Assembly (NCBI RefSeq): GCF_001646665.1
Contig: NZ_LWBU01000091.1
Location: 1-64,000, forward strand
Origin: Streptomyces noursei
GTDB taxonomy: Bacteria; Actinomycetota; Actinomycetes; Streptomycetales; Streptomycetaceae
Length of the DNA stretch: 64,000 nucleotides
Reading direction: 5' to 3'
In this document: positions 1 to 64,000 of the stretch, in pieces
Layout: every line of letters begins with the position of its first letter
Position numbering within the stretch: the stretch's first letter is position 1
The notes under the pieces: generated by a model
Databases searched by the model: none
What the model saw: the letters and a program-made list of their open reading frames with translations, nothing else
What the model was told of the DNA's origin: nothing
Program-made: the position numbers and the translations under genes

Positions 1-101
1 CCATGGCTCCGCCATGGCTCCCTCCTCCGCCTTGCGATCGCACGCACCGGACACCGCGACCCCCGCCCTCCGGGCGGACGCCGATACTTTGCGGACACTC
101 C

Positions 102-794
102 CTAGCCCCGCGCAGGGATCCCCGTGGGGGCGGCGGGCGCGAGGCGGCCGTCGCGGACGGTGACCGTGCGGTCCGCACTGCCCAGGTGGGTGTGGTCGTG
201 GGTGACCAGCACCGTCGCCGTGCCGCGCTCCCGGGTCAGGGCGGCAAGCAGGTCGAGGACCGCCGCCCCGCGCTCGTGGTCCAGCGCGCTGGTGGGCTCG
301 TCGACCAGGAGGACGGCCGGGTCGTTGACCAGGGCCCGCGCGATGTTCACCCGCTGGCGCTGACCGCCGGAGAGCTGGTGGGGCCGCCGTCCGGCCAGGT
401 CCGCGAGGCCCACCGCGTCCAGGAGCTCCAGCGCCCGCCGTTCCCGGCGCCCCCGCCCCGCCAGGTGCGCCATCACCTGGAGCTGTTCGGCGGCCGTCAG
501 CGACGGCAGCAGGTTCGGCTGCTGGAAGACGATGCCGATCCGGTCGCGGCGCAGCGCCGCCCGGCCGGCCCGGTCCAGCGCGCCGGTGTCACTGCCGGCC
601 ACGACCACCCGTCCCCGGTCCGGCGCCACGAGCGTCGCCGCGACCGCGAGCAGGCTGGACTTGCCCGAGCCGGACGGGCCGACGACCGCCGTGAGGCTGC
701 CCCGCGGCACGTCCAGGGACACGGAGTCCAGCGCGGTCAGCCGCCCGTCGCCGTCCGGGTAGGTGAGGGTCACGTCCACGAGGTGCAGGCTCAT
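102..794 (-). CDS. ABC transporter ATP-binding protein (MacB/LolD-like)
   Basis: This 230-residue ATPase powers an ABC exporter of the MacB/LolD class. Walker A (GPSGSGKSS) is at 39-47, the Q-loop at 91-92, the signature LSGGQRQR at 141-148, Walker B VLLVDE at 161-166 and the switch His near 199. Its start overlaps the stop of the upstream FtsX-type permease gene, so the two form an operon. The substrate cannot be told from sequence. The divergent kinase/regulator pair next door suggests control by a cell-envelope or small-molecule signal, which is inference. Confidence 0.93.
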   Translation of the reverse strand: MSLHLVDVTLTYPDGDGRLTALDSVSLDVPRGSLTAVVGPSGSGKSSLLAVAATLVAPDRGRVVVAGSDTGALDRAGRAALRRDRIGIVFQQPNLLPSLTAAEQLQVMAHLAGRGRRERRALELLDAVGLADLAGRRPHQLSGGQRQRVNIARALVNDPAVLLVDEPTSALDHERGAAVLDLLAALTRERGTATVLVTHDHTHLGSADRTVTVRDGRLAPAAPTGIPARG

Positions 795-1855
795 CGGGCG
801 CTCCCGAGCGCGGTGAGGGGGTCGACGGCGGTGATCCGCCGGATGGACAGGGCCGCGCCGAGCGTGCCGAGCACGACCATCACGGCGGCGGGTCCCAGCA
901 GGGTGAGCGGGTCGAGCGCGAAGGGCACGTCGCCCCGCCCCACCAGCGCCCCGGCGCCGGCCGCCAGCGCGGTGCCGAGCAGGATCCCGGCGCCCAGCAT
1001 CACGGCCGCCTGCCCCAGGGCGTCCCGCAGCAGGTACGGGGTCGAGGCGCCGAGCGCCTTCAGCACCGCGACGTCACCGGCGCGCTGGATCGTCCACACC
1101 GTGAAGAACGCCCCGACGACGAGCGCGGAGATCACGAAGAGGAAGCCGCGCATCAGTTGCAGACTGCCGTTCTCGGCCCGGTAGGACCCGATCGCGGTGA
1201 GCGCCTCGTCGACGGTGGTGCTCCGCGTACCGGCGGCCCGGTCCCCCGCCGCCGCGTCGAAGCCGTCGCCCCGCAGCACGACGACGGTCGCGCCGGTGCC
1301 TCCGAGGGCGTGCCAGTCGGTCAGGGACGTCCACACCACCGGCGTGTGGCTGTACGAGGCGTCTCCGGCGACCGCGGCGACCGTGACCTCCAGCCGGCCC
1401 AGCCGCATCCGGTCGCCCGTCCCGGCGCCCAGGTCGTCGGCGGCCGGCTCCGACAGCACCACCCGCCCGGGGCGCAGCCGCGCGCTCGCGGGCGCGATAC
1501 CGGCGCCCGGCTCGCTGCCGAACGCGGCCAGCGCCGCCGTACGGTCACCGGCCACCGCGTCCAGCGTGCGGATGCCGAGCGGCTCGGCGGCGGTCACGCC
1601 CGGCTGCCGCGCCCAGGTCCGCCAGGCGTCCTCGGTCACCGCCGACTGGGTGAAGGACACCGGCCGGCCGGGCGGCGGGGCGGCGAAGGCCAGCCGGTCG
1701 GCGGGCAGGCCGGTGATCGCCGAGACGTTCTCCCGCGCGAGTCCGGCCGTCAGCCCGGACAGCAGCCCGACGAGCAGGGTGATCAGCACGACCACCGAGC
1801 CCATGAGGGTGAATCGCCCCTTGGCGAAGCGTAGGTCTTTCCATGCCACGAACAT
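791..1855 (-). CDS. ABC transporter permease, FtsX/MacB type
   Basis: This 354-residue integral membrane protein is the partner of the downstream ATPase. It has one N-terminal membrane segment (after MFVAWKDLRFAKGRF), a long extracellular loop of about 190 residues, and three C-terminal membrane segments, the usual FtsX layout. I chose the ATG at 1855 because MFVAWKDLRFAKGRF is the typical start of this family; the reading frame extends 21 codons further upstream without a better site. Its stop overlaps the ATPase start by 4 bp. An export function is likely and the substrate is unknown. Confidence 0.88.
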   Translation of the reverse strand: MFVAWKDLRFAKGRFTLMGSVVVLITLLVGLLSGLTAGLARENVSAITGLPADRLAFAAPPPGRPVSFTQSAVTEDAWRTWARQPGVTAAEPLGIRTLDAVAGDRTAALAAFGSEPGAGIAPASARLRPGRVVLSEPAADDLGAGTGDRMRLGRLEVTVAAVAGDASYSHTPVVWTSLTDWHALGGTGATVVVLRGDGFDAAAGDRAAGTRSTTVDEALTAIGSYRAENGSLQLMRGFLFVISALVVGAFFTVWTIQRAGDVAVLKALGASTPYLLRDALGQAAVMLGAGILLGTALAAGAGALVGRGDVPFALDPLTLLGPAAVMVVLGTLGAALSIRRITAVDPLTALGSAR

Positions 1856-1967
1856 GGTGGCCAGCCTGGCGGCGGACGCTCCGCGCGGGCATCGCCCGCC
1901 GGACGGGCCGGGCATCAATCTTTCGGTTGAGGCCGGGGGCGCCGGTCCCGCTTAGGCTGGACGGGTC

Positions 1968-3206
1968 ATGGATCCCCGCTCCCTCACCCCTGTCCTGCGC
2001 GTCCTGCGCGTCTGCCTGCACCTGCTGGTGGCGGGCCTGCTGGCGCTGGCCGCGCTGCGGGCCGCGACCCCGGCCGCGGTCACCGCCGCCGCCTGCACGG
2101 GCGCCGTGTACGCGGTGGGCTCGTCCCTGCGGCCGGTGCGGGAGTCCCGGCCGGCCGCCGCCGTGTGGCTGGGCGCGCTGACCGCGGCCTGGCTCGTGCT
2201 GCTGGCGGTCGCCCCGGACGGCCTGTGGCTGGCCTTCCCGCTGTACTTCCTGCACCTGCACCTGCTGCCGGTGCGCTGGTCGCTGCCGGCGGTCGCGGCC
2301 ACGGCCGGCGCGGCGATCATGTCGTACGTCCGGCACGGCGCGCCGCTCAGTCCCGGGGCGTTCATCGGCCCGCTGCTGGGGGCCGCCGTCGCCGTGGCGA
2401 CCGTACTCGGCTACCAGGCGCTGTACCGGGAGAGCGAGCGGCACCGGCGGCTGGTGGAGGAGCTGACCTCGACACGGGCGGAGCTGGCCGCGGCCGAGCG
2501 GCACGCGGGCACGCTGGCCGAGCGGGAGCGGCTGGCCCGCGAGATCCACGACACCCTCGCGCAGGGCCTGTCGTCGATCCAGCTGCTGCTGCGCGCCGCC
2601 GAGCGCGCCCTGCCGGACGGCTCCCCGGTCGCGGCCGGGCACATCGAGCGGGCGCGGCGGACCGCGCAGGACAACCTGGCGGAGGCGCGCCGGTTCGTCC
2701 GGGCGCTGACACCGGCCGACCTGGAGCGGGGTTCGCTCGCGGCGGCGCTGGAGCGGTTGTGCGGGACGGCGGGGCCCGGGCCGCGGGTCCGGTTCTCGGT
2801 GAGCGGTACGCCGGTCCCGCTGCCCACGCCGTACGAGGTGGCGCTGCTGCGGATCGCCCAGTCCGCGCTGGCCAACACCGTGCGGCACGCGGGGGCCGGG
2901 CGGGCCGGGATCACGCTGACGTTCATGGACGCGTCCGTCACGCTGGACGTGGTGGACGACGGCACGGGCTTCGACCCCCGGTCCTGGACGCCGTCCCCGG
3001 GCGGCGGCTTCGGCCTGCCGGCGATGCGCGCGCGGGCCGAGTCGCTGGGCGGCACCTTCACCGTGGAGTCCGCGCCCGGCCAGGGCACGGCCGTCGCGGT
3101 CGCCCTCCCCCTCCGTACGCCCGCGTCCGGCCCCGACCCCGGCGCGTCGCACTCTTCAGGCACCGCCCCCGTCACCACGACCGTCCGGACGGAGGAGGCC
3201 GCGTGA
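1968..3206 (+). CDS. sensor histidine kinase (NarL/DesK group)
   Basis: This 412-residue two-component sensor has four to five membrane segments in residues 10-150, then a HisKA_3 dimerisation helix with the phospho-acceptor His194 in REIHDTLAQG. A HATPase_c domain follows, with an N-box around ALANTVRHAG and G-boxes DDGTGF and GGGFGLPAMR. It overlaps the response regulator by GTGA and lies divergent to the ABC exporter, so it probably senses an envelope signal and controls that exporter. A TAGGCT element at 1953-1958 only 9 nt before the ATG suggests near-leaderless transcription. Confidence 0.93.
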   Translation: MDPRSLTPVLRVLRVCLHLLVAGLLALAALRAATPAAVTAAACTGAVYAVGSSLRPVRESRPAAAVWLGALTAAWLVLLAVAPDGLWLAFPLYFLHLHLLPVRWSLPAVAATAGAAIMSYVRHGAPLSPGAFIGPLLGAAVAVATVLGYQALYRESERHRRLVEELTSTRAELAAAERHAGTLAERERLAREIHDTLAQGLSSIQLLLRAAERALPDGSPVAAGHIERARRTAQDNLAEARRFVRALTPADLERGSLAAALERLCGTAGPGPRVRFSVSGTPVPLPTPYEVALLRIAQSALANTVRHAGAGRAGITLTFMDASVTLDVVDDGTGFDPRSWTPSPGGGFGLPAMRARAESLGGTFTVESAPGQGTAVAVALPLRTPASGPDPGASHSSGTAPVTTTVRTEEAA

Positions 3207-3823
3207 CCGTCCGCCTGCTGCTGGCCGACGACCACCCGGTCGTCCGCGCGGGGCTGCGTGCCGTCCTCGACACCGAGCCGGACTTCACCGTGGTCGCCGA
3301 GGCCGCCACCGCCGAGCGGGCGGTCGAGCTGGCCGGGTGCGCGGACGTCGTCCTGATGGACCTCCAGTTCGGCTCCGGCATGCACGGCTCGGAGGCGACG
3401 GCGGCGATCACCGCCCGTTCGGATGCGCCCCGGGTGCTGGTGCTGACGACGTACGACACGGACGCCGACATCCTGGCGGCCGTCGAGGCGGGGGCGAGCG
3501 GCTACCTGCTGAAGGACGCGCCGCCGGAGGAGCTGGCGGCGGCGGTCCGCACGGCGGCGGCCGGCCGGTCCGCGCTCGCCCCCGCGGTGGCGCACCGGCT
3601 GATGGACCGGATGCGGACACCGGCGGAGGCGCTGACCAGGCGGGAGCTGGAGGTGCTGCAACTGGTCGGCGAGGGCCTGTCCAACCAGCAGATCAGCAAG
3701 CGGCTCTTCCTCAGCCAGGCGACGGTGAAGTCCCATCTGGTGCACGTGTACGCGAAGCTGGGCGTCGACTCGCGGACGGCGGCGGTGGCGGCGGCCACGG
3801 CGCGCCGCCTGATCCGCCGCTGA
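3203..3823 (+). CDS. LuxR/NarL-family response regulator
   Basis: This 206-residue response regulator is translationally coupled to the kinase (GTGA overlap). The receiver domain spans about 1-120, with acidic residues D9-D10, phospho-acceptor D53 and Lys104. The C-terminal LuxR-type helix-turn-helix spans about 143-190 (LTRRELEVLQLVGEGLSNQQ). The GTG at 3203 is preferred because the receiver domain begins exactly there (VTVRLLLADDHP) and GGAGGAGG lies just upstream. Its targets are likely the divergent ABC genes, by context only. Confidence 0.93.
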   Translation: MTVRLLLADDHPVVRAGLRAVLDTEPDFTVVAEAATAERAVELAGCADVVLMDLQFGSGMHGSEATAAITARSDAPRVLVLTTYDTDADILAAVEAGASGYLLKDAPPEELAAAVRTAAAGRSALAPAVAHRLMDRMRTPAEALTRRELEVLQLVGEGLSNQQISKRLFLSQATVKSHLVHVYAKLGVDSRTAAVAAATARRLIRR

Positions 3824-3863
3824 CGGGCCGCCGGCGACCGCCCCCGTCCGCCGGGCGTCGGGC

Positions 3864-3924
3864 GCCGACCGACCGACCGCCGCCGACCGACCGCCGCCGA
3901 CCGACCGCCGCCGCCGACCGGCCG
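3864..3924. repeat. CCGACCGACCGCCG tandem microrepeat
   Basis: About five imperfect copies of an 11-bp unit (CCGACCGACCG with CCG spacers) lie just after the response regulator stop. There is no coding frame. It is most likely slippage-generated GC-rich spacer between the regulator and the convergent small gene. Confidence 0.6.
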
Positions 3925-3945
3925 CCCCGCCGTCGGCTGCCGCCG

Positions 3946-4245
3946 CTACCGGGGCTGTTCGCCGAACAGCTCCACCGCGGCCCGCACGTCGGCGAGGGCG
4001 GCCCTCAGGGCGCTGACCGACCCCGTCGCCCCGGCGACCAGCAGTAACGACCGGCGCAGCCGCCGTACTTCCGGGACCCCGGTGAGGATCATGGCGGCGA
4101 GCGCGGCCAGTTCGTCCTCCGCGATGCCCCGGTCGGCGAAGTCCGCCGGGTAGCAGGCCAGTTCGCGGCGGAGGCGGGCGACGGCGGCGCTCAGCTCCGT
4201 CACCCTCGGGTCCTCGCCGCTGTCGGCCACGCGCCTCTGCCCCAT
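3946..4245 (-). CDS. small hypothetical protein (possibly DUF5955)
   Basis: This soluble, helical 99-residue protein is rich in Ala and Arg with heptad-like spacing of Leu (VTELSAAVARLRRELA). No catalytic motif or membrane segment is seen. The ATG at 4245 is preferred over a TTG at 4257. It resembles small Streptomyces proteins filed under DUF5955 that often sit near regulators, but this is from memory. It could bind a partner through coiled coils; no function is assigned. Confidence 0.6.
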   Translation of the reverse strand: MGQRRVADSGEDPRVTELSAAVARLRRELACYPADFADRGIAEDELAALAAMILTGVPEVRRLRRSLLLVAGATGSVSALRAALADVRAAVELFGEQPR

Positions 4246-4349
4246 GCTGCGCAACAAAAGCTCTCCCGCCCCTCGCCCGCACTACGGTGTGCGCCCGCCC
4301 CTGTACTTAACGCCATCACGGGCGGGGAGCGCCACTCCTGCGACGAAAT

Positions 4350-6230
4350 TCAGGAGGTGGCTTCCGGGGCGATCGCGCCGCGCCACACGGTCACGTCGAG
4401 CGTGACGTAGTGACTGGGGTCGGACTCGGGGGACTTGCCCTGGTACGTGACGAGGCCGACGTGTCCGCCGTTGGTCAGCACGCACAGCTGGGACCCCTTG
4501 GACAGGGAGTCGAGGTCGACCCGGTCGGCGTACCGGGTCTCGGTCCGGCAGGTCTCCAGGTCGCCCTTCTGGCCGGTGCGCAGCAGGATGAGCCGCCCGT
4601 CCTCGACGGAGATCTTCTCCAGGTTCCAGTCGTAGGCGACGTCCACGTTGGCGTCGTCGGCGAGCGGCTTGACGGGGTCGTCGGCCAGCGTCAGGTGGTA
4701 CCCGTCCGTGAGGTCGATCCCCTGGTACGTGGCGGGTTCGGGGTTCGCGACCGGCTCCGGGGGCTGCTCGGAGGAGGGCGTGCCGGCCGAGGGGTCGCTC
4801 GCGCCGGGCTGGTTGTCCGCGCCGTCGGCGGTGGCCGGGGTCCGGGGCGTGGGGGCGGTGCCGGCCTGGTCCTGGCGCTGCGTCGCGCCGCGGTCCTTGG
4901 CGTCGTCGCCCGACATCAGCACGTACACCCCGCCGCCGGTGAGACCGGCGACGAGGAGCGCCGCGGTGAGGCCGAGGAGGAGGTTCCGCTTCGTCTTCCG
5001 GCGGGGCGGTTCGGGCGCGCCGGGGGCGGGGGTGGCGACCGGTGCGGTGACCGGGGCCGGTCCGGTGTACGGCGGCGGCGTGGCGTGGGCCTGCGGGTAG
5101 CCGTAACCGGGGGCCGGGGCGGGGCCGGGGACCGGGGTCGCCGCCGTGTGGGCGGGCGCCGGGCCGAAGCCGGGCGGCGGGGCCGACGGGGCCGCGTGGG
5201 CGGTCGGCGGGTGCGGCGCGGGCGCCTGCGCCTGGAAGGGCGGCGGCGGCGCGGGGGCGGCGGGGGCCGCCGGGGGCTGGGCGGGCGGCGGGGGCGTGGT
5301 GGCCGCCACGGGCGCGGGGGCGGCCGCGCGGGTGGTGATGTCGGCGGCGACGGCGCCGGGCAGCCACTCCTCCGGGCGGCGCAGGGCGGTCTGGTCGTTG
5401 GCGGCCTGGCACAGCGCCAGGATGTCGGTGACCGAGGGGCGCGCGGCCGGGTCCTTGGTGAGGCAGCGGGTGACCAACTCGCGCAGCCGGTCCGGGAGTC
5501 CGTCGAGCTGCGGCTCCTCGTGGACGATCCGGTACAGCACGCCGTGGGAGGTGCCCTCGCCGAAGGCGGGGCTGCCGATGGCCGCGTACGCGGCGACCTG
5601 GCCGAGCGCGAAGATGTCGGTCGCCGCGGTGACCGTGCGGCCGGCCGCCTGCTCGGGCGACATGAACGACGGGGTGCCGATGGTCACTCCGCTGCCGGTG
5701 AGCGAGGTGGCGTCGGCGGCGCGCGCGATGCCGAAGTCGATCACGCGCGGTCCGTCCGCGGCGAGCAGGACGTTCGCGGGCTTGAGGTCGCGGTGGACGA
5801 TGCCGGCGCCGTGGATGACCTGGAGGGCCTCGGCGATGCCGGCGACCAGCAGCAGCACGGTGTCGACGGGCAGCCGGCCGTGCGCCTGGACGGCGTCGGC
5901 GAGGGAGGGCCCGGGGACGTACGCGGTGGCCAGCCAGGGCTGGCGGGCGTCGGTGTCGGAGTCGATGACGGGCGCGGTGTACAGGCCCTGGACGCGCTGG
6001 GCGGACTTCACCTCCTGGGCGAACCGGCGCCGGAACTCCGCGTCCTCGGCGAAGTCGGGGCGGATCACCTTGATGGCGACCGGCCGGCCGCCCGGTGTGT
6101 ACGAGAGGTACACCTTCCCCATGCCGCCGGCGCCGAGCCGGGCGGCGAGCCGGTAACCGGCCACCGATCGCGGATCGTCGTCCTCGAGCGGCTGGAAGAC
6201 CGTTCCCTGGCGTGCCGGACCACCACTCAT
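4350..6230 (-). CDS. membrane Ser/Thr protein kinase
   Basis: This 626-residue eukaryotic-type kinase has a catalytic domain at about 22-285: glycine loop LGAGGMGKVY, VAIKV lysine, catalytic loop IVHRDLKPANV and DFG in VIDFGIARA. A Pro/Ala-rich linker follows (about 300-415), then one membrane helix (LLLGLTAALLVAGLTGGGVY) and an extracellular domain of about 180 residues. That domain has two Cys but no PASTA repeats. The ATG at 6230 has a GGGGGAC ribosome site. It probably senses an extracytoplasmic cue and phosphorylates cytoplasmic targets, as PknB-class kinases do; the ligand is unknown. Confidence 0.92.
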   Translation of the reverse strand: MSGGPARQGTVFQPLEDDDPRSVAGYRLAARLGAGGMGKVYLSYTPGGRPVAIKVIRPDFAEDAEFRRRFAQEVKSAQRVQGLYTAPVIDSDTDARQPWLATAYVPGPSLADAVQAHGRLPVDTVLLLVAGIAEALQVIHGAGIVHRDLKPANVLLAADGPRVIDFGIARAADATSLTGSGVTIGTPSFMSPEQAAGRTVTAATDIFALGQVAAYAAIGSPAFGEGTSHGVLYRIVHEEPQLDGLPDRLRELVTRCLTKDPAARPSVTDILALCQAANDQTALRRPEEWLPGAVAADITTRAAAPAPVAATTPPPPAQPPAAPAAPAPPPPFQAQAPAPHPPTAHAAPSAPPPGFGPAPAHTAATPVPGPAPAPGYGYPQAHATPPPYTGPAPVTAPVATPAPGAPEPPRRKTKRNLLLGLTAALLVAGLTGGGVYVLMSGDDAKDRGATQRQDQAGTAPTPRTPATADGADNQPGASDPSAGTPSSEQPPEPVANPEPATYQGIDLTDGYHLTLADDPVKPLADDANVDVAYDWNLEKISVEDGRLILLRTGQKGDLETCRTETRYADRVDLDSLSKGSQLCVLTNGGHVGLVTYQGKSPESDPSHYVTLDVTVWRGAIAPEATS

Positions 6231-6383
6231 CAACCCATGTCCCCCGTAACGGACTTCACACTGTCCCTGCTGATCACTGCGGATCACCGTCGGATCACTT
6301 CGATCCCGGAACCGCACCCTATCCAAGGCGGAGGCTCCTGTTCACCCGCGCGTGGGGCGGGGCGCATGCGGTATGCACTCCAC

Positions 6384-7001
6384 ATGGGACATACGACGAC
6401 AGACGGACCGCGGATCGCCGGTCTCCTCCTCGCGGCGGGCGGCGGGCGGCGGCTCGGCGGCCGCCCGAAGGCGCTGCTGGAGCACCGCGGCCGCCCCCTG
6501 GTCGAGCACGCGGTGGCCGTGCTGCGGGCGGGCGGCTGCGAGGTGGTGCACGTGGTGCTGGGGGCGGCCGCCGGGGCGGTGCGCGAGCGGGCCTCGCTGC
6601 CGGGCTGCGTGCTGGTCGACAACCCGGACTGGGAGGAGGGGATGGGCTCGTCGCTGCGGGCCGGGCTGGCGTCCCTCGCCGCGGCGGGCGGCGCGGACCC
6701 GGACGCGGCCCTCGTGTCGCTGGTGGACCAGCCGGGGATCGGGGCCGACGCGGTGCGCCGGGTGGCGGCGGCGTACCGCGACCGGGGCGCGCTGGCGGCG
6801 GCCGCGTACGACGGGAGGCGCGGCCATCCGGTGCTGATCGGCGCGGACCGCTGGGCGGACGTGGGGGCGAGTGCGGAGGGGGACCGGGGGGCACGCGCCT
6901 ATCTGAGGGAGCACGAGGCGTCGATCGTCCTCGTCGAGTGCGGGGACGTCGCGGAGGCGTACGACATCGACACCGCGGAGGACCTGGCGCACCTGGAGTG
7001 A
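6384..7001 (+). CDS. MobA-like nucleotidyltransferase
   Basis: This 205-residue protein has the NTP-transferase fold of molybdenum-cofactor cytidylyltransferases (MocA/MobA-like). The nucleotide loop LLLAAGGGRRLGGRPKALL lies near the N-terminus and the metal-binding LVDQPGI is mid-protein. An alternative ATG lies at 6366; neither has a strong ribosome site. In actinobacteria such genes often serve molybdenum hydroxylases such as xanthine dehydrogenase. That would fit the purine-degradation genes nearby, although no xanthine dehydrogenase is in the window. Confidence 0.85.
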   Translation: MGHTTTDGPRIAGLLLAAGGGRRLGGRPKALLEHRGRPLVEHAVAVLRAGGCEVVHVVLGAAAGAVRERASLPGCVLVDNPDWEEGMGSSLRAGLASLAAAGGADPDAALVSLVDQPGIGADAVRRVAAAYRDRGALAAAAYDGRRGHPVLIGADRWADVGASAEGDRGARAYLREHEASIVLVECGDVAEAYDIDTAEDLAHLE

Positions 7002-7061
7002 ACGCGGTGGCACTCAGCGCCATGTTCTGTCGACCCGGAGAATCTCGACATCAACAAACCA

Positions 7062-7103
7062 TTGAACTTCCACCATGAGGAAACTAGTATCCACTGTTCA
7101 GAA
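7062..7103 (+). promoter_or_regulatory. aceB promoter with candidate overlapping operators
   Basis: TTGAAC (7062-7067) and TAGTAT (7085-7090) are spaced by 17 bp, a good housekeeping promoter. The spacer is filled by TTCCACCATGAGGAA (7068-7082), and ATCCACTGTTCAGAA starts 21 bp further on (7089). This is the same 21-bp spacing as the tandem sites at gcl and hyi, though the bases are more degenerate. A TCAA-N7-TTGA repeat (7051-7065) overlaps the -35 and resembles the catalase/uraD operator. Confidence 0.6.
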
Positions 7104-7230
7104 GCACCCGATCGTCAGAAGGCGCCTGTGACCGTATCTCGGCTCCCACGGCACTCAGTGCCGCGCGCGTATGCCCGGCGGCCGCTGCACGGCGCCGTGC
7201 CACAGTCCCCGCTGAAGGAAGTGACAGCTC

Positions 7231-8853
7231 ATGTCCGCACCAGCGCCGTCCCCGCTGGCCATCGTCGAAGCCGAGCCCCTGCCCCGGCAGGACGAGGTCC
7301 TCACCGATGCGGCCCTGGCCTTCGTGGCCGAGTTGCACCGGCGCTTCACGCCGCGGCGTGACGAACTCCTCGCCCGCCGCGCCGAGCGCCGCGCCGAGAT
7401 CGCCCGCACCAGCACCCTCGACTTCCTCCCGGAGACCGCACAGCTCCGCGAGGACGACAGCTGGAAGGTCGCGCCGGCCCCGGCCGCGCTGAACGACCGC
7501 CGTGTCGAGATCACCGGCCCGACCGATCGCAAGATGACCATCAACGCCCTCAACTCGGGCGCCAAGGTCTGGCTCGCGGACTTCGAAGACGCGTCCGCCC
7601 CCACCTGGGAGAACGTCGTCCTCGGCCAGCTCAACCTGATCGACGCCTACGAGCGGAAGATCGACTTCACCGACCCGCGCACGGGCAAGTCGTACGCGCT
7701 CAGGCCCGCCTCCGAACTGGCGACGGTCGTCATGCGCCCCCGCGGCTGGCACCTGGAGGAGCGCCACCTGCGCTTCGCAGGACAAGCCGTCCCCGGTGCG
7801 CTGGTCGACTTCGGCCTGTACTTCTTCCACAACGCCCAGCGGCTGATCGACCTGGGCAAGGGGCCGTACTTCTACCTCCCCAAGACGGAGTCCCACCTGG
7901 AGGCCCGCCTCTGGAACGACATCTTCGTCTTCGCGCAGGACTACGTCGGCATCCCGCAGGGCACCGTCCGCGCGACCGTCCTGATCGAGACGATCACGGC
8001 GGCGTACGAGATGGAGGAGATCCTCTACGAGCTGCGCGACCACGCGGCCGGCCTCAACGCGGGCCGCTGGGACTACCTCTTCTCGATCGTCAAGAACTTC
8101 CGCGACGGCGGGCAGAAGTTCGTCCTCCCGGACCGCAACGCGGTCACGATGACGGCCCCGTTCATGCGCGCGTACACCGAACTGCTGGTCCGCACCTGCC
8201 ACAAGCGGGGCGCGCACGCGATCGGCGGCATGGCGGCCTTCATCCCGTCCCGCAAGGACGCCGAGGTCAACAAGGTCGCCTTCGAGAAGGTCAAGGCGGA
8301 CAAGGACCGCGAGGCGAACGACGGCTTCGACGGCTCCTGGGTCGCCCACCCCGACCTCGTCCCGATCGCGATGGCCTCCTTCGACGCGGTCCTCGGCGAC
8401 AGGCCCAACCAGAAGGACCGCCTCCGCGAGGACGTCTCCGTGGCCCCGGGCGACCTCATCGCCATCGACTCGCTCGACGCGAAGCCGACGTACGACGGCC
8501 TGCGCAACGCCGTCCAGGTCGGCATTCGCTACATCGAGGCGTGGCTGCGCGGGCTCGGCGCGGTGGCGATCTTCAACCTCATGGAGGACGCCGCCACGGC
8601 TGAGATCTCGCGCTCACAGATCTGGCAGTGGATCAATGCGGGTGTCGTCTTCGAGAACGGCGAGCGGGCCACCCCGGAGCTGGCCCGTGAGGTCGCGGCC
8701 CGCGAACTGGCCGCGATCCGCGCGGAGATCGGCGAGGAGGCCTTCACGGCGGGCCGGTGGCAGCAGGCGCACGACCTGCTGCTGAAGGTGTCGCTGGACG
8801 AGGACTACGCGGACTTCCTCACCCTCCCCGCGTACGAGCAGCTCGTCGGCTGA
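7231..8853 (+). CDS. aceB: malate synthase A
   Basis: This 540-residue malate synthase condenses glyoxylate and acetyl-CoA to malate and CoA. The length and conserved blocks (NSGAKVWLADFEDASAPTW, RGWHLEERHLRF, GRWDYLFSIVKNFRDG, HAIGGMAAFIPSRKD, SWVAHPDLVP) match the A-type enzyme. The ATG at 7231 has GAAGGAAG upstream. Here it is likely the exit for glyoxylate from purine/allantoin breakdown rather than part of a glyoxylate shunt, because no isocitrate lyase is in the window. The promoter carries candidate operators related to those of gcl and hyi. Confidence 0.97.
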   Translation: MSAPAPSPLAIVEAEPLPRQDEVLTDAALAFVAELHRRFTPRRDELLARRAERRAEIARTSTLDFLPETAQLREDDSWKVAPAPAALNDRRVEITGPTDRKMTINALNSGAKVWLADFEDASAPTWENVVLGQLNLIDAYERKIDFTDPRTGKSYALRPASELATVVMRPRGWHLEERHLRFAGQAVPGALVDFGLYFFHNAQRLIDLGKGPYFYLPKTESHLEARLWNDIFVFAQDYVGIPQGTVRATVLIETITAAYEMEEILYELRDHAAGLNAGRWDYLFSIVKNFRDGGQKFVLPDRNAVTMTAPFMRAYTELLVRTCHKRGAHAIGGMAAFIPSRKDAEVNKVAFEKVKADKDREANDGFDGSWVAHPDLVPIAMASFDAVLGDRPNQKDRLREDVSVAPGDLIAIDSLDAKPTYDGLRNAVQVGIRYIEAWLRGLGAVAIFNLMEDAATAEISRSQIWQWINAGVVFENGERATPELAREVAARELAAIRAEIGEEAFTAGRWQQAHDLLLKVSLDEDYADFLTLPAYEQLVG

Positions 8854-8881
8854 CGCCGGCCCCTGGCCGCCGCGAGGACCG

Positions 8882-8919
8882 CTCCGCCCCCTGACGACGC
8901 ACGACGTCAGGGGGCGGAG
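8882..8919. terminator. aceB terminator hairpin
   Basis: A perfect 15-bp stem (CTCCGCCCCCTGACG pairing with 8905-8919) with an 8-nt loop lies just after aceB. It overlaps the stop of the convergent membrane-protein gene, so it probably works for both. Confidence 0.75.
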
Positions 8920-9482
8920 TCCTGTCCGCCGGAGCCCTGTCCGCCGGCGTCCTGTCCGCCGGAGCCCCGTCCGCCGGAGCCCCGTCCGTTCCCGCCGCGC
9001 GCCGCCCGGCGCCTGTCGGCGTACGCGACCACGTGTCCCGCCAGCGCCACCAGCAGGGCGGCCAGCAGGGCGGGGGCCCACGGCTCGCGCACGCGCAGCC
9101 CGGGTGTGAAGGACGCGACGAACAGCACCGCCAGGAACGTCGTCGCGCCGGACAGCACCTCCTCCCCCGCGGCCCGGACACGGCCGGGAGCGGTCAGCAG
9201 GCGCAGGGCGGCGCGCAGCGGGTGGACGAACAGCGCGGCGAGCAGCCCGCACGGCAGGCAGAGCAGCGCGCCCCACACCAGGGCGGTTCCGCTGTCCACC
9301 TCGACCAGCGGGCGGGCGAGCACGGCGACCGCCAGGACCCCCAGCAGCACGGCCAGCAGCACCAGGGCCACCACCCCGACCCCCAGCCCCACCAGCCCCG
9401 CGGCACTCAAAGCCTTCTGACGGGGCGACAGGGCGGCCCAGCCGGAGGTGTCGTCCTCGGGGCGCTTCTCCGGTTCCACCAC
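8907..9482 (-). CDS. small membrane protein with Gly/Ser/Gln-rich tail
   Basis: This 191-residue protein has about four hydrophobic segments (starting near residues 27, 66, 108 and 133). The tail is built of repeats such as GSGGRGSGGQDAGGQ, encoded by 15-bp tandem DNA repeats. The ribosome site AAGGAG lies 2 nt before the first GTG (9482) and 5 nt before a second GTG (9479), so the second may be the real start. No enzymatic motif is visible. It lies downstream of, and convergent with, aceB; function unknown. Confidence 0.75.
   Translation of the reverse strand: MVEPEKRPEDDTSGWAALSPRQKALSAAGLVGLGVGVVALVLLAVLLGVLAVAVLARPLVEVDSGTALVWGALLCLPCGLLAALFVHPLRAALRLLTAPGRVRAAGEEVLSGATTFLAVLFVASFTPGLRVREPWAPALLAALLVALAGHVVAYADRRRAARGGNGRGSGGRGSGGQDAGGQGSGGQDSAP
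8921..8985. repeat. 15-bp coding tandem repeat
   Basis: Four to five copies of a unit close to CCTGTCCGCCGGAGC encode the Gly-Ser-Gly-Gly tail of the membrane protein on the minus strand. Copy number may vary between strains. Confidence 0.7.
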
Positions 9483-9550
9483 GGCTCCTTTCCGTCACGG
9501 GTGGCCACAGGGGCGGCACCCCGTGACGGGATGCCGCCCGGCGGCGGAGG

Positions 9551-10081
9551 TCAGAGGGCGACGAGCATGATGGCCCGCGCGATGTCATGGGCCACGTCCG
9601 TGGGGATACCGGCCCTCACCATCGCCACCGTGAGCGCGGTCTCGCTCCATCCCTCGACGTCCTCGATGGCATCGGCGATCTTGTTGCCGTTGCGGGAGAT
9701 GAAAGCGCCGCTCTTCTTGCTCACCTTGCCGATGATTTTCCCGGCCCATACGCCTCCGTGACGCAGCCCGGCGACGACGAGCTTGCGGACGATGGTGCCC
9801 ATTCCCAGGGCGCGCTTGGTGCGCTGATGGGCGTCGGGATTCTCCAACCGCTCCGCGTAGCGCTCGAATTCGGCGACGAGGGCCGGATCGGCGCCGTCCT
9901 TCCTCATCCGGGCGACGAGGTCGCGCACGTCCGCGGCGGTCGGCCGCAGCGACTCCTCCACCACCTCGCCCGCGGCCTGCTGCCGCTGCACCTCGGCCGC
10001 CTGGGCCAGAGGCGCGGTGGCACCGAAGGCGACGGCGGCGAGCGCGGCGGCGGCCGCCACGCGGATGCACTTCTTCTTCAC
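9551..10081 (-). CDS. secreted hypothetical protein
   Basis: This 176-residue protein begins with a clear Sec signal (MKKKC, then a hydrophobic Ala-rich core ending LAQAAE, cleavage likely after AQA near residue 28). The mature part is a helical, charged segment followed by a Gly-containing basic region (ALGMGTIVRKLVVAGLRHGG) and a C-terminal helix. No known catalytic motif is seen. The 26 bp before it hold a weak purine-rich ribosome site. It is monocistronic by spacing; role unknown. Confidence 0.75.
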   Translation of the reverse strand: MKKKCIRVAAAAALAAVAFGATAPLAQAAEVQRQQAAGEVVEESLRPTAADVRDLVARMRKDGADPALVAEFERYAERLENPDAHQRTKRALGMGTIVRKLVVAGLRHGGVWAGKIIGKVSKKSGAFISRNGNKIADAIEDVEGWSETALTVAMVRAGIPTDVAHDIARAIMLVAL

Positions 10082-10340
10082 GTTCCGATTCCCCTTGTTC
10101 AGGGGGGAGGAAAGCGCACGAGTGCGCCCGCGGACCGTGCGGTGCGTCGGCCCCGGAATTCCTCTTCCCCCGGCTGTTCCTCATCCGTCCGGCTGGTCAC
10201 TTCCGGTCGGGCGGAATCGACGGTAACCCAGCCGTCGTTCATGATCCAAAGCCGGGGCCGGTGAATTGGATCACTTATAGGTGGCACCTACAGCTACCCG
10301 ATGGGCGGCGCATTCCGCCACCCCGGGCGCGGACCGCGGC

Positions 10341-11291
10341 TCAGGGCATGACCACCGTCCGCTGCGCCGAGAAGTCGCCCCACGTGCCGTCCGGGAGTTT
10401 GGCGCGGAGCTTGACGGTGTAGCGGGTGCCGGGATTGTCGGTGACGGTGAAGGTGTACGTCGCCCGCCCGGGGGGCGGCTGGGTGCCCCAGACGATGGTC
10501 GTCGCGAAGGCGCCGTCGAGGTACAGCTGGTGCTCCTTCACCGGAGCGCCGGTGTCCGGCGGTGTCCACGACAGGACGACGGCGCCCTTGCGGGCCGTCG
10601 CCGTCAGAGCGGTGGGGGCCGTGCTGGGACCGGAGCCGGGGGCGGAGGCGGTGGTGAGGTCGACCGGGGGGCTGTCGGGTGAGGAGTTGTCCGCGGCGTC
10701 GCGGGCGCGGACGGTGAAGGTGTACACGGTGCCCGGGCGCAGTTGGGTGAGACGGGCGGTGGTGGCGGTGCCCGGGACGCTGTGGACGCGGGAGTCGGCC
10801 TGGTAGACGTCGTACGCGGTGACGCCGACGGCGTCGGTGGCGCGCGCCCAGGTGAGGGTGACCGCCCGCGTGCCCTCGACCGTGCCGCGGAGGGCGGCCG
10901 GGCGGGTGGGGGGCGTGTCGTCGTCCGGCGTGGCCGGCGGCGTGGTCACCGGTACGGCGGGGCTGGGAGCGGAGAGGTTCCCTGCGGCGTCCCGGGCGCG
11001 GACGGTGAAGGCGTACGCGGTCGAGGGCGTCAGCCGCTCGATGTCGACCATGGTCCTGGCGGCGGGAAGCGCGGCGACCTTCCGGCCCCCGTGGTGCACC
11101 TCGTAGCCGGTGACCGCCCTGTTGTCCGACGAGCGTTCCCACATGACGTGCACGGAGGTGGCGCTGCCGGCCTGGGCGGTCACCCCGGTGGGCGTGGAGG
11201 GCGGCTCGGTGTCCTCGTCATCCCCGGCGCAGGCGGTGAGCACGAGGGCGAGGCCGAGAGCCGGCACGATCAGCTTGGGGAAACGTCGCAC
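10341..11291 (-). CDS. fibronectin type III lipoprotein
   Basis: This 316-residue exported lipoprotein has a signal peptide ending in the lipobox LTAC (Cys near residue 20). Three fibronectin type III domains follow, each with the GYEV/AYDV and PGTVYTFTVRARDAAGN signatures. The GTG at 11291 is chosen because GGAGG lies 7 nt upstream and the signal peptide starts there. FnIII repeats in Streptomyces occur in extracellular carbohydrate-active enzymes, but no catalytic domain is present, so it may be a cell-surface binding or scaffold protein. Confidence 0.85.
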   Translation of the reverse strand: MRRFPKLIVPALGLALVLTACAGDDEDTEPPSTPTGVTAQAGSATSVHVMWERSSDNRAVTGYEVHHGGRKVAALPAARTMVDIERLTPSTAYAFTVRARDAAGNLSAPSPAVPVTTPPATPDDDTPPTRPAALRGTVEGTRAVTLTWARATDAVGVTAYDVYQADSRVHSVPGTATTARLTQLRPGTVYTFTVRARDAADNSSPDSPPVDLTTASAPGSGPSTAPTALTATARKGAVVLSWTPPDTGAPVKEHQLYLDGAFATTIVWGTQPPPGRATYTFTVTDNPGTRYTVKLRAKLPDGTWGDFSAQRTVVMP

Positions 11292-11454
11292 GCTTGGGCC
11301 TCCGCGCCTGACGGGTATTGGTCCAGACCTGTATCGCACACTCGCGGAGCGGCTTCAAGAGGCCGGTACCTAGCCGGAGTTCGCCGCGCGACCGGGCGGC
11401 CGGGGGCAACAATTCGCTTGCGGTGGCGACGGGCCGGCGTGGCACGCTTGCGCG

Positions 11455-12825
11455 GTGATCGCCGAGTTGGCCCCGCGCTTTCTGACCTGGGACGAGGTGG
11501 ACCCCGCCCGTCATCCCTTCGACAGCGCGTCGGTGACGCGGGTGGTGCGCTCGCTCGGGCCGGCCCGGCGTGTCCCCCGCCGCCCCGACCTTCCGCCTTA
11601 CGACTCGACGCTGATCGCGTGGAGCTACGACGAAGGCGGTCTCTGGGCCGACGCCATGTCGCACGCGCTCGCCCACCACTACGGCCGCTGGGTGGTGGGC
11701 TGGCGCTGGGCGCACGACGAAGGGGACTTCGACGGCGGCCCCGTCGGGAACTGGTGCTGTCCGAGGGACTCGATCACCACCCCGGAGGAGACGCTCGACC
11801 GTGTCGTCGCGTCGCTCTGCGAATGGCGCGCCTGGCTGGAGAGCCTGGCCGGGTGGTTCGAGGCGTACCCGCTGGAGCTGACCGCCGTCGAGGACCAGCG
11901 GATCCTGTGGGAGTGCGCCGCCCGCAACCTGATCCTGCACGTGACCGACCGCACCGGCTGCGGCAGCGGCTGGCACGGGCACTGCCGTCAGGTCCTCACC
12001 TGGTTCCTCAGCCGCTGGGGGGTCGCCCCCGACGTCGCGGAGAAGCTGATCGACGAGGCGATCGGCGGGCGTTTCCGGAGCTGGACCGGCCCGGACACGG
12101 TGCTCGTCGACGACGTCGCCGAGCGACTCGCGCACGCGCTGCGGCCGGACGACGCCGCGCGGCCCGCCGGACCCGTGCCGGACCACCTGCACCGGTGGCT
12201 CGCGCTGCGCGAGACCGTGCCGTGGGAGGAGGGACCGGACGAGGGCGGGGACGGACCGGTGAACCCCGTGCGTGACGGCGCCGCCGAGGACATACGCGCC
12301 TTCGACGGCGCCCTCGGCACCGCCCGCGCGGAGGGCATGCTCGCCGCCCTGGAACGGGTACGGGCCGACGCGGCACGGGGCGCCCCGCTCGACTTCGCGC
12401 TGCTCCGCGGCTGGCAGCGGCACGTCCTCAACGCCCCGCAGCCGCCGCCGTTCCGCGACCGGCCCGCCTTCGCCAAGGCCGGCCGGGAACGCTACGGCAT
12501 CGCCCCCGACACCCGCGACCGCCTCGACGCCTGCCTCGCCGAGAGCGCGCCGGGCGGTCCGCGGCCCCTCCCCCTGACCGCCCGCGCCGCACGCGCCTAC
12601 CTCGACGTGTGCTTCTTCCACCCCTTCGACGACGGCAACGCCCGCTCCGCCTTCCTCACCCTCGTCTTCGTCCTCGCCCGCGAGGGCGTCACCCTCGACG
12701 CCGTCGGGCTGCTGCGCCGCGTCACCTTCCAGGCCGACGCTCCCCGGGACGGGCTGGTCCTCGCCCGGCACATCGGCCTGCACCTCTCGGAGACCCGCCG
12801 CAGGGCCGCCTCACCCGGGTCCTAG
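11455..12825 (+). CDS. Fic-domain protein with atypical active site
   Basis: This 456-residue protein starts at GTG. Its N-terminal half (to about 240) is of unknown type and rich in Trp. The C-terminal half carries a Fic fold with the motif HPFDDGNARSAF starting at His389. The canonical AMPylase motif is HPFxxGNGRxxR. Here the catalytic His and the acidic residue are kept, but NGR reads NAR and the last Arg is Phe, so classical AMP transfer is doubtful. It could use another nucleotide substrate or be inactive. No antitoxin gene lies beside it. Confidence 0.8.
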   Translation: MIAELAPRFLTWDEVDPARHPFDSASVTRVVRSLGPARRVPRRPDLPPYDSTLIAWSYDEGGLWADAMSHALAHHYGRWVVGWRWAHDEGDFDGGPVGNWCCPRDSITTPEETLDRVVASLCEWRAWLESLAGWFEAYPLELTAVEDQRILWECAARNLILHVTDRTGCGSGWHGHCRQVLTWFLSRWGVAPDVAEKLIDEAIGGRFRSWTGPDTVLVDDVAERLAHALRPDDAARPAGPVPDHLHRWLALRETVPWEEGPDEGGDGPVNPVRDGAAEDIRAFDGALGTARAEGMLAALERVRADAARGAPLDFALLRGWQRHVLNAPQPPPFRDRPAFAKAGRERYGIAPDTRDRLDACLAESAPGGPRPLPLTARAARAYLDVCFFHPFDDGNARSAFLTLVFVLAREGVTLDAVGLLRRVTFQADAPRDGLVLARHIGLHLSETRRRAASPGS

Positions 12826-12923
12826 GTCGTGTCCGCAAAGTCTCGCCTGGCCCGCGGCGCCCTGCACGCGCTCCCCCAGAGGCCGCCGCACCAGGGGCGG
12901 CCCCCAGCGAGCGCCCCACGGCA

Positions 12924-15092
12924 TCAGCGCCGGCGCCCGCCACCGCCGGGGCCCTTCGCGGTCGACCGCGCGGTACGCGCCGCCAGGGTCGCCGTCCTGG
13001 GGTCCGGGTGGTGCTCGGCGAGGGCCTCCAGGACGGCGAGGGCGGTGGCCGGGTGGGCCCGGAGGATGTCCTCGACCAGGGCGGGGGTACCGCCGGGCCA
13101 GGTCGACGCGGCGGCGTCGAAGGCGTCGGGCAGCAGCCAGGGAAAGGTGCTCGGGTCCACTTCCCCGGGCTCACGCCCGTAGGCGGCCTCCACGTACCGG
13201 CGCAAGTCCTGGTGCCGGCGGTCCTCGAGCGTTTCCAGGACCAGCACCGCGCGGGAGCTCAGCGGGACACGGTCGGCGTCCTGGCCGGTCGCCTCCCCCC
13301 GGCCGTCCAGGAGCCGGTGGGCGTGGGCGCCGGTGAGCGGCTGCGTGAGAGCGGCCCGGAGGGCCTCGGCGGGGATGCCCGCCAGGTCGAAGCGCCCGAG
13401 GAGGGTGGCGGTGTTGACGGCCTGGAAGTCCGCGCTCACGGCCGCCTCGACGGCGCCGAGCAGCTCACTCCACGCGGTGACGCCGCGTCCGGCCGTCCAC
13501 CTCGTGAGCGTGTCGACGGCCGTCTGCGTGGGCCAGATCCGGACGGCGGTGACGACTTGGGCGGCCTCCCATTCGGAGACCTCCTCGTCGTCGGGCGTGG
13601 CGACATGACCGGCGGCCAGGACGTGGCGCAGAACGGCACAGCCGAGCGGGGTCGGTCCGTAGGCGTCACCGGCGCGGAAGACGCAGCCCGTCGCGGCCAG
13701 CCGGTCGACGACGTCCGCCAGCGCCCGGGCCCGGGGCTCGAGTTCCGACCGGTCCTCCTCGCCGAGGGAGGGCACGCCGAGGAGGGCGGGCAGCCGGTCC
13801 GGGGGCGGCATCTCGTACGGGCGGTACGCCCCGCCCTCCGGCACCGGAACGGGGGCGTCCTCCAGCTCCGGGTCGACCGGCAGGTCGCCGTGCTCGGCCG
13901 CCTTGCGTACGACGGAGTCGGCGGTGCCTCCCCGCTCGTACAGCGCGTAGAGGAGGTGAGCGGCGTCCTGGGCGTACTCGGAGTCGGAGGTGGCGCCGAT
14001 GTCGTCGACGACCGCGGCCAGGATGTCCGCGGCGAGCTCGGTCACCTCCTCGGGGGTGCCGTCGGCCCAGACGGTGGCGGCCGGGCCGGTGAAGCAGCGT
14101 TCGGCGAGCTCGCGCGGGGCGTCGGCGGAGCCCGCCGCGAGGGCGGCGGGAAGCGGGGCGGCGTGGAGCAGCGCCTTGATCTCGCCGGGGGCCGGCAGGG
14201 CGGGTGGCGGCGGGAGGGGCAGGGCGGAGTCGCCGTAGTAGTCGAGGTGTTCGCCGAGCAGCCGGTCCACGAGGGCGAAGTGGGGGATGGACTCGGGGCT
14301 GGGCGCCAGGGCGGCGTGGGGGCCTCCCGGTTCGGCGAGCGCGTCACCGAGGCCGGCGGCCGTCCAGCGGTCGCTGAGCGCGGCGGCGGTGCGCTCCAGC
14401 TCGGCGGGGAGCGCCTCGTCCGGCCGGTCGGCGTCCAGGGGCGGCCCGGCCAGCAGCGGGCCCGCCGGGGACGGTGCCTCGACGTCACGGGCGAACGCCT
14501 CCAGCAGCAGCTCCCCGAACCGGACGCGAACGGCGAAGGTATGGGCGGCGACGTCGGAGCGGTGCAGAGGCGCGGGGAGCCCGGGGCGCTCGGCGCGCGG
14601 GGTGCTCTCGTGGGCGGCGAGCCAGGCCCGTACGGCGTCGGGGTCGTCGGCGTCGACGCCGTCGGCGCGCAGCAGGGAGGCGTACCAGCGCGGCCAGGTC
14701 AGGTTCCACGGGTCGGCCATGGCGCGGCGGAACTCCGGCACGGCCTCGTCGATCGCGGCGAGCAGCCGGGCGTGCCGCTTGGCGTTGAGGCGCCCGGCCG
14801 CCCGGACGTGGTCGGCGAGCGCGGTGAGGACCGCCGGCACCGCGTCGACCTCGGCCGGGGTGCCCCACAGCAGGACGGGCAGGTCCTCGTGGAGCAGCGG
14901 GCCGAGGAGTCGCGCCGTCGGCTCGGGCACACCGGTCCTGCGGTCGGCGCCGCGCAGGGCGAGCAGCGTCAGGACGGCGTCGGCGGTACGCGCGGGGAGG
15001 GGGGCTTCGCCGCGGGCCTCGCGTTCCTTGTCCGCCCAGCCCAGGAAGTCGTCGAGTCCGGTGTTCGGAGCAGGTGTACGGATCACGGTCAC
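12924..15092 (-). CDS. large hypothetical protein
   Basis: This 722-residue soluble protein, rich in Ala, Leu and Asp, is convergent with the Fic gene. No signal peptide, membrane segment or catalytic motif is evident. The body reads as a series of helical repeats (for example ADVVDRLAATG, AVLVLETLEDRRH) and the tail is basic (KGPGGGGRRR). The GTG at 15092 is chosen by codon pattern; the ribosome site is poor. It resembles conserved Streptomyces proteins without an assigned function. It could be a HEAT-like scaffold, which is only a guess. Confidence 0.7.
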   Translation of the reverse strand: MTVIRTPAPNTGLDDFLGWADKEREARGEAPLPARTADAVLTLLALRGADRRTGVPEPTARLLGPLLHEDLPVLLWGTPAEVDAVPAVLTALADHVRAAGRLNAKRHARLLAAIDEAVPEFRRAMADPWNLTWPRWYASLLRADGVDADDPDAVRAWLAAHESTPRAERPGLPAPLHRSDVAAHTFAVRVRFGELLLEAFARDVEAPSPAGPLLAGPPLDADRPDEALPAELERTAAALSDRWTAAGLGDALAEPGGPHAALAPSPESIPHFALVDRLLGEHLDYYGDSALPLPPPPALPAPGEIKALLHAAPLPAALAAGSADAPRELAERCFTGPAATVWADGTPEEVTELAADILAAVVDDIGATSDSEYAQDAAHLLYALYERGGTADSVVRKAAEHGDLPVDPELEDAPVPVPEGGAYRPYEMPPPDRLPALLGVPSLGEEDRSELEPRARALADVVDRLAATGCVFRAGDAYGPTPLGCAVLRHVLAAGHVATPDDEEVSEWEAAQVVTAVRIWPTQTAVDTLTRWTAGRGVTAWSELLGAVEAAVSADFQAVNTATLLGRFDLAGIPAEALRAALTQPLTGAHAHRLLDGRGEATGQDADRVPLSSRAVLVLETLEDRRHQDLRRYVEAAYGREPGEVDPSTFPWLLPDAFDAAASTWPGGTPALVEDILRAHPATALAVLEALAEHHPDPRTATLAARTARSTAKGPGGGGRRR

Positions 15093-15277
15093 TCGGGGAG
15101 CGTATGGGCCGCGCACGGGTCGGCGCCGCTCGCGCACGGGTGGATAGCCCAATCAGGCGACGCCGGTTCGGGCGCGGTTGTCAGTGGGGTGCGCGCGGCG
15201 GGTGCGGTGAGGGGGGACGATGAGTTTCCGGGCCGGTGGCGGTCCGCCCTCGCATGGACGCACACATGGAGACGGTC

Positions 15278-15886
15278 ATGTTCGATCTCGGACCCGCGAC
15301 CCGCAGGGTGGCCCAGCTGGTGGACGGTGTCACCGACGACCGGCTCGACGGCCCGACGCCCTGCCCCGACTACACGGTCCGCGACCTGCTGGCCCACCTG
15401 GAGGGGCTCGCGGTCGCCTTCCGGGACGCCGGGCGGAAGGACTTCGGGCCGACCACGGACACGGACCCGCAGGCCGCCGGCCCGCAGCCGCTCGTCGACG
15501 ACTGGCGCACCGCGCTCCCCCGCCGGCTCGACGAGCTCGCCGCCGCCTGGCGGGCCCCGGAGGCGTGGGAGGGCACCACCCGGGCGGGCGGTGTCACGCT
15601 CCCGGGCGAGGTGGCGGGGCTGGTCGCGCTGAACGAGGTGCTGATCCACGGGTGGGACCTGGCGCGGGCGACCGGTCAGGAGTACGCGCCGGACGAGGCG
15701 TCGCTGGAAGCCTCGTACGCACTGCTGGCCCCCACCGCCGACGACCCTGACCAGCGGGGGCCGTTCGGCCCACCGGTGCCGGTCCCGGAGGACGCGCCCC
15801 TGCTCGACCGGGTGATCGGCATCAGCGGTCGCCGCCCCGGCCGGCGCCCGGACGGCGGGCCGGGGGCCGGTGGGAAATCCGGGTGA
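15278..15886 (+). CDS. TIGR03086-family (mycothiol-dependent/DinB-like) protein
   Basis: This protein of about 202 residues belongs to the maleylpyruvate-isomerase/DinB-like superfamily. The hallmark N-terminal block (DLGPATRRVAQLVDGVTDDRL, then TPCPDYTVRDLLAHLEG) carries the first metal His, and a later VLIHGWDLARATG supplies the second. Members bind a divalent metal and in some cases use mycothiol. Several in-frame starts exist (15236, 15254, 15266, 15278). I prefer 15278 because GGAGA sits 5 nt upstream. The substrate is unknown. Confidence 0.8.
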   Translation: MFDLGPATRRVAQLVDGVTDDRLDGPTPCPDYTVRDLLAHLEGLAVAFRDAGRKDFGPTTDTDPQAAGPQPLVDDWRTALPRRLDELAAAWRAPEAWEGTTRAGGVTLPGEVAGLVALNEVLIHGWDLARATGQEYAPDEASLEASYALLAPTADDPDQRGPFGPPVPVPEDAPLLDRVIGISGRRPGRRPDGGPGAGGKSG

Positions 15887-15919
15887 CCGGCGGGAGGTGG
15901 TGTGCGATGCTCCCGGGCC

Positions 15920-16507
15920 ATGGCCCGCAGACTCCGCCCCAGCGTGTACATCTCCGTCGACATCGAGGCCGACGGCCCCATCCCGGGGCCGTACTCGATG
16001 CTCAGCGTCGGCGCCGCCGTGGCCGGACGCCAGGACGCCGACGCGTACGAGCCGGCCGACCCGGAGGCGGACACCTTCTACCGCGAACTGCGGCCGATCG
16101 GTGACGCGTTCGACCCCGAGGCGCTCGCGGTCAGTGGACTGGACCGGGAAGTGCTGCTCAGGGACGGCGCGGACCCGGTGGTCGCCCTGGCCGAGTTCAG
16201 CACCTGGGTGAGGGAGGTGAGCAGGGGCGCGCAGCCGGTGATGTGCGGATATCCGGCCGCGTACGACTGGACGTTCCTGTACTGGTACCTGATGCGGTAC
16301 ACGGGCGCGAGCCCGTTCGGACACTCGGGGTGCATGGACATGAAGACCCTGTACGCGACCAAGGCGCGGCTGCCGCTGCGGGCGGTCGCCAAGGGCACGA
16401 TGCCCCGCGAGCTGCTCTCCCGGCGGCGTCACACGCACCACGCCCTGGACGACGCGATCGAACAGGCGGAGCTGTTCAGCAATCTGATGGCCTGGCAGGG
16501 GGCCTGA
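15920..16507 (+). CDS. DEDD-type 3'-5' exonuclease
   Basis: This protein of about 195 residues has an RNase T/DnaQ-like fold. Exo I is VDIEADGP (Asp and Glu metal ligands), Exo II lies around the Tyr-Asp of GYPAAYDWTF, and Exo III carries HHALDDAIEQ, giving the DEDDh set. A GATGCT element 9 nt before the ATG suggests near-leaderless expression. It probably trims RNA or DNA 3' ends; the substrate is not deducible. It is convergent with the permease gene. Confidence 0.82.
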   Translation: MARRLRPSVYISVDIEADGPIPGPYSMLSVGAAVAGRQDADAYEPADPEADTFYRELRPIGDAFDPEALAVSGLDREVLLRDGADPVVALAEFSTWVREVSRGAQPVMCGYPAAYDWTFLYWYLMRYTGASPFGHSGCMDMKTLYATKARLPLRAVAKGTMPRELLSRRRHTHHALDDAIEQAELFSNLMAWQGA

Positions 16508-16559
16508 ACACGGCACGGCGGGCACGCACGGCACCGGTGGATGCCGTCCGCGCCCGGTC

Positions 16560-16585
16560 GCCCCGGTGCCTCAGTGCACCGGGGC
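16560..16585. terminator. bidirectional hairpin between exonuclease and permease genes
   Basis: A 9-bp stem (GCCCCGGTG/CACCGGGGC) with an 8-nt loop overlaps the permease stop codon region, between two convergent genes. Confidence 0.55.
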
Positions 16586-18028
16586 CGTCTTGCCGGCGCG
16601 GGTCTCGGAGATCTCCTCGCCCGGTTCCATCGGGGCGGTGACCTCGTCGGCGTCGCGGCCGCCGTTGCCCAGGTGGTTGAAGACCAGGTTCAGCAGGACG
16701 GCGGCGACGCAGCCGGTGGAGATGCCGGAGTCCAGGATGATCTTCGCGGTCTCGGGGAACGCGTGGTAGAACTCGGGCGCCGTGATCGGGATGATGCCCA
16801 CCGCCAGCGAGACGGCCACGATCAGGACGTTGTTGTCCTTCTCCAGACCGGCCTTGACCAGGGTCTGGATACCGCTGGCCGCGACCGAGCCGAAGAGGAC
16901 GACGCCCGCGCCGCCGAGCACCGGGCGCGGCACGACCGAGATCAGGGAGGCCGCGACCGGGGAGAGGCCCATCAGGACCAGGAATCCCCCGCCCGCCGCG
17001 ACGACGAACCGGCTGCGGATCCTCGTCATGGCGACGAGGCCGATGTTCTGGGCGAAGGCGCTGCACATGAAGCCGTTGAACAGCGGGCTGATCGCCGAGC
17101 CGAGGGTGTCGGCGCGCAGGCCCGCCGCGATGGTCCGCTCGTCGGCCGGCCGCTCGACGATCTCCCCGAGGGCGAGCATGTCGGCGGTCGACTCCGTCAT
17201 CGACACGAGCATCACCACGCACATGGAGATGATCGCGGCGAGGGCGAACTGCGGTGCGCCGAAGTGGAACGGGGCCGGGAAGCCGACGATGTCCGCCTCG
17301 GTGACGGGGCTGAAGTCGGTGACGCCGAAGGGTATGGCGATCAGCGTGCCGAGCAGGAGGCCGATGAGGACCGCGATCTGCTTGACGAAGCCGCGGGTGA
17401 ACCGCCGCAGCACCAGGACCAGCACGAGCGTGATCGCGGCCAGGGTGAGGTAGGTCGTCGAGCCGTAGTCGTCGGCCGCCGGATTCGGCCCCTGTGCCCA
17501 GCCGAAGGCGACGGGCAGCAGGGAGACGCCTATCAGGGTGATGACGGTGCCGGTGACGACCGGCGGGAAGAAGCGGACCAGCTTGCTGAAGTAGGGGGCC
17601 GCGATGAAGCCCAGCAGCCCGGCGACGATGATCGCGCCGAAGATGACCGGCAGGGCGTCGGCCTTGTCGTCGGTGGTGTCGACGATGGCGAGCATCGGGG
17701 CGACACCGGCGAAGGTGACGCCGTTGACGAACGGCAGTCTGGCGCCGATCTTCCAGATGCCGAGGGTCTGGAGGAAGGTGGCGAGGCCCGCGGTGAAGAG
17801 GCTGGCGCCGGTGAGGAAGGTGAGTTCGGTGCCCGAGAGCCCTACGGCGGCTCCGACGATCAGGGGCGGGGCCACCACGCCCGCGTACATGGCGGCCACG
17901 TGCTGGAGGCCGCTGGTGAACATCTTCAGGGGCGGGAGCGTCTCGTCGACCGGGTGTTTCCGGTCCGCCGGGGCGGCTCCCGCGTCGGTGGCGTCTGCGT
18001 CGTTGCGAAACCTGGGCTTGGCGGCCAC
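16571..18028 (-). CDS. NCS2-family urate/xanthine permease
   Basis: This 485-residue nucleobase:cation symporter has 12-14 membrane segments. The NCS2 signature is visible as QNIGLVAMTR, and the TM1 His lies in GLQHVAAMYAGVV. It starts at GTG with GGAGG 7 nt upstream. It is the last gene behind uraD, pucM, uricase and 8-oxoguanine deaminase on the same strand, so urate, xanthine or 8-oxoguanine are the likely substrates. Three tandem hairpins precede it. A decayed paralogue lies at about 20 kb. Confidence 0.92.
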   Translation of the reverse strand: MAAKPRFRNDADATDAGAAPADRKHPVDETLPPLKMFTSGLQHVAAMYAGVVAPPLIVGAAVGLSGTELTFLTGASLFTAGLATFLQTLGIWKIGARLPFVNGVTFAGVAPMLAIVDTTDDKADALPVIFGAIIVAGLLGFIAAPYFSKLVRFFPPVVTGTVITLIGVSLLPVAFGWAQGPNPAADDYGSTTYLTLAAITLVLVLVLRRFTRGFVKQIAVLIGLLLGTLIAIPFGVTDFSPVTEADIVGFPAPFHFGAPQFALAAIISMCVVMLVSMTESTADMLALGEIVERPADERTIAAGLRADTLGSAISPLFNGFMCSAFAQNIGLVAMTRIRSRFVVAAGGGFLVLMGLSPVAASLISVVPRPVLGGAGVVLFGSVAASGIQTLVKAGLEKDNNVLIVAVSLAVGIIPITAPEFYHAFPETAKIILDSGISTGCVAAVLLNLVFNHLGNGGRDADEVTAPMEPGEEISETRAGKTAPVH

Positions 18029-18138
18029 GTGGGTTCCTCCGGTCGGTTACACGTGCTCGGGGACGTGGGTTTCAGGGAGGTGGTGCAGGTGTTGCGCCCG
18101 GGGGGTGTGCCGTCAGGTTGCCGACACCCTTCACCTTC

Positions 18139-18242
18139 CCGGGGGGTGCGTACCTCCTTGCGGTACGGCACCCCCCGGTCCGGCTGCCGCGGACCCCGCT
18201 CGGGTCCGCGGCGACCGGTCGAGGGCCGTCCCCCTCGACCGG
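18139..18242. other. three tandem hairpins before the NCS2 permease
   Basis: Three strong inverted repeats lie head to tail between the deaminase and permease genes. The first is 18139-18154/18162-18178 (16 bp with one bulged base), the second 18186-18196/18202-18212 (11 bp) and the third 18215-18225/18232-18242 (11 bp). None is followed by a U-run on the minus strand. They may be terminators, RNA processing sites that set permease level, or an attenuator; I cannot match a known riboswitch. Confidence 0.6.
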
Positions 18243-18297
18243 ACTCCGTGGATCGCCCACCCGCGTCGGACGCGGGCCGGCGATGCGCGCCGCAGGG

Positions 18298-19698
18298 TCA
18301 GCCCTGGGCGGCGATACGGGCGAGGCGCTGGGCCTCGTCCCGGGTGGAGCGCGCGATGGCGTCCTCGTCGACCGTCAGCAGACGGTTGTCCGCGACGATC
18401 TGCTTGCCGTTGACGAACGAGGCGGTGACCGGGGCCGCCGCACCGAAGACGAGGGCGGTCACCGGGTCGGCGATGGAGGCGTGGGCGAGCGTGTCCAGCT
18501 TCCACAGCACCAGGTCGGCGAGCTTGCCGGCCTCCAGGGAGCCGATCTGGGAGGCCCGCCCGAGGACCTGGGCGCCGCCGTACGTGCCGAGGCGCAGGGC
18601 CTGGCGGGCGTTGAGCGCGGCTTCCCGGTGCACCGGGTTGAGGCGGTTGATCAGCAGGGCGTTGCGCAGCTCGGTGTGGAGCTCACCGGACTCGTTGGAG
18701 GCGGTGCCGTCGACGCCGAGGCCCACCGGGACGCCGGCCTTGAGCATGTCGGGTACGCGGGCGATGCCGGCGGCGAGCCGGGCGTTGGACGAGGGGCAGT
18801 GGGCGACACCGGTCCTCGTCCGGGCGAAGGCCTCGATGTCGGAGTCGTTCATGTGGACGCAGTGCGCCATCCACACGTCCTCGCCGAGCCAGCCGGTGGA
18901 CTCGAAGTAGTCGGTGGGACCCATGCCGAACAGTTCCTTGCAGAACTGCTCCTCCTCCACGGTCTCCGACCCGTGGGTGTGCAGGCGCACGCCGAGGCGG
19001 CGGGCCAGCTCGGCACCCTGCTTGAGCAGTTCGGTGGAGACGGAGAACGGCGAGCAGGGCGCGACGGCGACCTGGGTCATGGCGTCGAAGGAGGCGTCGT
19101 GGTGCTTCCTGACGGTCTCCTCAGTAGCGGCGAGGGCGCCTTCGAGGGTCTCGACGGCGAAGTCCGGCGGCAGGCCGCCGTCCTTCTCGCTGCGGTCCAT
19201 GGAGCCGCGGGCGAGGGTGAAGCGGACACCCATCTCGGAGGCGGCCTTGATGATCGCGCCGGACAGGTCGCCGGAGTCCTTGGGGTAGACGTAGTGGTGG
19301 TCCATGGCGGTGGTGACGCCGCCGCGGGCCATCATGCCCAGGGACCCCTGGGCCGCCGCGTACCCCATCTGCTCGTCGATGCGCGCCCACGTCGGGTAGA
19401 GCGCGACGAGCCAGTTGAAGAGGTTGTGGTCGGTGGCCAGTCCGCGGGTGATCCACTGGTAGAAGTGGTGGTGCGTGTTGATCAGGCCGGGGGTGACGAG
19501 GTGGCCGGTGGCGTCGATGCGGCGTACGACGTTCTCCAGGCCCTCGGGGGCCTTGCCCGCTCCGACGGACTCGATCCTGTTGTCCGCGATGACGAGGTGA
19601 CCCGAGGCGTACTCGGTGTCGTTGGCGTCGACGGTCGCGATCGCACAGTTCTCGATCACGATGCGCTGGTTAGCGGTCCGGGCTGCCGAAGGTGCCAT
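18298..19698 (-). CDS. 8-oxoguanine deaminase
   Basis: This 466-residue amidohydrolase hydrolyses 8-oxoguanine to urate and ammonia. Metal-binding HHH at 76-78 (GLINTHHHFY) and later LHTHGSET, HCVHMND and GLGVDGTAS blocks match the ATZ/TRZ-type subgroup that contains 8-oxoguanine deaminase. The ATG at 19698 has AAGGAAG upstream. Its place directly behind the urate-oxidation genes supports urate as product. A guanine or other triazine-type substrate is possible. The reading frame stays open upstream through the permease remnant but is not coding there. Confidence 0.85.
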   Translation of the reverse strand: MAPSAARTANQRIVIENCAIATVDANDTEYASGHLVIADNRIESVGAGKAPEGLENVVRRIDATGHLVTPGLINTHHHFYQWITRGLATDHNLFNWLVALYPTWARIDEQMGYAAAQGSLGMMARGGVTTAMDHHYVYPKDSGDLSGAIIKAASEMGVRFTLARGSMDRSEKDGGLPPDFAVETLEGALAATEETVRKHHDASFDAMTQVAVAPCSPFSVSTELLKQGAELARRLGVRLHTHGSETVEEEQFCKELFGMGPTDYFESTGWLGEDVWMAHCVHMNDSDIEAFARTRTGVAHCPSSNARLAAGIARVPDMLKAGVPVGLGVDGTASNESGELHTELRNALLINRLNPVHREAALNARQALRLGTYGGAQVLGRASQIGSLEAGKLADLVLWKLDTLAHASIADPVTALVFGAAAPVTASFVNGKQIVADNRLLTVDEDAIARSTRDEAQRLARIAAQG

Positions 19699-19778
19699 GG
19701 TGCTTCCTTCTTCTTTCGATGGCAGTGGCTGGGGGTCCCCCTGGACGAAGACCTTGGGGGAGAGGGCACGGCAGGACC

Positions 19779-20270
19779 CTAGGAGGATTTGAGTGCCGGG
19801 GCCATGTGGCGGCTCCGGGTGCCGAGGTGGTGGAAGAACAGGTTCAGGCCCGGGGCGCCGGTCTCGGCGCGGGCGGGCATCGGCGCGATGCCGGCGGAGG
19901 AGGCGGTGTCGACGGACGGCAGCCGGTTCCCGGCGAAGTTCGTGACGCCGAGGGTCTGGAGGACGGTGGCGAGACCGGCGATGAGCAGGCTCGCCGCGAT
20001 CAGCCGGGTCTTCCCGGCGGCGTCCGGGCCGACGGCCTGGCCGATGATGAGCGGAGGGGTGACCACGCCCGCGTACAGGGCGGCGATGTGCTGGGGCGCG
20101 GCGGGGACGAGCCGCGGGAAGGGGAGCTTTTCGTCCACCGGGTGACCGGTGGTCTTCTCCGGTGGGGGAACACGGGCCTTCTGCTGCCGGCCCCGATGCA
20201 GGCTGTGCCATTGCTGGTCCCTCCGGTCCGGTGCCGCCCCGCCCTTCGTCAGGGCGGGCGGGGCGGTCAA
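19779..20270 (-). pseudogene. NCS2 permease remnant with a large internal deletion
   Basis: The translated frame matches the start of the intact permease (HPVDEKLPFP, HIAALYAGVVTPPLIIGQAVG, LIAGLATVLQTLGV). About 90 residues later it jumps to the permease C-terminal region (LNLFFHHLG against LNLVFNHLG). Roughly 340 residues of transmembrane core are missing and the frame is kept. The start is unclear (a TTG at 20270). It lies between uricase and the deaminase, so it may still be transcribed, but it cannot form a transporter. Confidence 0.8.
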
Positions 20271-20281
20271 CGGTCGGGCGG

Positions 20282-21205
20282 TCAGAGGTTGGTCATGTCG
20301 ACCGGGATCCGCGGCTCCACACCGTCCCGGAGGATGGTGGCCTCGATGAGGCCGTAGGGGCGGTCGGCCGCGAAGTAGACCTCGTTGTCGTTCTTCAGCC
20401 CGAACGGCTCGAGGTCGACCAGGAAGTGGTGCTTGTTCGGCAGGGAGAAGCGCACCTCGTCGATCTCCGACCGGTTGTTGATGATGCGCGAGCCCATCTG
20501 GTACAGCGTCTGCTGGAGCGACAGCGAGTACGTCTCGGCGAAGGCCTGGAGCATGTGCTTCCTGACCTGCTCGTAGGACTTCTCCCAGTTGGGCATCCGC
20601 TGCTCGTCGTCGGTCCAGTTGAACCGCCAGCGGCCGGAGACCTGGGTGGCGAGGATGCGGTCGTACGCCTCCTGGAGGGTCGTGTACTTGTCCTTCACGT
20701 ACCCCCAGAACTCCGAGTTGGTGGAGTTCATGACGACCAGGTCCTTCAGGCCGGATATGACCTGCCAGTTGTCGCCGTCGTAGGTGATCTCGGTGACGCG
20801 GGTCTCCTGGCCCTTGCGGACGAAGGAGTGCTTGACCTCGTCGGCGCCGATGAACTTGGAGTTGGCGTCGGAGGTCTCGATGCGCTCCCAGGCGTACTCC
20901 TCGATGCGGATGCGCGCCTGGTGGATCGGCTCCTGCGACGTCACGAAGTGACGGGCGAGGTGGATGCCGAACTGCTCGGCGGACTCGATGCCGTGCTCCT
21001 TGGCGAACGCGTACACCGTGTTCTTGGTGGTGTCGGTCGGCAGGACGTTGGCGTTCGAGCCGGAGTAGTGGACGTCGTCCATGTCGCCGGAGAGGGCGAC
21101 CGAGACGTTCAGGTCCTTGATGTGGTGGGTGTCGCCGTCCCGCGTGATCCTGACGACGCGGTTCTCTGCTTTGCCGTACTGGTTCTGGCCGAGAATCGTG
21201 GGCAT
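20282..21205 (-). CDS. pucL: urate oxidase (uricase)
   Basis: This 307-residue cofactor-free uricase oxidises urate to 5-hydroxyisourate with release of H2O2. Two tandem T-fold halves are visible. Active-site blocks are LPTDTTKNTVYAFAKEH (Thr/Lys pair), the Arg/Gln region around FNWTDDEQ and SLQQTLYQMG, and the C-terminal NKHHFLVDLEPFGLKNDNEVY. It follows pucM by 7 bp, so it is in the same operon as uraD and pucM. The H2O2 it makes explains the shared operator with the catalase gene. Confidence 0.97.
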   Translation of the reverse strand: MPTILGQNQYGKAENRVVRITRDGDTHHIKDLNVSVALSGDMDDVHYSGSNANVLPTDTTKNTVYAFAKEHGIESAEQFGIHLARHFVTSQEPIHQARIRIEEYAWERIETSDANSKFIGADEVKHSFVRKGQETRVTEITYDGDNWQVISGLKDLVVMNSTNSEFWGYVKDKYTTLQEAYDRILATQVSGRWRFNWTDDEQRMPNWEKSYEQVRKHMLQAFAETYSLSLQQTLYQMGSRIINNRSEIDEVRFSLPNKHHFLVDLEPFGLKNDNEVYFAADRPYGLIEATILRDGVEPRIPVDMTNL

Positions 21206-21212
21206 GTGTCTG

Positions 21213-21617
21213 CTAGCTCCCTCGGTAAACGGAGTAGCCGAACGGGTTGAGCAGCAGCGGTACGTGGTAGTGCTCGCCCGGTACGACGGCGAACGTGATC
21301 GCCACCTCCGGGAAGAACGCGCCGCTGTCCCTTACGCGGGGGGCGTCCTGCTGCGCCTCGGCTTGCTTCACTGTCTTGTTCGAACGCGTGAAGTACGCCT
21401 CGGTCTCGAAGTCGAGGCGTACGTGGGTGGTGCCTTCCGGCAGGGCCGGCAGGTCCTTGCAGCGCCCGTCCGCGTCGGTCGCCGAAGCCCCGAGCGCCAC
21501 CCACGAGGCGCCGGGCCCGCTGCGGGCCGACAGGGCGATGGCGACGCCCTCGGCGGGGCGGCCGATGCTGGTGTCCAGGATGTGCGTGGACACCGACGCG
21601 GTGGTCGCGGTGCTCAT
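21213..21617 (-). CDS. pucM: 5-hydroxyisourate hydrolase
   Basis: This 134-residue transthyretin-like protein hydrolyses 5-hydroxyisourate to OHCU. The family hallmarks are present: His in STHILDTSIGRPA, Arg in VRLDFETEAYF, His in GEHYHVPLLLNPFGYS and the C-terminal tetrapeptide YRGS. Its ATG overlaps the uraD stop (ATGA). It acts between uricase and UraD in converting urate to S-allantoin. Confidence 0.97.
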   Translation of the reverse strand: MSTATTASVSTHILDTSIGRPAEGVAIALSARSGPGASWVALGASATDADGRCKDLPALPEGTTHVRLDFETEAYFTRSNKTVKQAEAQQDAPRVRDSGAFFPEVAITFAVVPGEHYHVPLLLNPFGYSVYRGS

Positions 21618-22159
21618 GCGGCGCTCTCTTCCTCTGCGAGACGGGTCAGCCGGATACGGTTGATCTTGCCCAGTTCGGTGCGGACGATCTCCCGCTCCTC
21701 CTCGGGCGAGTTCCCGATCCGGGTCCGGACCGCGTCGCGCATCTGCTCGCCGGTCCTACCGGTGGCGCAGATCAGGAAGACGTGTCCGAACTTCTCCTGG
21801 TAGGCCAGGTTCAGTTCGAGCATCTCGGCCTTGAGGTCCTCGGAGGCGCCGGCCATCCCGCTCTGTTCGCGGGAGGAGGTCGGGTCTCCGGGCTTGGGGC
21901 GGCCGATCGGCGGGTGCCCCGCCATCGCCTCGGCGAGGTCCTCCGCGGTCAGCTCGGCCGTGGCGGCGTCGCCGGCGAGAAGGAGGGCCTCGACGGTGGC
22001 GTACGGGCGCTGGGCGAGCAGCTTGCTCCCCCATGCCGAGCTGGCACACACCTCGTGCAGCGCGGCGAGCGCGTCGCCTTCGGCGGAGGTGTTCAACCGG
22101 GTGAGGCCCGCGGGTGGTTCGGGGGTGTCCCCCGAAAGGCGCTGTGTACTCGAAGTCAC
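21614..22159 (-). CDS. uraD: OHCU decarboxylase
   Basis: This 181-residue enzyme decarboxylates 2-oxo-4-hydroxy-4-carboxy-5-ureidoimidazoline to S-allantoin. The signature AGHPPIGRP with the catalytic His and the later FGHVFLICATGRTGEQM block are clear. The GTG at 22159 has GGAGG 5 nt upstream. The open frame continues to 22279, but that stretch is the promoter (-10 at 22205-22210, -35 at 22229-22234), which rules out the longer version. It is the first gene of the uraD-pucM-pucL operon. Confidence 0.93.
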   Translation of the reverse strand: MTSSTQRLSGDTPEPPAGLTRLNTSAEGDALAALHEVCASSAWGSKLLAQRPYATVEALLLAGDAATAELTAEDLAEAMAGHPPIGRPKPGDPTSSREQSGMAGASEDLKAEMLELNLAYQEKFGHVFLICATGRTGEQMRDAVRTRIGNSPEEEREIVRTELGKINRIRLTRLAEEESAA

Positions 22160-22204
22160 GGGAGCCTCCGTGGCTGTTTTCCTGTGCTTGGACGGGCTGC
22201 GGAT

Positions 22205-22247
22205 AGCTAACGCCCTGGCGCAACGCCCCGTCAACACTTTGTTGAAA
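22205..22247 (-). promoter_or_regulatory. uraD operon promoter and operator
   Basis: On the minus strand TTGACG (22229-22234) and TTAGCT (22205-22210) are separated by 18 bp. The operator TTTCAACAAAGTGTTGAC (22230-22247) contains the inverted repeat TCAACA-N3-TGTTGA and covers the -35. It is identical to the catalase site in 17 of 18 positions, with the same -35 overlap and the same 18-bp spacing. Repression, or activation at the -35, by a shared factor is inferred. Confidence 0.75.
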
Positions 22248-22264
22248 CTTCGGTGACACAAAAG

Positions 22265-22292
22265 CCGCCGTCCCGGCATACGGACGGCGGCC
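22265..22292 (-). terminator. terminator of the HTH gene
   Basis: A perfect 10-bp stem (GCCGCCGTCC/GGACGGCGGC) with an 8-nt loop is followed on the minus strand by TTTT. It separates the HTH regulator gene from the uraD promoter. Confidence 0.8.
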
Positions 22293-22311
22293 GACTGCGC
22301 GCTGTGCTCAG

Positions 22312-22689
22312 CTACTCACTCTTCGCCGCATTCTCCCTGTTCAGGTAGTTGTAGACGGTGAAGCGGCTGACGCCCAGAGCGCCCGCGACCGTCTCCACCC
22401 CGTGGCGGACGGAGAACGCGCCCCGTGCCTCCAGGGTACGGACGACCGCCTGCTTGGTCTTGCGGTCCAGCTCCGACAGCGGCTTGCCGTGCCGGCGCTC
22501 CATCGCCGCGAGGATGTGGTCCAGCGAGTCGGCGAGCTGCGGCAGCCTGACGGCGAGCACGTCCTCGCCCTCCCAGGCCAGGACGACGTCGTCGTCCCCG
22601 GCCTGGTCCGGCGCCAGCATCCTGCCGCCCATCGCGTCCACCAGCGGCTTCACCGCGGCGACCAGGGGGTGGTCTCCCGGCTCGGTCAC
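22312..22689 (-). CDS. YheO-like HTH transcriptional regulator
   Basis: This 125-residue protein has a C-terminal helix-turn-helix like that of YheO/DauR proteins (HTH_22): ELDRKTKQAVVRTLEARGAF, then VAGALGVSRFTVYNYLNREN. The N-terminal 60 residues could form a small ligand-binding region. The GTG at 22689 overlaps the upstream stop (GTGA). It lies just ahead of the urate operon, making it the best in-window candidate to read the TTTCAACAAA-type operators at uraD and the catalase gene; this is inference. The C-terminal similarity is clear, the role is not proven. Confidence 0.75.
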   Translation of the reverse strand: MTEPGDHPLVAAVKPLVDAMGGRMLAPDQAGDDDVVLAWEGEDVLAVRLPQLADSLDHILAAMERRHGKPLSELDRKTKQAVVRTLEARGAFSVRHGVETVAGALGVSRFTVYNYLNRENAAKSE

Positions 22690-22949
22690 TTGTCGCCCTC
22701 CCCGGCCTCGCCGATCACGTTGACCTGCAGCGACACCCGGGTGGCACCCGCGCCCAGGGACCGGCGGAGGAGGGCGTCGACCGCGGTGAGCACCGCGTCC
22801 GCGCCGCCTTCGGCGGTGTTGCCGAACGGCCCCACGTCCACGGCGTCCAGATCGGCCGCCTGGATGACCTCGCGGGCCACGACCGCGTGCGCGGGTGCCT
22901 CGTCGAGGTCGAAGGGCTCTGTTGTGAACTCCACTCTCAGTCGCTGCAT
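22686..22949 (-). CDS. small thiamine-binding-like (MTH1187-type) protein
   Basis: This 87-residue ferredoxin-fold protein resembles the MTH1187/YkoF-like thiamine-binding family. It shows an N-terminal beta strand RLRVEFTTEPF, VGPFGNTAEGGADAVL mid-protein and a final strand TRVSLQVNVIGE. Similarity to that family is moderate and judged by eye. It is coupled by GTGA to the HTH regulator, so it may modulate that protein or bind a small ligand. No catalytic residues stand out. Confidence 0.55.
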   Translation of the reverse strand: MQRLRVEFTTEPFDLDEAPAHAVVAREVIQAADLDAVDVGPFGNTAEGGADAVLTAVDALLRRSLGAGATRVSLQVNVIGEAGEGDK

Positions 22950-23262
22950 GCCCCCACGTTAAGCAATGCCGCCCGCGCCCCGCGACGGGCGGCGGGTGGA
23001 GCGGACGGGGGGGGACGCCTTCCGGGGCGGGGCTCCGCGCGGGCGGTCCCTGCCCGCGCCTGTCGCGGGCCGGCCGCGGGGCGGGCGCGGGGCGGACGGG
23101 AGCCGGGCGCGGGACAGGAGCGGGCCGGGTGCGCGGGCACGGGGCGGACGGGTGAACGCGCAGGTCACGGCGGTGACGACGGGCGGCGACTGTAGCGCCG
23201 TACAAGCGCCCGGGGCACCTTTCGGGGCATCGCCCGGAAGGCGCCTTTTTTGAGCGGCGCTC
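22950..23262. other. divergent spacer between regulator and hyi
   Basis: This stretch of about 310 bases has no convincing gene. It is very GC-rich (22978-23160), then has a short AAGGCGCC-T6 element (23238-23251) that could be a weak terminator before the hyi promoter. The divergent promoter for the small protein/HTH pair must lie here, but no clear -35/-10 pair was found. Confidence 0.4.
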
Positions 23263-23327
23263 TTGACAGCCCTCCTCCCCGACAGGCAATCTTCCGTTAA
23301 GCAGAAACGAACTTCCGCAATACGGAA
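23263..23327 (+). promoter_or_regulatory. hyi promoter with tandem operators
   Basis: TTGACA (23263-23268) and CAATCT (23287-23292) form a promoter with 18-bp spacing. The -10 is followed at once by TTCCGTTAAGCAGAA (23292-23306) and, 21 bp further on, TTCCGCAATACGGAA (23313-23327). Both 15-mers share TTCCG-N5-CrGAA symmetry and lie on the same helix face. The gcl promoter has the same pair in the same order. The position over and after the start site suggests a repressor, plausibly an IclR-type AllR/GclR-like protein encoded outside the window. Confidence 0.75.
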
Positions 23328-23344
23328 GGAGCGCCGAACCCCTC

Positions 23345-24184
23345 ATGGGATACACGGACCAGCGCTTCAATGTGAACCTGTCGATCCTCTTCACCGAACT
23401 CCCGCTCCTGGAGCGCCCCGCGGCCGCCGCCGCGGCCGGCTTCACCGCGGTCGAGCTGTGGTGGCCCTGGATCGAGACGCCGACGCCCGACCAGAGCGAG
23501 CTCGACGCCCTGAAGAAGGCTCTGGACGACGCCGGCACCCAGCTGGTCGGCCTGAACTTCTACGCCGGACAGCTGCCCGGTCCGGACCGCGGCGCCCTGT
23601 CCGTCCCCGGTGAGGAGTCGGACCGCTTCCGCACCAACATCGACGTGGCCGCGGACTTCGCCGCCTCCGTCGGCTGCAAGGCGCTCAACGCCCTGTACGG
23701 CAACCGCGTCGACGGCGTCGACCCGGCCGCACAGGACGAGCTGGCGCTGGAGAACCTGGTCCTCGCCGCCCGCGCGGCCGACCGGATCGGCGCGATCCTC
23801 CTGATCGAGGCACTGAACAAGCCGGAGTCGCCGCGCTACCCGCTGGTGAGCGCCCCGGCCGCGATCGAGGTCGTCGACCGGGTCAACGCGGCCACGGGAC
23901 TCGGCAACGCCAAGTTCCTGCTGGACCTCTACCACCTGTCGATGAACGGCGAGGACCTGCCCGAGGTCATCGAGAAGTACACCGCCAGGACCGGCCACGT
24001 CCAGATCGCCGACAACCCGGGCCGCGGCGCGCCGGGCACCGGCGACCTCGACCTCGCCGGGCTCCTCGACCGCCTGAAGAAGGCCGGTTACGAGGGCTGG
24101 GTCGGCCTGGAGTACAAGGCCGGCGACCGCCCGAGCGCGGAGAGCTTCGAGTGGCTTCCGCGGCCGCAGCGCGCGGCCAACTGA
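23345..24184 (+). CDS. hyi: hydroxypyruvate isomerase
   Basis: This 279-residue TIM-barrel enzyme of the Hyi family interconverts hydroxypyruvate and tartronate semialdehyde. Typical blocks include NVNLSILFTELPLLERPA, AAGFTAVELWWPW, ILLIEALNKPESPRYPLVS (metal Glu), FLLDLYHLSMNGEDL, HVQIADNPGRGAPGTG and VGLEYKA (second metal Glu). It precedes glxR by 34 bp and is likely cotranscribed with it. The pair with gcl forms the glycerate pathway that assimilates glyoxylate from allantoin. Confidence 0.95.
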   Translation: MGYTDQRFNVNLSILFTELPLLERPAAAAAAGFTAVELWWPWIETPTPDQSELDALKKALDDAGTQLVGLNFYAGQLPGPDRGALSVPGEESDRFRTNIDVAADFAASVGCKALNALYGNRVDGVDPAAQDELALENLVLAARAADRIGAILLIEALNKPESPRYPLVSAPAAIEVVDRVNAATGLGNAKFLLDLYHLSMNGEDLPEVIEKYTARTGHVQIADNPGRGAPGTGDLDLAGLLDRLKKAGYEGWVGLEYKAGDRPSAESFEWLPRPQRAAN

Positions 24185-24218
24185 CTTCACGTACAACAGC
24201 TTTGAGAGAGGTACCCTC

Positions 24219-25109
24219 ATGAGCACGCTCCCCAGGATCGCGTGGATCGGTCTCGGCATCATGGGCTCGCCCATGTCCGAGAACCTGCTGAAGGCCGGCT
24301 ACCCGGTCACCGGCTACACGCTGGAGCAGGACAAACTGGACCGGCTGGCGAAGGCCGGCGGCACGGCCGCGAAGTCGATCGCCGAGGCGGTCGCCGACGC
24401 GGACGTGATCATCACCATGGTCCCCGCGTCCCCGCAGGTCGAGGCCATCGCCTACGGCCCCGAGGGCATCCTCGAGAACGCCAGGCGGGGCGCCCTGCTG
24501 ATCGACATGTCCTCGATCACCCCGCAGACCTCCGTCGACCTGGCCAAGGCCGCCGCCGACAAGGGCATCCGGGTACTGGACGCCCCGGTGTCCGGCGGTG
24601 AGGCCGGCGCCATCGAGGCCGTTCTGTCGATCATGGTCGGCGGCGAGCAGGCCGACTTCGACGCCGCGCTGCCGATCCTCGAAGCGCTCGGCAAGACCAT
24701 CGTCCTGTGCGGCCCGCACGGCTCCGGCCAGACGGTGAAGGCCGCCAACCAGCTGATCGTCGCCGTCAACATCCAGGCGTGCGCCGAGGCCGTGGTCTTC
24801 CTGGAGAAGTCCGGTGTCGACCTCAAGGCGGCCCTGGACGTCCTCAACGGCGGCCTCGCCGGCTCGACCGTGCTCACCCGCAAGAAGGACAACTTCCTGA
24901 ACCGGGACTTCGCCCCCGGCTTCCGCATCGACCTGCACCACAAGGACATGGGCATCGTGACCGACGCCGCCCGCAACGTCGGTGCCGCGCTCCCGGTCGG
25001 CGCCGTGGTCGCCCAGCTGGTCGCCTCGCTGCGCGCCCAGGGCGACGGCGGGCTGGACCACTCCGCGCTGCTGCGCGCCGTCGAGCGCCTCTCCGGCTCG
25101 CAGGTCTGA
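24219..25109 (+). CDS. glxR: tartronate semialdehyde reductase
   Basis: This 296-residue beta-hydroxyacid dehydrogenase reduces tartronate semialdehyde (2-hydroxy-3-oxopropionate) to D-glycerate with NAD(P)H. The Rossmann motif GLGIMGSPM is at 11-19, the substrate motif [11 protein letters not shown] at 121-131, and the catalytic Lys174 lies in [20 protein letters not shown] ribosome site precedes the ATG. It is downstream of hyi and next to gcl functionally. Family members use related substrates, but the neighbours make this assignment firm. Confidence 0.93.
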
Positions 25110-25203
25110 GCCTTCCGGCTCCCCCCGATCTCCGGGCGGTGTCGTCGCTGACACCTGTCCTGTCGCGCCCAGGCGACGGCGCCGCCCGGAACACCCTCTT
25201 CAC

Positions 25204-25246
25204 TTTCAACAAACTGTTGACGTGAGCTCGAGGCCGTACTTACGCT
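25204..25246 (+). promoter_or_regulatory. catalase promoter and operator
   Basis: The operator TTTCAACAAACTGTTGAC (25204-25221) overlaps the -35 TTGACG (25217-25222). After 18 bp comes TACGCT (25241-25246). The operator differs from the uraD one by a single base, in the same place relative to the -35. Catalase and uricase are thus likely one regulon. Confidence 0.75.
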
Positions 25247-25287
25247 CCTCGCACCGCCAGCAGCCCCGTACGTATCGGAAGGTCACG

Positions 25288-26745
25288 ATGTCGAAGCGCG
25301 TGCTTACGACCGAGTCCGGCGCCCCCGTCGCCGACAACCAGAACTCCGCCACCGCCGGCGTCGGTGGCCCGCTCCTCCTCCAGGACCAGCACCTGCTGGA
25401 GAAGCTCGCCCGCTTCAACCGTGAGCGCATCCCGGAGCGCGTCGTGCACGCCCGCGGTTCCGGTGCGTACGGCTACTTCGAGGTCACCGACGACGTCACC
25501 GCCTACACCAAGGCGGACTTCCTGGGCCAGGTCGGCAAGCGCACGGAGCTGTTCCTCCGCTTCTCCACCGTCGCCGACTCCCTCGGCGGCGCCGACGCGG
25601 TGCGCGACCCGCGCGGCTTCGCGGTGAAGTTCTACACCGAGGAGGGCAACTACGACCTCGTCGGCAACAACACCCCGGTGTTCTTCATCAAGGACCCGAT
25701 CAAGTTCCCCGACTTCATCCACTCGCAGAAGCGCGACCCGTTCACGGGCAAGCAGGAGCCGGACAACGTCTGGGACTTCTGGGCGCACGCCCCCGAGGCC
25801 ACGCACCAGATAACCTGGCTGATGGGCGACCGCGGCATCCCCGCCTCGTACCGCCACATGAACGGCTACGGCTCGCACACCTACCAGTGGACGAACGCCC
25901 AGGGCGAGGCCTTCTTCGTCAAGTACCACTTCAAGACGAACCAGGGCATCCGCTGCCTGTCGTCCGAGCAGGCCGCCGAGGTGGTCGGCAAGGACGCCAA
26001 CTCGCACCAGACCGACCTGCTCCAGGCCATCGAGCGCGGTGTGAACCCCTCGTGGACGCTGTACGTGCAGATCATGCCGGCGCACGAGGCGGCGGACTAC
26101 CGCTTCAACCCGTTCGACCTCACCAAGGTGTGGCCGCACGCCGACTACCCGCTCCAGCGCGTCGGCCGCCTGGTCCTCGACCGCAACCCCGACAACGTCT
26201 TCGCCGAGGTCGAGCAGGCCGCGTTCTCCCCGAACAACTTCGTCCCCGGCATCGGCCCGTCCCCGGACAAGATGCTCCAGGGCCGCCTCTTCGCCTACGC
26301 GGACGCCCACCGCTACCGCCTCGGCGTCAACCACACCCAGCTGCCGGTGAACGCCCCGAAGGCGGCGGTGGCCGACAACTACGGCCGCGACGGCCTGATG
26401 GCCACCCGCAACGGCTCGCGCCACGACAAGAACTACGAGCCCAACTCGTACTCCGGTCCGGCCCAGACCGACGCCGCGCTCTCCGCCCCGCTGGCCGTCG
26501 CCGGGTACACCGGCACGCACGCGGCCCCGCAGCACGTGAAGGACGACGACTTCTTCCAGGCGGGCGAGCTGTACCGGCTGATGTCGGAGGAGGAGAAGTC
26601 CCGCCTCGTGGCGAACATCGCCGGCGGCCTGTCGCAGGTCTCCCGCGAGGACGTCATCGAGAAGAACCTGGCCCACTTCCACGCCGCCGACCCGGACTAC
26701 GGCAGGCGCGTCGAGGAGGCGGTCCGCGCCCTGCGCGAGGACTGA
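25288..26745 (+). CDS. katA: heme catalase
   Basis: This 485-residue small-subunit (clade 3-like) catalase dismutates H2O2. The distal His54 is in [12 protein letters not shown], the active-site Asn in VGNNTPVFF, and the proximal heme Tyr in [14 protein letters not shown]. The ATG at 25288 has GGAAGG upstream; the frame runs further 5' but that part is the promoter. It sits among glyoxylate genes and shares an operator with the uricase operon, so it most likely protects against peroxide made by uricase. Confidence 0.96.
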
Positions 26746-26756
26746 GACCCCAGACC

Positions 26757-26793
26757 GCGTACGGCTCCTGACGGGAGGTCGGAAGCCGTACGC
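26757..26793 (+). terminator. catalase terminator hairpin
   Basis: A perfect 10-bp stem (GCGTACGGCT at 26757-26766, AGCCGTACGC at 26784-26793), extendable by three pairs past one mismatch, begins 11 nt after the catalase stop. Confidence 0.7.
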
Positions 26794-27054
26794 AGTCCGC
26801 ACCGCTTGGCCCGGATGAGGGGTGGCCAACGGTACGGACGGCATGAGGACCGCGGCGGCGAGCGTGCCAGTGCGGTGGTGAGGAAGTCCGTCCCCCTTCT
26901 TGACCTGAAGGAAGGCCGGCCGGAACTCCGTCGCCGCCGCCGCGGTCCCAGCGCCGAACCACCTCCCCACGACCCCCGTCCGGCGGTGCGAACGTCCTGT
27001 CGCGCCAGCCTCGCACCGTCGGACGGCCACAACTCCACACCAACAGAAGAGCCG

Positions 27055-27095
27055 GAGCGCGGAGTCGGGGTTTACGGTCCCCCGGCTCCGCGCTC
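27055..27095. terminator. strong hairpin, probable terminator
   Basis: A 16-bp stem with one mismatch (27055-27070 with 27080-27095) is followed by TTCTT on the plus strand. It lies 310 bp after the catalase gene and 160 bp beyond the stop of the convergent small gene, so it may stop readthrough from either side. Confidence 0.6.
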
Positions 27096-27257
27096 TTCTT
27101 CCGTGCCCGACGAACCGCCGCTCCACCCCCCACTGTCAGTGGCACCCCCTACCGTGGAACACGTCCTTGACCGCGCTGCTGGCTGCTGCGTGCTGCGGAC
27201 CGTGATCGGCCCCGTCCGGAACAGCGCCCGGGCGGGGCCGAGCCGTTCCCTCGTCCT

Positions 27258-27419
27258 CTAGCCCGAGGACGGGTCGATCAGTTTCTCCAGGGCCCTCCTC
27301 ACCGCCTCGTAGGCCGCCGCGGTCATCTCGTCCGGTGCCTGCTGCTCCTGCCGGTGTGCCCAGTCCCGGGTGACCCGGATGCGGCGGAGCAGTTCGTCAG
27401 CGTCCACAACGTCTGCCAT
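27258..27419 (-). CDS. small hypothetical protein
   Basis: This charged helical protein of about 53 residues (MADVVDADELLRRIRVTRDW, then a Glu/Gln-rich middle) shows no known motif. An alternative ATG 12 codons upstream (27455) exists; neither has a strong ribosome site. Its codon pattern fits Streptomyces genes, but the length makes the call uncertain. Confidence 0.45.
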   Translation of the reverse strand: MADVVDADELLRRIRVTRDWAHRQEQQAPDEMTAAAYEAVRRALEKLIDPSSG

Positions 27420-27535
27420 GAAGGCCGGGTACCCAGGATTCGGCGATGCTCGCATGGGTGACGGTTACGCAGGGTGGGTATAACCCGAGCAAACGTTCAC
27501 TCCGTGTCATCGTCAGTGCTCCGGAAAGGGGGGCC

Positions 27536-27674
27536 ATGGCGTGGTATCCCGCTGCGACCCGCATGGAGTTGCAGCCAGAGTCGGACGCCCAGGCGGCGAT
27601 CCGGCCCACCCGGTTCATCCTGCACAGCATCGCCGCTCCCTGGACCGCGCGCCGGATGTACGAGTACTGGCGTG
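27536..27674 (+). pseudogene. 5' fragment of an amidase-like gene
   Basis: The first 46 codons (MAWYPAATRMELQPESDAQA, AAIRPTRFILHSIAAPW, then RRMYEYWR) match the start of the intact gene at 28440 in about two-thirds of positions. Similarity then ends abruptly. A GGGGGG ribosome site is kept. The frame runs on to 27853 but is antisense to the HNH gene there, so this is a decapitated copy left by recombination or insertion. Confidence 0.75.
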
Positions 27675-27699
27675 CCGACGGGGACGGTGCGGTGCAGCG

Positions 27700-28392
27700 T
27701 TATTGCGAGGCGTGCCGCTCCAGGTACGCGGCCGCGGCTCGCAGTAGTTCCGGGCTGTCACGGAATTTGCCGAGCCCGTGGTTGCACGCGCCGCACACCA
27801 GACCTCGGACGCACTTCCCGCACGTCCTGTCACCATCGGGGCAGCAGCCGTGATCGTGGTCGACGGACAGAGCGCGTCCCTCGCCGTCGGGCCGCCCACA
27901 GATGGCACAGGTGCCCCCCTGGCTCGCGAGCATTTCCGCGTAGCGGCCAGGAGGCAGTTTGTACAGCGCCTTGCGCTGGGCGTCCCTCGCACAGCTCCGG
28001 CAATGCCCCTGCAACCCGTCCTTGGCCCGGGCGTTGCGATGGAACATGTCCGGAGAGAGCCAGGCAAGGCAGGTACGACACTACTTCTCGCCCTGCGGGT
28101 TCCGGTCATGAGGCTTGGCATGCCTCCGGTCCGGCAGCGCGGTCAGCTCTCGACCCGCGTCCCGTTGCCAGTTGTGGCTCGCGCACAGGCCCCTGCTCAT
28201 GTACTTCCGGGTGCACCCGGGAAACTCACAGCGCCGGGCCGTCACGGTAGGGCCGGCGTGCACGCGGTGCGCCGCCGCGGGGCCTGTCTCTCCATGGGTC
28301 TGCCACCGCCGATAGTGCATCGCGCACCACCCCCGAGCGACCACCCGCACAGGACGACCACAGCCCTCGACGCCACAAGTGAGTTCATCCAT
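27700..28392 (-). pseudogene. endonuclease VII-like HNH gene split by an in-frame stop
   Basis: Read through, the frame encodes about 230 residues. The N-terminal part has paired zinc-binding CxxxxC and CxxH motifs (CGVEGCGRP, WCAMHY, CEFPGC, LCASHNW). Codon 104 is TAG (28081-28083). The frame continues as CRTCLAWLSPDMFHRNARAK and the endonuclease VII domain CAICGRPDGEGRALSVDHDH, ending RGLVCGACNHGLGKF. Homologues usually have a residue such as Trp at the stop position, so one G-to-A change would explain it. The C-terminal half could restart at 28047 as a 115-residue nuclease. Confidence 0.75.
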
Positions 28393-28439
28393 ACCGATGT
28401 CCCCCGAGAGGACGTTGCCGAGACAGAGGAGGCACCCTG

Positions 28440-29360
28440 ATGGCCTGGTGCCCGTTCGCGCAAAGACTGGAGCTGCAACCCGAGAGCGATCAGCAACCCG
28501 CTATCAGGCCGACGCAGTTCATCCTGCACAGCCTTGCCGCGCCGTGGACTGCGCAGAGGATCTACGAATACTGGCAGACTAGCTCACTCGAGAGCCACTT
28601 CGGCCTCGGGTACGACGGCGACCTCGGGCAGTACATCGGCACCGAGACGCGCGCGGACGCCAACTACCAGGCGAACCGGCGCCCGGACGGCACCGGCGCG
28701 GTGTCGATCGAGACGGCGTCCAACCTCCAGCACACCGACCCCTGGACCGACCGGCAGGTCGAGCAGCTGATCCGGCTGGGGGTGTGGCTGCACCAGCGGC
28801 ACGGCATCCCGCTGCGGATCTGCCGCAGCGCGTCGGATCCCGGTTACGGCTACCACCGGCTGCACGCGGCGTGGTCGAGCGGCGGGACGGCCTGTCCCGG
28901 TGACGCCCGGGTGCGCCAGTTCAAGAACGTCGTCTTCCCCGGGATCGTCGCCCGGGCGAGCGGCCAGTCACAGGAGGACCCCATGCCGACCGTCATCAAC
29001 GAGACCCAGCAGGGCGGGCCCGCCCTCGAAGCGGGCAAGTACAAGCAGTTGGCCATGGCGAACGACGCCGCGCTGCTGCAGGGCCCGTGCTCCTTCTCCG
29101 CGACCACGTACGCCACGGTCAAGGGCCAGGCCGGCACGCGCATCACCATGCGGTTCTACGACTACCACCTCACCACCGAGCACCGTTCCTACGACCTGCC
29201 CATCGACTGCGGCACGATCGGCGCGAACGGGATCCTGAACGTCGCCGTGACCCGTAACGGCCTGCTGGACACCAACGAGGTGTTACGGGTGGAGATCCTG
29301 GCCGACCGGCCGGCGACGGTCACCTGGCGCGTGCTGCGCGCCCTGCGCTGGTCCTCCTGA
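28440..29360 (+). CDS. N-acetylmuramoyl-L-alanine amidase-like protein
   Basis: This 306-residue protein has an N-terminal amidase-2-like fold (FILHSLAAPWTAQRIYEYW, HFGLGYDGDLGQYIG, then a HxRHGIPLR-like block WLHQRHGIPLRICR). A C-terminal beta-rich domain follows (about 180-306). This layout is seen in prophage or tail-associated endolysin-like proteins of Streptomyces. AGAGGAGG precedes the ATG by 8 nt. Next to a truncated duplicate and a phage-type HNH nuclease, it looks like part of a mobile or phage-derived patch. Murein cleavage is likely but unproven. Confidence 0.75.
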   Translation: MAWCPFAQRLELQPESDQQPAIRPTQFILHSLAAPWTAQRIYEYWQTSSLESHFGLGYDGDLGQYIGTETRADANYQANRRPDGTGAVSIETASNLQHTDPWTDRQVEQLIRLGVWLHQRHGIPLRICRSASDPGYGYHRLHAAWSSGGTACPGDARVRQFKNVVFPGIVARASGQSQEDPMPTVINETQQGGPALEAGKYKQLAMANDAALLQGPCSFSATTYATVKGQAGTRITMRFYDYHLTTEHRSYDLPIDCGTIGANGILNVAVTRNGLLDTNEVLRVEILADRPATVTWRVLRALRWSS

Positions 29361-29376
29361 CGACGCGGGACGCGGG

Positions 29377-29413
29377 ACGGCCCCCGCCCCGGGGATACCG
29401 GGGCGGGGGCCGT
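29377..29413. terminator. bidirectional terminator, amidase/gcl
   Basis: A perfect 16-bp GC stem (29377-29392 with 29398-29413) with a 5-nt loop lies between the convergent amidase-like gene and gcl. Confidence 0.85.
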
Positions 29414-29442
29414 GCGGTGCTGCGCGTCGGACGCGGGCGTTG

Positions 29443-31227
<1,785 letters not shown>

Positions 31228-31284
31228 GGGGGCTCCTGCTTCGGCCAGCGGATTCGGCTCTGTCGCGCCACCTGAGAGCTTCGA

Positions 31285-31351
31285 TTCCGTAATGCGGAAG
31301 TATTGTTCTGCTATACGGAAGCAATCTAGGCCGTGGGCGAGACGCAGTCAA
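31285..31351 (-). promoter_or_regulatory. gcl promoter with tandem operators
   Basis: On the minus strand TTGACT (31346-31351), 17 bp, TAGATT (31323-31328) is a strong promoter. Immediately downstream lie TTCCGTATAGCAGAA (31306-31320) and, 21 bp on, TTCCGCATTACGGAA (31285-31299). Order, spacing and sequence match hyi (13 of 15 and 14 of 15 identical). This is a clear shared regulon. Confidence 0.8.
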
Positions 31352-31423
31352 GGGATGGCCGAACTCCCTCCCCAAGACGTCGCCGTTGGTGGACGATGGG
31401 TCACGGAACGAAGGGGGTCATAC

Positions 31424-32218
31424 GTGGGAGAGAACGTCCCGGTACGCTGCCCGGCCTGCCGCCGGACCCACGGCTACGCGCCGCCCGTCTACCCGTGCCC
31501 GTGCGGAGCCCCCGTCGTCCCGCCCCTGCTCAGGGGCGCCCCCGCCGAGCCGATCACCCACCGCACCTGGACCGACGAGTGGGTCACCGTCCGGTGCGGC
31601 CAGTGCGGGCGCCGGGACCAGTGGCCGCAGCCCGAACTGGGCTGCCCCTGCGGCACGGTGCTGCGCGTTCCGGTGCGCCCGGTCACCGCCGTACCGCAGC
31701 AGCCCTCCCCCACGGCCGGATCCGGCCCTCCGGGCCCGCCGCCCGCCGCGACCGCCTCCACGACCGGGGTGTCGACCGTGCCGGCGCACATCCCGCTGCC
31801 CCGCACCGCCGCCGTGCCCCGCCCGTCCTTCCGGCCGGTGACCATCCGCACCGCGCGCGACGCGGTCACCACCGCCGCGCTCTACCTGCGGTGGCTCGGC
31901 TTCCGCGACGTCGTCCAGCCCGAGGACCACTCGGGCACGGCGACCGGCGGCGGATTCGGCGTGGACCTGCGCGGCCCCGGCCTGGTCGCCCAGGTCGACC
32001 CGACGACGCGGCCCACGTCGCTGCGCGCCGTCGAGTGCCTGTGGCTGACCGGCCTCGCCGCGTCGGCGACGAGCGTGTCGTTCTCCCTCGCCGGGTACGA
32101 GGACCGGGCCCGCGCCCGCGCCGACCGGCTGCGGCTGCCCCTCTTCGTCATGGACCTCACCGGCACCCCCCAGCCGGTCAACGGCGCCGCCGACGAGCTC
32201 GTCGCCCGGGGCGCCTGA
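31424..32218 (+). CDS. zinc-ribbon protein with nuclease-like C-terminus
   Basis: This 264-residue protein starts with two treble-clef/zinc-ribbon pairs (CPACRRTHGY with PCPCG, and CGQCGRRDQW with CPCG). A Pro-rich linker (about 90-145) follows, then a domain beginning TIRTARDAVTTAALYLRWLG. That last domain has GVDLRGPGLVAQVDPT, which resembles the D-(E/Q)xK core of Mrr-like nucleases, but the Lys is Asp. It may therefore bind DNA without cutting it. GTG at 31424 has AAGGGGG upstream. It is divergent from gcl. Confidence 0.65.
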   Translation: MGENVPVRCPACRRTHGYAPPVYPCPCGAPVVPPLLRGAPAEPITHRTWTDEWVTVRCGQCGRRDQWPQPELGCPCGTVLRVPVRPVTAVPQQPSPTAGSGPPGPPPAATASTTGVSTVPAHIPLPRTAAVPRPSFRPVTIRTARDAVTTAALYLRWLGFRDVVQPEDHSGTATGGGFGVDLRGPGLVAQVDPTTRPTSLRAVECLWLTGLAASATSVSFSLAGYEDRARARADRLRLPLFVMDLTGTPQPVNGAADELVARGA

Positions 32219-32261
32219 CGGGGGGCGCCTGAGACACCCACCGGGCCGGTCCGGCGGTGTT

Positions 32262-32293
32262 CGGTGACCGCCCGGCCCGCCGGGCGGTCACCG
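32262..32293. terminator. bidirectional terminator
   Basis: A perfect 14-bp stem (CGGTGACCGCCCGG and its complement at 32280-32293) with a 4-nt loop lies between convergent genes. Confidence 0.8.
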
Positions 32294-32298
32294 CGGGC

Positions 32299-33975
32299 TC
32301 ACGCCGTGTCCCCCTCCGCGTACTCGGCCGCCGACCCCGCCGCCGTACGCTCCCGCAGCTCGATCCGGCGGATCTTCCCCGACACGGTCTTGGGCAGCTC
32401 GGCGAACTCGATGCGGCGGATGCGCTTGTACGGGGCGAGGACCGCGCGCGAGTGCGCGAACAGCGCCCGCGCCGTCTCCGGGCCCGGCTCCCAGCCGTCG
32501 GCGAGGACGACGTACGCCTTCGGCACCGCGAGCCGCACCGGGTCGGGCGCCGGGACCACCGCCGCCTCCGCCACCGCCTCGTGCTCCAGCAGCGCGCTCT
32601 CCAGCTCGAACGGCGAGATCTTGTAGTCGGAGGCCTTGAAGACGTCGTCGCTCCGGCCCACGTACGTCACGTACCCGTCCGCGTCGCGCGAGCCGATGTC
32701 CCCGGTGCGGTAGTAGCCGCCCGCCATCGCCTCGGCCGTCCGCTCCGGATCACCGTGGTACCCGGTCATCACGCCCACGGGGTCGGTCGACAGGTCGACG
32801 GCGATCTCGCCCTCCTCCGCGCCCGGCTTCCCCGTCACCGGATCGAGCAGCTCGATGCGGAAGCCGGGACCGGGCCGGCCCATGGAGCCCGCCTTCAGCG
32901 GTTGCCCGGGGCTGTTGGAGACCTGCACGGCCGTCTCGGTCTGCCCGAAGCCGTCCCGGATCGTCACCCCCCAGGCCCGCCGCACCGCCTCGATGACCTC
33001 CGGGTTCAGCGGCTCGCCGGCGGCCACGACCTCCCGGGGCGGGGTGCGCAGCGCCGACAGGTCGGCCTGGATCAGCATCCGCCACACCGTGGGCGGGGCG
33101 CAGAAGGAGGTGACCCCGTGCCGGTCCATCGCGGCCATCAGGCGGGCGGCGTCGAAACGCGTGTAGTTGTGGATGAAGACCGTCGCCTCGGCGTTCCACG
33201 GCGCGAAGAGGTTGGACCAGGCGTGCTTGGCCCAGCCGGGCGAGGAGATGTTGAGGTGCACGTCACCCGGCCGCAGCCCGATCCAGTACATCGTCGACAG
33301 ATGGCCGATGGGGTACGAGGTGTGGGTGTGCTCGACGAGTTTGGGGCGGGCGGTGGTGCCGGAGGTGAAGTACAGCATCAGGGGGTCGTCGGCGGAGGTC
33401 TCGGCGTCCGGGACGAAGGGTGTGCAGGCGCCGTACGCTTCCTCGTAGGCGATCCAGTGCGGTACGCGTCCCCCGACGGCGACGGGCGTGTAGTTCCCCG
33501 GCACCGCGTCGAACTTGCCGGTGTCCTCGGCCCGTACGATCACGTGCCGCGCCCGGCCTCGCCCGACGCGGTCGGCGAGGTCGGCAGCGCCGAGCAGCGG
33601 GGTGGCGGGGATGACGACCGCCCGCAGCTTCATCGCGGCGAGGGCGGTCTCCCACAGCTCGACCTGGTTGCCGAGCATCACCACGATCCGGTCCCCGGGC
33701 CGGACCCCCAGCCCGCGCAGCCAGTTGGCGACCCGGTCGGAGCGGGTGCGCAGCTCGGCGAAGCTCAGCCGCGTCCCGGTACCGTCCTCCTCGACGATGT
33801 GCAGCGCGGTGTTTTCGTTGCCCTCGGCGATGACGTCGAACCAGTCCAGCGCCCAGTTGAAGCGGGCGGGCCGGGGCCAGGCGAAGCCCGCGTACGCCGC
33901 CTCGTAGTCCTCCCGGTGCCGCAGCAGGAAGTCCCGCGCCGCCCGGAACTCCCGTGTCGCGCCGCTCTGCGCCAT
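32299..33975 (-). CDS. acyl-CoA synthetase (AMP-forming)
   Basis: This 558-residue ANL-superfamily enzyme activates a carboxylic acid to its acyl-CoA through an acyl-AMP. The P-loop is YFTSGTTARPKL (usual TSGTTGxPK with Ala-Arg for Gly-x). Later come GFGQTE, YYRTGD and the catalytic Lys in LPKTVSGKIRR. It has a GAGGAGG ribosome site. The domain layout fits medium-chain or acetyl/propionyl-type enzymes; the substrate is not deducible. It is not obviously part of an operon. Confidence 0.9.
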   Translation of the reverse strand: MAQSGATREFRAARDFLLRHREDYEAAYAGFAWPRPARFNWALDWFDVIAEGNENTALHIVEEDGTGTRLSFAELRTRSDRVANWLRGLGVRPGDRIVVMLGNQVELWETALAAMKLRAVVIPATPLLGAADLADRVGRGRARHVIVRAEDTGKFDAVPGNYTPVAVGGRVPHWIAYEEAYGACTPFVPDAETSADDPLMLYFTSGTTARPKLVEHTHTSYPIGHLSTMYWIGLRPGDVHLNISSPGWAKHAWSNLFAPWNAEATVFIHNYTRFDAARLMAAMDRHGVTSFCAPPTVWRMLIQADLSALRTPPREVVAAGEPLNPEVIEAVRRAWGVTIRDGFGQTETAVQVSNSPGQPLKAGSMGRPGPGFRIELLDPVTGKPGAEEGEIAVDLSTDPVGVMTGYHGDPERTAEAMAGGYYRTGDIGSRDADGYVTYVGRSDDVFKASDYKISPFELESALLEHEAVAEAAVVPAPDPVRLAVPKAYVVLADGWEPGPETARALFAHSRAVLAPYKRIRRIEFAELPKTVSGKIRRIELRERTAAGSAAEYAEGDTA

Positions 33976-34152
33976 GCGTCCTCCTCGTCGCCGGGACCGT
34001 CACCGGGACCGCCGCCGGCATCGTGTGATCGGTGACCCAGGCTCACTACCCCGGAACGGGGGCGAAGGAGCGGTGCGCACGCCCGGGGAGACGGAGGCCC
34101 CGCCCGACCGCGCCCCGGGGGTGCGGGGCCTGTCGCCCCGGTGCGTCCGTGC

Positions 34153-34166
34153 CTAGGGTGGGGCCA
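34153..34166 (+). promoter_or_regulatory. leaderless-type promoter of the LysE gene
   Basis: TAGGGT at 34153-34158 ends 7 nt before the ATG at 34166, the usual geometry of leaderless transcripts in Streptomyces. No Shine-Dalgarno sequence is present. Confidence 0.5.
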
Positions 34167-34813
34167 TGGTGTCCCCCGACCGTGTGCTGACCTTCGCGGC
34201 GATGTCCGTGCTCGTGATCGTGATCCCCGGCCCGAGCGTGCTGTTCGTGATCGGCCGCGCCCTCGCACACGGCCGCCGTACCGCGATGGCGACGGTGCTC
34301 GGCAACGTGCTGGGCTCGTACGTCCTGGTGGTGGCCGTGGCCCTGGGGGTGGGTGCGGTGGTGGAGCGGTCGGCGGCCGTGTTCACGGCGGTGAAGCTGA
34401 CGGGCGCGGCCTACCTGATCCTCCTGGGCGTGCAGGCCTTCCGGCACCGCGGCGCCATGAGGGCCGCCCTGCGGGACACGCCGCAGCCCGCCGCGGCGCG
34501 GGGTGACCTCCGCACGCTCGTGGACGGCGTCGTCGTCGGGGTCACCAACCCGAAGGGCATCGTCTTCTTCGCGGCGGTGCTGCCCCAGTTCGTGGACCAC
34601 GCGGCGGGCGGGGTGCCGGCGCAGATGCTGCTCCTGGGCCTGGTGCCCATCGGCATCGGTCTGGTCACCGACACGTTGTGGGGGCTGGGCGCGGCGGCGG
34701 CCCGGGGCTGGTTCGCCCGCTCGGACCGGCGCCTGTCGATGGTGGGCGGGGCGGGCGGCTGCGCGATGATCGGCCTGGGGGTGACGGTCGCGGCGACGGG
34801 CCGGGCGGACTGA
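34166..34813 (+). CDS. LysE/RhtB-family exporter
   Basis: This 215-residue inner-membrane protein with about six helices belongs to the LysE/RhtB amino-acid exporter family. The N-terminal SVLVIVIPGPSVLFVIGRAL carries the family PGP motif, and GVTNPKGIVFFAAVLPQFV is the second signature. The substrate (amino acid or derivative) is unknown. The promoter looks leaderless. Confidence 0.9.
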   Translation: MVSPDRVLTFAAMSVLVIVIPGPSVLFVIGRALAHGRRTAMATVLGNVLGSYVLVVAVALGVGAVVERSAAVFTAVKLTGAAYLILLGVQAFRHRGAMRAALRDTPQPAAARGDLRTLVDGVVVGVTNPKGIVFFAAVLPQFVDHAAGGVPAQMLLLGLVPIGIGLVTDTLWGLGAAAARGWFARSDRRLSMVGGAGGCAMIGLGVTVAATGRAD

Positions 34814-34829
34814 AGCGACCCTCACGGTG

Positions 34830-34867
34830 GACCGGTCGGTCGGACGGGTCCGTCCGACCGACCGGTC
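34830..34867. terminator. long palindromic terminator
   Basis: A perfect 18-bp inverted repeat (34830-34847 with 34850-34867) is separated by only 2 nt, between the convergent LysE gene and oxygenase gene. Confidence 0.8.
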
Positions 34868-34943
34868 ACCGATGCGATGCGGGACCGGACGTCTCGGTGG
34901 ACTCCACCGTCGTCCCGCCCCCACCGCCCGCTGCCGGATACGC

Positions 34944-36434
34944 CTAGGCGTCGGCGAGGAGCGGGTCGTACGGGGTGCTCGTGCGGCGGCCCGACATGAA
35001 CGAGAGGAAGTCGCCCACGAAGGCGCTCCGGCCGTAGGTGCCGCCGGCGGTGGCGAGGTCGCGGTGGAAGGCGGTGCGGAACAGGGTCCGGTACTCGTCG
35101 GCGTCGATGGTCCCGCTGCCGTCCTTGTCGGTGGCGTCGAAGAGCACCTCGGCGACACGGATGAGCGCGGGTCCGGCGAGGGAGGGGACGGCGGCGGCGT
35201 ACTCGTCGACGCTGACGCGGCCGTCGCCGTCGGTGTCGAGGGCGGCCTGGAGTTCGCGCCACCAGGCGGCGAAGGCGTCGTAGAGCCGGGTCTCCTCGGG
35301 TTCGTCCAGGTCGAGGCGGGTGGAGAGTTCGCGGGCCATGGCGGCGAGGTCGGGCCAGTCGAGGTGGCCGTCGCCGGTCTGGTCCAGCACCTGGCGGAAG
35401 AACTCCTCCGCCGACCGCCGGCCCTCGCCCGTGCCGGTGGCCGGTGCCGGGCCGGGTTCCGGGTCGCCGCCCAGCGGTGCGAGGAGGCGGAGCAGGGCGG
35501 ATGCGCGCTTCATACGGGCGTACAGGGCGGTCACGGTCCGGGCGCGGGGGTCGTCGCTGCCGGGTGAGAGGGAGAGGATCTCGATGATGTTCTCGGCGTC
35601 GATCCAGCCCTTGGGCAGGAACCGGGCGAGTCCCGCGGTCAGGTAGGCGCCCTGCATCAGGGTCGGGGCGCCGGGCATCTCCGGCAGACCGGCCCGGCGC
35701 CGGTATGCCTCGGGGAGGGAGGCGACGGTGATCGCGCCGAGGAGCGGCCCGACGACGGCCCGGCCGGCCGCCCACAGTGTCGGGGCGCCGGTCAGCAGCG
35801 CCGGGGCGGGCAGGTGGTCGAAGAGCCGGTAGAGGATGACGCGGGCCGCCTCGGTGTTCTCCAGTTCGTTCTCGACGACCCGGTCGAAGTACCGCCAGAA
35901 GTCGTGCAGGTCCTCCGGGAGTTCCGCGGCGTCGCCGTCGAGTGCGGCGAGGAACGCGCGGTACTCCGCGTACATCCGCTCCATCGTGTCCTGGTCGAGC
36001 GGCTGGCCGCTCAGCCGGCACATGGTGACGGCGCTCTCGAAGAGGGTGGCGACCACCCAGGCGCGGGTCGGGCGGTCCATCGCGTCGTAGGCGCGGCCGC
36101 GGGCGTCGGAGCCGCTCATGCGGGCGTGCAGCCGGTTGAGCCGGGCGGCCTCCCGTTCGCGTGCCGCCGGGTCGGGGCCGAACATGCGCCGCATGCTGAG
36201 GAAGGTGTTGCGCAGCCGACGCCACGGGTGGGCCACGAAGGTGGAGTTGTCGACGAGGGCGGCGCCGATCTGCGGGTGGGCGGCTTCCAGCACCGTGGCG
36301 CGGATCATGGCCAGCGCCCAGCGCGGGTCGTCGAAGAAGGCGTGGAACTGCGAGGCGGGACCGAACAGGGGCGCCTCGCCGGTGCTTTCGGTGGTTCCGG
36401 TGGCTCCGGTGCTTCCGGTGGTTCCGGTGGTCAT
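34944..36434 (-). CDS. MpaB-family oxygenase fused to EF-hands
   Basis: This 496-residue protein fuses two parts. Residues 20-320 match the MpaB/rubber-oxygenase (DUF2236) family (FGPASQFHAFFDDPRWAL, AAHPQIGAALVDNSTFVAHP, ARMSGSDARGRAYDAMD), whose members bind heme and cleave or oxidise isoprenoid-type chains. Residues 345-460 carry three canonical EF-hand loops (351-362, 400-411, 436-447), so calcium control is likely. The N-terminus is a Thr/Gly repeat. Its ATG overlaps the cis-prenyltransferase stop, so the substrate may be a polyprenyl product; this is inference. Confidence 0.8.
   Translation of the reverse strand: MTTGTTGSTGATGTTESTGEAPLFGPASQFHAFFDDPRWALAMIRATVLEAAHPQIGAALVDNSTFVAHPWRRLRNTFLSMRRMFGPDPAAREREAARLNRLHARMSGSDARGRAYDAMDRPTRAWVVATLFESAVTMCRLSGQPLDQDTMERMYAEYRAFLAALDGDAAELPEDLHDFWRYFDRVVENELENTEAARVILYRLFDHLPAPALLTGAPTLWAAGRAVVGPLLGAITVASLPEAYRRRAGLPEMPGAPTLMQGAYLTAGLARFLPKGWIDAENIIEILSLSPGSDDPRARTVTALYARMKRASALLRLLAPLGGDPEPGPAPATGTGEGRRSAEEFFRQVLDQTGDGHLDWPDLAAMARELSTRLDLDEPEETRLYDAFAAWWRELQAALDTDGDGRVSVDEYAAAVPSLAGPALIRVAEVLFDATDKDGSGTIDADEYRTLFRTAFHRDLATAGGTYGRSAFVGDFLSFMSGRRTSTPYDPLLADA
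36381..36431. repeat. CCGGTGGTT-type repeat encoding a Thr/Gly tail
   Basis: Imperfect 9-bp repeats encode the TTGTTGSTGATG-like N-terminus of the oxygenase on the minus strand. Copy number is likely variable. Confidence 0.55.
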
Positions 36435-37261
36435 GATGGGTGGTCTCCGTTCGTCCGGGGCGGTACGCCGCCGAAGCGGCGGTCGCGGCACCGGTAGGTG
36501 TGCAGACAGGTGAGGAAGTCGGGGGCCCGGAAGTCCGGCCAGAGCACCTCGGGGAAGACCCACTCGGCGTAGGCGACCTGCCAGAGCATGAAGTTGGAGA
36601 TGCGCTGCTCGCCGGAGGTGCGGATGACCAGGTCCACGTCGGGGGTGTCGGGGAACGGCAGGTGGTCCGCGAAGATCCGCTCGGTCACCTCGTCGGCGGG
36701 CGTCCCGCTGCGGATCAGCGACCTCGCGGCCTCGACGATGTCCCGGCGCCCGCCGTGGTCGAAGGCGACGGTCAGCGTCATCCCGCGGTTGTCGGCGGTC
36801 AGCGTCGCGAGGTCGTCGAAGTCCCTGGCCAGCTCACGGGGGATGCGCGGGTCGGCGACCCCGAGGAATCGGCAGCGGATGCCGCGGGCCAGCAGCAGCG
36901 GTGCGTGTTTCCGCACGACCCGCCGGACCAGGCGCATCAGGTAGTCGACCTCGGTGCCGGGACGGTTCCAGTTCTCGGTGGAGAAGGCGTACAGGCTGAG
37001 CCACTCGACACCGGCGGCCCGGGCCGCCTCGATGATGTCGATGACGGTGGTCTCCGCGGCCCGGTGGCCCTCCGTCCGGGGAAGCGAACGCCGCTGCGCC
37101 CAGCGGCCGTTGCCGTCCATCACGCAGGCCACGTGCCGCGGCACCGCACGCGCCGGGTCACCGCCGTCCCGGCCCTGCACGCCGGGCCCCGCACGCAGCG
37201 GCTCCGGGCGCGGCCCGTCCTCCGTCGCCGCGTACGGCAGCGCGAGGTCCTGGTCGCTCAC
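36431..37261 (-). CDS. uppS: cis-prenyltransferase (UPP synthase-like)
   Basis: This 276-residue isoprenyl transferase extends farnesyl or similar diphosphates with cis-isoprene units. The catalytic Asp49 is in VMDGNGRWAQRR. Later signatures are LYAFSTENWNRP and RTSGEQRISNFMLWQVAYAEWVF. The GTG at 37261 gives a 40-residue N-terminal extension. The 3' end overlaps the oxygenase start by 4 bp. Streptomyces usually carries more than one such enzyme, so this may be a paralogue for a special polyprenol rather than the cell-wall carrier. Confidence 0.92.
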   Translation of the reverse strand: MSDQDLALPYAATEDGPRPEPLRAGPGVQGRDGGDPARAVPRHVACVMDGNGRWAQRRSLPRTEGHRAAETTVIDIIEAARAAGVEWLSLYAFSTENWNRPGTEVDYLMRLVRRVVRKHAPLLLARGIRCRFLGVADPRIPRELARDFDDLATLTADNRGMTLTVAFDHGGRRDIVEAARSLIRSGTPADEVTERIFADHLPFPDTPDVDLVIRTSGEQRISNFMLWQVAYAEWVFPEVLWPDFRAPDFLTCLHTYRCRDRRFGGVPPRTNGDHPS

Positions 37262-37750
37262 GCCCGGCCCCGTCCCGCCGGAGCGGCCCGGCCGGTCGTA
37301 CCGCGCCCGCTCACGTCCGGCCCGTCCCGCCGGCCCCGCCCCGTGCCCGCGCCACCGGGGCGTTCCCCCTCGGGAGCGGCGAGCGGGTGCGGTGCTGCCA
37401 CGCGATCGCCCCGAGGGGCCGGCGGTGGTCCGCCCGGCGTGGGCCGCGGGCCGGGCCGGCCGGCACCCGTGTCGCGATGCCGGCCCGGGCCGCATCGGTG
37501 ATTTCTAATTGGAGAGGCATATTCGATCAACCGACCAACACACCGAAGAGACACGGTCCAGTCGTCGGGACGTGCGGGACCCGCCCCGCACGGATGGTCC
37601 GCACGGACGGTCCGTACGGCAGTCGGCGCACCGTGTTCAGCGTGTCCAGCCTGCTCGGCAATGGATCGAGGTACGCGCGGAAGGCGGCGGCCGGGCGGGG
37701 GGGCGACAGCGGGCGGGGCGCGGCCGGCCGGGCCGCCGCCCCCACCGCCG
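37262..37750. other. upstream region of the uppS operon
   Basis: About 490 bases lack a convincing gene. A 69-codon minus-strand frame (37311-37520) has no family features and I do not call it. The AT-richer patch 37500-37540 is the likely promoter zone; GGCATATTCGATCAA (37516-37530) there has a near copy ahead of the SGNH hydrolase gene (60584-60598). Confidence 0.45.
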
Positions 37751-38854
37751 TCAGACGGTCCCGAACCGCACGTCGCACGTCCTGCCCGGGGAGACCACGG
37801 CCGTCGTGCGCTGCGCCTCCTCCTCCAGGGCGGCGCGCTGCTCCCGGGTGAGCGTGCCGAACGGCTGCAATGTCACCGTCACCCGCTCCTTCGTCTCCTC
37901 CGGGCGCCAGATCCCGGCGAGGAACCCGTCGACGAGGAAGGTGCGGTACGCCTGGTTCCCCTTCCACGTGCGCTCCTTGTGCTCCTGCGGTACGACGCGC
38001 CGGCGGTCGGCGTGCGAGAGCAGCAGGTTGTCGAACTCCGGCAGCAGGCGCGGCGGGGCGGGCGTGCCGGGGTCGGGGCGGGGCGCGTCGGGCAGGTCGA
38101 AGAGTTCGGCCCCGTACTCGTCCTGGAGGGTCAGCAGCCCGGGCCGCAGCCGTTCGAAGGCGTCGCGCAGCCGGGTCAGGCCCGACCAGGTCTGCATGTC
38201 CTTGACGGACGCGGGCCCGAAGGCGGCGAGGTAGCGCAGGACGGTCTCGTCCGCGGTCGCCGGCCGGTCGGCGGACCTTCCGAGCCACGCCTCGGCGGTG
38301 GTGAGGGCCACCTGGCCGCTGCGGCCCCACAGGCCGCGCGGGGTGACCTGCACGAGCGGCAGCAGGCAGCGGGCGGCGACGGTCAGGCCGAGCGGGTCGG
38401 CGTCCGGCCACTCCTCCAGCAGCGCCTCGCGGATCTCCTTCGGCGTACGGGGCCGCTCCTCCACCAGTTCGCGGGCGACCGTACGGAGCCGGTCCAGGTC
38501 CACCCCCACGAGCCCCTTGCGGAAGAGCCCGACCTCGCGGTCGCGCGCGGGCTGGACGAGCGGGCGCAGGGCGAGGACGTCGTCGGCGGTGTGGGTGTGG
38601 ATGGTGGACCGCATGGTGACGATCCGGGCCACCGCGCGCGCCTCCATCAGGGTGGACAGCTCCTCGGGGCGGAAGTCCGCGAGGCGGGCGGCGAGGGCGT
38701 AGTAGGGCGGCTTGGTGTTCTGGGCCTGGAGACCGACGAGGTGGGCGACTGCGTGTTCCGCCGGCATGGGGGTACGACGCAGCAGGAGCTGCCGTGCCAG
38801 GGTGGCGCGGTTGAGGGCGCGGGCGGTGAGCACGGGCGTGTTCCGGGAGACCAT
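37751..38854 (-). CDS. AlkZ-like winged-helix protein (HTH_42)
   Basis: This 367-residue protein belongs to the winged-helix HTH_42 family, which includes the DNA glycosylase AlkZ that unhooks interstrand crosslinks. The family's catalytic QxQ motif is visible as VGLQAQNTKPPYYAL near residue 42. Later blocks (IVTMRSTIHT, LLPEFDNLLLSHADR) fit. AlkZ paralogues guard producers against their own DNA-damaging products, but the housekeeping branch (YcaQ-like) is also common, so the substrate is open. The ATG at 38854 is preferred over 38872. Confidence 0.82.
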   Translation of the reverse strand: MVSRNTPVLTARALNRATLARQLLLRRTPMPAEHAVAHLVGLQAQNTKPPYYALAARLADFRPEELSTLMEARAVARIVTMRSTIHTHTADDVLALRPLVQPARDREVGLFRKGLVGVDLDRLRTVARELVEERPRTPKEIREALLEEWPDADPLGLTVAARCLLPLVQVTPRGLWGRSGQVALTTAEAWLGRSADRPATADETVLRYLAAFGPASVKDMQTWSGLTRLRDAFERLRPGLLTLQDEYGAELFDLPDAPRPDPGTPAPPRLLPEFDNLLLSHADRRRVVPQEHKERTWKGNQAYRTFLVDGFLAGIWRPEETKERVTVTLQPFGTLTREQRAALEEEAQRTTAVVSPGRTCDVRFGTV

Positions 38855-38967
38855 GCACCGCACGCTACGCACCCTTGAGGACAGCTACTGTCCTCAACAT
38901 GGTCCCGGGCCCGTCATGCCCGCGCAAACCGGGACGTATATCGTTCGATCCGGGAGGTGAGACCCGT

Positions 38968-40092
38968 ATGACCCTGCCTTCGAAGAAGCCGAACCGGCGG
39001 CGGCGCTCCACGGCGCCCGAGCCGGCCCGCACGACGGCCACCGCCACTGCCCTCGCCCCGTCGCCCGGGCGGCCGAGCGTGGTCCAGGCCTCCCTGTACC
39101 GGGACGGCCGCAAGGTCGCGTCCCCCGGCACCCTCGCCGAGACGTTCCGCCTGCTGCGCGACGAGCCGGACGGCATGGCCTGGATAGGGCTGCACCGCCC
39201 GTCCGAGGCGGAACTGCTCTCCCTGGCCGCCGAGTTCGACCTCCATGAGCTGGCCGTGGAGGACGCCATGGAGGCCCACCAGCGGCCGAAGCTCGAACGG
39301 TACGGCGACACCCTGTTCGTCGTCCTGCGCGCCGCCCGGTACCTCGACGCGCAGGAGGAGGTCGACTTCGGCGAGCTGCACGTGTTCCTGGGCCCCGACT
39401 TCCTCATCACGGTCCGCCACGGCGCCGCCCCCGACCTCTCCGCCGTCCGCCGCCGCATGGAGGAGACGCCCGAACTCCTGGCCCTCGGCCCCGAGGCGGT
39501 GCTGTACGCCATCCTCGACGCGGTCGTCGACGGTTACGCCCCTGTTGTGGCGGGCGTCCAGAACGACATCGACGAGATCGAGACGGAGGTGTTCCGGGGC
39601 GACCCCGAGGTGTCCCGCCGCATCTACGAACTCTCGCGCGAGATGGTCGAGTTCCAGCGCGCCACCCGCCCCCTGGTCGGCATGCTGCACAACCTGATGG
39701 CCGGTTTCGCCAAGTACGGTACGGACGAGGAGCTCCAGCGCCACCTGCGGGACGTCGCCGACCACGTCACCCACACCAGCGAACGCGTGGACGGCTTCCG
39801 CCAGGCCCTGACCGAGATCCTCACCGTCAACGCGACCCTGGTCACCCAGCAGCAGAACGCGGAGATGCGGGCGCTGGCCGAGGCGGGTTTCGCCCAGAAC
39901 GAGGAGATCAAGAAGATCTCGTCCTGGGCGGCCATCCTGTTCGCCCCGACGCTGGTCGGCACCATCTACGGAATGAACTTCGACCACATGCCGGAGCTGC
40001 ACTGGGCGGCCGGTTATCCGTTCGCGGTGCTGCTGATGGCGGTGGTGTGCACGAGTCTGTACGTCATCTTCAAGAAGCGGGGCTGGCTGTAG
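38968..40092 (+). CDS. CorA-family divalent metal transporter
   Basis: This 374-residue CorA-type channel moves Mg2+ or a similar cation. The cytoplasmic N-terminal domain ends in a long stalk helix. Two C-terminal membrane segments carry the signature YGMNFDHMPEL between them, and the tail is KKRGWL. The ATG at 38968 has GGGAGGTGAG just upstream, whereas the open frame extends further 5'. It closes the ordinary part of this arm before the fermentation island. Confidence 0.93.
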   Translation: MTLPSKKPNRRRRSTAPEPARTTATATALAPSPGRPSVVQASLYRDGRKVASPGTLAETFRLLRDEPDGMAWIGLHRPSEAELLSLAAEFDLHELAVEDAMEAHQRPKLERYGDTLFVVLRAARYLDAQEEVDFGELHVFLGPDFLITVRHGAAPDLSAVRRRMEETPELLALGPEAVLYAILDAVVDGYAPVVAGVQNDIDEIETEVFRGDPEVSRRIYELSREMVEFQRATRPLVGMLHNLMAGFAKYGTDEELQRHLRDVADHVTHTSERVDGFRQALTEILTVNATLVTQQQNAEMRALAEAGFAQNEEIKKISSWAAILFAPTLVGTIYGMNFDHMPELHWAAGYPFAVLLMAVVCTSLYVIFKKRGWL

Positions 40093-40162
40093 AGGCCGGC
40101 GATCACGGATCGGGCGGGTAGGCCGGCGGGCTTCCGTACACAGGGCAGGCCGGACCCGTGGA

Positions 40163-40179
40163 AGGGACCAGCGGCCCCT
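40163..40179. promoter_or_regulatory. DevR/DosR-box-like motif 1
   Basis: AGGGACCAGCGGCCCCT ends 65 bp before the first universal stress protein gene. It fits the consensus AGGGRCC-N3-GGSCCCT found at four genes of the island and is followed by TGCGT, as at motif 2. It is close to the GGGAC-N4-GTCCC layout of DosR-type sites. Confidence 0.6.
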
Positions 40180-40243
40180 GCGTCGGGTCCGCCGCGGCCA
40201 GCATGCTGACGGGAACACCCGTCTGCCCATCGGAGGTCCGCGT

Positions 40244-41134
40244 ATGTCCCGCTCACTCACCGTCGGCCTCGACGGTTCCCGAGTATGCGCGGAAGCCGTC
40301 CGCTGGGCCGCCGGGGAGGCGTCACGCCGGTGTCTGACGCTGAAGCTGGTGCAGGTGTGGGACATCCGGCCGGACGTCCACACGCCCCTGGTCGGCCGGG
40401 ACACGGAGTACGACCGGCCCGAATGGAGTCCGCGCGCGGTCGCCTCGCGTGTGCGCGACGCCCATCCGGGCCTGGACGTGGTGACCGGGTACGTGTGCGG
40501 TGACCCGGTCGAGACCTTGTGCGACATCGCGCGGAAGGAGGATCTGCTGGTCCTCGGGTCACGGGGGCTGGGTGCCGTGGCCGGGTTCGCCCTCGGCTCC
40601 GTGTCGCTGTCCGTGGTGGCACACGCCTCCCGCCCGGTGGTGCTCGTCCGCGCGCCCATGGAGAGCGCGGGTCCCCCCGGTCCGCCCCCATGGCAGGACT
40701 CCGGTCCGGTCGTCGTCGGGGTCGACCTGTCCGGCGGCTGCGACGAGGTGCTGGGGTTCGCCTTCGCCCACGCCGCCGAACACGGTACCTCCGTGCGGGT
40801 CGTCCACAGCTGGAGTCCTCCGCCCTTCCATGGAGCCGACTCCACCCCGTCAGGGCGTGCGTTGACGGCGGGGGTGGCGATCGCGAAGGACGAAGCGCTG
40901 ACCGAGGCGCTGCGGCCCTGGCGCCACAAGTTCCCCTCCGTGCCCGTCACCGCGCTGTGCCGGCTCGGGCGTCCCGCGCGCGATCTGGTCGACGCCTCGC
41001 AGGACGCGGGTCTGGTCGTCGTGGGCCGCCGCACGCGCCGGGCACGGCTCGGCGCGCACCTGGGCTCCGTCACGCACGCCGTGCTGCACCACTGCGGGTC
41101 ACCTGTGGCCGTGGTGCCGCACGACGACGTGTAG
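40244..41134 (+). CDS. tandem-domain universal stress protein
   Basis: This 296-residue protein has two UspA domains. Each has an N-terminal LTVGLDGS or VVVGVDLSGG strand and a C-terminal ATP-binding loop (GSRGLGAVAGFALGSVS in the first, VGRRTRRARLGAHLGSVTHA in the second). Tandem UspA proteins of this sort are typical members of DosR-type hypoxia regulons. It is the first gene of the island and has a DevR-box-like site 65 bp upstream. It may bind ATP and act in low-energy survival. Confidence 0.93.
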   Translation: MSRSLTVGLDGSRVCAEAVRWAAGEASRRCLTLKLVQVWDIRPDVHTPLVGRDTEYDRPEWSPRAVASRVRDAHPGLDVVTGYVCGDPVETLCDIARKEDLLVLGSRGLGAVAGFALGSVSLSVVAHASRPVVLVRAPMESAGPPGPPPWQDSGPVVVGVDLSGGCDEVLGFAFAHAAEHGTSVRVVHSWSPPPFHGADSTPSGRALTAGVAIAKDEALTEALRPWRHKFPSVPVTALCRLGRPARDLVDASQDAGLVVVGRRTRRARLGAHLGSVTHAVLHHCGSPVAVVPHDDV

Positions 41135-41191
41135 CGGACCCACCCCCGCGCCGGGATCCCCGCGCGTGCCCGCCCGTCCGCCGCACGACCC

Positions 41192-41208
41192 AGGGGCCGA
41201 AGGGCCCT
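41192..41208. promoter_or_regulatory. DevR/DosR-box-like motif 2
   Basis: AGGGGCCGAAGGGCCCT lies 193 bp before arcA and is again followed by TGCGT. It is the second copy of the island consensus. Confidence 0.6.
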
Positions 41209-41310
41209 GCGTACCGGCCGGACCGGCCCTCTCCCCCGGGTACCGCACAGCCTGACACCGGGGACCGTTGCCGTCCGGGTCGGGCGGGTCGCGAGTGACA
41301 GGGTTCGACT

Positions 41311-41347
41311 GCTCCCCGGGCGTCCGTCCCGCAGACGCCCGGGGAGC
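41311..41347. terminator. perfect hairpin before arcA
   Basis: A perfect 14-bp stem (GCTCCCCGGGCGTC at 41311-41324 with 41334-41347) and 9-nt loop lie 54 bp before the arcA ATG. It may end USP transcripts, but without a U-run. If arcA transcription starts near 41210 the hairpin would be in its leader. Confidence 0.6.
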
Positions 41348-41400
41348 ACGTCATGTGCCCTGTATGCGCGGCACTTCGTCACCGACCTCACGGGGATGCC

Positions 41401-42624
41401 ATGTCCTTTCACGTCGACTCCGAGACCGGCCGTCTGAAGCAGGTCATCCTGCACCGGCCGGACCTGGAGCTGAAACGCCTCACGCCCACCAACAAGGACG
41501 CTCTCCTCTTCGACGACGTGCTGTGGGTCAAGCGCGCCCGCGAGGAGCACGACGCCTTCGCCGACACGCTGCGGGACCGGGGAGTGCGTGTCCATCTCTT
41601 CGCGGACCTGCTGACGGAGACGTTGGCACTGCCCGCCGCCCGGCAGCTGATCATGGAGCGTGTCTTCGACGAGCGGGAGTTCGGGGCCTCGGCCACCGAT
41701 CGGTTCCGGGCGTACTTCGACTCCTTGGAGCCGGACGCGCTGACCGCCTGTCTCATCGGCGGTGTCACCAGGAGCGAACTGCTCGAGCGGGTCGGGACCC
41801 TGCCGAGTGTCCGGCTCCACGCCATGGCACCCGACGACTTCCTGCTCGCACCGCTGCCCAATCACCTGTTCACGCGCGACACGTCGTGCTGGGCGTACGA
41901 CGGGGTGAGCATCAACCCGATGAGCAAGCGGGCCCGTCGCAGGGAGACGGTCCATTTCGAGGCGATCTACCGCCACCACCCTCTCTTCGACAAGGGCGAG
42001 TTCCACCGGTGGACCGACGGCGAGGGCGCCTACCCCGCCACCATCGAGGGCGGTGACGTGCTCGTCATCGGCAACGGCGCCGTGCTCATCGGCATGAGTG
42101 AGCGGACCACCCCGCAGGCGGTGGAGAACCTGGCACTGCGGATGTTCGCCGCGGGCTCCGCCCGGCGGGTGGTGGCGGTCAACATGCCCAAGCGCCGCAG
42201 CTTCATGCACCTGGACACCGTGATGACGATGGTCAGCGGGGACACCTTCACCCGTTACGCCGGGTTGGGGATGCTGCCGGCGTCCACGATCGAACCCGGC
42301 GCGGGCGGGCAGGGTCTGAAGATCACGGACCACGTGCCCGAGCACATGGACCAGGCCATCGCGGACGCACTGGGGCTTCCGTCCATCAACGTGCTCACCC
42401 CCAGCCAGGACGTGCGGTCCGCCGAGCGGGAGCAGTGGGACGACGGCTGCAACGTGCTGGCCGTGGAGCCCGGTGTGGTCGTCGCCTACGAGCGCAACGT
42501 CACCACCAACACGTACCTGCGCAAGAGGGGGATCGAGGTCGTCACCGTGCGCGGCAGCGAGCTCGGCCGGGGCCGCGGCGGCCCGCGGTGCATGAGCTGC
42601 CCCATCGAGCGAGAAGCCGCCTGA
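41401..42624 (+). CDS. arcA: arginine deiminase
   Basis: This 407-residue enzyme hydrolyses arginine to citrulline and ammonia, the first step of the ATP-yielding ADI pathway. Guanidino-binding and catalytic blocks are present: [30 protein letters not shown] (catalytic His) and the C-terminal catalytic Cys397 in RCMSCPIE. The ATG at 41401 is preferred; 16 more codons are open upstream but precede the family start. It heads the arcA-argF-arcC-transporter operon. In low oxygen it would supply ATP and raise pH. Confidence 0.96.
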
Positions 42625-42691
42625 CGCACCCGGCGTTCCGCCACCACCTGCCTCTTCCCACCTCTGACGCACGCACCCGGGAGATACGAGC

Positions 42692-43693
42692 ATGTCCGTC
42701 GACCTGAGCCACCGCACCTTCCTCAAGGAACTCGACTTCACCCCGGAGGAGTTCCGCCACCTGCTGGAGTTGTCCGCACGGATCAAGGCGGCCCGCCACG
42801 ACCGATGCGAGGAGCAGCGACTGCGCGGCAAGAACATCGCCGTCATCTTCGAGAAGACCTCGACCAGGACCCGCTGCGCGTTCGAAGTGGCCGCCCACCA
42901 GCAGGGCGCGCACGTGACCTACCTCGATCCCGCCGGCTCACAGCTCGGACACAAGGAATCCATCAAGGACACCGCCCGGGTGCTGGGCCGTTACTACGAC
43001 GGCATCGAGTACCGGGGCAGTGACCAGCGCCTGGTGGAGGAGCTGGCCCGGTACGCCGGTGTTCCGGTGTGGAACGGGCTGACCGACCAGTGGCATCCCA
43101 CCCAGTCGCTCGCCGACGTGCTCACCATGTGGGAACACACCGACAAGCCGCTCCACCAGGTGTCCTTCGCCTACCTGGGGGACGCCCGGAACAACGTCGG
43201 CAACTCATTGCTGATCACCGCTGCGATGCTCGGCATGGACGTGCGCATGGTCGGCCCCGGCTCCCTGCACAACGCGCCCGGCATGGTCGACGAGGCACGC
43301 AAGGTGGCAGCCGGCACCGGCGCGCGGATCACACTCACCGAGAACGTGGCCGAAGGTGTGGCCGGCGTCGACTTCGTCTACACCGACGTCTGGCTGTCGA
43401 TGGGGGAGCCCCCGGAGCTGTGGGACGAGCGCATCGCCCTGCTCAAGCCCTACCAGGTGACCTCCGCCGTCCTCCGGGCGACCGGCAACCCGCGGGTGAA
43501 GTTCATGCACTGCCTCCCGGCCTTCCACAACAGCGACACCACCGTCGGCGCGAAGATCGCCGCCCGCACCGGCATGACCGCGCTGGAGGTCACCGACGAG
43601 GTCTTCGAGTCCTCCCACTCCATCGTGTTCGACCAGGCCGAGAACCGGCTCCACACCATCAAGGCGGTTCTCGTCGCCACCCTCGCCGACTGA
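42692..43693 (+). CDS. arcB: catabolic ornithine carbamoyltransferase
   Basis: This 333-residue enzyme is placed to run in the catabolic direction, turning citrulline and phosphate into ornithine and carbamoyl phosphate. The carbamoyl-phosphate motif STRTR is at 57-61. Later come HPTQSLADV, the catalytic Cys in [11 protein letters not shown] and the C-terminal [11 protein letters not shown]. The length and position between arcA and arcC support the catabolic type rather than the biosynthetic argF. Confidence 0.95.
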
Positions 43694-43726
43694 CCCCGCC
43701 CGCCACCCACCCCCTGGAGAACACTC

Positions 43727-44680
43727 ATGCGTGTCGTCGTCGCCCTGGGTGGCAACGCCCTGCTCCGCCGCGAGGAACGGCCGGACGCCGCCGTGCAACT
43801 CGCCAACGTCCGCGCCGCCGTGGCGGCCCTCGCCCCGCTCGCCCGTGAGCACGAGCTCGTCATCACCCACGGCAACGGCCCCCAGGTCGGCGTCCTCGCC
43901 CTGGAAAGCGCCGAGGACCGCTCCCTGAGCAGCCCCTACCCCTTCGACGTCCTGGGCGCGGAGACCCAGGGCATGATCGGCTACTGGCTCCTGCAGTCCC
44001 TGCAGAACGCCCTGCCCGGCCGACAGGTGTGCGCCCTGCTGAACCAGACCCTGGTCTCCGCCGCCGACCCCGCCTTCGCCGACCCGGCCAAATTCGTCGG
44101 CCCCGTCTACGACCGGGGCGAGGCCGAACGGCAGGCCGCCGACCGGGGCTGGACGGTCAGGCAGGACGGCACGCACTGGCGGCGCGTCGTGCCCTCGCCC
44201 CGCCCGCAGCGGGTCGTGGAGACCCGGCTGATCCGGCTGCTGCTCCAGTCGGGAGCGGTGGCCGTGTGCGCCGGAGGCGGCGGCGTACCGGTCATCCGGG
44301 ACGAGCGGGGACATCTGACCGGTGTCGAGGCGGTGGTGGACAAGGACCTCACCGCGGCGCTTCTGGCCGAGGCGCTCGACGCCGACGCCCTGCTGCTGCT
44401 CACCGACGTCCCCCACGTCTCGCTCCACTACGGCACCCCCGACGCCGAACCCATCCGGCACACCACCCCCGCGGCGCTCCGGGCCCTGGAATTCCCGGCG
44501 GGCTCGATGGGCCCCAAGGTCGACGCAGTGTGCCGGTTCGTGGAGCTCACGGGCGGCACCGCCGCCATCGGCGCCCTCCGGGACGCCCGCGCCATCCTCG
44601 ACGGGACCGCCGGCACCGTCGTCACACCCACCGGCCGCGATCTCGACCGCCGCCCCGACGCGCATGAGGACCTGACATGA
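43727..44680 (+). CDS. arcC: carbamate kinase
   Basis: This 317-residue kinase uses carbamoyl phosphate to phosphorylate ADP, the energy-yielding step of the ADI pathway. The amino-acid-kinase signature is visible as VALGGNALLRREE, then ITHGNGPQVG, VCAGGGGVPVI, DKDLTAALLA and the final AGSMGPKVDAV region. It lies 33 bp after arcB and overlaps the transporter start (ATGA). Confidence 0.96.
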   Translation: MRVVVALGGNALLRREERPDAAVQLANVRAAVAALAPLAREHELVITHGNGPQVGVLALESAEDRSLSSPYPFDVLGAETQGMIGYWLLQSLQNALPGRQVCALLNQTLVSAADPAFADPAKFVGPVYDRGEAERQAADRGWTVRQDGTHWRRVVPSPRPQRVVETRLIRLLLQSGAVAVCAGGGGVPVIRDERGHLTGVEAVVDKDLTAALLAEALDADALLLLTDVPHVSLHYGTPDAEPIRHTTPAALRALEFPAGSMGPKVDAVCRFVELTGGTAAIGALRDARAILDGTAGTVVTPTGRDLDRRPDAHEDLT

Positions 44681-46200
44681 GCCTCGACACACCCCCCGTG
44701 ACCCCCGAGCCCGCCGCCGACGATGCCGGCACCGCGCCCACCAGGCGGCGCTTCGCCTTCCCCTCCGCCTTCACCGTCCTGGTGGCGGTCACGGTCATGG
44801 TCTGGGCCCTGACCTTCGTGCTGCCCGCCGGCCGCTACGACACCAGGGACGGCAGCCCCGTCCCCGGCACCTACCGGCCGGTGGAGGTGACCGCGGGCTT
44901 CTGGGAGCGGCTCAAGGACCTGTTCCTCTCACCGGTCAACGGCCTGTACGGGGTCACCGACACCCAGAGCGGTCTCACCAGCCCCGGGGCCACCGGCACC
45001 TTCGCGGGCGCAGCCGGAGTGTTCCTCTTCATCCTGGCCGTGGGCGCCTTCATCACCGTCACGATGCGCACCGGCGCCCTCACCGCCGGAGTCGCACGCC
45101 TCGCCCAACGCCTGCGCCACCACCGGGCGATACTGCTCGTCGTCCTCATGGCGGTGTTCTCCCTCGGCGGTACCACCTACGGCATGGCGGAGGAGACCCT
45201 CGGCTTCTACGGGCTCATGATCCCCCTGATGCTCGGCCTCGGTTACGACCGCATGGTCGCCGCGACCGTCATCATGGTCGGCGCCGGAGTCGGCACCCTC
45301 GCCTCCACCGTGAACCCGTTCGCCACCGGAGTCGCCTCCGACAGCGCCGGCATCGGCACCGGGGACGGCATTCTGCTGCGCCTGGCGATGTGGGCCTGCC
45401 TGACGGCGCTGGCAGCCGCGTACGTGCTGCGCTACGCCCACCGCATCACCGCCGACCCCGCCCGCTCCCTGACGCCGCTCACCGAGGACGACCACCGCCT
45501 CCGGGCGGAGGGCGGCGGCCGGGCGGACCTCACCGGCCGTCAGCGCGTCGTCCTGGGCCTCTTCGCGGCCACCTTCCTCTTGATGATCTTCGCCGTGGTC
45601 CCGTGGGCTGATCTGCACATCACCTTCCTGCCCGCACTCGGCTGGTACTTCCCCGAACTCGCCGCCCTGTTCATCGTCGCGTCCGTCCTCGTCGGCCTGA
45701 TCGGAGGCCTGCGGGAGAAGGGGACCGCGGAGGCCATCACCGCCGGAGCGGGAGACTTCATCGGCGCGGCCGTGATCGTCATGCTGGCCAGGGGCGTCAC
45801 CATCATCATGAACAACGCCAGTGTCACCGACACCATCCTGAACACCCTGCACAGCGCCGTATCGGGCACGTCGTCCGGCGCGTTCGCCGTGCTGATGTTC
45901 GGGGTGAACCTCCCCCTGGCGTTCTTCGTCCCCTCCTCCTCCGGCCACGCGGCCCTCGCCATGCCCATCCTCGCGCCGCTGGCCGACTTCGCCGGGGTCA
46001 GCCGGGCACTGGTGGTCACCGCCTACCAGTCGGCCTCGGGATGGGTGAACCTCATCACCCCGACGTCCGCCGTCGTCATGGGCGGCCTCGCCCTGGCCAA
46101 GGTCCGTTACGACCAGTACCTGCGCTTCATGGCACCCCTCATGGGCATGCTGCTCGTGGCGGTCGCCGGCTTCCTGGCACTCGGCGCGGCCCTGAGCTGA
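44677..46200 (+). CDS. YfcC/DcuC-family transporter, likely arginine/ornithine exchanger
   Basis: This 507-residue polytopic protein of the YfcC (C4-dicarboxylate/basic amino-acid) family has about 12 hydrophobic segments. Recognisable stretches include GTFAGAAGVFLFILAVGAF, GGTTYGMAEETLGFYGLMIP and SSSGHAALAMPILAPL near the end. Its start overlaps arcC, so it is the fourth gene of the ADI operon and probably exchanges arginine for ornithine or takes up arginine. A role for dicarboxylates cannot be ruled out. Confidence 0.85.
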   Translation: MSLDTPPVTPEPAADDAGTAPTRRRFAFPSAFTVLVAVTVMVWALTFVLPAGRYDTRDGSPVPGTYRPVEVTAGFWERLKDLFLSPVNGLYGVTDTQSGLTSPGATGTFAGAAGVFLFILAVGAFITVTMRTGALTAGVARLAQRLRHHRAILLVVLMAVFSLGGTTYGMAEETLGFYGLMIPLMLGLGYDRMVAATVIMVGAGVGTLASTVNPFATGVASDSAGIGTGDGILLRLAMWACLTALAAAYVLRYAHRITADPARSLTPLTEDDHRLRAEGGGRADLTGRQRVVLGLFAATFLLMIFAVVPWADLHITFLPALGWYFPELAALFIVASVLVGLIGGLREKGTAEAITAGAGDFIGAAVIVMLARGVTIIMNNASVTDTILNTLHSAVSGTSSGAFAVLMFGVNLPLAFFVPSSSGHAALAMPILAPLADFAGVSRALVVTAYQSASGWVNLITPTSAVVMGGLALAKVRYDQYLRFMAPLMGMLLVAVAGFLALGAALS

Positions 46201-46218
46201 GCCCGGCTCCGGTCCCCC

Positions 46219-46253
46219 GGGCCGGCGGGCCGGTGCACTCGGCCCGCCGGCCC
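46219..46253 (+). terminator. arc operon terminator
   Basis: A perfect 14-bp stem (46219-46232 with 46240-46253) begins 19 bp after the transporter stop. A tandem 12-bp repeat (CCGCCACTGTGT) follows. Confidence 0.75.
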
Positions 46254-46405
46254 GCCACTGTGTCCGCCACTGTGTCCGCCGCGGTGCGGGCCTCATGGCG
46301 GCGCCGGACGGGCCATCAGGCCCCTGCGCAACGCCCCGCTGTTCGGCAACAGTGAGATCCGGACATGGGCAGGGCGCCCATCAGCCGCTCAGGGAGGTGG
46401 GCCCC

Positions 46406-46600
46406 ATGCCCGGACTGCTGGCCATCGGAGCCGTCACATCGATAGGGCTCGGCGCGATTCTCGTCTTCGCCGTCGACTGGCAGTGGGACGGCGCCGACCG
46501 GCCGCTGGTGGGACTGATCATGATGGCGGTCGGATCGCTCGCCCTGGTCGCCGCGACAAGCATGTACGGCCACGATTCCCGCTCCGGGCAGGCGTCGTGA
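46406..46600 (+). CDS. DUF6458-type small membrane protein
   Basis: This 64-residue protein has two membrane helices (about 4-22 and 36-53) split by the motif VDWQWDGADRPLVG. It closely resembles the DUF6458 family found across actinobacteria. A strong GGGAGGTGGG ribosome site precedes the ATG. Function unknown. It sits between the arc operon and the second universal stress protein, so it may respond to the same stress. Confidence 0.8.
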   Translation: MPGLLAIGAVTSIGLGAILVFAVDWQWDGADRPLVGLIMMAVGSLALVAATSMYGHDSRSGQAS

Positions 46601-46976
46601 GAGGCGGCCCCCGTGTGCGGGACCGGCGGGGCCGGTGCGGGTACCGCGTCCGCCGCCCAACGGCGGGGCGGGACGGGCCACTCGGTTCGACACCCCGCTC
46701 CGGACAGCCCCGAGGGGCCCCGCGGCACGGGCCCATGCCCTGACGCCCCGGGGGATCCCGTGCGCGGGTGACAGCCCCGGCCTCCGCGCGGAGGCCGGGG
46801 CTGTCGGCGTTCCCGTGCCGGTGGTCCGGTCGGCCTTGCCGGGCCGTACGCGACCGCCCCGACGCCGCACCGTCGGGAACGCCGGGGCCGGACGCGGCCG
46901 CCGCCCTTGGAGGACAACGTCCGCGCCCGGCCCCGTCCGCAGCGTCCAGTGCTGTCGTCCCGGCTCCGACCGACGG
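46601..46976. other. gene-free stretch between small membrane gene and second USP
   Basis: About 375 bases with no supported gene. They contain a strong hairpin (46771-46804) between the convergent genes. The rest is GC-rich spacer. Confidence 0.5.
46771..46804. terminator. bidirectional terminator
   Basis: A perfect 15-bp stem (46771-46785 with 46790-46804) and 4-nt loop lie between the DUF6458-type gene and the minus-strand USP gene. Confidence 0.85.
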
Positions 46977-47906
46977 TCAGAGGTGCGGCACCACCGCGAC
47001 AGGCGCCGCAGCATGGTGCAGCACCGCGTGCGTGACCGGGCCGATGCGCGTACCGAGTGCCGCGCGGCGTACCCGCCGCCCCACGACCAGCAGCGAGGCG
47101 TCCTTCGAGGCGTCCACCAGGTGGTCGGCCGCCCGGCCCACCACGCACTGCTCCTTGACGTCGACGTCCGGGAACTTGCCGCGCCACGGCCGCAGGGCGT
47201 CGGTCAGCGCGCTCGCCTCCCGCAGGCCCATCGCGACGCCGTGTCCGGGATCGGCGGCTGCGGGCTCGTACCCGGACATGATCGGTGTGTTCCATCCGTG
47301 GACGACCCTCAGGCCGGCCCCGCGTGCGGCGGCCGCGGCGAAGGCGTACTCGATCACCTCGTCGCACGGCCGGGTGAGGTCGAGTCCCAGCACCACATCG
47401 AGGTGCCGCACCCGGCGGGCCTCGCCCCCGCCCTCGTACCGCGGTTCGTCCTCGGCGCGCTCGCCGGCCCGTACGAGGACGACGGGGCGCTCGGCGTGTG
47501 CGATGACGGGCATCGACACCGATCCCGCGAGGAAGCCCCCCAGTGCTCCCAGCCCCCGCGAACCCAGGACCAGGACCTCCGCCTCGTTCGCGGCGGCGAG
47601 CAGCACCTCGACGGGACGGCCGAAGACCTGCTCGACGCCGATCCGCAGACCGGGATGGTCCTCCCGCAGCCGCTCGGCCACGTCACGCGGGACACGCTCG
47701 GCCCAGTGCTGGGTGACGGTCGTCCCGCCGGGTGCGGTGTCCGCACCCGTGAACGGGGCGTGGACGGAGCCCGGCGACCACTCCTGCCAGGCGTGGACGA
47801 TGTGCAGGGGGAGACCGCGCAGCAGTGCCTCACGGGCAGCCCACCGCGCGGCTGCCCGCGACTCGGCCGAGCCGTCCACAGCGGCGATGACAAGACGTCG
47901 TGACAT
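46977..47906 (-). CDS. tandem-domain universal stress protein
   Basis: This 309-residue paralogue of the protein at 40244 also has two UspA domains. ATP-loop motifs are GSRGLGALGGFLAGSVS and VGRRVRRAALGTRIGPVTHA. The ATG at 47906 has GGAGG 6 nt upstream. It is divergent from the arc operon side and convergent with the small membrane gene. Like its paralogue it is expected to act in hypoxic or starvation survival, by analogy with DosR-regulon Usps. Confidence 0.93.
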   Translation of the reverse strand: MSRRLVIAAVDGSAESRAAARWAAREALLRGLPLHIVHAWQEWSPGSVHAPFTGADTAPGGTTVTQHWAERVPRDVAERLREDHPGLRIGVEQVFGRPVEVLLAAANEAEVLVLGSRGLGALGGFLAGSVSMPVIAHAERPVVLVRAGERAEDEPRYEGGGEARRVRHLDVVLGLDLTRPCDEVIEYAFAAAAARGAGLRVVHGWNTPIMSGYEPAAADPGHGVAMGLREASALTDALRPWRGKFPDVDVKEQCVVGRAADHLVDASKDASLLVVGRRVRRAALGTRIGPVTHAVLHHAAAPVAVVPHL

Positions 47907-48110
47907 GGAATCCTCCGGGTGAGGGGACGTTTGCGTCGGGAAGCGGCCGCGGACGGGGCGAAGGCCGGGCCCACCCGCCGGGGTGCGCACGTGCCGGCGG
48001 AGAGGGGTCGGGCCGTTCACGGCGGCCGGTGGTGGGGGTGCGGGTCGGGACGGGGGTGCTGCCGGGCCGGGGTTTCCGGGCCGGGGGGGCGGTCCACCGG
48101 GCCGGGGCGA

Positions 48111-48287
48111 TCAGCCCGTAGTGGCCGTCGTAGCGGTGGGCTTCACCCGGGCGGCCGACACCGGTTCGCCGACGTGGCCGAGGGCCGCGAGCACCGTCTC
48201 CCGTGCGTAGGCATCCGCACCACGGGGCACTTGCCCCCGGCTGCTGACCCGGACATCGAGCGCCCGGCCGGTCTTGAGACCGCTCAT
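48111..48287 (-). CDS. truncated ribosome-hibernation-factor-like protein
   Basis: This 58-residue ORF has an excellent ribosome site (GGAGGTG) before its ATG. Residues 10-50 (ALDVRVSSRGQVPRGADAYA, TVLAALGHVGEPVSAARVK) match the N-terminal strand-helix of HPF/RaiA-type proteins that actinobacterial DosR-like regulons often contain. The full family is three to four times longer and has further domains; here the frame ends at TGA and the DNA below shows no clear continuation. It is either a remnant or a stand-alone fragment. I call it by eye. Confidence 0.55.
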   Translation of the reverse strand: MSGLKTGRALDVRVSSRGQVPRGADAYARETVLAALGHVGEPVSAARVKPTATTATTG

Positions 48288-48687
48288 GGGAACACCTCCT
48301 CGATCGCTCTCAGCCTGTCCGGCGCCGACCCCCGCCGGCAGAGCCGACCGGGCCGCCTCCACGGTGCGACCGGTCCCCCGCGCCGACCGCCCGTCCGGGA
48401 CGTACGGGCGTCCTGCGGAAGGCCGTTCGGCCCCGGGCCGGGGGCGCGTACGGAGCCGACATCTGCCCGGGGGTGTGCCTGGGCGGGCACAGAGGGGGCG
48501 GACGGCGCCCTGCCATGCCTTCGTCCGGGGCCGGACCGTCTGGCCGGTGATCCGCCCGGGCCGCCCGGCGTGCGGGAGACGAGGGCCCAATGGCGGGGGG
48601 ACGGCCCGACCGACCCCTGCCGCGGGGTGGCCGGGTGCCCGCACGCTGGCACCACCTGCACAGGCACCCCTCAGGAGGGCGGCGGAA
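48288..48687. other. divergent region before GAPDH
   Basis: About 400 bases without a gene. It holds several imperfect GC palindromes (for example AGGGGGC and GCGCCCT with a 5-nt gap, 48492-48510, and GGCCG-TT-CGGCC near 48421-48432). None matches the island motif as well as the four listed boxes, so I do not call a site here. Confidence 0.4.
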
Positions 48688-49716
48688 ATGACCGTACGCA
48701 TGGCGATCAACGGCTTCGGGCGCATCGGGCGCAGCTACCTGCGCTGCGTCATGGAACGCGCGGAGGCGGCGAGCGGTACGCCGGTGGAGGTGGTGGCCGT
48801 CAACGACCTCGCCCCTCCGGCGGCGCTGGCCCACCTGCTCACCTATGACTCGACCTACGGCCGGCTCGGCCGCACCGTCGAGCACGACGACGAGTCGATC
48901 ACGGTGGACGGGCACCGCATCGCCGTCATGTCCGAGCGCGACCCGGCCGGGCTGCCCTGGGAGGCCCTGGGCGTCGACGTGGTCGTCGAGGCCACCGGCC
49001 GCTTCCGTACGCGGGAGGAGGCCGGCCGGCACGTGCGGGCGGGAGCGCGCAAGGTCCTGCTGTCGGTCCCGGGCAAGGGCGTGGACGCCACCATCGTCAT
49101 GGGGGTCAACGAGTACACCTACGACCCGCGGCTCGACCACGTGATCTCCAACGCGTCCTGCACCACCAACTGCGTGGCCCCGATGGTGAAGGTCCTCCAC
49201 GACCGCTTCGGGATCGTCAAGGGCCTGATGACCACCATCCACGGCTACACCAACGACCAGGTCGTGCTCGACGGCCCGCACAAGGACCTGCGCCGGGGCC
49301 GTACGGCGGCCGTCAACATCATCCCGACCAGTACCGGTGCCGCCCGGGCCGTCGGGCTGGTCCTTCCCGAACTGGCGGGCACCCTGGACGGCATCGCGGT
49401 GCGCGTGCCGGTCGAGGACGGCTCGCTGACCGACCTCGGTCTCGTACTCGAACAGCCGGTGAGCGCCCAGGACGTCAACGACGCGTTCCGCGAAGCGGCC
49501 GACGGGCCCCTGAAGGGCATCCTGCGCGTCAGTGACGCGCCGATCGTCTCGCGCGACATCGTCGGCGACCCGGCCTCGTGCATCGTGGACGCCCCGCTGA
49601 CCCAGGCGCACGGGAACCTGGTCAAGGTCTTCGGCTGGTACGACAACGAGTGGGGGTACACCAACCGTCTCGTCGACCTGACCCAGTACGTCGCGGCCCT
49701 TCTCGACCCGCGATGA
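48688..49716 (+). CDS. gap: glyceraldehyde-3-phosphate dehydrogenase
   Basis: This 342-residue NAD-type GAPDH oxidises glyceraldehyde-3-phosphate to 1,3-bisphosphoglycerate. The Rossmann motif INGFGRIGRSYLR leads, Asp40 favours NAD, the catalytic Cys158 is in SNASCTTNC and the His in TTIHGYTND. The ATG at 48688 has GGAGG upstream. It is an extra copy sitting away from pgk/tpi and overlapping an Rv1733c-type gene, so it probably supports glycolytic flux during fermentation. Confidence 0.95.
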   Translation: MTVRMAINGFGRIGRSYLRCVMERAEAASGTPVEVVAVNDLAPPAALAHLLTYDSTYGRLGRTVEHDDESITVDGHRIAVMSERDPAGLPWEALGVDVVVEATGRFRTREEAGRHVRAGARKVLLSVPGKGVDATIVMGVNEYTYDPRLDHVISNASCTTNCVAPMVKVLHDRFGIVKGLMTTIHGYTNDQVVLDGPHKDLRRGRTAAVNIIPTSTGAARAVGLVLPELAGTLDGIAVRVPVEDGSLTDLGLVLEQPVSAQDVNDAFREAADGPLKGILRVSDAPIVSRDIVGDPASCIVDAPLTQAHGNLVKVFGWYDNEWGYTNRLVDLTQYVAALLDPR

Positions 49717-50318
49717 GCACCGGGCTCCCGGCCGGCCGGGAAAAAGAAGGTGCCGCAGCGCCCGTCCGGAAGGTGTGGCTGTGGCGGTGGCGCGGCAACG
49801 AACTGCGTCACCGTTCCCACGCGGTGGAGGGCTGGATCCTCCTGCTCCTGGGGGTGGCCGGGTTCGTCGGTGCGCCGCTGGGCGGCGCGGTGGCCTGGGA
49901 CACGGTGCTGGAGGGCCGGGCACGCCAGCTGACCGAGCGACACCTCACCAATGCGGTGCTGGTGGAGGATCCGGCTCCCGCGGCGAGGGGCAGCACCCGC
50001 ACCCGGGCCACCGCCCGGTGGACCGCGCCCGACGGCACCGCGCACACGGCGCGGGTTCCGGTCGGAAGCCATCTGGAGCGCGGGGCGCGTGTCCCGGTGT
50101 GGACGGACGAGGACGGGGCGATGACCTCCGCACCGCCGGCGCCGGCCGCCGCACGGTTCGATGCCGCGGCAGCCGCTCTCGCCGTCACGGTGGGCCTCGG
50201 TTTCCTGGTGCTCGCCGTCCACCGGCTCGTACGACGGCGCCACGAGCGGCGCCGCGCCGCGCAGTGGGGCCGGGAATGGGCGCGGGTCGCCCCCGAGTGG
50301 GACCGCAGGACCGCCTGA
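49713..50318 (+). CDS. Rv1733c-family membrane protein
   Basis: This 201-residue protein has two membrane helices, the first at about 40-64 (WILLLLGVAGFVGAPLGG) and the second at about 155-175. Between lies an extracytoplasmic beta-rich region (RATARWTAPDGTAHTARVPV), and the C-terminus is basic. This is the layout of the Rv1733c family, a known member of the mycobacterial dormancy regulon. Its ATG overlaps the GAPDH stop (ATGA), tying it to this island. Molecular function unknown. Confidence 0.82.
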   Translation: MSTGLPAGREKEGAAAPVRKVWLWRWRGNELRHRSHAVEGWILLLLGVAGFVGAPLGGAVAWDTVLEGRARQLTERHLTNAVLVEDPAPAARGSTRTRATARWTAPDGTAHTARVPVGSHLERGARVPVWTDEDGAMTSAPPAPAAARFDAAAAALAVTVGLGFLVLAVHRLVRRRHERRRAAQWGREWARVAPEWDRRTA

Positions 50319-50351
50319 CCGGGACGCTCCGGAGACCACTGGGTCCCTCAC

Positions 50352-50368
50352 CGGGACCTTCGGGACCT
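50352..50368. promoter_or_regulatory. DevR/DosR-box-like motif 3
   Basis: CGGGACCTTCGGGACCT lies 100 bp before adhE and matches the island consensus in 15 of 17 positions. GGGTCCC just upstream (50341-50347) adds a second inverted half-site. Confidence 0.55.
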
Positions 50369-50467
50369 TCGCCACCGGCATCCCCGGCACCAGGCTGGGG
50401 CCGAGACGACGAGCGGCCGACCCGCGTGACCGGCCGATCCCCACCCCCCGCATCCAGGGAGCCATCC

Positions 50468-53128
50468 ATGACGCAGGTGACCAGTGACCGCAGCGACACC
50501 TCCGACGGGGGCGTCCCCTCCGAGGCACGGATCGCCGTGAACCGACTCGTCGACCACGCCGTCAAGGCGCTCGCCGACTTCGAGTCCCTGACGCAGGAGC
50601 AGGTCGACCACATCGTCGCCAAGGCGTCCGTCGCCGCTCTGGACCAGCACACCGCCCTGGCGCACCTCGCGGTGGAGGAGACCGGTCGCGGGGTGTTCGA
50701 GGACAAGGCGGCGAAGAACATGTTCGCCTGCGAGCACGTCACCCACGGCATGGCCCGGACGAAGACGGTCGGCGTCGTCGCGCGTGACGACATCGAGGGC
50801 ATCATCGAGATCGCCGAACCCGTCGGCGTGCTCTGCGCGATCACCCCGGTCACCAATCCGACGTCCACCACAATCTTCAAGGCGCTGCTGGCCCTGAAGA
50901 CGCGCAACCCGGTCGTCTTCGCCTTCCACCCCTCCGCGCAGGCGTGCAGCGCCGAGGCAGCCCGCATCGTGCGGGACGCCGCCGTCGCCGCCGGGGCGCC
51001 CGAGCACTGCGTGCAGTGGATCGAGGCACCCTCGATCGAGGCCACCGGCCTCCTCATGCACCACCCGGGCGTGGCGATGATTCTCGCGACCGGCGGGAAC
51101 AGCATGGTCAAGGCGGCCTACTCGGCGGGCAAGCCCGCCGTCGGCGTCGGCGCGGGCAACGTCCCCGCCTACGTGCACCACAGTGCGGATCTGCGCCGGG
51201 CGGTCAACGACCTGGTGCTGTCCAAGTCCTTCGACAACGGCATGATCTGCGCCTCCGAACAGGCCGTCATCCTCGACACCGGCATCTACGAGCAGGCCCT
51301 GGCCGAGTTCCGGCGCCTGCACGCCCACGTCGCGACGGCCGAGGAGAAGCGGAAGCTGGAGACCTACCTGTTCCCGCCGGACCCGGCCGGACGGCAGGGC
51401 CGTGTCAACCCGGCGGCCGTGGGCCGGAGCCCCGCCTGGATCGCCGAGCGGGCGGGGTTCGCGGTCCCCGCCGAGACGTCGCTCATCCTGGCCGAGGCGA
51501 GCGGTGTCGGGCCCGACGAGCCGCTCACCCGGGAGAAGCTCTGCCCGGTCCTCACCGTCCTGCGGGCCGGCTCGGCCGAGGAGGGCTTCGACCTCGCGGC
51601 CGACATGGTGGACTTCCACGGTCAGGGCCACAGCGCGGTGATCCACACCGGCGACGCCACCCTCGCCGAACGCTACGGCCGCCGCATGAAGACCGTGCGG
51701 ATCATCGTCAACTCCCCCTCGTCACAGGGCGCGATCGGCGGCATCTACAACCGTCTGCTTCCCTCCCTCACCCTGGGCTGCGGCTCCTGGGGCAGCACGT
51801 CGGTCTCCGACAACGTGTCCGCCGCCCAGCTGCTCAACATCAAGCGCGTCACCACCCGGCAGAACAACCTGCAGTGGTTCAAAGTGCCGCCGAAGATCTA
51901 CTTCGAGCCGCAGGCCATCCGCTACCTGGCAGCGATGCCCGGCGTGCACCGCGTCACCGTGGTCACCGACGCCACCATGACCCGGCTCGGCTACGTCGAC
52001 CGCGTCAGCCGCGTCCTGCGGCAGCGGGAACACCCCGTGACCATCCAGGTCGTCGACGACGTCGAACCCGAGCCCAGCATCGCCTCCGTCCAGCGCGGCG
52101 CCGCCCTCATGCGCGACTTCCGCCCGGACACCATCATCGCCCTGGGCGGCGGATCCCCCATGGACGCGGCGAAGGTGATGTGGCTGCTGTACGAGCAGCC
52201 GGACGTCGACTTCGCCGACATGCGGCAGAAGTTCTCCGACATCCGCAAGCGGGCCTTCCGCTTCCCCGTACTCGGTGAGCGGGCCCGCCTGGTCTGCGTG
52301 CCCACCACCTCGGGCACCGGCGCCGAGGTCACCCCGTTCGCGGTGATCTCCGACCCGGCGACCGGCAAGAAGTACCCGCTCGCCGACTACGCACTGACGC
52401 CCAGTGTCGCCATCGTCGACCCCGTCCTGACCGCCGGCCTGCCCTCCTCGCTCGCGGCCGACAGCGGTTTCGACGCCCTCACCCACGCCACCGAGGCCTA
52501 CGTGTCGGTCTACGCCAACGACTTCACCGACGGCCTGGCGCTGCACGCCATCAAGCTGATCTTCGAGAACCTCGAGACCTCGGTCACCGGCCGGGACGCG
52601 GAGCGAACCCTGGCCCGGGAGAAGATGCACAACGCCGGCACCATCGCCGGCATGGCCTTCGGCAACGCCTTCCTCGGCATCGTCCACGCCATGTCCCACA
52701 CGCTGGGCGCCACCTTCCACATCGCCCACGGCCGGACGAACGCGATCCTGCTCCCGCACGTGATCCGCTACAACGGCAGCGTTCCCGCCAAGCCGACGGG
52801 GTGGCCGAAGTACGAGAGCTACCGGGCACCGGAACGCTTCCAGGACATCGCCCGAACCCTCGGCCTGCCCGCCGCCACGCCCGCCGAAGGCGTGGCCTCC
52901 TACGCCGCAGCGGTGGAACGCCTGCGCGACGGAGTCGGCATCGAGCCGTCCTTCCGCGCCCTGGGCATCGACGAGACGGCCTTCGTCACGGCCCTTCCCG
53001 CACAGGCGCTGAACGCCTACGAGGACCAGTGCGCCCCGGCCAACCCGCGCACGCCGATGCTCGACGACATGGAGGACATCATGCGCGCCGCCTACTACGC
53101 CGGTCCCCGGCCACTGCCCTCGACCTGA
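50468..53128 (+). CDS. adhE: bifunctional acetaldehyde-CoA/alcohol dehydrogenase
   Basis: This 886-residue fermentative enzyme reduces acetyl-CoA to acetaldehyde and then to ethanol, regenerating two NAD+. The N-terminal aldehyde dehydrogenase domain (about 20-450) has the catalytic Cys261 in SFDNGMICASEQA. The C-terminal iron-type alcohol dehydrogenase (about 460-886) has GGGSPMDAAKVMW, PTTSGTGAEVTPF and the metal His cluster in VHAMSHTLGATFHIAHGRTN. The full length matches E. coli-type AdhE. It lies directly before pflB, forming a pyruvate-to-ethanol route. Confidence 0.96.
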   Translation: MTQVTSDRSDTSDGGVPSEARIAVNRLVDHAVKALADFESLTQEQVDHIVAKASVAALDQHTALAHLAVEETGRGVFEDKAAKNMFACEHVTHGMARTKTVGVVARDDIEGIIEIAEPVGVLCAITPVTNPTSTTIFKALLALKTRNPVVFAFHPSAQACSAEAARIVRDAAVAAGAPEHCVQWIEAPSIEATGLLMHHPGVAMILATGGNSMVKAAYSAGKPAVGVGAGNVPAYVHHSADLRRAVNDLVLSKSFDNGMICASEQAVILDTGIYEQALAEFRRLHAHVATAEEKRKLETYLFPPDPAGRQGRVNPAAVGRSPAWIAERAGFAVPAETSLILAEASGVGPDEPLTREKLCPVLTVLRAGSAEEGFDLAADMVDFHGQGHSAVIHTGDATLAERYGRRMKTVRIIVNSPSSQGAIGGIYNRLLPSLTLGCGSWGSTSVSDNVSAAQLLNIKRVTTRQNNLQWFKVPPKIYFEPQAIRYLAAMPGVHRVTVVTDATMTRLGYVDRVSRVLRQREHPVTIQVVDDVEPEPSIASVQRGAALMRDFRPDTIIALGGGSPMDAAKVMWLLYEQPDVDFADMRQKFSDIRKRAFRFPVLGERARLVCVPTTSGTGAEVTPFAVISDPATGKKYPLADYALTPSVAIVDPVLTAGLPSSLAADSGFDALTHATEAYVSVYANDFTDGLALHAIKLIFENLETSVTGRDAERTLAREKMHNAGTIAGMAFGNAFLGIVHAMSHTLGATFHIAHGRTNAILLPHVIRYNGSVPAKPTGWPKYESYRAPERFQDIARTLGLPAATPAEGVASYAAAVERLRDGVGIEPSFRALGIDETAFVTALPAQALNAYEDQCAPANPRTPMLDDMEDIMRAAYYAGPRPLPST

Positions 53129-53214
53129 CGCCCGGTTCACCGCACGGCCGATGGACCTCCCCGCCGCACGACGGTCGCCCGCTCCGAGCGCGGGCGGACG
53201 GTCCCCCGGGCCGT

Positions 53215-53231
53215 CGGGACCACCGGCCCCG
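53215..53231. promoter_or_regulatory. DevR/DosR-box-like motif 4
   Basis: CGGGACCACCGGCCCCG lies 141 bp before pflB. The core GGGACC-N3-GGCCCC is identical to motif 1; only the outer bases differ. Confidence 0.6.
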
Positions 53232-53371
53232 TCCGCCCCCGCGGGAGAAGGCCGGTCGGCGACATGGCCTGCCTCACCGGCCCTGGGCCCGGTGGCGGGC
53301 GAGCGACGAACATCGAGGGCGAGGCCGGGCCCTCCCCGCCCCGCCGGCCGCCGTCCCCCGGAGATGACTAG

Positions 53372-55639
53372 ATGACCGTGACCGTCCGACCTTCCGCCGA
53401 CCCCCGGCCCACCGACAGCGCGTGGCACGGTTTCACCGGTGAGCAGTGGCAGCAGCGCATCGACGTGCGGGCCTTCATCCAGGCGAACTACACGCCGTAC
53501 GAGGGCGATGCCGCGTTCCTGGCCGGTCCCACCGACCGCACGCTCGCCGTGTGGAACACCGTCGCCGCCCTCTTCCCCGAGGAGCGCCGCAAGGGCGTCC
53601 TCGACGTCGACACCGCGACGCCCTCCACCATCACCTCCCACGCGCCCGGCTACATCGACCGGGACCGGGAGCTGATCGTCGGACTTCAGACCGACGCTCC
53701 GCTGAAGCGGGCCATCATGCCCAACGGCGGACTGCGCATGGTCGCCAACGGCCTGCGCGCGTACGGTTTCACACCCGACCCGTTCGTCACCACGGTCTTC
53801 GGCACCTATCGCAAGACGCACAACGACGGCGTCTTCGACGCCTACACCCCCGAGATGCTGCGCGCCCGGAAGGCCGGCATCATCACGGGCCTGCCCGACG
53901 CGTACGGGCGTGGCCGGATCATCGGCGACTACCGGCGCGTCGCGCTGTACGGGACCGGCCGGCTGATCGAGGCGAAGCGCGCCGAGCGGGCACGGCTGGA
54001 CACCCGGCCCTCCACCCCGGACGTCATCCGCGACCGCGAGGAACTGGCCGAGCAGATCAGGGCGCTCGGCGAGCTGGAGCGCATGGCCGCCTCTTACGGC
54101 TGCGACGTCTCCCGCCCCGCCGCCACCGCGCACGAGGCCGTTCAATGGCTCTACCTGGGCTTCCTCGCCGCGGTGAAGGAGCAGAACGGCGCCGCCATGT
54201 CCCTGGGCCGCACCTCGACGTTCCTGGACGTCTACCTCCAGCGTGACCTCGGCGAAGGGGTCATCGACGAGAGCCGCGCCCAGGAGCTCGTCGACGACTT
54301 CGTGATCAAACTGAGGATCGTGCGGTTCCTGCGCACGCCGGAGTACGACTCCCTCTTCTCCGGCGACCCGACGTGGGTCACCGAGTCCATCGGCGGCATC
54401 GGGGAGGACGGCCGGCCCCTGGTGACCCGCACCTCCTTCCGCTTCCTGCGGACCCTGTACAACCTCGGCCCCGCCCCCGAGCCCAACCTGACGGTCCTGT
54501 GGTCCCCCCGTCTGCCCGAGGGCTTCAAGCGCTTCTGCGCCCAGGTGTCCGTCGACACCAGCTCCCTCCAGTACGAGTCCGACGACCTCCTGCGCCCCCG
54601 TACCGGCGACGACACGGCCATCGCCTGCTGCGTCTCCGCCATGACGGTGGGCAGGCAGATGCAGTTCTTCGGGGCTCGTGTCAACCTGGCCAAGGCCCTG
54701 CTGTACGCGGTCAACGGCGGCCGCGACGAGATGACGGGCGAGCAGATCGGCCCCCCGACGGCCCCGCTGACCGGCGAGTACCTCGACCACGACGAGCTCG
54801 CGACGGCGTACGACACGATGCTGGACTGGCTGGCCGCCACCTACGTCAACGCCCTGAACGTCATCCACTGCATGCACGACAAGTACGCCTACGAGCGCAT
54901 CGAGATGGCCCTGCACGACCACCCCGTGCACCGCACCATGGCCTGCGGCATCGCGGGCCTGTCCGTGGCCGCGGACAGCCTCTCGGCCGTCAGGTACGCC
55001 CGGGTGCGGGTCGTCCGGGACGCCACCGGCCTGGCCGTCGACTACCGGGTCGAGGGCGACTACCCGTCCTACGGCAACGACGACGACCGCGCCGACAGCA
55101 TCGCCGTCGGCCTGGTCCGTTCCTTCATGGCCAAGGTGCGCCGCCACGAGACGTACCGGGGCGCCGCACACACCCAGTCGGTACTGACCATCACCTCGAA
55201 CGTCGTGTACGGCAAGCACACCGGCAACACCCCCGACGGCCGCCGCGCCGGCACGCCCTTCGCCCCGGGCGCGAACCCCATGAACGGCCGCGACCACCAC
55301 GGCATGGCCGCGTCCGCCCTCTCCGTCGCCAAGATCCCGTACGACCAGGCACGCGACGGCATCTCGCTGACCTCCACGGTCACACCCGAGGGCCTGGGCC
55401 ACGACCCCGCGGAACGCGCCGGGAACCTCGTGGGCATCCTCGACGCCTACACCGCCGCCGGCGGATTCCACATGAACGTCAACGTCCTCGACCGGGCCAC
55501 GCTGCGGGACGCCATGGAGCACCCGGAGAAGTACCCGGACCTGACGATCCGCGTCTCCGGATACGCCGTCAACTTCGTCCGCCTGACACGCGAACAGCAG
55601 CTGGACGTCATCAACCGCACGTTCCACGGTGCGCGATGA
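53372..55639 (+). CDS. pflB: pyruvate formate-lyase
   Basis: This 755-residue glycyl-radical enzyme cleaves pyruvate with CoA to acetyl-CoA and formate. The adjacent active-site cysteines are C419-C420 ([20 protein letters not shown]) and the radical glycine is G730 (RVSGYAVNF). Both match E. coli PflB, which separates it from diol-dehydratase-type relatives. The ATG at 53372 follows GGAGATGACTAG. The activase gene overlaps its stop. The radical is destroyed by oxygen, so the gene implies an anoxic phase of life. Confidence 0.97.
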
Positions 55640-56364
55640 CCACGGGCCGCATCCACTCCTGGGACCTCTCCACCGGCGTGGACGGTCCCGGGACCCGGTT
55701 CGTCCTCTTCCTCAACGGCTGCCCGCTGCGCTGCCTGTACTGCGCCAACCCCGACACCTGGCACCTGCGCGACGGGCAGCCGGTCACCGCGGACGAGGTC
55801 GTCACCCGCATCGAGCGGTACCGCCGGTTCACCGACCTCGCGGGCGGCGGGGTGACCCTCACCGGGGGTGAGCCCCTGCTCCAGCCCGTCTTCACCGCCG
55901 AGGTGCTGCACCGGTGCAAGGAGCTCGGCCTGCACACCGCCCTGGACACGTCCGGAGCCCTCGGCCGCAGGGCCGGCGACGCGCTCCTGGCGGACACCGA
56001 TCTCGTCCTGCTCGACATCAAGTCCTTCGACGCCGGTGTGTACCGGCGTCTGACCGGCGGCCGCCTCGCCCCGACCCTCGACTTCGCCACCCGGCTGCAC
56101 CGCCTGGGCGTACCCACCCATGTCCGGTACGTCCTCGTCCCCGGCTGGACCGACGACCCCGCGCACATCGACGGTCTGGCCGGTTTCCTGGCGGAGCTGG
56201 ACAACGTCGAGCGGGTCGACGTCCTCCCCTTCCACAAGCTCGGCGCACCCAAGTACGACGCGCTCGGCGTGCCCTTCCCCCTCCGGGACGGCCCCCTACC
56301 GGACGGTGCTCTCGTCGAGCGCGTGCGCGAGCAGTTCCGCGCCCACGGCCTCCGGGCGCTGTGA
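55636..56364 (+). CDS. pflA: pyruvate formate-lyase activating enzyme
   Basis: This 242-residue radical-SAM enzyme installs the glycyl radical on PflB. The cluster motif CxxxCxxC is C29, C33, C36 ([10 protein letters not shown]), followed by [14 protein letters not shown] and LDIKSFD. Its ATG overlaps the pflB stop (ATGA), so the two are translated together. Length and motif placement are those of standard PflA without extra ferredoxin domains. Confidence 0.96.
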
Positions 56365-56547
56365 GACACGCCTCGACCGCAGGCCGGGTCGGGGGCGGCG
56401 GGTGGAGGCGGGGTTGGCGGTCGTTCGCTCCCGTTGGAGTGATTTTCGTGCAACTCCGATGGCGTCGGCGGAAGTCGCGGCGTTAGCGCAGCGGTTGATC
56501 GTCGCTGCCGGGCCGGTGCCCGGCGGCAGTTCTCGAGGGATGCCCAC

Positions 56548-57762
56548 ATGACCGCTTTCTCCGCGACCGCCCCGGTGGCCGCCCCGCCGTCCGCGTACCA
56601 GGCCCGGCACGTGGCCGTGTTCAACGTGCCGCAGCACGGGCACGTCCTGCCGACGCTGGCGGTGGTCGAGCAGCTCGTCGCCCGCGGCCACCGGGTGAGC
56701 TACGCCGTGACGGCCCCGTTCGCCGAGTGCGTGCGGGCGGTCGGTGCCGAGCCGGTCGTCTACTCCGCGCCCGATCTGGGCGAGGCGCCGGAGGACCTGG
56801 CGGAGGGCGTGCGGCAGGCGATCACGGTGAACCTGGGTGCGCTCGACGAGCTGGACGCCGCCTTCGGTGCGGACCGGCCCGACATCGTCCTGTACGACGT
56901 GTACGCGTGGGCGGGGCCGCTGCTGGCCAACCGCTGGGGGGTGCCGGTGGTGCAGCTCGCCCCGACGCACGTGCCCTACCAGGGGCTCGTCGAGGAGTTC
57001 TTCGGGCTCGCGGACATCGCGGAGATCCCCGGGTTCCCCGAGCTGGCCGGTGCGGTGGCCGCCGCCGGGCTGACATCGGTCCACGAACTGACGCTGGCCC
57101 CGCCGCACGTCGTGGCGTTCTTCCCCCGGGCATTCCAGCGGCGTCCGGAGACCGTCGCGGCCGGCGACTGCCGGTACGTCGGGCCGGCGCTGGCCGACCG
57201 GTCCTTCCAGGGGCGCTGGCTGCCTCCCCGCCCCGACGCCGAGGTCCTGTACGTCTCGCTCGGGTCGCAGTTCACCCGCCGCCCGGAGTTCTACCGGGCC
57301 TGTGTCGAGGCGTTCGGCGGCTCACCGTGGCATGTGGTGATGACCGTGGGGGACGCGGTGTCCCCGGCCGAGCTGGGGACCCTGCCGGGCAACTTCGAGG
57401 TCCACGCCAGTGTTCCCCAGCTCGACGTCCTGGCGGCCGCGTCGGTCTTCGTCACGCACGGGGGCATGGGCAGCGTCATGGAGGCGCTGCACCACGGCGT
57501 ACCGCTGGTGGCCGTGCCGCAGATGGCCGAACAGCGGGTCAACGCCGAGCAGATCGAACGGCTCCGGCTGGGGGTGCACCTGCCGCGCGAGACCGTTTCG
57601 AGCACGTCGCTGCGGGAGGCGGTGGCTCATGCGGCGGCGGACCCCGGTGTCGCCGCCGGGGTGGCGGGGATGCGCGAGGAGATCCGGGCCGCCGGTGGCG
57701 CGGCGGCCGCCGCGGACACCGTGGAGCGGGTGCTGGCGGGCGCCCCTGTCCCGGTCCGCTGA
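56548..57762 (+). CDS. macrolide-type glycosyltransferase (MGT family)
   Basis: This 404-residue GT-B enzyme is of the OleD/MGT family. The N-terminal acceptor domain starts VAVFNVPQHGHVLPTLAVVE. The C-terminal donor domain has THGGMGSVMEALHHGVPLVA and PQMAEQRVNAEQIE, typical for UDP-sugar use. Such enzymes inactivate macrolides or other phenolic compounds by glycosylation. No biosynthetic cluster is adjacent, so defence or detoxification is most likely. A small hairpin sits in the leader (56504-56528). Confidence 0.92.
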   Translation: MTAFSATAPVAAPPSAYQARHVAVFNVPQHGHVLPTLAVVEQLVARGHRVSYAVTAPFAECVRAVGAEPVVYSAPDLGEAPEDLAEGVRQAITVNLGALDELDAAFGADRPDIVLYDVYAWAGPLLANRWGVPVVQLAPTHVPYQGLVEEFFGLADIAEIPGFPELAGAVAAAGLTSVHELTLAPPHVVAFFPRAFQRRPETVAAGDCRYVGPALADRSFQGRWLPPRPDAEVLYVSLGSQFTRRPEFYRACVEAFGGSPWHVVMTVGDAVSPAELGTLPGNFEVHASVPQLDVLAAASVFVTHGGMGSVMEALHHGVPLVAVPQMAEQRVNAEQIERLRLGVHLPRETVSSTSLREAVAHAAADPGVAAGVAGMREEIRAAGGAAAAADTVERVLAGAPVPVR

Positions 57763-57765
57763 ACG

Positions 57766-59409
57766 GTGTCCCCGCGTGGTGAAGGCTCCGGGACGGGCGG
57801 GCGCGGATCCGCGCGGCGCGGCCTGGCGTGGTGCGGTGCGCTGCTGGTGGCGGTGACGCCTCCGGCCGCCCAGCCGGCGTGGGCCACCGCGCCGGACCGC
57901 CCTTCGTCCGTGTCCGGCGACCGGCAGGAGGGGCCGGCCGCACCGTCCGTCGTACGGCGGGACGTGCGCATCACCGCCGCCGACGGGGTGGTGCTCGCCG
58001 CCGAGGTCCACCGGCCCGAACACCCCGGCGTCCGTCCCCTGCTGGTGGTCCCGGGCGCCTGGATCTCGCTCCCCACCCATGAGGTGGCCTCCGCGCGGCG
58101 CCTGAGGGCCCTCGCGGCGTCGGGGTACGTCGTCGTCGCCTACGACCCCCGGGGCTTCCGCCGCTCGGGCGGGTCCGTCGACATGGCGGGGCCCGAGGAC
58201 GCCGGCGACGTGTCGCGGGTCATCGACTGGGCAGTGGCGCACGCGGGCGCCGACCCTTCGAGGATCGGTCTGCTGGCGGAGTCGTACGGGGCGGCGGTGA
58301 GCCTGAACGCCGCCGCCTTCGACCCCCGGGTCAAGGCGGTCGCCGCACTGAGCGGCTGGACCGACCTGGTCGGCTCCCAGTGGCGCAACGGGGCACGGCC
58401 GAGCACCGTCGGGCTCTTCCAGGAGCTCGTGGGCCGGCTCAACGGCCGGTTCGACGAGCGGCTGTCCGCGGCGTTCGCCGATCTGCGCCGGGGCGGCACC
58501 GGGTCGCACGCCTGGGCCCGGCAGCGTTCCGCGAGGACGCACGTGGCGCGGCTCAACCGGCACGCGCCCGCCGTTCTGCTCGGCAACGAGTGGGACGACC
58601 CGCTCGTCCCCGCCGGGCAGACCGGTGAGTTCCTGGACCTGCTCCAGGGGCCGAAGCAGCTGCACATGCGTCCCGGAGGCCACGGGGACAGTGTCAATCC
58701 CACGCTCGGGCCGCTCGCGGGAGCGAGCCTGTGGGACGAGGCCGTGGCCTGGGTCGACCGGTACGTGGCGGACACCGCCGAGGGGCCGGCGGGCCCCGCG
58801 GTCGTCCTGCGGTCCCGTACGTCCGTGGCCTTGGAGCACCACCCCTCCTGGGCGGCGTTGCGGCACGCCGACCGGCAGGTCCCGCTCACCCCCCTGCGGC
58901 GCGCGGACGACGCGCACCTCGTCGCGGGGATCCCCTCGGCCGCCGAGTCGGGGCCCTTCCCGGCATCGGGGGCGCTCGACGCCCTCGGCGGGCACCAGCC
59001 GGCGCTGCTGCCCCTCCTCGTTCCACCGGCCGCCGCCGTGTGGACCGGCGCGCCCCTGCGGGCGCCCCACGCCCTGCGGGGCGCGGCCCGGGTGACCGGG
59101 CGCCTGACGGCGGACGCCACGAGCGGGACCCTCATCGCCCACCTGTACGACGTGGACGCCCTCGGCCGCGCCAGGCTGCTGACCCACGCCCCGTACTCCT
59201 TCCGCGACCGGCCCGCGCACCGGCCGCTGGACTTCACGATCCCGCTGCCGGCCACGGCCTGGGACCTGCCGGCGGGGCACCGGCTCGCCGTCGTCCTGGA
59301 CACCGTCGACCACCGTTACGCCTCCGACAGCCCCCTGGGCGCCCTGCTGACCGTCCACACGGGCGCCACCCGGCTGACCGCCCCCCTCACCCCGCTCTCC
59401 CGGCGCTGA
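57766..59409 (+). CDS. exported CocE/NonD-type alpha/beta hydrolase
   Basis: This 547-residue protein has a signal-like N-terminus (twin Arg in SARRGLAWCGALLVAVTPPA, ending near AWATA). An X-Pro dipeptidyl peptidase/CocE-type hydrolase follows: DPRGFRRSGG, nucleophile Ser in LLAESYGAAVS, Asp in WDDPLVP, His in GGHGDSVN, and a C-terminal jelly-roll domain. It starts at GTG 3 bp after the glycosyltransferase stop and is likely cotranscribed. It probably cleaves an ester or amide outside the membrane; the substrate is unknown. Confidence 0.87.
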   Translation: MSPRGEGSGTGGRGSARRGLAWCGALLVAVTPPAAQPAWATAPDRPSSVSGDRQEGPAAPSVVRRDVRITAADGVVLAAEVHRPEHPGVRPLLVVPGAWISLPTHEVASARRLRALAASGYVVVAYDPRGFRRSGGSVDMAGPEDAGDVSRVIDWAVAHAGADPSRIGLLAESYGAAVSLNAAAFDPRVKAVAALSGWTDLVGSQWRNGARPSTVGLFQELVGRLNGRFDERLSAAFADLRRGGTGSHAWARQRSARTHVARLNRHAPAVLLGNEWDDPLVPAGQTGEFLDLLQGPKQLHMRPGGHGDSVNPTLGPLAGASLWDEAVAWVDRYVADTAEGPAGPAVVLRSRTSVALEHHPSWAALRHADRQVPLTPLRRADDAHLVAGIPSAAESGPFPASGALDALGGHQPALLPLLVPPAAAVWTGAPLRAPHALRGAARVTGRLTADATSGTLIAHLYDVDALGRARLLTHAPYSFRDRPAHRPLDFTIPLPATAWDLPAGHRLAVVLDTVDHRYASDSPLGALLTVHTGATRLTAPLTPLSRR

Positions 59410-59440
59410 GGTCCGCTGCCCGCGCACACGCGCCGCCGTA

Positions 59441-59488
59441 CGGCCGGGTCCTCCTCGCGGCCCCAGGTCCGCGAGGAGGACCCGGCCG
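59441..59488. terminator. 20-bp bidirectional terminator
   Basis: A perfect 20-bp stem (59441-59460 with 59469-59488) and 8-nt loop lie between the convergent hydrolase and SGNH genes. Confidence 0.9.
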
Positions 59489-59493
59489 CCGGC

Positions 59494-60516
59494 CTAACGG
59501 ACCGTGCCGGCCGGCGACCGCTCGCCGCGGCGGCTGCCCGGGACCGTGACCCCGGCAGCGGCGGACGGGCCCGTGACCCCGGCAGCGGCGGACGGGGGCG
59601 GGGTGAACGGGCGTACGGCGACGCCCCGGACCGGCCGGCCGAGCGGCAGCAGGCACGAGCCCGGCAGGCTCACCACGCACCGGGCCGCCTCGGCCGCACC
59701 GCCGAAGTCGGCTTCCCCGGCCCAGTCCGTGCGCGCATCCCGGCTCGCCTCGGCCGCCTCGCACACCGCCACGGAGACCCGTTCCAGGTAGAGGGCGTAT
59801 CCCCGGCCCGACGGGTGGAACCCGTCCGCGCAGTACAGCTCGTCCGGTGCCGACCGGAACTCCGGCGCGGTCAGCGAGACGACGACCGCTCCCGCGGCCA
59901 GCGCGGCCTCGGCCTGTCGCACGGCCAGACGCCGGGAGCGCCACGTGCCCACCGCCCTGCTCCAGGCGCGCAGGGCCGGAGCCGCGCCGATGTCGGGGCA
60001 CGTTCCCACCACCACGTGCAGGCCCGCGGCCCGGAGCCGTTCGACGTGGGTGCCGAGGAGGCGGGCGCGCCGCGCCGAACGGCCGGGCAGGAAGACGTCG
60101 TTGCCGCCGATGAGGATCAGCGCCACACCGGGCCCCTCGCGCCGCACGGCCGCCCGGACCTGGCGGGCCAGCCCGGGCGTGGTCGCCCCCACCCGGGCGT
60201 GGACCTCCACGTCCACCCGGCCGCCCCACCGCGCCACCAGGGCACCGGCGAGGACCGCGCCGACCGTCTCCTCCCGCCGGAGCGCGCCCACGGACACCGA
60301 CGACGAGTCGCCCAGGAGCAGCAGCGTCATGCCCTCCCCGTCCGCCGGCCCGTACGGCCCGGTGCAGGCCGGTGCGGAGCGGCCGTTCCACAGCGGTCCG
60401 CGCAGCACCAGCCGCATGGAAGACCCGATCAGCGCCCTGCGCAGCCGACGGCCCACCGACCTCCCCGACCACCTCGCGGGAGCCTCCCGCGGAGGCCGGG
60501 ACGACGTCACACTCAC
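59494..60516 (-). CDS. SGNH/GDSL hydrolase
   Basis: This protein of about 340 residues has the SGNH block set: LLLLGDSSSVSVGA (nucleophile Ser), ALILIGGNDVFLP (Gly and Asn) and DGFHPSGRGYALY (Asp and His). Members are esterases, lipases or deacetylases. No signal peptide is clear; the N-terminal 50 residues are basic and Arg-rich. The GTG at 60516 is chosen because GGAG lies 7 nt upstream. The C-terminus contains a repeated PSAAAGVT unit encoded by a 27-bp tandem repeat. Confidence 0.85.
   Translation of the reverse strand: MSVTSSRPPREAPARWSGRSVGRRLRRALIGSSMRLVLRGPLWNGRSAPACTGPYGPADGEGMTLLLLGDSSSVSVGALRREETVGAVLAGALVARWGGRVDVEVHARVGATTPGLARQVRAAVRREGPGVALILIGGNDVFLPGRSARRARLLGTHVERLRAAGLHVVVGTCPDIGAAPALRAWSRAVGTWRSRRLAVRQAEAALAAGAVVVSLTAPEFRSAPDELYCADGFHPSGRGYALYLERVSVAVCEAAEASRDARTDWAGEADFGGAAEAARCVVSLPGSCLLPLGRPVRGVAVRPFTPPPSAAAGVTGPSAAAGVTVPGSRRGERSPAGTVR
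59544..59596. repeat. 27-bp period tandem repeat in the SGNH gene
   Basis: Two copies of a 26-bp unit (59544-59569 and 59571-59596) are separated by one base. They keep the frame and add nine residues per copy to the C-terminus. Confidence 0.7.
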
Positions 60517-60583
60517 CAAGACACTCCAGGCATTCGAGCGAATACGACCGCCCGCTCAACGACCGGCACGGGGCGGAAGGCAC

Positions 60584-60598
60584 GGCGTATTCGATCTA
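60584..60598 (-). promoter_or_regulatory. TATTCGATC-type promoter element
   Basis: GGCGTATTCGATCTA here matches GGCATATTCGATCAA ahead of uppS (37516-37530) in 13 of 15 bases, both upstream of minus-strand genes. It may be a shared -10 region or activator site; the factor is unknown. Confidence 0.35.
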
Positions 60599-60747
60599 TC
60601 GAAGGTGTCACGGAGGGTCTCGCGGAGGGCACGGTCCGTCGTCCGCCGGGTCCCGCCGGTGCGGGGATGACGTGCCCGCCCCGGCGGCGGGTGTCCGGGC
60701 CCACCCCCGCGGGCGTACCGGTGGGAGGGATCGTGCAGGCTGGGGGG

Positions 60748-61317
60748 ATGACCAGTCGCGTGGAGAAGTACCTCGCCCGTCTCGACCGGCTCTCCGGAGG
60801 CAGGGAGCCCCGGTTCTTCCCCGTCGAGTCGACCAGGCAGGGGCTGCGGGGCGTGACGGCGATCGTGTACGACGACCTGCCGCGGGGGCTTCTCACCACG
60901 TTCACCTACGGCGTTTCCCTCGCCACCCACCCGGACTGGCGGCACTGTTCGCCCGAACTGTGCCTGAGCGTGCGGTCGGAGGACGAGATCTGGGCGCACG
61001 CGGCCGGCTTCCTCGCCGAACAGCTCCGCGGCACCTGCCCCTTCGGGCCCGGCGACACCGTCGACTTCGGCGAGCGGATCGTGCCGGAGTCCGCCATGAC
61101 GGGGTTCTGCGTGTTCGAGCCGGTCGCCTTCGCCCGGGAGGACTGCTCGGCCATCGACGTCGGTGTCCCGGGCCACGAGGGGCACGACGTGATCGCCGTC
61201 CAGGGGCTGTACCCCATCCACGAGGTGGAGCGGCAGTTCATCAACGCGTACGGGATCGACGTCTTCCGGCAGCAGGTGTGGGAGCCCTTCGACGTTCTGC
61301 GCGCACCGGCCGTGTGA
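60748..61317 (+). CDS. SUFU-domain protein
   Basis: This 189-residue protein resembles the suppressor-of-fused family used by bacteria as immunity-like proteins. Typical stretches are TFTYGVSLATHPDWRHCSPE, ELCLSVRSEDEIWAHAAGFL and the final QGLYPIHEVERQFINAYGID. The ATG has a G-run ribosome site. No toxin gene is adjacent, so it may be an orphan immunity or housekeeping paralogue. Function is by family resemblance only. Confidence 0.8.
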   Translation: MTSRVEKYLARLDRLSGGREPRFFPVESTRQGLRGVTAIVYDDLPRGLLTTFTYGVSLATHPDWRHCSPELCLSVRSEDEIWAHAAGFLAEQLRGTCPFGPGDTVDFGERIVPESAMTGFCVFEPVAFAREDCSAIDVGVPGHEGHDVIAVQGLYPIHEVERQFINAYGIDVFRQQVWEPFDVLRAPAV

Positions 61318-61924
61318 ACCACTGGCCGGCCACGACCACCGCGAGCGCGACCTCGACCAGGTCGCCGCGTAGTACATCAGTCGGGCCCCGGTGTGCAGGT
61401 CCGCCGGGTCGCCCGCCTTTCCGCCGCCCGGCCGCTTGCCAGGGCGGCACGGTGAAGAGGTGAGTACGCCCGCGAAGCGGGTACCCGGCCCACCATGGTC
61501 AAGCGTGCGCCGCGGGGACGCGGGGACGCTCGCCGCGCCGGACCGGCGCGGCACGCACGTACACACGCACGTACACACGTACGCACACAACGGAACGCAC
61601 GGGCACGCGCCGGTACGGCGTGAAACCGCGGCCGGCCTTTCCGCGCTGCGGCGGTCCGGGTGTGCCCCGGCCATTCGCGGTGGAATTCCCTGATCGTTCC
61701 GCCGGATCTTTTCCGGGTGTTTCGGAAGGGCATATTCCGGGGAGCACCGGGAGATCCCGCTATCGGGGTTTCGGCGCGTCAGCGCCGCTCAGGGCGTGGC
61801 GTATTGGCGCCCGCAAGCCGAACCGGTCGGCCGTCAGGGTTTTTTCTTCAACGCGTGATGGGTGCCGTGAATTCGGGTACGCGGAGGCTCGCAGACGAGC
61901 ACTCCCTTCCTTTCTGGAGGATTT
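61318..61924. other. 607-base intergenic region
   Basis: No supported gene. An AC-rich repeat (CGTACACACG units, 61553-61592) is followed by AT-richer sequence (61680-61900) that must hold the promoter of the stress cluster; a GGGTAC element (61875-61880) could be a stress-sigma -10, but no matching -35 was found. GCATATTCC at 61730 resembles the TATTCGATC elements. Confidence 0.45.
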
Positions 61925-62731
61925 ATGAGCGGCTTCGAGGAGCCAGGGCGCCGCGACCAGAGCACGCCCGGCGCGGTGGCGCGAACGGCGCAGGACAAGG
62001 CGGCCGAGAGCGCGGGGATGGTCGGTGACAAGGCCTCCGAGGTGGCCGGCACCGCCAAGGAGCAGGCTGCGGGGGTGACCCATGAGGCCACGGCACAGGC
62101 GCGTGACCTCGTGGGCGAGCTGCGGGAACAGCTCCGCGACCAGGCCCAGAGCCAGACGCAGCGGCTGGCGGAGAACGTCCGCCGGCTCTCCGACGAGCTG
62201 CGTGACATGAGCGAGAACGGCAAGCCGGATTCGGGCGTCGGTGGCGTCGTACGGCAGATATCCGACGGCGGGCACCAGGTGGCCGCGCGGCTGGAGCAGC
62301 GGGGCCCGGAGGGTCTCGTCGGTGACTTGCAGGACTTCGCCCGGCGGCGACCGGGTGTCTTCCTCGCGGGCGCGGCCCTGGCGGGGTTCGTCGTCGCGCG
62401 GGCCGGGAAGGGCGTCAGCGCCGCGGGTTCGTCCGGTTCGACGGGAGCCGGCCCGCAGGGCGGGCAGCAGTACGCGCCTCAGCGGCCCGCGGCCGGTACG
62501 GGCACGGGCCTGGACACGGGCACGGGTGCGGGTGCGGGCCTGGACACGGGCACGGGTGCGGGCCTGGGCGCAGGCGTCGGCACGGGCGCCGGCGCGGGTG
62601 TCGGGGCGGTGCCCCCGGCCCCGCCGGTCGTCCCGCCCGTCACCCCGCCGGCGCCGGCGCCGCCCACGGCGGCACCGGGCTCGCCGTACCCCACCACTCC
62701 CCGGCCGGGGGGTGAGGGCGAATGGCGGTGA
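61925..62731 (+). CDS. Gly/Thr-repeat stress-associated membrane protein
   Basis: This 268-residue protein has an N-terminal helical, LEA-like region (repeating AQDKAAESA, DKASEVAGTAKEQAAGVTHE). A segment with one hydrophobic helix (FLAGAALAGFVVARAGKG, about 140-157) follows, then a Gly-Thr repeat (GTGAGAGLDTGTGAG) and a Pro-rich tail. A GGAGG-like site precedes the ATG. The gene overlaps the next one. The layout fits membrane-anchored stress proteins near DUF1469/DUF3618 pairs; molecular role unknown. Confidence 0.75.
   Translation: MSGFEEPGRRDQSTPGAVARTAQDKAAESAGMVGDKASEVAGTAKEQAAGVTHEATAQARDLVGELREQLRDQAQSQTQRLAENVRRLSDELRDMSENGKPDSGVGGVVRQISDGGHQVAARLEQRGPEGLVGDLQDFARRRPGVFLAGAALAGFVVARAGKGVSAAGSSGSTGAGPQGGQQYAPQRPAAGTGTGLDTGTGAGAGLDTGTGAGLGAGVGTGAGAGVGAVPPAPPVVPPVTPPAPAPPTAAPGSPYPTTPRPGGEGEWR
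62498..62605. repeat. GGGCACGGGTGC-type coding repeat
   Basis: Repeats of GACACGGGCACGGGTGCGGG encode the Gly/Thr-rich part of the upstream membrane protein. It is likely variable in copy number. Confidence 0.65.
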
Positions 62732-63168
62732 CGACCCGCGTGCCCGAACGCGACCGGGTGGGCGTGCAGGAGCCGCCGCCCGCCGCCGTGGAGGACACGT
62801 CCATCGGCGATCTGATCAGTGACATCAGCACGGACCTCTCCCAACTGGTCCGGGACGAGATCGAGCTGGCCAAGGCGGAGATCAAAGAGGAGTCCACGAA
62901 GGCCGGCAAGGCCATGGGCATGCTCGGCGGGGCCGGGTACGCCGGACACCTGGTGCTGCTGCTCGGCAGCTTCACGGTGATCTTCGCGCTGGCCAACGTC
63001 ATGGACATCGCGTGGGCGGCCCTCATCGTCACGGCCCTGTGGGCCGTGGTCGGCGCGGTGCTCTACACGACCGGCCGCAAGCGGCTGCGCACCGTCAACC
63101 TCAAGCCCGAACAGACCATGGAGAACCTGAAGGAGGACGCCCGATGGGCGCGACACCCCAGGAGTTGA
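62722..63168 (+). CDS. phage-holin-like superfamily protein (DUF1469)
   Basis: This 148-residue protein has the actinobacterial holin_3_6/DUF1469 layout. A charged N-terminal helix (STDLSQLVRDEIELAKAEIK) precedes two close membrane helices (about 72-90 and 96-114), and a basic tail follows. These proteins are usually chromosomal envelope-stress partners and not phage lysis factors. It overlaps the neighbouring genes at both ends, so the three form one operon. Confidence 0.85.
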   Translation: MAVTTRVPERDRVGVQEPPPAAVEDTSIGDLISDISTDLSQLVRDEIELAKAEIKEESTKAGKAMGMLGGAGYAGHLVLLLGSFTVIFALANVMDIAWAALIVTALWAVVGAVLYTTGRKRLRTVNLKPEQTMENLKEDARWARHPRS

Positions 63169-63818
63169 GGAGCGACGTGGAGTACCGCCGCGCCCATCTC
63201 GCCCGCAACGTCGATCTCCTCGCGGAGAAGGTGACGCCCGGCAGGGTGGTGCGGCGCAAGGCGGGGTCGGCCCGCAACCGGCTCAGCGGAGTGAAGGAGC
63301 GCGTGATGGGCACGACGCGGGACGCCGCCGACGGGCTGACGCAGTCGGCGCACGGGGTCGCCGGGAGCGCCGGTGACACGGCGAGCAGTGCGGCGCGGAC
63401 GGTCCAGGAGACCGCCGGCCAGGCCGGGGAGGCCCTGCAGCAGGCCCCGGAGCAGATCAAGCGGCAGACGCAGGGCAGCCCGCTGGCCGCCGGGCTCATC
63501 GCCTTCGGCGCCGGCATGCTCACCGCCGCCCTGCTGCCCACCACCAGCGCCGAGGAACGCGCCGGGCAGCGGATCCGCGAGCACTCCGACGAACTGCTGG
63601 AGCCGGTGAAGCAGCAGGCCGTGCAGGCCGCGCAGGAGGTCAAGGAGGAGTTGCGCGAACCGGCGGCCCAGGCCGTCGAGTCCGTGAAGTCCACGGCCCA
63701 GGACGCGGTGGACACCACCAAGGAGCAGGCCAGGACCGCCGGTCAGGACACCGCCGAGGGCCTGCGGCGGACCGGGCAGGACACCGTCGCCGAGGTCCGG
63801 GACCGGACGGGTCACTGA
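63144..63818 (+). CDS. DUF3618 protein
   Basis: This 224-residue protein has the DUF3618 N-terminus (ELRSDVEYRRAHLARNVDLL). One hydrophobic helix follows (about 116-134, LAAGLIAFGAGMLTAALLP), then a long charged coiled-coil-like tail (EVKEELREPAAQAVESVKST). AAGGAGG precedes the ATG. The gene overlaps the DUF1469 gene. Such proteins likely act at the membrane under stress. Confidence 0.88.
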   Translation: MGATPQELRSDVEYRRAHLARNVDLLAEKVTPGRVVRRKAGSARNRLSGVKERVMGTTRDAADGLTQSAHGVAGSAGDTASSAARTVQETAGQAGEALQQAPEQIKRQTQGSPLAAGLIAFGAGMLTAALLPTTSAEERAGQRIREHSDELLEPVKQQAVQAAQEVKEELREPAAQAVESVKSTAQDAVDTTKEQARTAGQDTAEGLRRTGQDTVAEVRDRTGH

Positions 63819-63855
63819 CCCTCACGCGACGACGGGAGCGAACGGGGCACACGCG

Positions 63856-63900
63856 ACGCCCCCGTGCCGGTGGCCCGACCGCCGCCCGGCACGGGGGCGT
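63856..63900 (+). terminator. terminator of the stress cluster
   Basis: A perfect 15-bp stem (ACGCCCCCGTGCCGG at 63856-63870 with 63886-63900) and a 15-nt loop follow the DUF3618 gene. Confidence 0.75.
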
Positions 63901-64000
63901 CGGCCACGTCGGCCACGTCGGCGGCTGCTGTGGGGCCCCCCACCCGTGCGCCGCACCCGCGACGCGGACCACCCCACGGCCCCGGGCCTCCGCCGCCTTC

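Follow-up and report, generated by a model that had tools for sequence, protein, structure and literature searches.

Streptomycetes are regarded as needing oxygen; they show no anaerobic growth, and Streptomyces coelicolor survives anoxia. Glycyl-radical enzymes are destroyed by oxygen. In E. coli and Staphylococcus, fermentation through PflBA and AdhE is controlled by FNR/ArcA or Rex, and the arginine deiminase (ADI) pathway is an established route from arginine to ornithine, ammonia and CO2 with formation of ATP. Usp and Rv1733c-family proteins, an HPF-type gene and a heme-GAF kinase are among the kinds of component that belong to the mycobacterial DosR/DevR regulon. To our knowledge, neither PFL/AdhE fermentation nor the ADI pathway is part of that regulon.

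Two papers describe the OsdR regulon of S. coelicolor and S. lividans, located in the SCO0162-SCO0219 region and associated with a 16-bp palindromic box (PMC5069765, PMC6302529); the former also mentions an "anaerobic paradox" of anaerobic enzymes in streptomycetes. Table 2 of PMC6302529 lists, for S. lividans, a PFL-like gene, an activase fragment and Gap3 as co-expressed with osdR. The inducing condition was protein overproduction, and the authors could not confirm hypoxia. In a search of open-licence PMC papers, as distinct from subscription papers, two rows of that table were the only place found to tie a PFL-like gene directly to OsdR. Rex control of PflBA-AdhE-type fermentation is described in PMC5355995.

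The window analysed here is a stretch of 64,000 nucleotides from Streptomyces noursei (GCF_001646665.1, contig NZ_LWBU01000091.1, positions 1 to 64,000, forward strand). We propose, with a probability of roughly 0.7, that its region 40163-56364 is an anoxic-survival module which would be switched on by OsdK-OsdR, a low-oxygen system of the DevS-DevR type. Since boxes predicted for OsdR stand before some of the island genes, these genes would likely serve to keep resting cells alive without air. The likely control of the island by OsdR is the new point of this work.

Gene content of the island

Profile searches located arcABC with a transporter, GAPDH, adhE, pflB, pflA, two universal stress protein (Usp) genes and an Rv1733c-family gene within 40244-56364, about 16 kb. 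This bears out the original prediction, which had placed the ADI genes, GAPDH, AdhE, PflB and PflA within 16 kb; every gene that it named was recovered in its place. Intact genes for two oxygen-free energy routes, arginine breakdown and formate/ethanol fermentation, share this one stretch.

The genes for arginine deiminase (arcA, 41353-42624, with a second start codon at 41401; NF002381, 510.8 bits, cut-off 414), ornithine carbamoyltransferase (arcB, 42692-43693; TIGR00658, 411.9 bits, cut-off 280.85) and carbamate kinase (arcC, 43727-44680; NF009008, 437.9 bits, cut-off 361, and TIGR00746, 359.3 bits, cut-off 358.25) occur together on the plus strand, and the same run contains a DcuC/YfcC-type transporter gene (44677-46200, plus strand; PF03606 (DcuC), 373.3 bits). 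Because the top NCBIfam match of the transporter, YfcC, scores 269.5 bits and falls under the cut-off of 500, arginine/ornithine exchange is presumed from the place of the gene. Downstream, a 64-aa membrane-like ORF (46406-46600, plus strand; 81-86% identity in L108, L149 and L150, DUF6458 match below cut-off) is kept beside the arc operons of relatives.

The fermentation genes, also on the plus strand, comprise adhE (bifunctional acetaldehyde-CoA/alcohol dehydrogenase, 50468-53128; NF010378, 1324.4 bits, cut-off 951), pflB (pyruvate formate-lyase, 53372-55639; TIGR01255, 1128.1 bits, cut-off 994.2) and pflA (radical SAM PFL activating enzyme, 55636-56364; PF04055, 87.2 bits), whose product carries the motif CPLRCLYC and whose start overlaps the pflB stop. 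Alignment to the solved E. coli PFL (1h16) showed that the adjacent cysteines Cys419-420 and the C-terminal radical Gly730 are conserved, with exactly the numbering first proposed from the letters. Alignments with solved AdhE and ADI structures covered the catalytic motifs of AdhE and ArcA, at the residues which we take to be catalytic.

Each of the two Usp genes, usp1 (40244-41134, plus strand; PF00582, 150.5 bits) and usp2 (46980-47906, minus strand; PF00582, 149.7 bits), encodes two Usp domains matched as two stretches; they had been described as tandem and are in fact 5.8 kb apart on opposite strands. A type I GAPDH gene (48688-49716, plus strand; TIGR01534, 416.7 bits, cut-off 367.2) is followed by the Rv1733c-family membrane protein gene (49713-50318, plus strand), whose start overlaps the GAPDH stop. 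This protein itself has no Pfam match; its assignment is upheld through its homologues, 42 of 42 of which contain PF27099, many being named Rv1733c family. The "hibernation-factor-like fragment" reported earlier is indeed of HPF-type kinship (48111-48287, minus strand). Comparison with 265-aa relatives showed the N-terminus in one frame and the C-terminal tail in another, and with the middle deleted it was rejected as a working gene; a longer homologous frame is found elsewhere in the same genome (L105). The Usp and Rv1733c-family genes and the HPF remnant fit a dormancy regulon of the OsdR/DevR type.

Might the island genes be relics heading for loss, with little or no function? The HPF deletion remnant, the partial or split PflB matches in three genomes (G013, G042 and G106) and the activase termed a fragment in S. 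lividans (PMC6302529) point that way. Against this, the window's energy genes run to full length and retain their conserved motifs, and most listed PflB matches are near full length; we consider such decay very unlikely.

Origin and distribution

One would not expect a glycyl-radical enzyme in an aerobe, which could suggest assembly contamination or recent import from an anaerobe. The GC content of the island (0.69-0.75, against 0.68-0.78 in the rest of the window) and its codon-position GC agree with the flanks, the left one of which contains malate synthase, uricase, catalase and further ordinary genes. The contig is 293,653 bp long and also holds the other arcA of the genome. PflB of the window falls within a 34-row, all-Streptomyces clade with support of 100* in a tree built by a quick method (L038, with one stop, dropped; some duplicate strains, L003/L119 and L005/L153, kept), and similar gene orders were seen again in relatives. 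Contamination was therefore rejected, the island is native DNA, and we give import next to no credence.

PflB was found in 87 of 246 Streptomyces species genomes, and 64 of the 66 genomes with AdhE also possess it (23 expected; these counts ignore kinship). The enzyme, earlier held to be unexpected in Streptomyces, is thus not confined to one odd genome, and the notion of a low-oxygen energy gene set is strengthened, the set being coherent and recurring in the genus. Matches with at least 82% identity to PflB of the window were assigned to clade A, together with the partial ones in G013, G042 and G106, and those with 70-76% to clade B. Thirteen of the 56 clade-A genomes are without AdhE.

ArcA is present in 244 of the 246 genomes, so the ADI pathway as such is core to the genus and its treatment as a rare import was rejected. 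The island arc operon is a second copy, core arcAB being present in the same genome. Such a second, island-type operon (arcA identity at least 79%) occurs in 9/246 genomes, and in eight of these nine, the genome of the window included, its arcA lies no more than 10 kb from adhE (the adhE match being partial or in pieces in G057 and G188).

Formate, acetate and nitrate

The original prediction called the island complete, which is too strong: the enzyme genes are intact, and other parts lie elsewhere or were not found. It had noted no formate channel, formate dehydrogenase or acetate kinase in the window. Genome-wide, the FNT formate channel again gave no match, the same search being positive in control genomes; Pta and acetate kinase are present, one each and adjacent, on contig C363; and the best formate dehydrogenase match (569.8 bits) is under the curated cut-off of 666.25. 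NarG has no match above cut-off in this genome, which is among the 41 of 87 PflB genomes without it. As NarG and PflB co-occur (46/87 PflB genomes, 38/159 others), PFL replacing nitrate respiration was rejected as a rule for the genus.

OsdK-OsdR and predicted boxes

The genome encodes a cognate kinase and regulator on contig C43, not on the contig of the island. OsdK (C43:18479-20206) aligned with DosT/DevS at a heme-GAF motif, and OsdR is found in locus L105. The first reading of the DNA had missed this likely regulator and the OsdR-type boxes. OsdK is present in 55/56 clade-A genomes, and OsdK-like kinases also in 96/159 genomes without PflB.

Boxes were scored with a matrix from published predicted sites of OsdR (DevR/DosR-type), some of them EMSA-tested, and compared with 1311 null windows taken from positions 1-38000 of the window and ten clade-B loci. 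The two best predicted boxes in the 64 kb lie between the HPF remnant and GAPDH (48419-48434, 16.8 bits) and before arcA (41193-41208, 16.5 bits); both are strong, and 0/1311 null windows reached either score. Five of nine relatives have the arcA box at an equal spacing (208-222 bp); in one of these five it is weak. Moderate boxes are predicted before pflB (53215-53230, 10.8 bits, reached by 1.4% of the 1311 null windows), 157 bp ahead of the start, where L107 has almost the same site at 158 bp from its own pflB with 12.7 bits, and before usp1 (40163-40178, 9.7 bits, reached by 1.8%), 81 bp ahead of the start codon. Within the window, adhE (4.6 bits; 24% of the null windows score as high or higher) and usp2 (best 5.7 bits) have no box of their own. 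Among 36 other genes of the window, one is preceded by a site of at least 12 bits.

These could instead be ordinary fermentation and arginine-catabolism genes under Rex, ArgR or CRP-like control, the boxes being chance GC-rich palindromes. Across the whole window, boxes of at least 12 bits are not above shuffles (three, against a mean of 1.4 and a largest value of 4 in 30 shuffles), a 16.3-bit site falls within an unrelated gene (position 15757), and CRP-like genes occur near pflB in several relatives. On the other side, site scoring for these regulators covered Rex, whose operator scan was at chance level: seven sites with at most three mismatches, where the shuffle mean is 3.6 and 18/100 shuffles reach seven, and those in the island are within genes. 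Since a scan for GGGAC-N4-GTCCC gave 84 matches with at most two mismatches, below the shuffle mean of 130.7, it is useless in this GC-rich DNA.

The distribution of boxes among relatives also speaks against chance. In 25 of the 56 clade-A genomes, mostly those of highest identity to the window (L001, L107-L124, L139-L144; L106 omitted as lying on the contig of L001), pflB has a box of at least 12 bits in 15 cases, of at least 9.5 bits in 21 and below 9.5 bits in four. For 14 of the 34 clade-B matches (L125-L138) the 12-bit count is one, and 0.76% of the 1311 null windows reach this score. Similarly, boxes of at least 12 bits precede 7/9 island-type and 0/20 core arcA genes (L005 omitted as on the contig of L153; 21 core loci, 20 scored, L167 being too short). 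For adhE the figure is 5/12 relatives, and for GAPDH it is 1/4. Conservation of the boxes thus holds for pflB of clade A and for arcA of the island type, and for neither clade-B pflB nor core arcA; control by other regulators is in our judgement quite unlikely.

One or more of Usp, OsdR, OsdK, CBS, PPDK, CRP and PNPOx lie near pflB in 25/25 clade-A loci, against 1/14 in clade B (L127). L001, a near relative, has its genes arranged as adhE-osdK-PNPOx-osdR-Usp-pflB-pflA. Clade B becomes 2/15 on both measures once a fifteenth locus is counted, L156, which was added for its adhE; there OsdK, OsdR, CBS and Usp lie nearby, and pflB is preceded by a 16-bit box.

Proposed function

When oxygen falls, OsdK would, by homology, phosphorylate OsdR, and OsdR~P would bind the predicted boxes before arcA, GAPDH and pflB. 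ArcA, ArcB and ArcC may then convert imported arginine to ornithine, ammonia and CO2, yielding one ATP per arginine. GAPDH would feed lower glycolysis, and PflA would switch PflB on by means of a glycyl radical at Gly730, which is stable only as long as oxygen is absent. The active PflB would cleave pyruvate to formate and acetyl-CoA, AdhE would re-oxidise NADH with production of ethanol, and Pta-Ack could turn the remaining acetyl-CoA into acetate and ATP, for a formal balance of glucose to two formate, one ethanol and one acetate. The Usps may support cells at rest. Overall, resting mycelium or spores would be maintained and would not grow; compared with growth, we take survival at rest to be the more cautious reading.

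Alternatively, the module might act in growing cells, to balance redox during short microaerobic spells or to supply nitrogen from arginine. The near-universal ADI pathway (244/246) suits such a role, as does the rise of OsdR-linked genes in aerated S. lividans cultures (PMC6302529). Because oxygen destroys glycyl-radical enzymes, near-anoxic use is favoured instead, and the neighbours are dormancy-type genes; we hold use in growing cells to be unlikely.

For the genus, we lean somewhat towards an old actinomycete PflB clade, mostly accompanied by AdhE and in some cases by an ADI operon of its own, that may have been wired into the OsdK-OsdR dormancy regulon, an oxygen-killed fermentation engine kept by "obligate aerobes" for anoxic dormancy. 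About a third of Streptomyces species carry a PFL; if this one clade of it is indeed wired in this way, the "anaerobic paradox" of the genus would be resolved, and the scope of DosR-type regulons would widen beyond stress proteins and nitrate respiration to substrate-level ATP via a glycyl-radical enzyme. The OsdR-linked module offers named genes, predicted sites and products (formate, ethanol, acetate, ornithine and ammonia) for direct test, and strains with PflB and without NarG, such as this one, are clean test cases.

Comparison with known systems

The fermentation enzymes are those of the PflBA-AdhE system of E. coli and Staphylococcus, with conserved active sites. That system is under FNR/ArcA or Rex control, and the FNT channel was not found in the genome of the window. 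As in other ADI operons, arcA, arcB, arcC and the transporter form one run; the island differs in being a second copy besides core arcAB, in its DcuC/YfcC-type transporter and in the predicted OsdR-type box before arcA. With the mycobacterial DosR/DevR regulon the genome of the window shares the same kinds of Usp, Rv1733c-family and HPF-type genes and heme-GAF sensor kinase. The OsdR regulon of S. coelicolor and S. lividans resembles the relatives of the window in its Usps, CBS proteins, PPDK, PNPOx, nitroreductase and CRP-like neighbours; a 16-bp palindromic box is common to both, and in S. lividans a PFL-like gene and Gap3 are co-expressed with osdR. There, however, the regulon includes the nitrate reductase Nar2, and the PFL activase is described as a fragment, whereas the genome of the window has no NarG over cut-off, carries OsdK-OsdR on another contig, and possesses intact pflB, pflA, adhE and arc operon.

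Gene content of the island

From its gene content, its recurrence in relatives and the predicted boxes upstream of its genes, we propose that the island at 40163–56364 is a variant of an OsdR/DevR-type dormancy regulon carrying a fermentation and arginine energy module, with OsdR as its predicted regulator. The window covers bases 1–64,000 of contig C91 (293,653 bp) in a 7.64-Mb genome of 413 contigs. Family scans of the window revealed a two-domain Usp, arcA, arcB, arcC, a DcuC/YfcC-type transporter, type I GAPDH, adhE, pflB and pflA, which bears out the gene set of the original prediction; a second two-domain Usp lies on the strand opposite to the first. The start of pflA falls inside the pflB stop codon, and that of the Rv1733c-family gene inside the GAPDH stop; because of these overlaps, each pair is probably translated jointly. 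As had been predicted, PflB retains Cys419-420 and Gly730 when aligned to a solved structure; AdhE and ArcA, aligned to solved relatives in the same way, keep the motifs surrounding their active sites. The assignment of the Rv1733c-type protein is backed by 42 homologues with PF27099. The fragment described as hibernation-factor-like does have HPF-type homology, but only remnant pieces of the protein are present: about 50 N-terminal residues are retained and the C-terminal tail is in a different frame, the full-size relative having 265 amino acids. The copy in locus L152 possesses PF16321, and a longer frame homologous to the remnant occurs elsewhere in the same genome, at locus L105.

A 64-amino acid ORF (46406–46600) shows 81–86% identity to sequences adjoining arc or Usp genes in loci L108, L149 and L150; its match to DUF6458 is below cut-off. 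The gene at 59815–61317 encodes a protein that matches the SUFU domain weakly (26.0 bits against a cut-off of 25) and is followed by an actinobacterial Holin-X gene (62722–63168).

Origin and distribution

Assembly contamination, which would have given the island unlike flanks, was rejected: its GC content (0.69–0.75) and codon-position GC match those of the flanks, and its PflB belongs to a Streptomyces clade. In a tree of 120 PflB rows this clade comprises 34 rows, all Streptomyces (support 100, starred), and adjoins Actinomadura, Sphaerisporangium and Acrocarpospora (support of 92 at the fork, unstarred), with Micromonosporaceae and Kineosporia next outward. A second Streptomyces type (clade B, 70–76% identical to the window PflB, as against at least 82% for clade A) forms two separate groups, one of them with Kitasatospora.

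Among 246 Streptomyces species genomes, PflB was found in 87 (56 with clade A, 31 with clade B only) and AdhE in 66, the two occurring together in 64 against 23.3 expected. AdhE is present in 43/56 clade-A, 21/31 clade-B-only and 2/159 PflB-free genomes; for an OsdK-like kinase the figures are 55/56, 22/31 and 96/159. ArcA of any type occurs in 244 genomes and the island type (at least 79% identity) in nine, in eight of which, the window's own counted, adhE lies within 10 kb.

Gene order in relatives

Similar runs of genes recur in relatives. Genomes G227 (loci L151 and L109) and G199 (L152 and L110) have overlapping stretches with arcABC-transporter, Usp, HPF, CBS, GAPDH and adhE, followed by osdR, one or two Usps, PPDK, pflB and pflA, while G034 and G076 (L148, L157) carry GAPDH, Rv1733c-like, adhE, osdK, PNPOx and osdR in series. 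Relative to these islands, the window appears shortened: CBS, OsdR and PPDK are missing and HPF is cut to a remnant. In the fetched stretches, one or more of Usp, OsdR, OsdK, CBS, PPDK, CRP and PNPOx lie near pflB at 25/25 clade-A but only 1/14 clade-B loci; at the clade-A locus L140 all such matches are weak (38–43% identity). An additional clade-B locus, L156, has both such neighbours and a box.

At L127 and L156 the clade-B pflB sits inside an OsdR-type island, and the other 13 clade-B loci examined differ; L127 also has an arc operon with an exact-consensus box upstream of arcA. Usps near pflB are found outside Streptomyces too (L010, L014 and L015; Sphaerisporangium, Virgisporangium and Dactylosporangium), with OsdK- and OsdR-like genes at L010 and a 19-bit box about 100 bp upstream of pflB at L015.

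Predicted regulation

OsdR has been shown to be the functional counterpart of mycobacterial DevR in PMC5069765, which gives 26 OsdR site sequences; our box matrix was built from these. The best predicted box in the window (48419, 16.8 bits) is upstream of GAPDH/HPF and the second (41193, 16.5 bits) upstream of arcA, with moderate boxes at pflB (10.8 bits) and usp1 (9.7 bits); the matrix scan of the window found none upstream of adhE (4.6 bits) or usp2 (5.7 bits). The third-best (15757–15772, 16.3 bits) is at the end of an unrelated MDMPI_N gene. It also lies 145 bp upstream of a gene (15902–16507) with an Rv2179c-like exoribonuclease domain. Upstream of the 36 other window genes, 12 bits was reached once and 9.5 bits twice. 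Window-wide there are three sites of at least 12 bits (mean 1.4, maximum 4 among 30 shuffles) and ten of at least 10 bits (mean 4.9, maximum 9); the box argument therefore stands on position and conservation. Upstream of clade-A pflB, boxes reach 12 bits at 15/25 loci and 9.5 bits at 21/25, 20 of the latter being 96 to 184 bp from the start, whereas 12 bits is reached at 1/14 clade-B loci and in 0.76% of 1311 null windows. The same threshold is reached at 5/12 adhE and 1/4 GAPDH genes of clade-A loci, and upstream of 7/9 island-type arcA genes versus 0/20 core arcA genes.

The genome also encodes OsdK (contig C43, 18479–20206), 92% identical to that of Streptomyces sp. OfavH-34-F, where the order is adhE, osdK, PNPOx, osdR, Usp, pflB and pflA. 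At L105, the corresponding locus of the window's genome, osdK, PNPOx and osdR stand together with two divergent Usps, and a predicted 20.4-bit box separates these two. The N-terminal GAF domain of OsdK matches the heme domains of DosT (E-value=5.7e-48) and DevS (E-value=6e-46), and in the alignment it retains the stretch HPPMRTFLGVP, which presumably holds the heme-binding histidine.

Table 2 of PMC6302529 (S. lividans RNA-seq) lists the orthologue of SCO0206, a "putative pyruvate formate-lyase", rising from 0 to 74 TPM along with osdR, an activase fragment (putative pseudogene) doing likewise, and Gap3 going from 52 to 323. The inducing condition was heterologous protein production, and its authors state that hypoxia was not confirmable. 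Beyond these rows, no papers treating PFL as an OsdR-regulon member were found in the open-licence literature, as far as its accessible text extends.

Energy balance and comparison with dormancy regulons

Carbamate kinase yields one ATP per arginine. The original prediction had noted that formate channel, formate dehydrogenase and acetate kinase were absent from the window; genome-wide, no FNT channel was found and the best formate dehydrogenase match is below the family cut-off, but Ack and Pta are adjacent on contig C363. No NarG over cut-off was found in the genome. With Pta-Ack, the formal conversion of glucose to two formate, one ethanol and one acetate is NADH-balanced, and this genome could run it. 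A phosphoketolase (XFP) gene is repeatedly found near adhE or arc genes (L002, L012, L148, L155), a possible extra route to acetyl phosphate.

The original reading, a low-oxygen energy island, pointed in the right direction but was incomplete. The sequence analysis establishes the genes, their key residues, the recurrence of the set, the box matches, the neighbouring genes and the kinase; judged from these, the island would be under OsdR control, would be active and form its products under anoxia, and may contribute to survival. Compared with an OsdR/DevR-type dormancy regulon, what it would add is the generation of energy by fermentation and from arginine.
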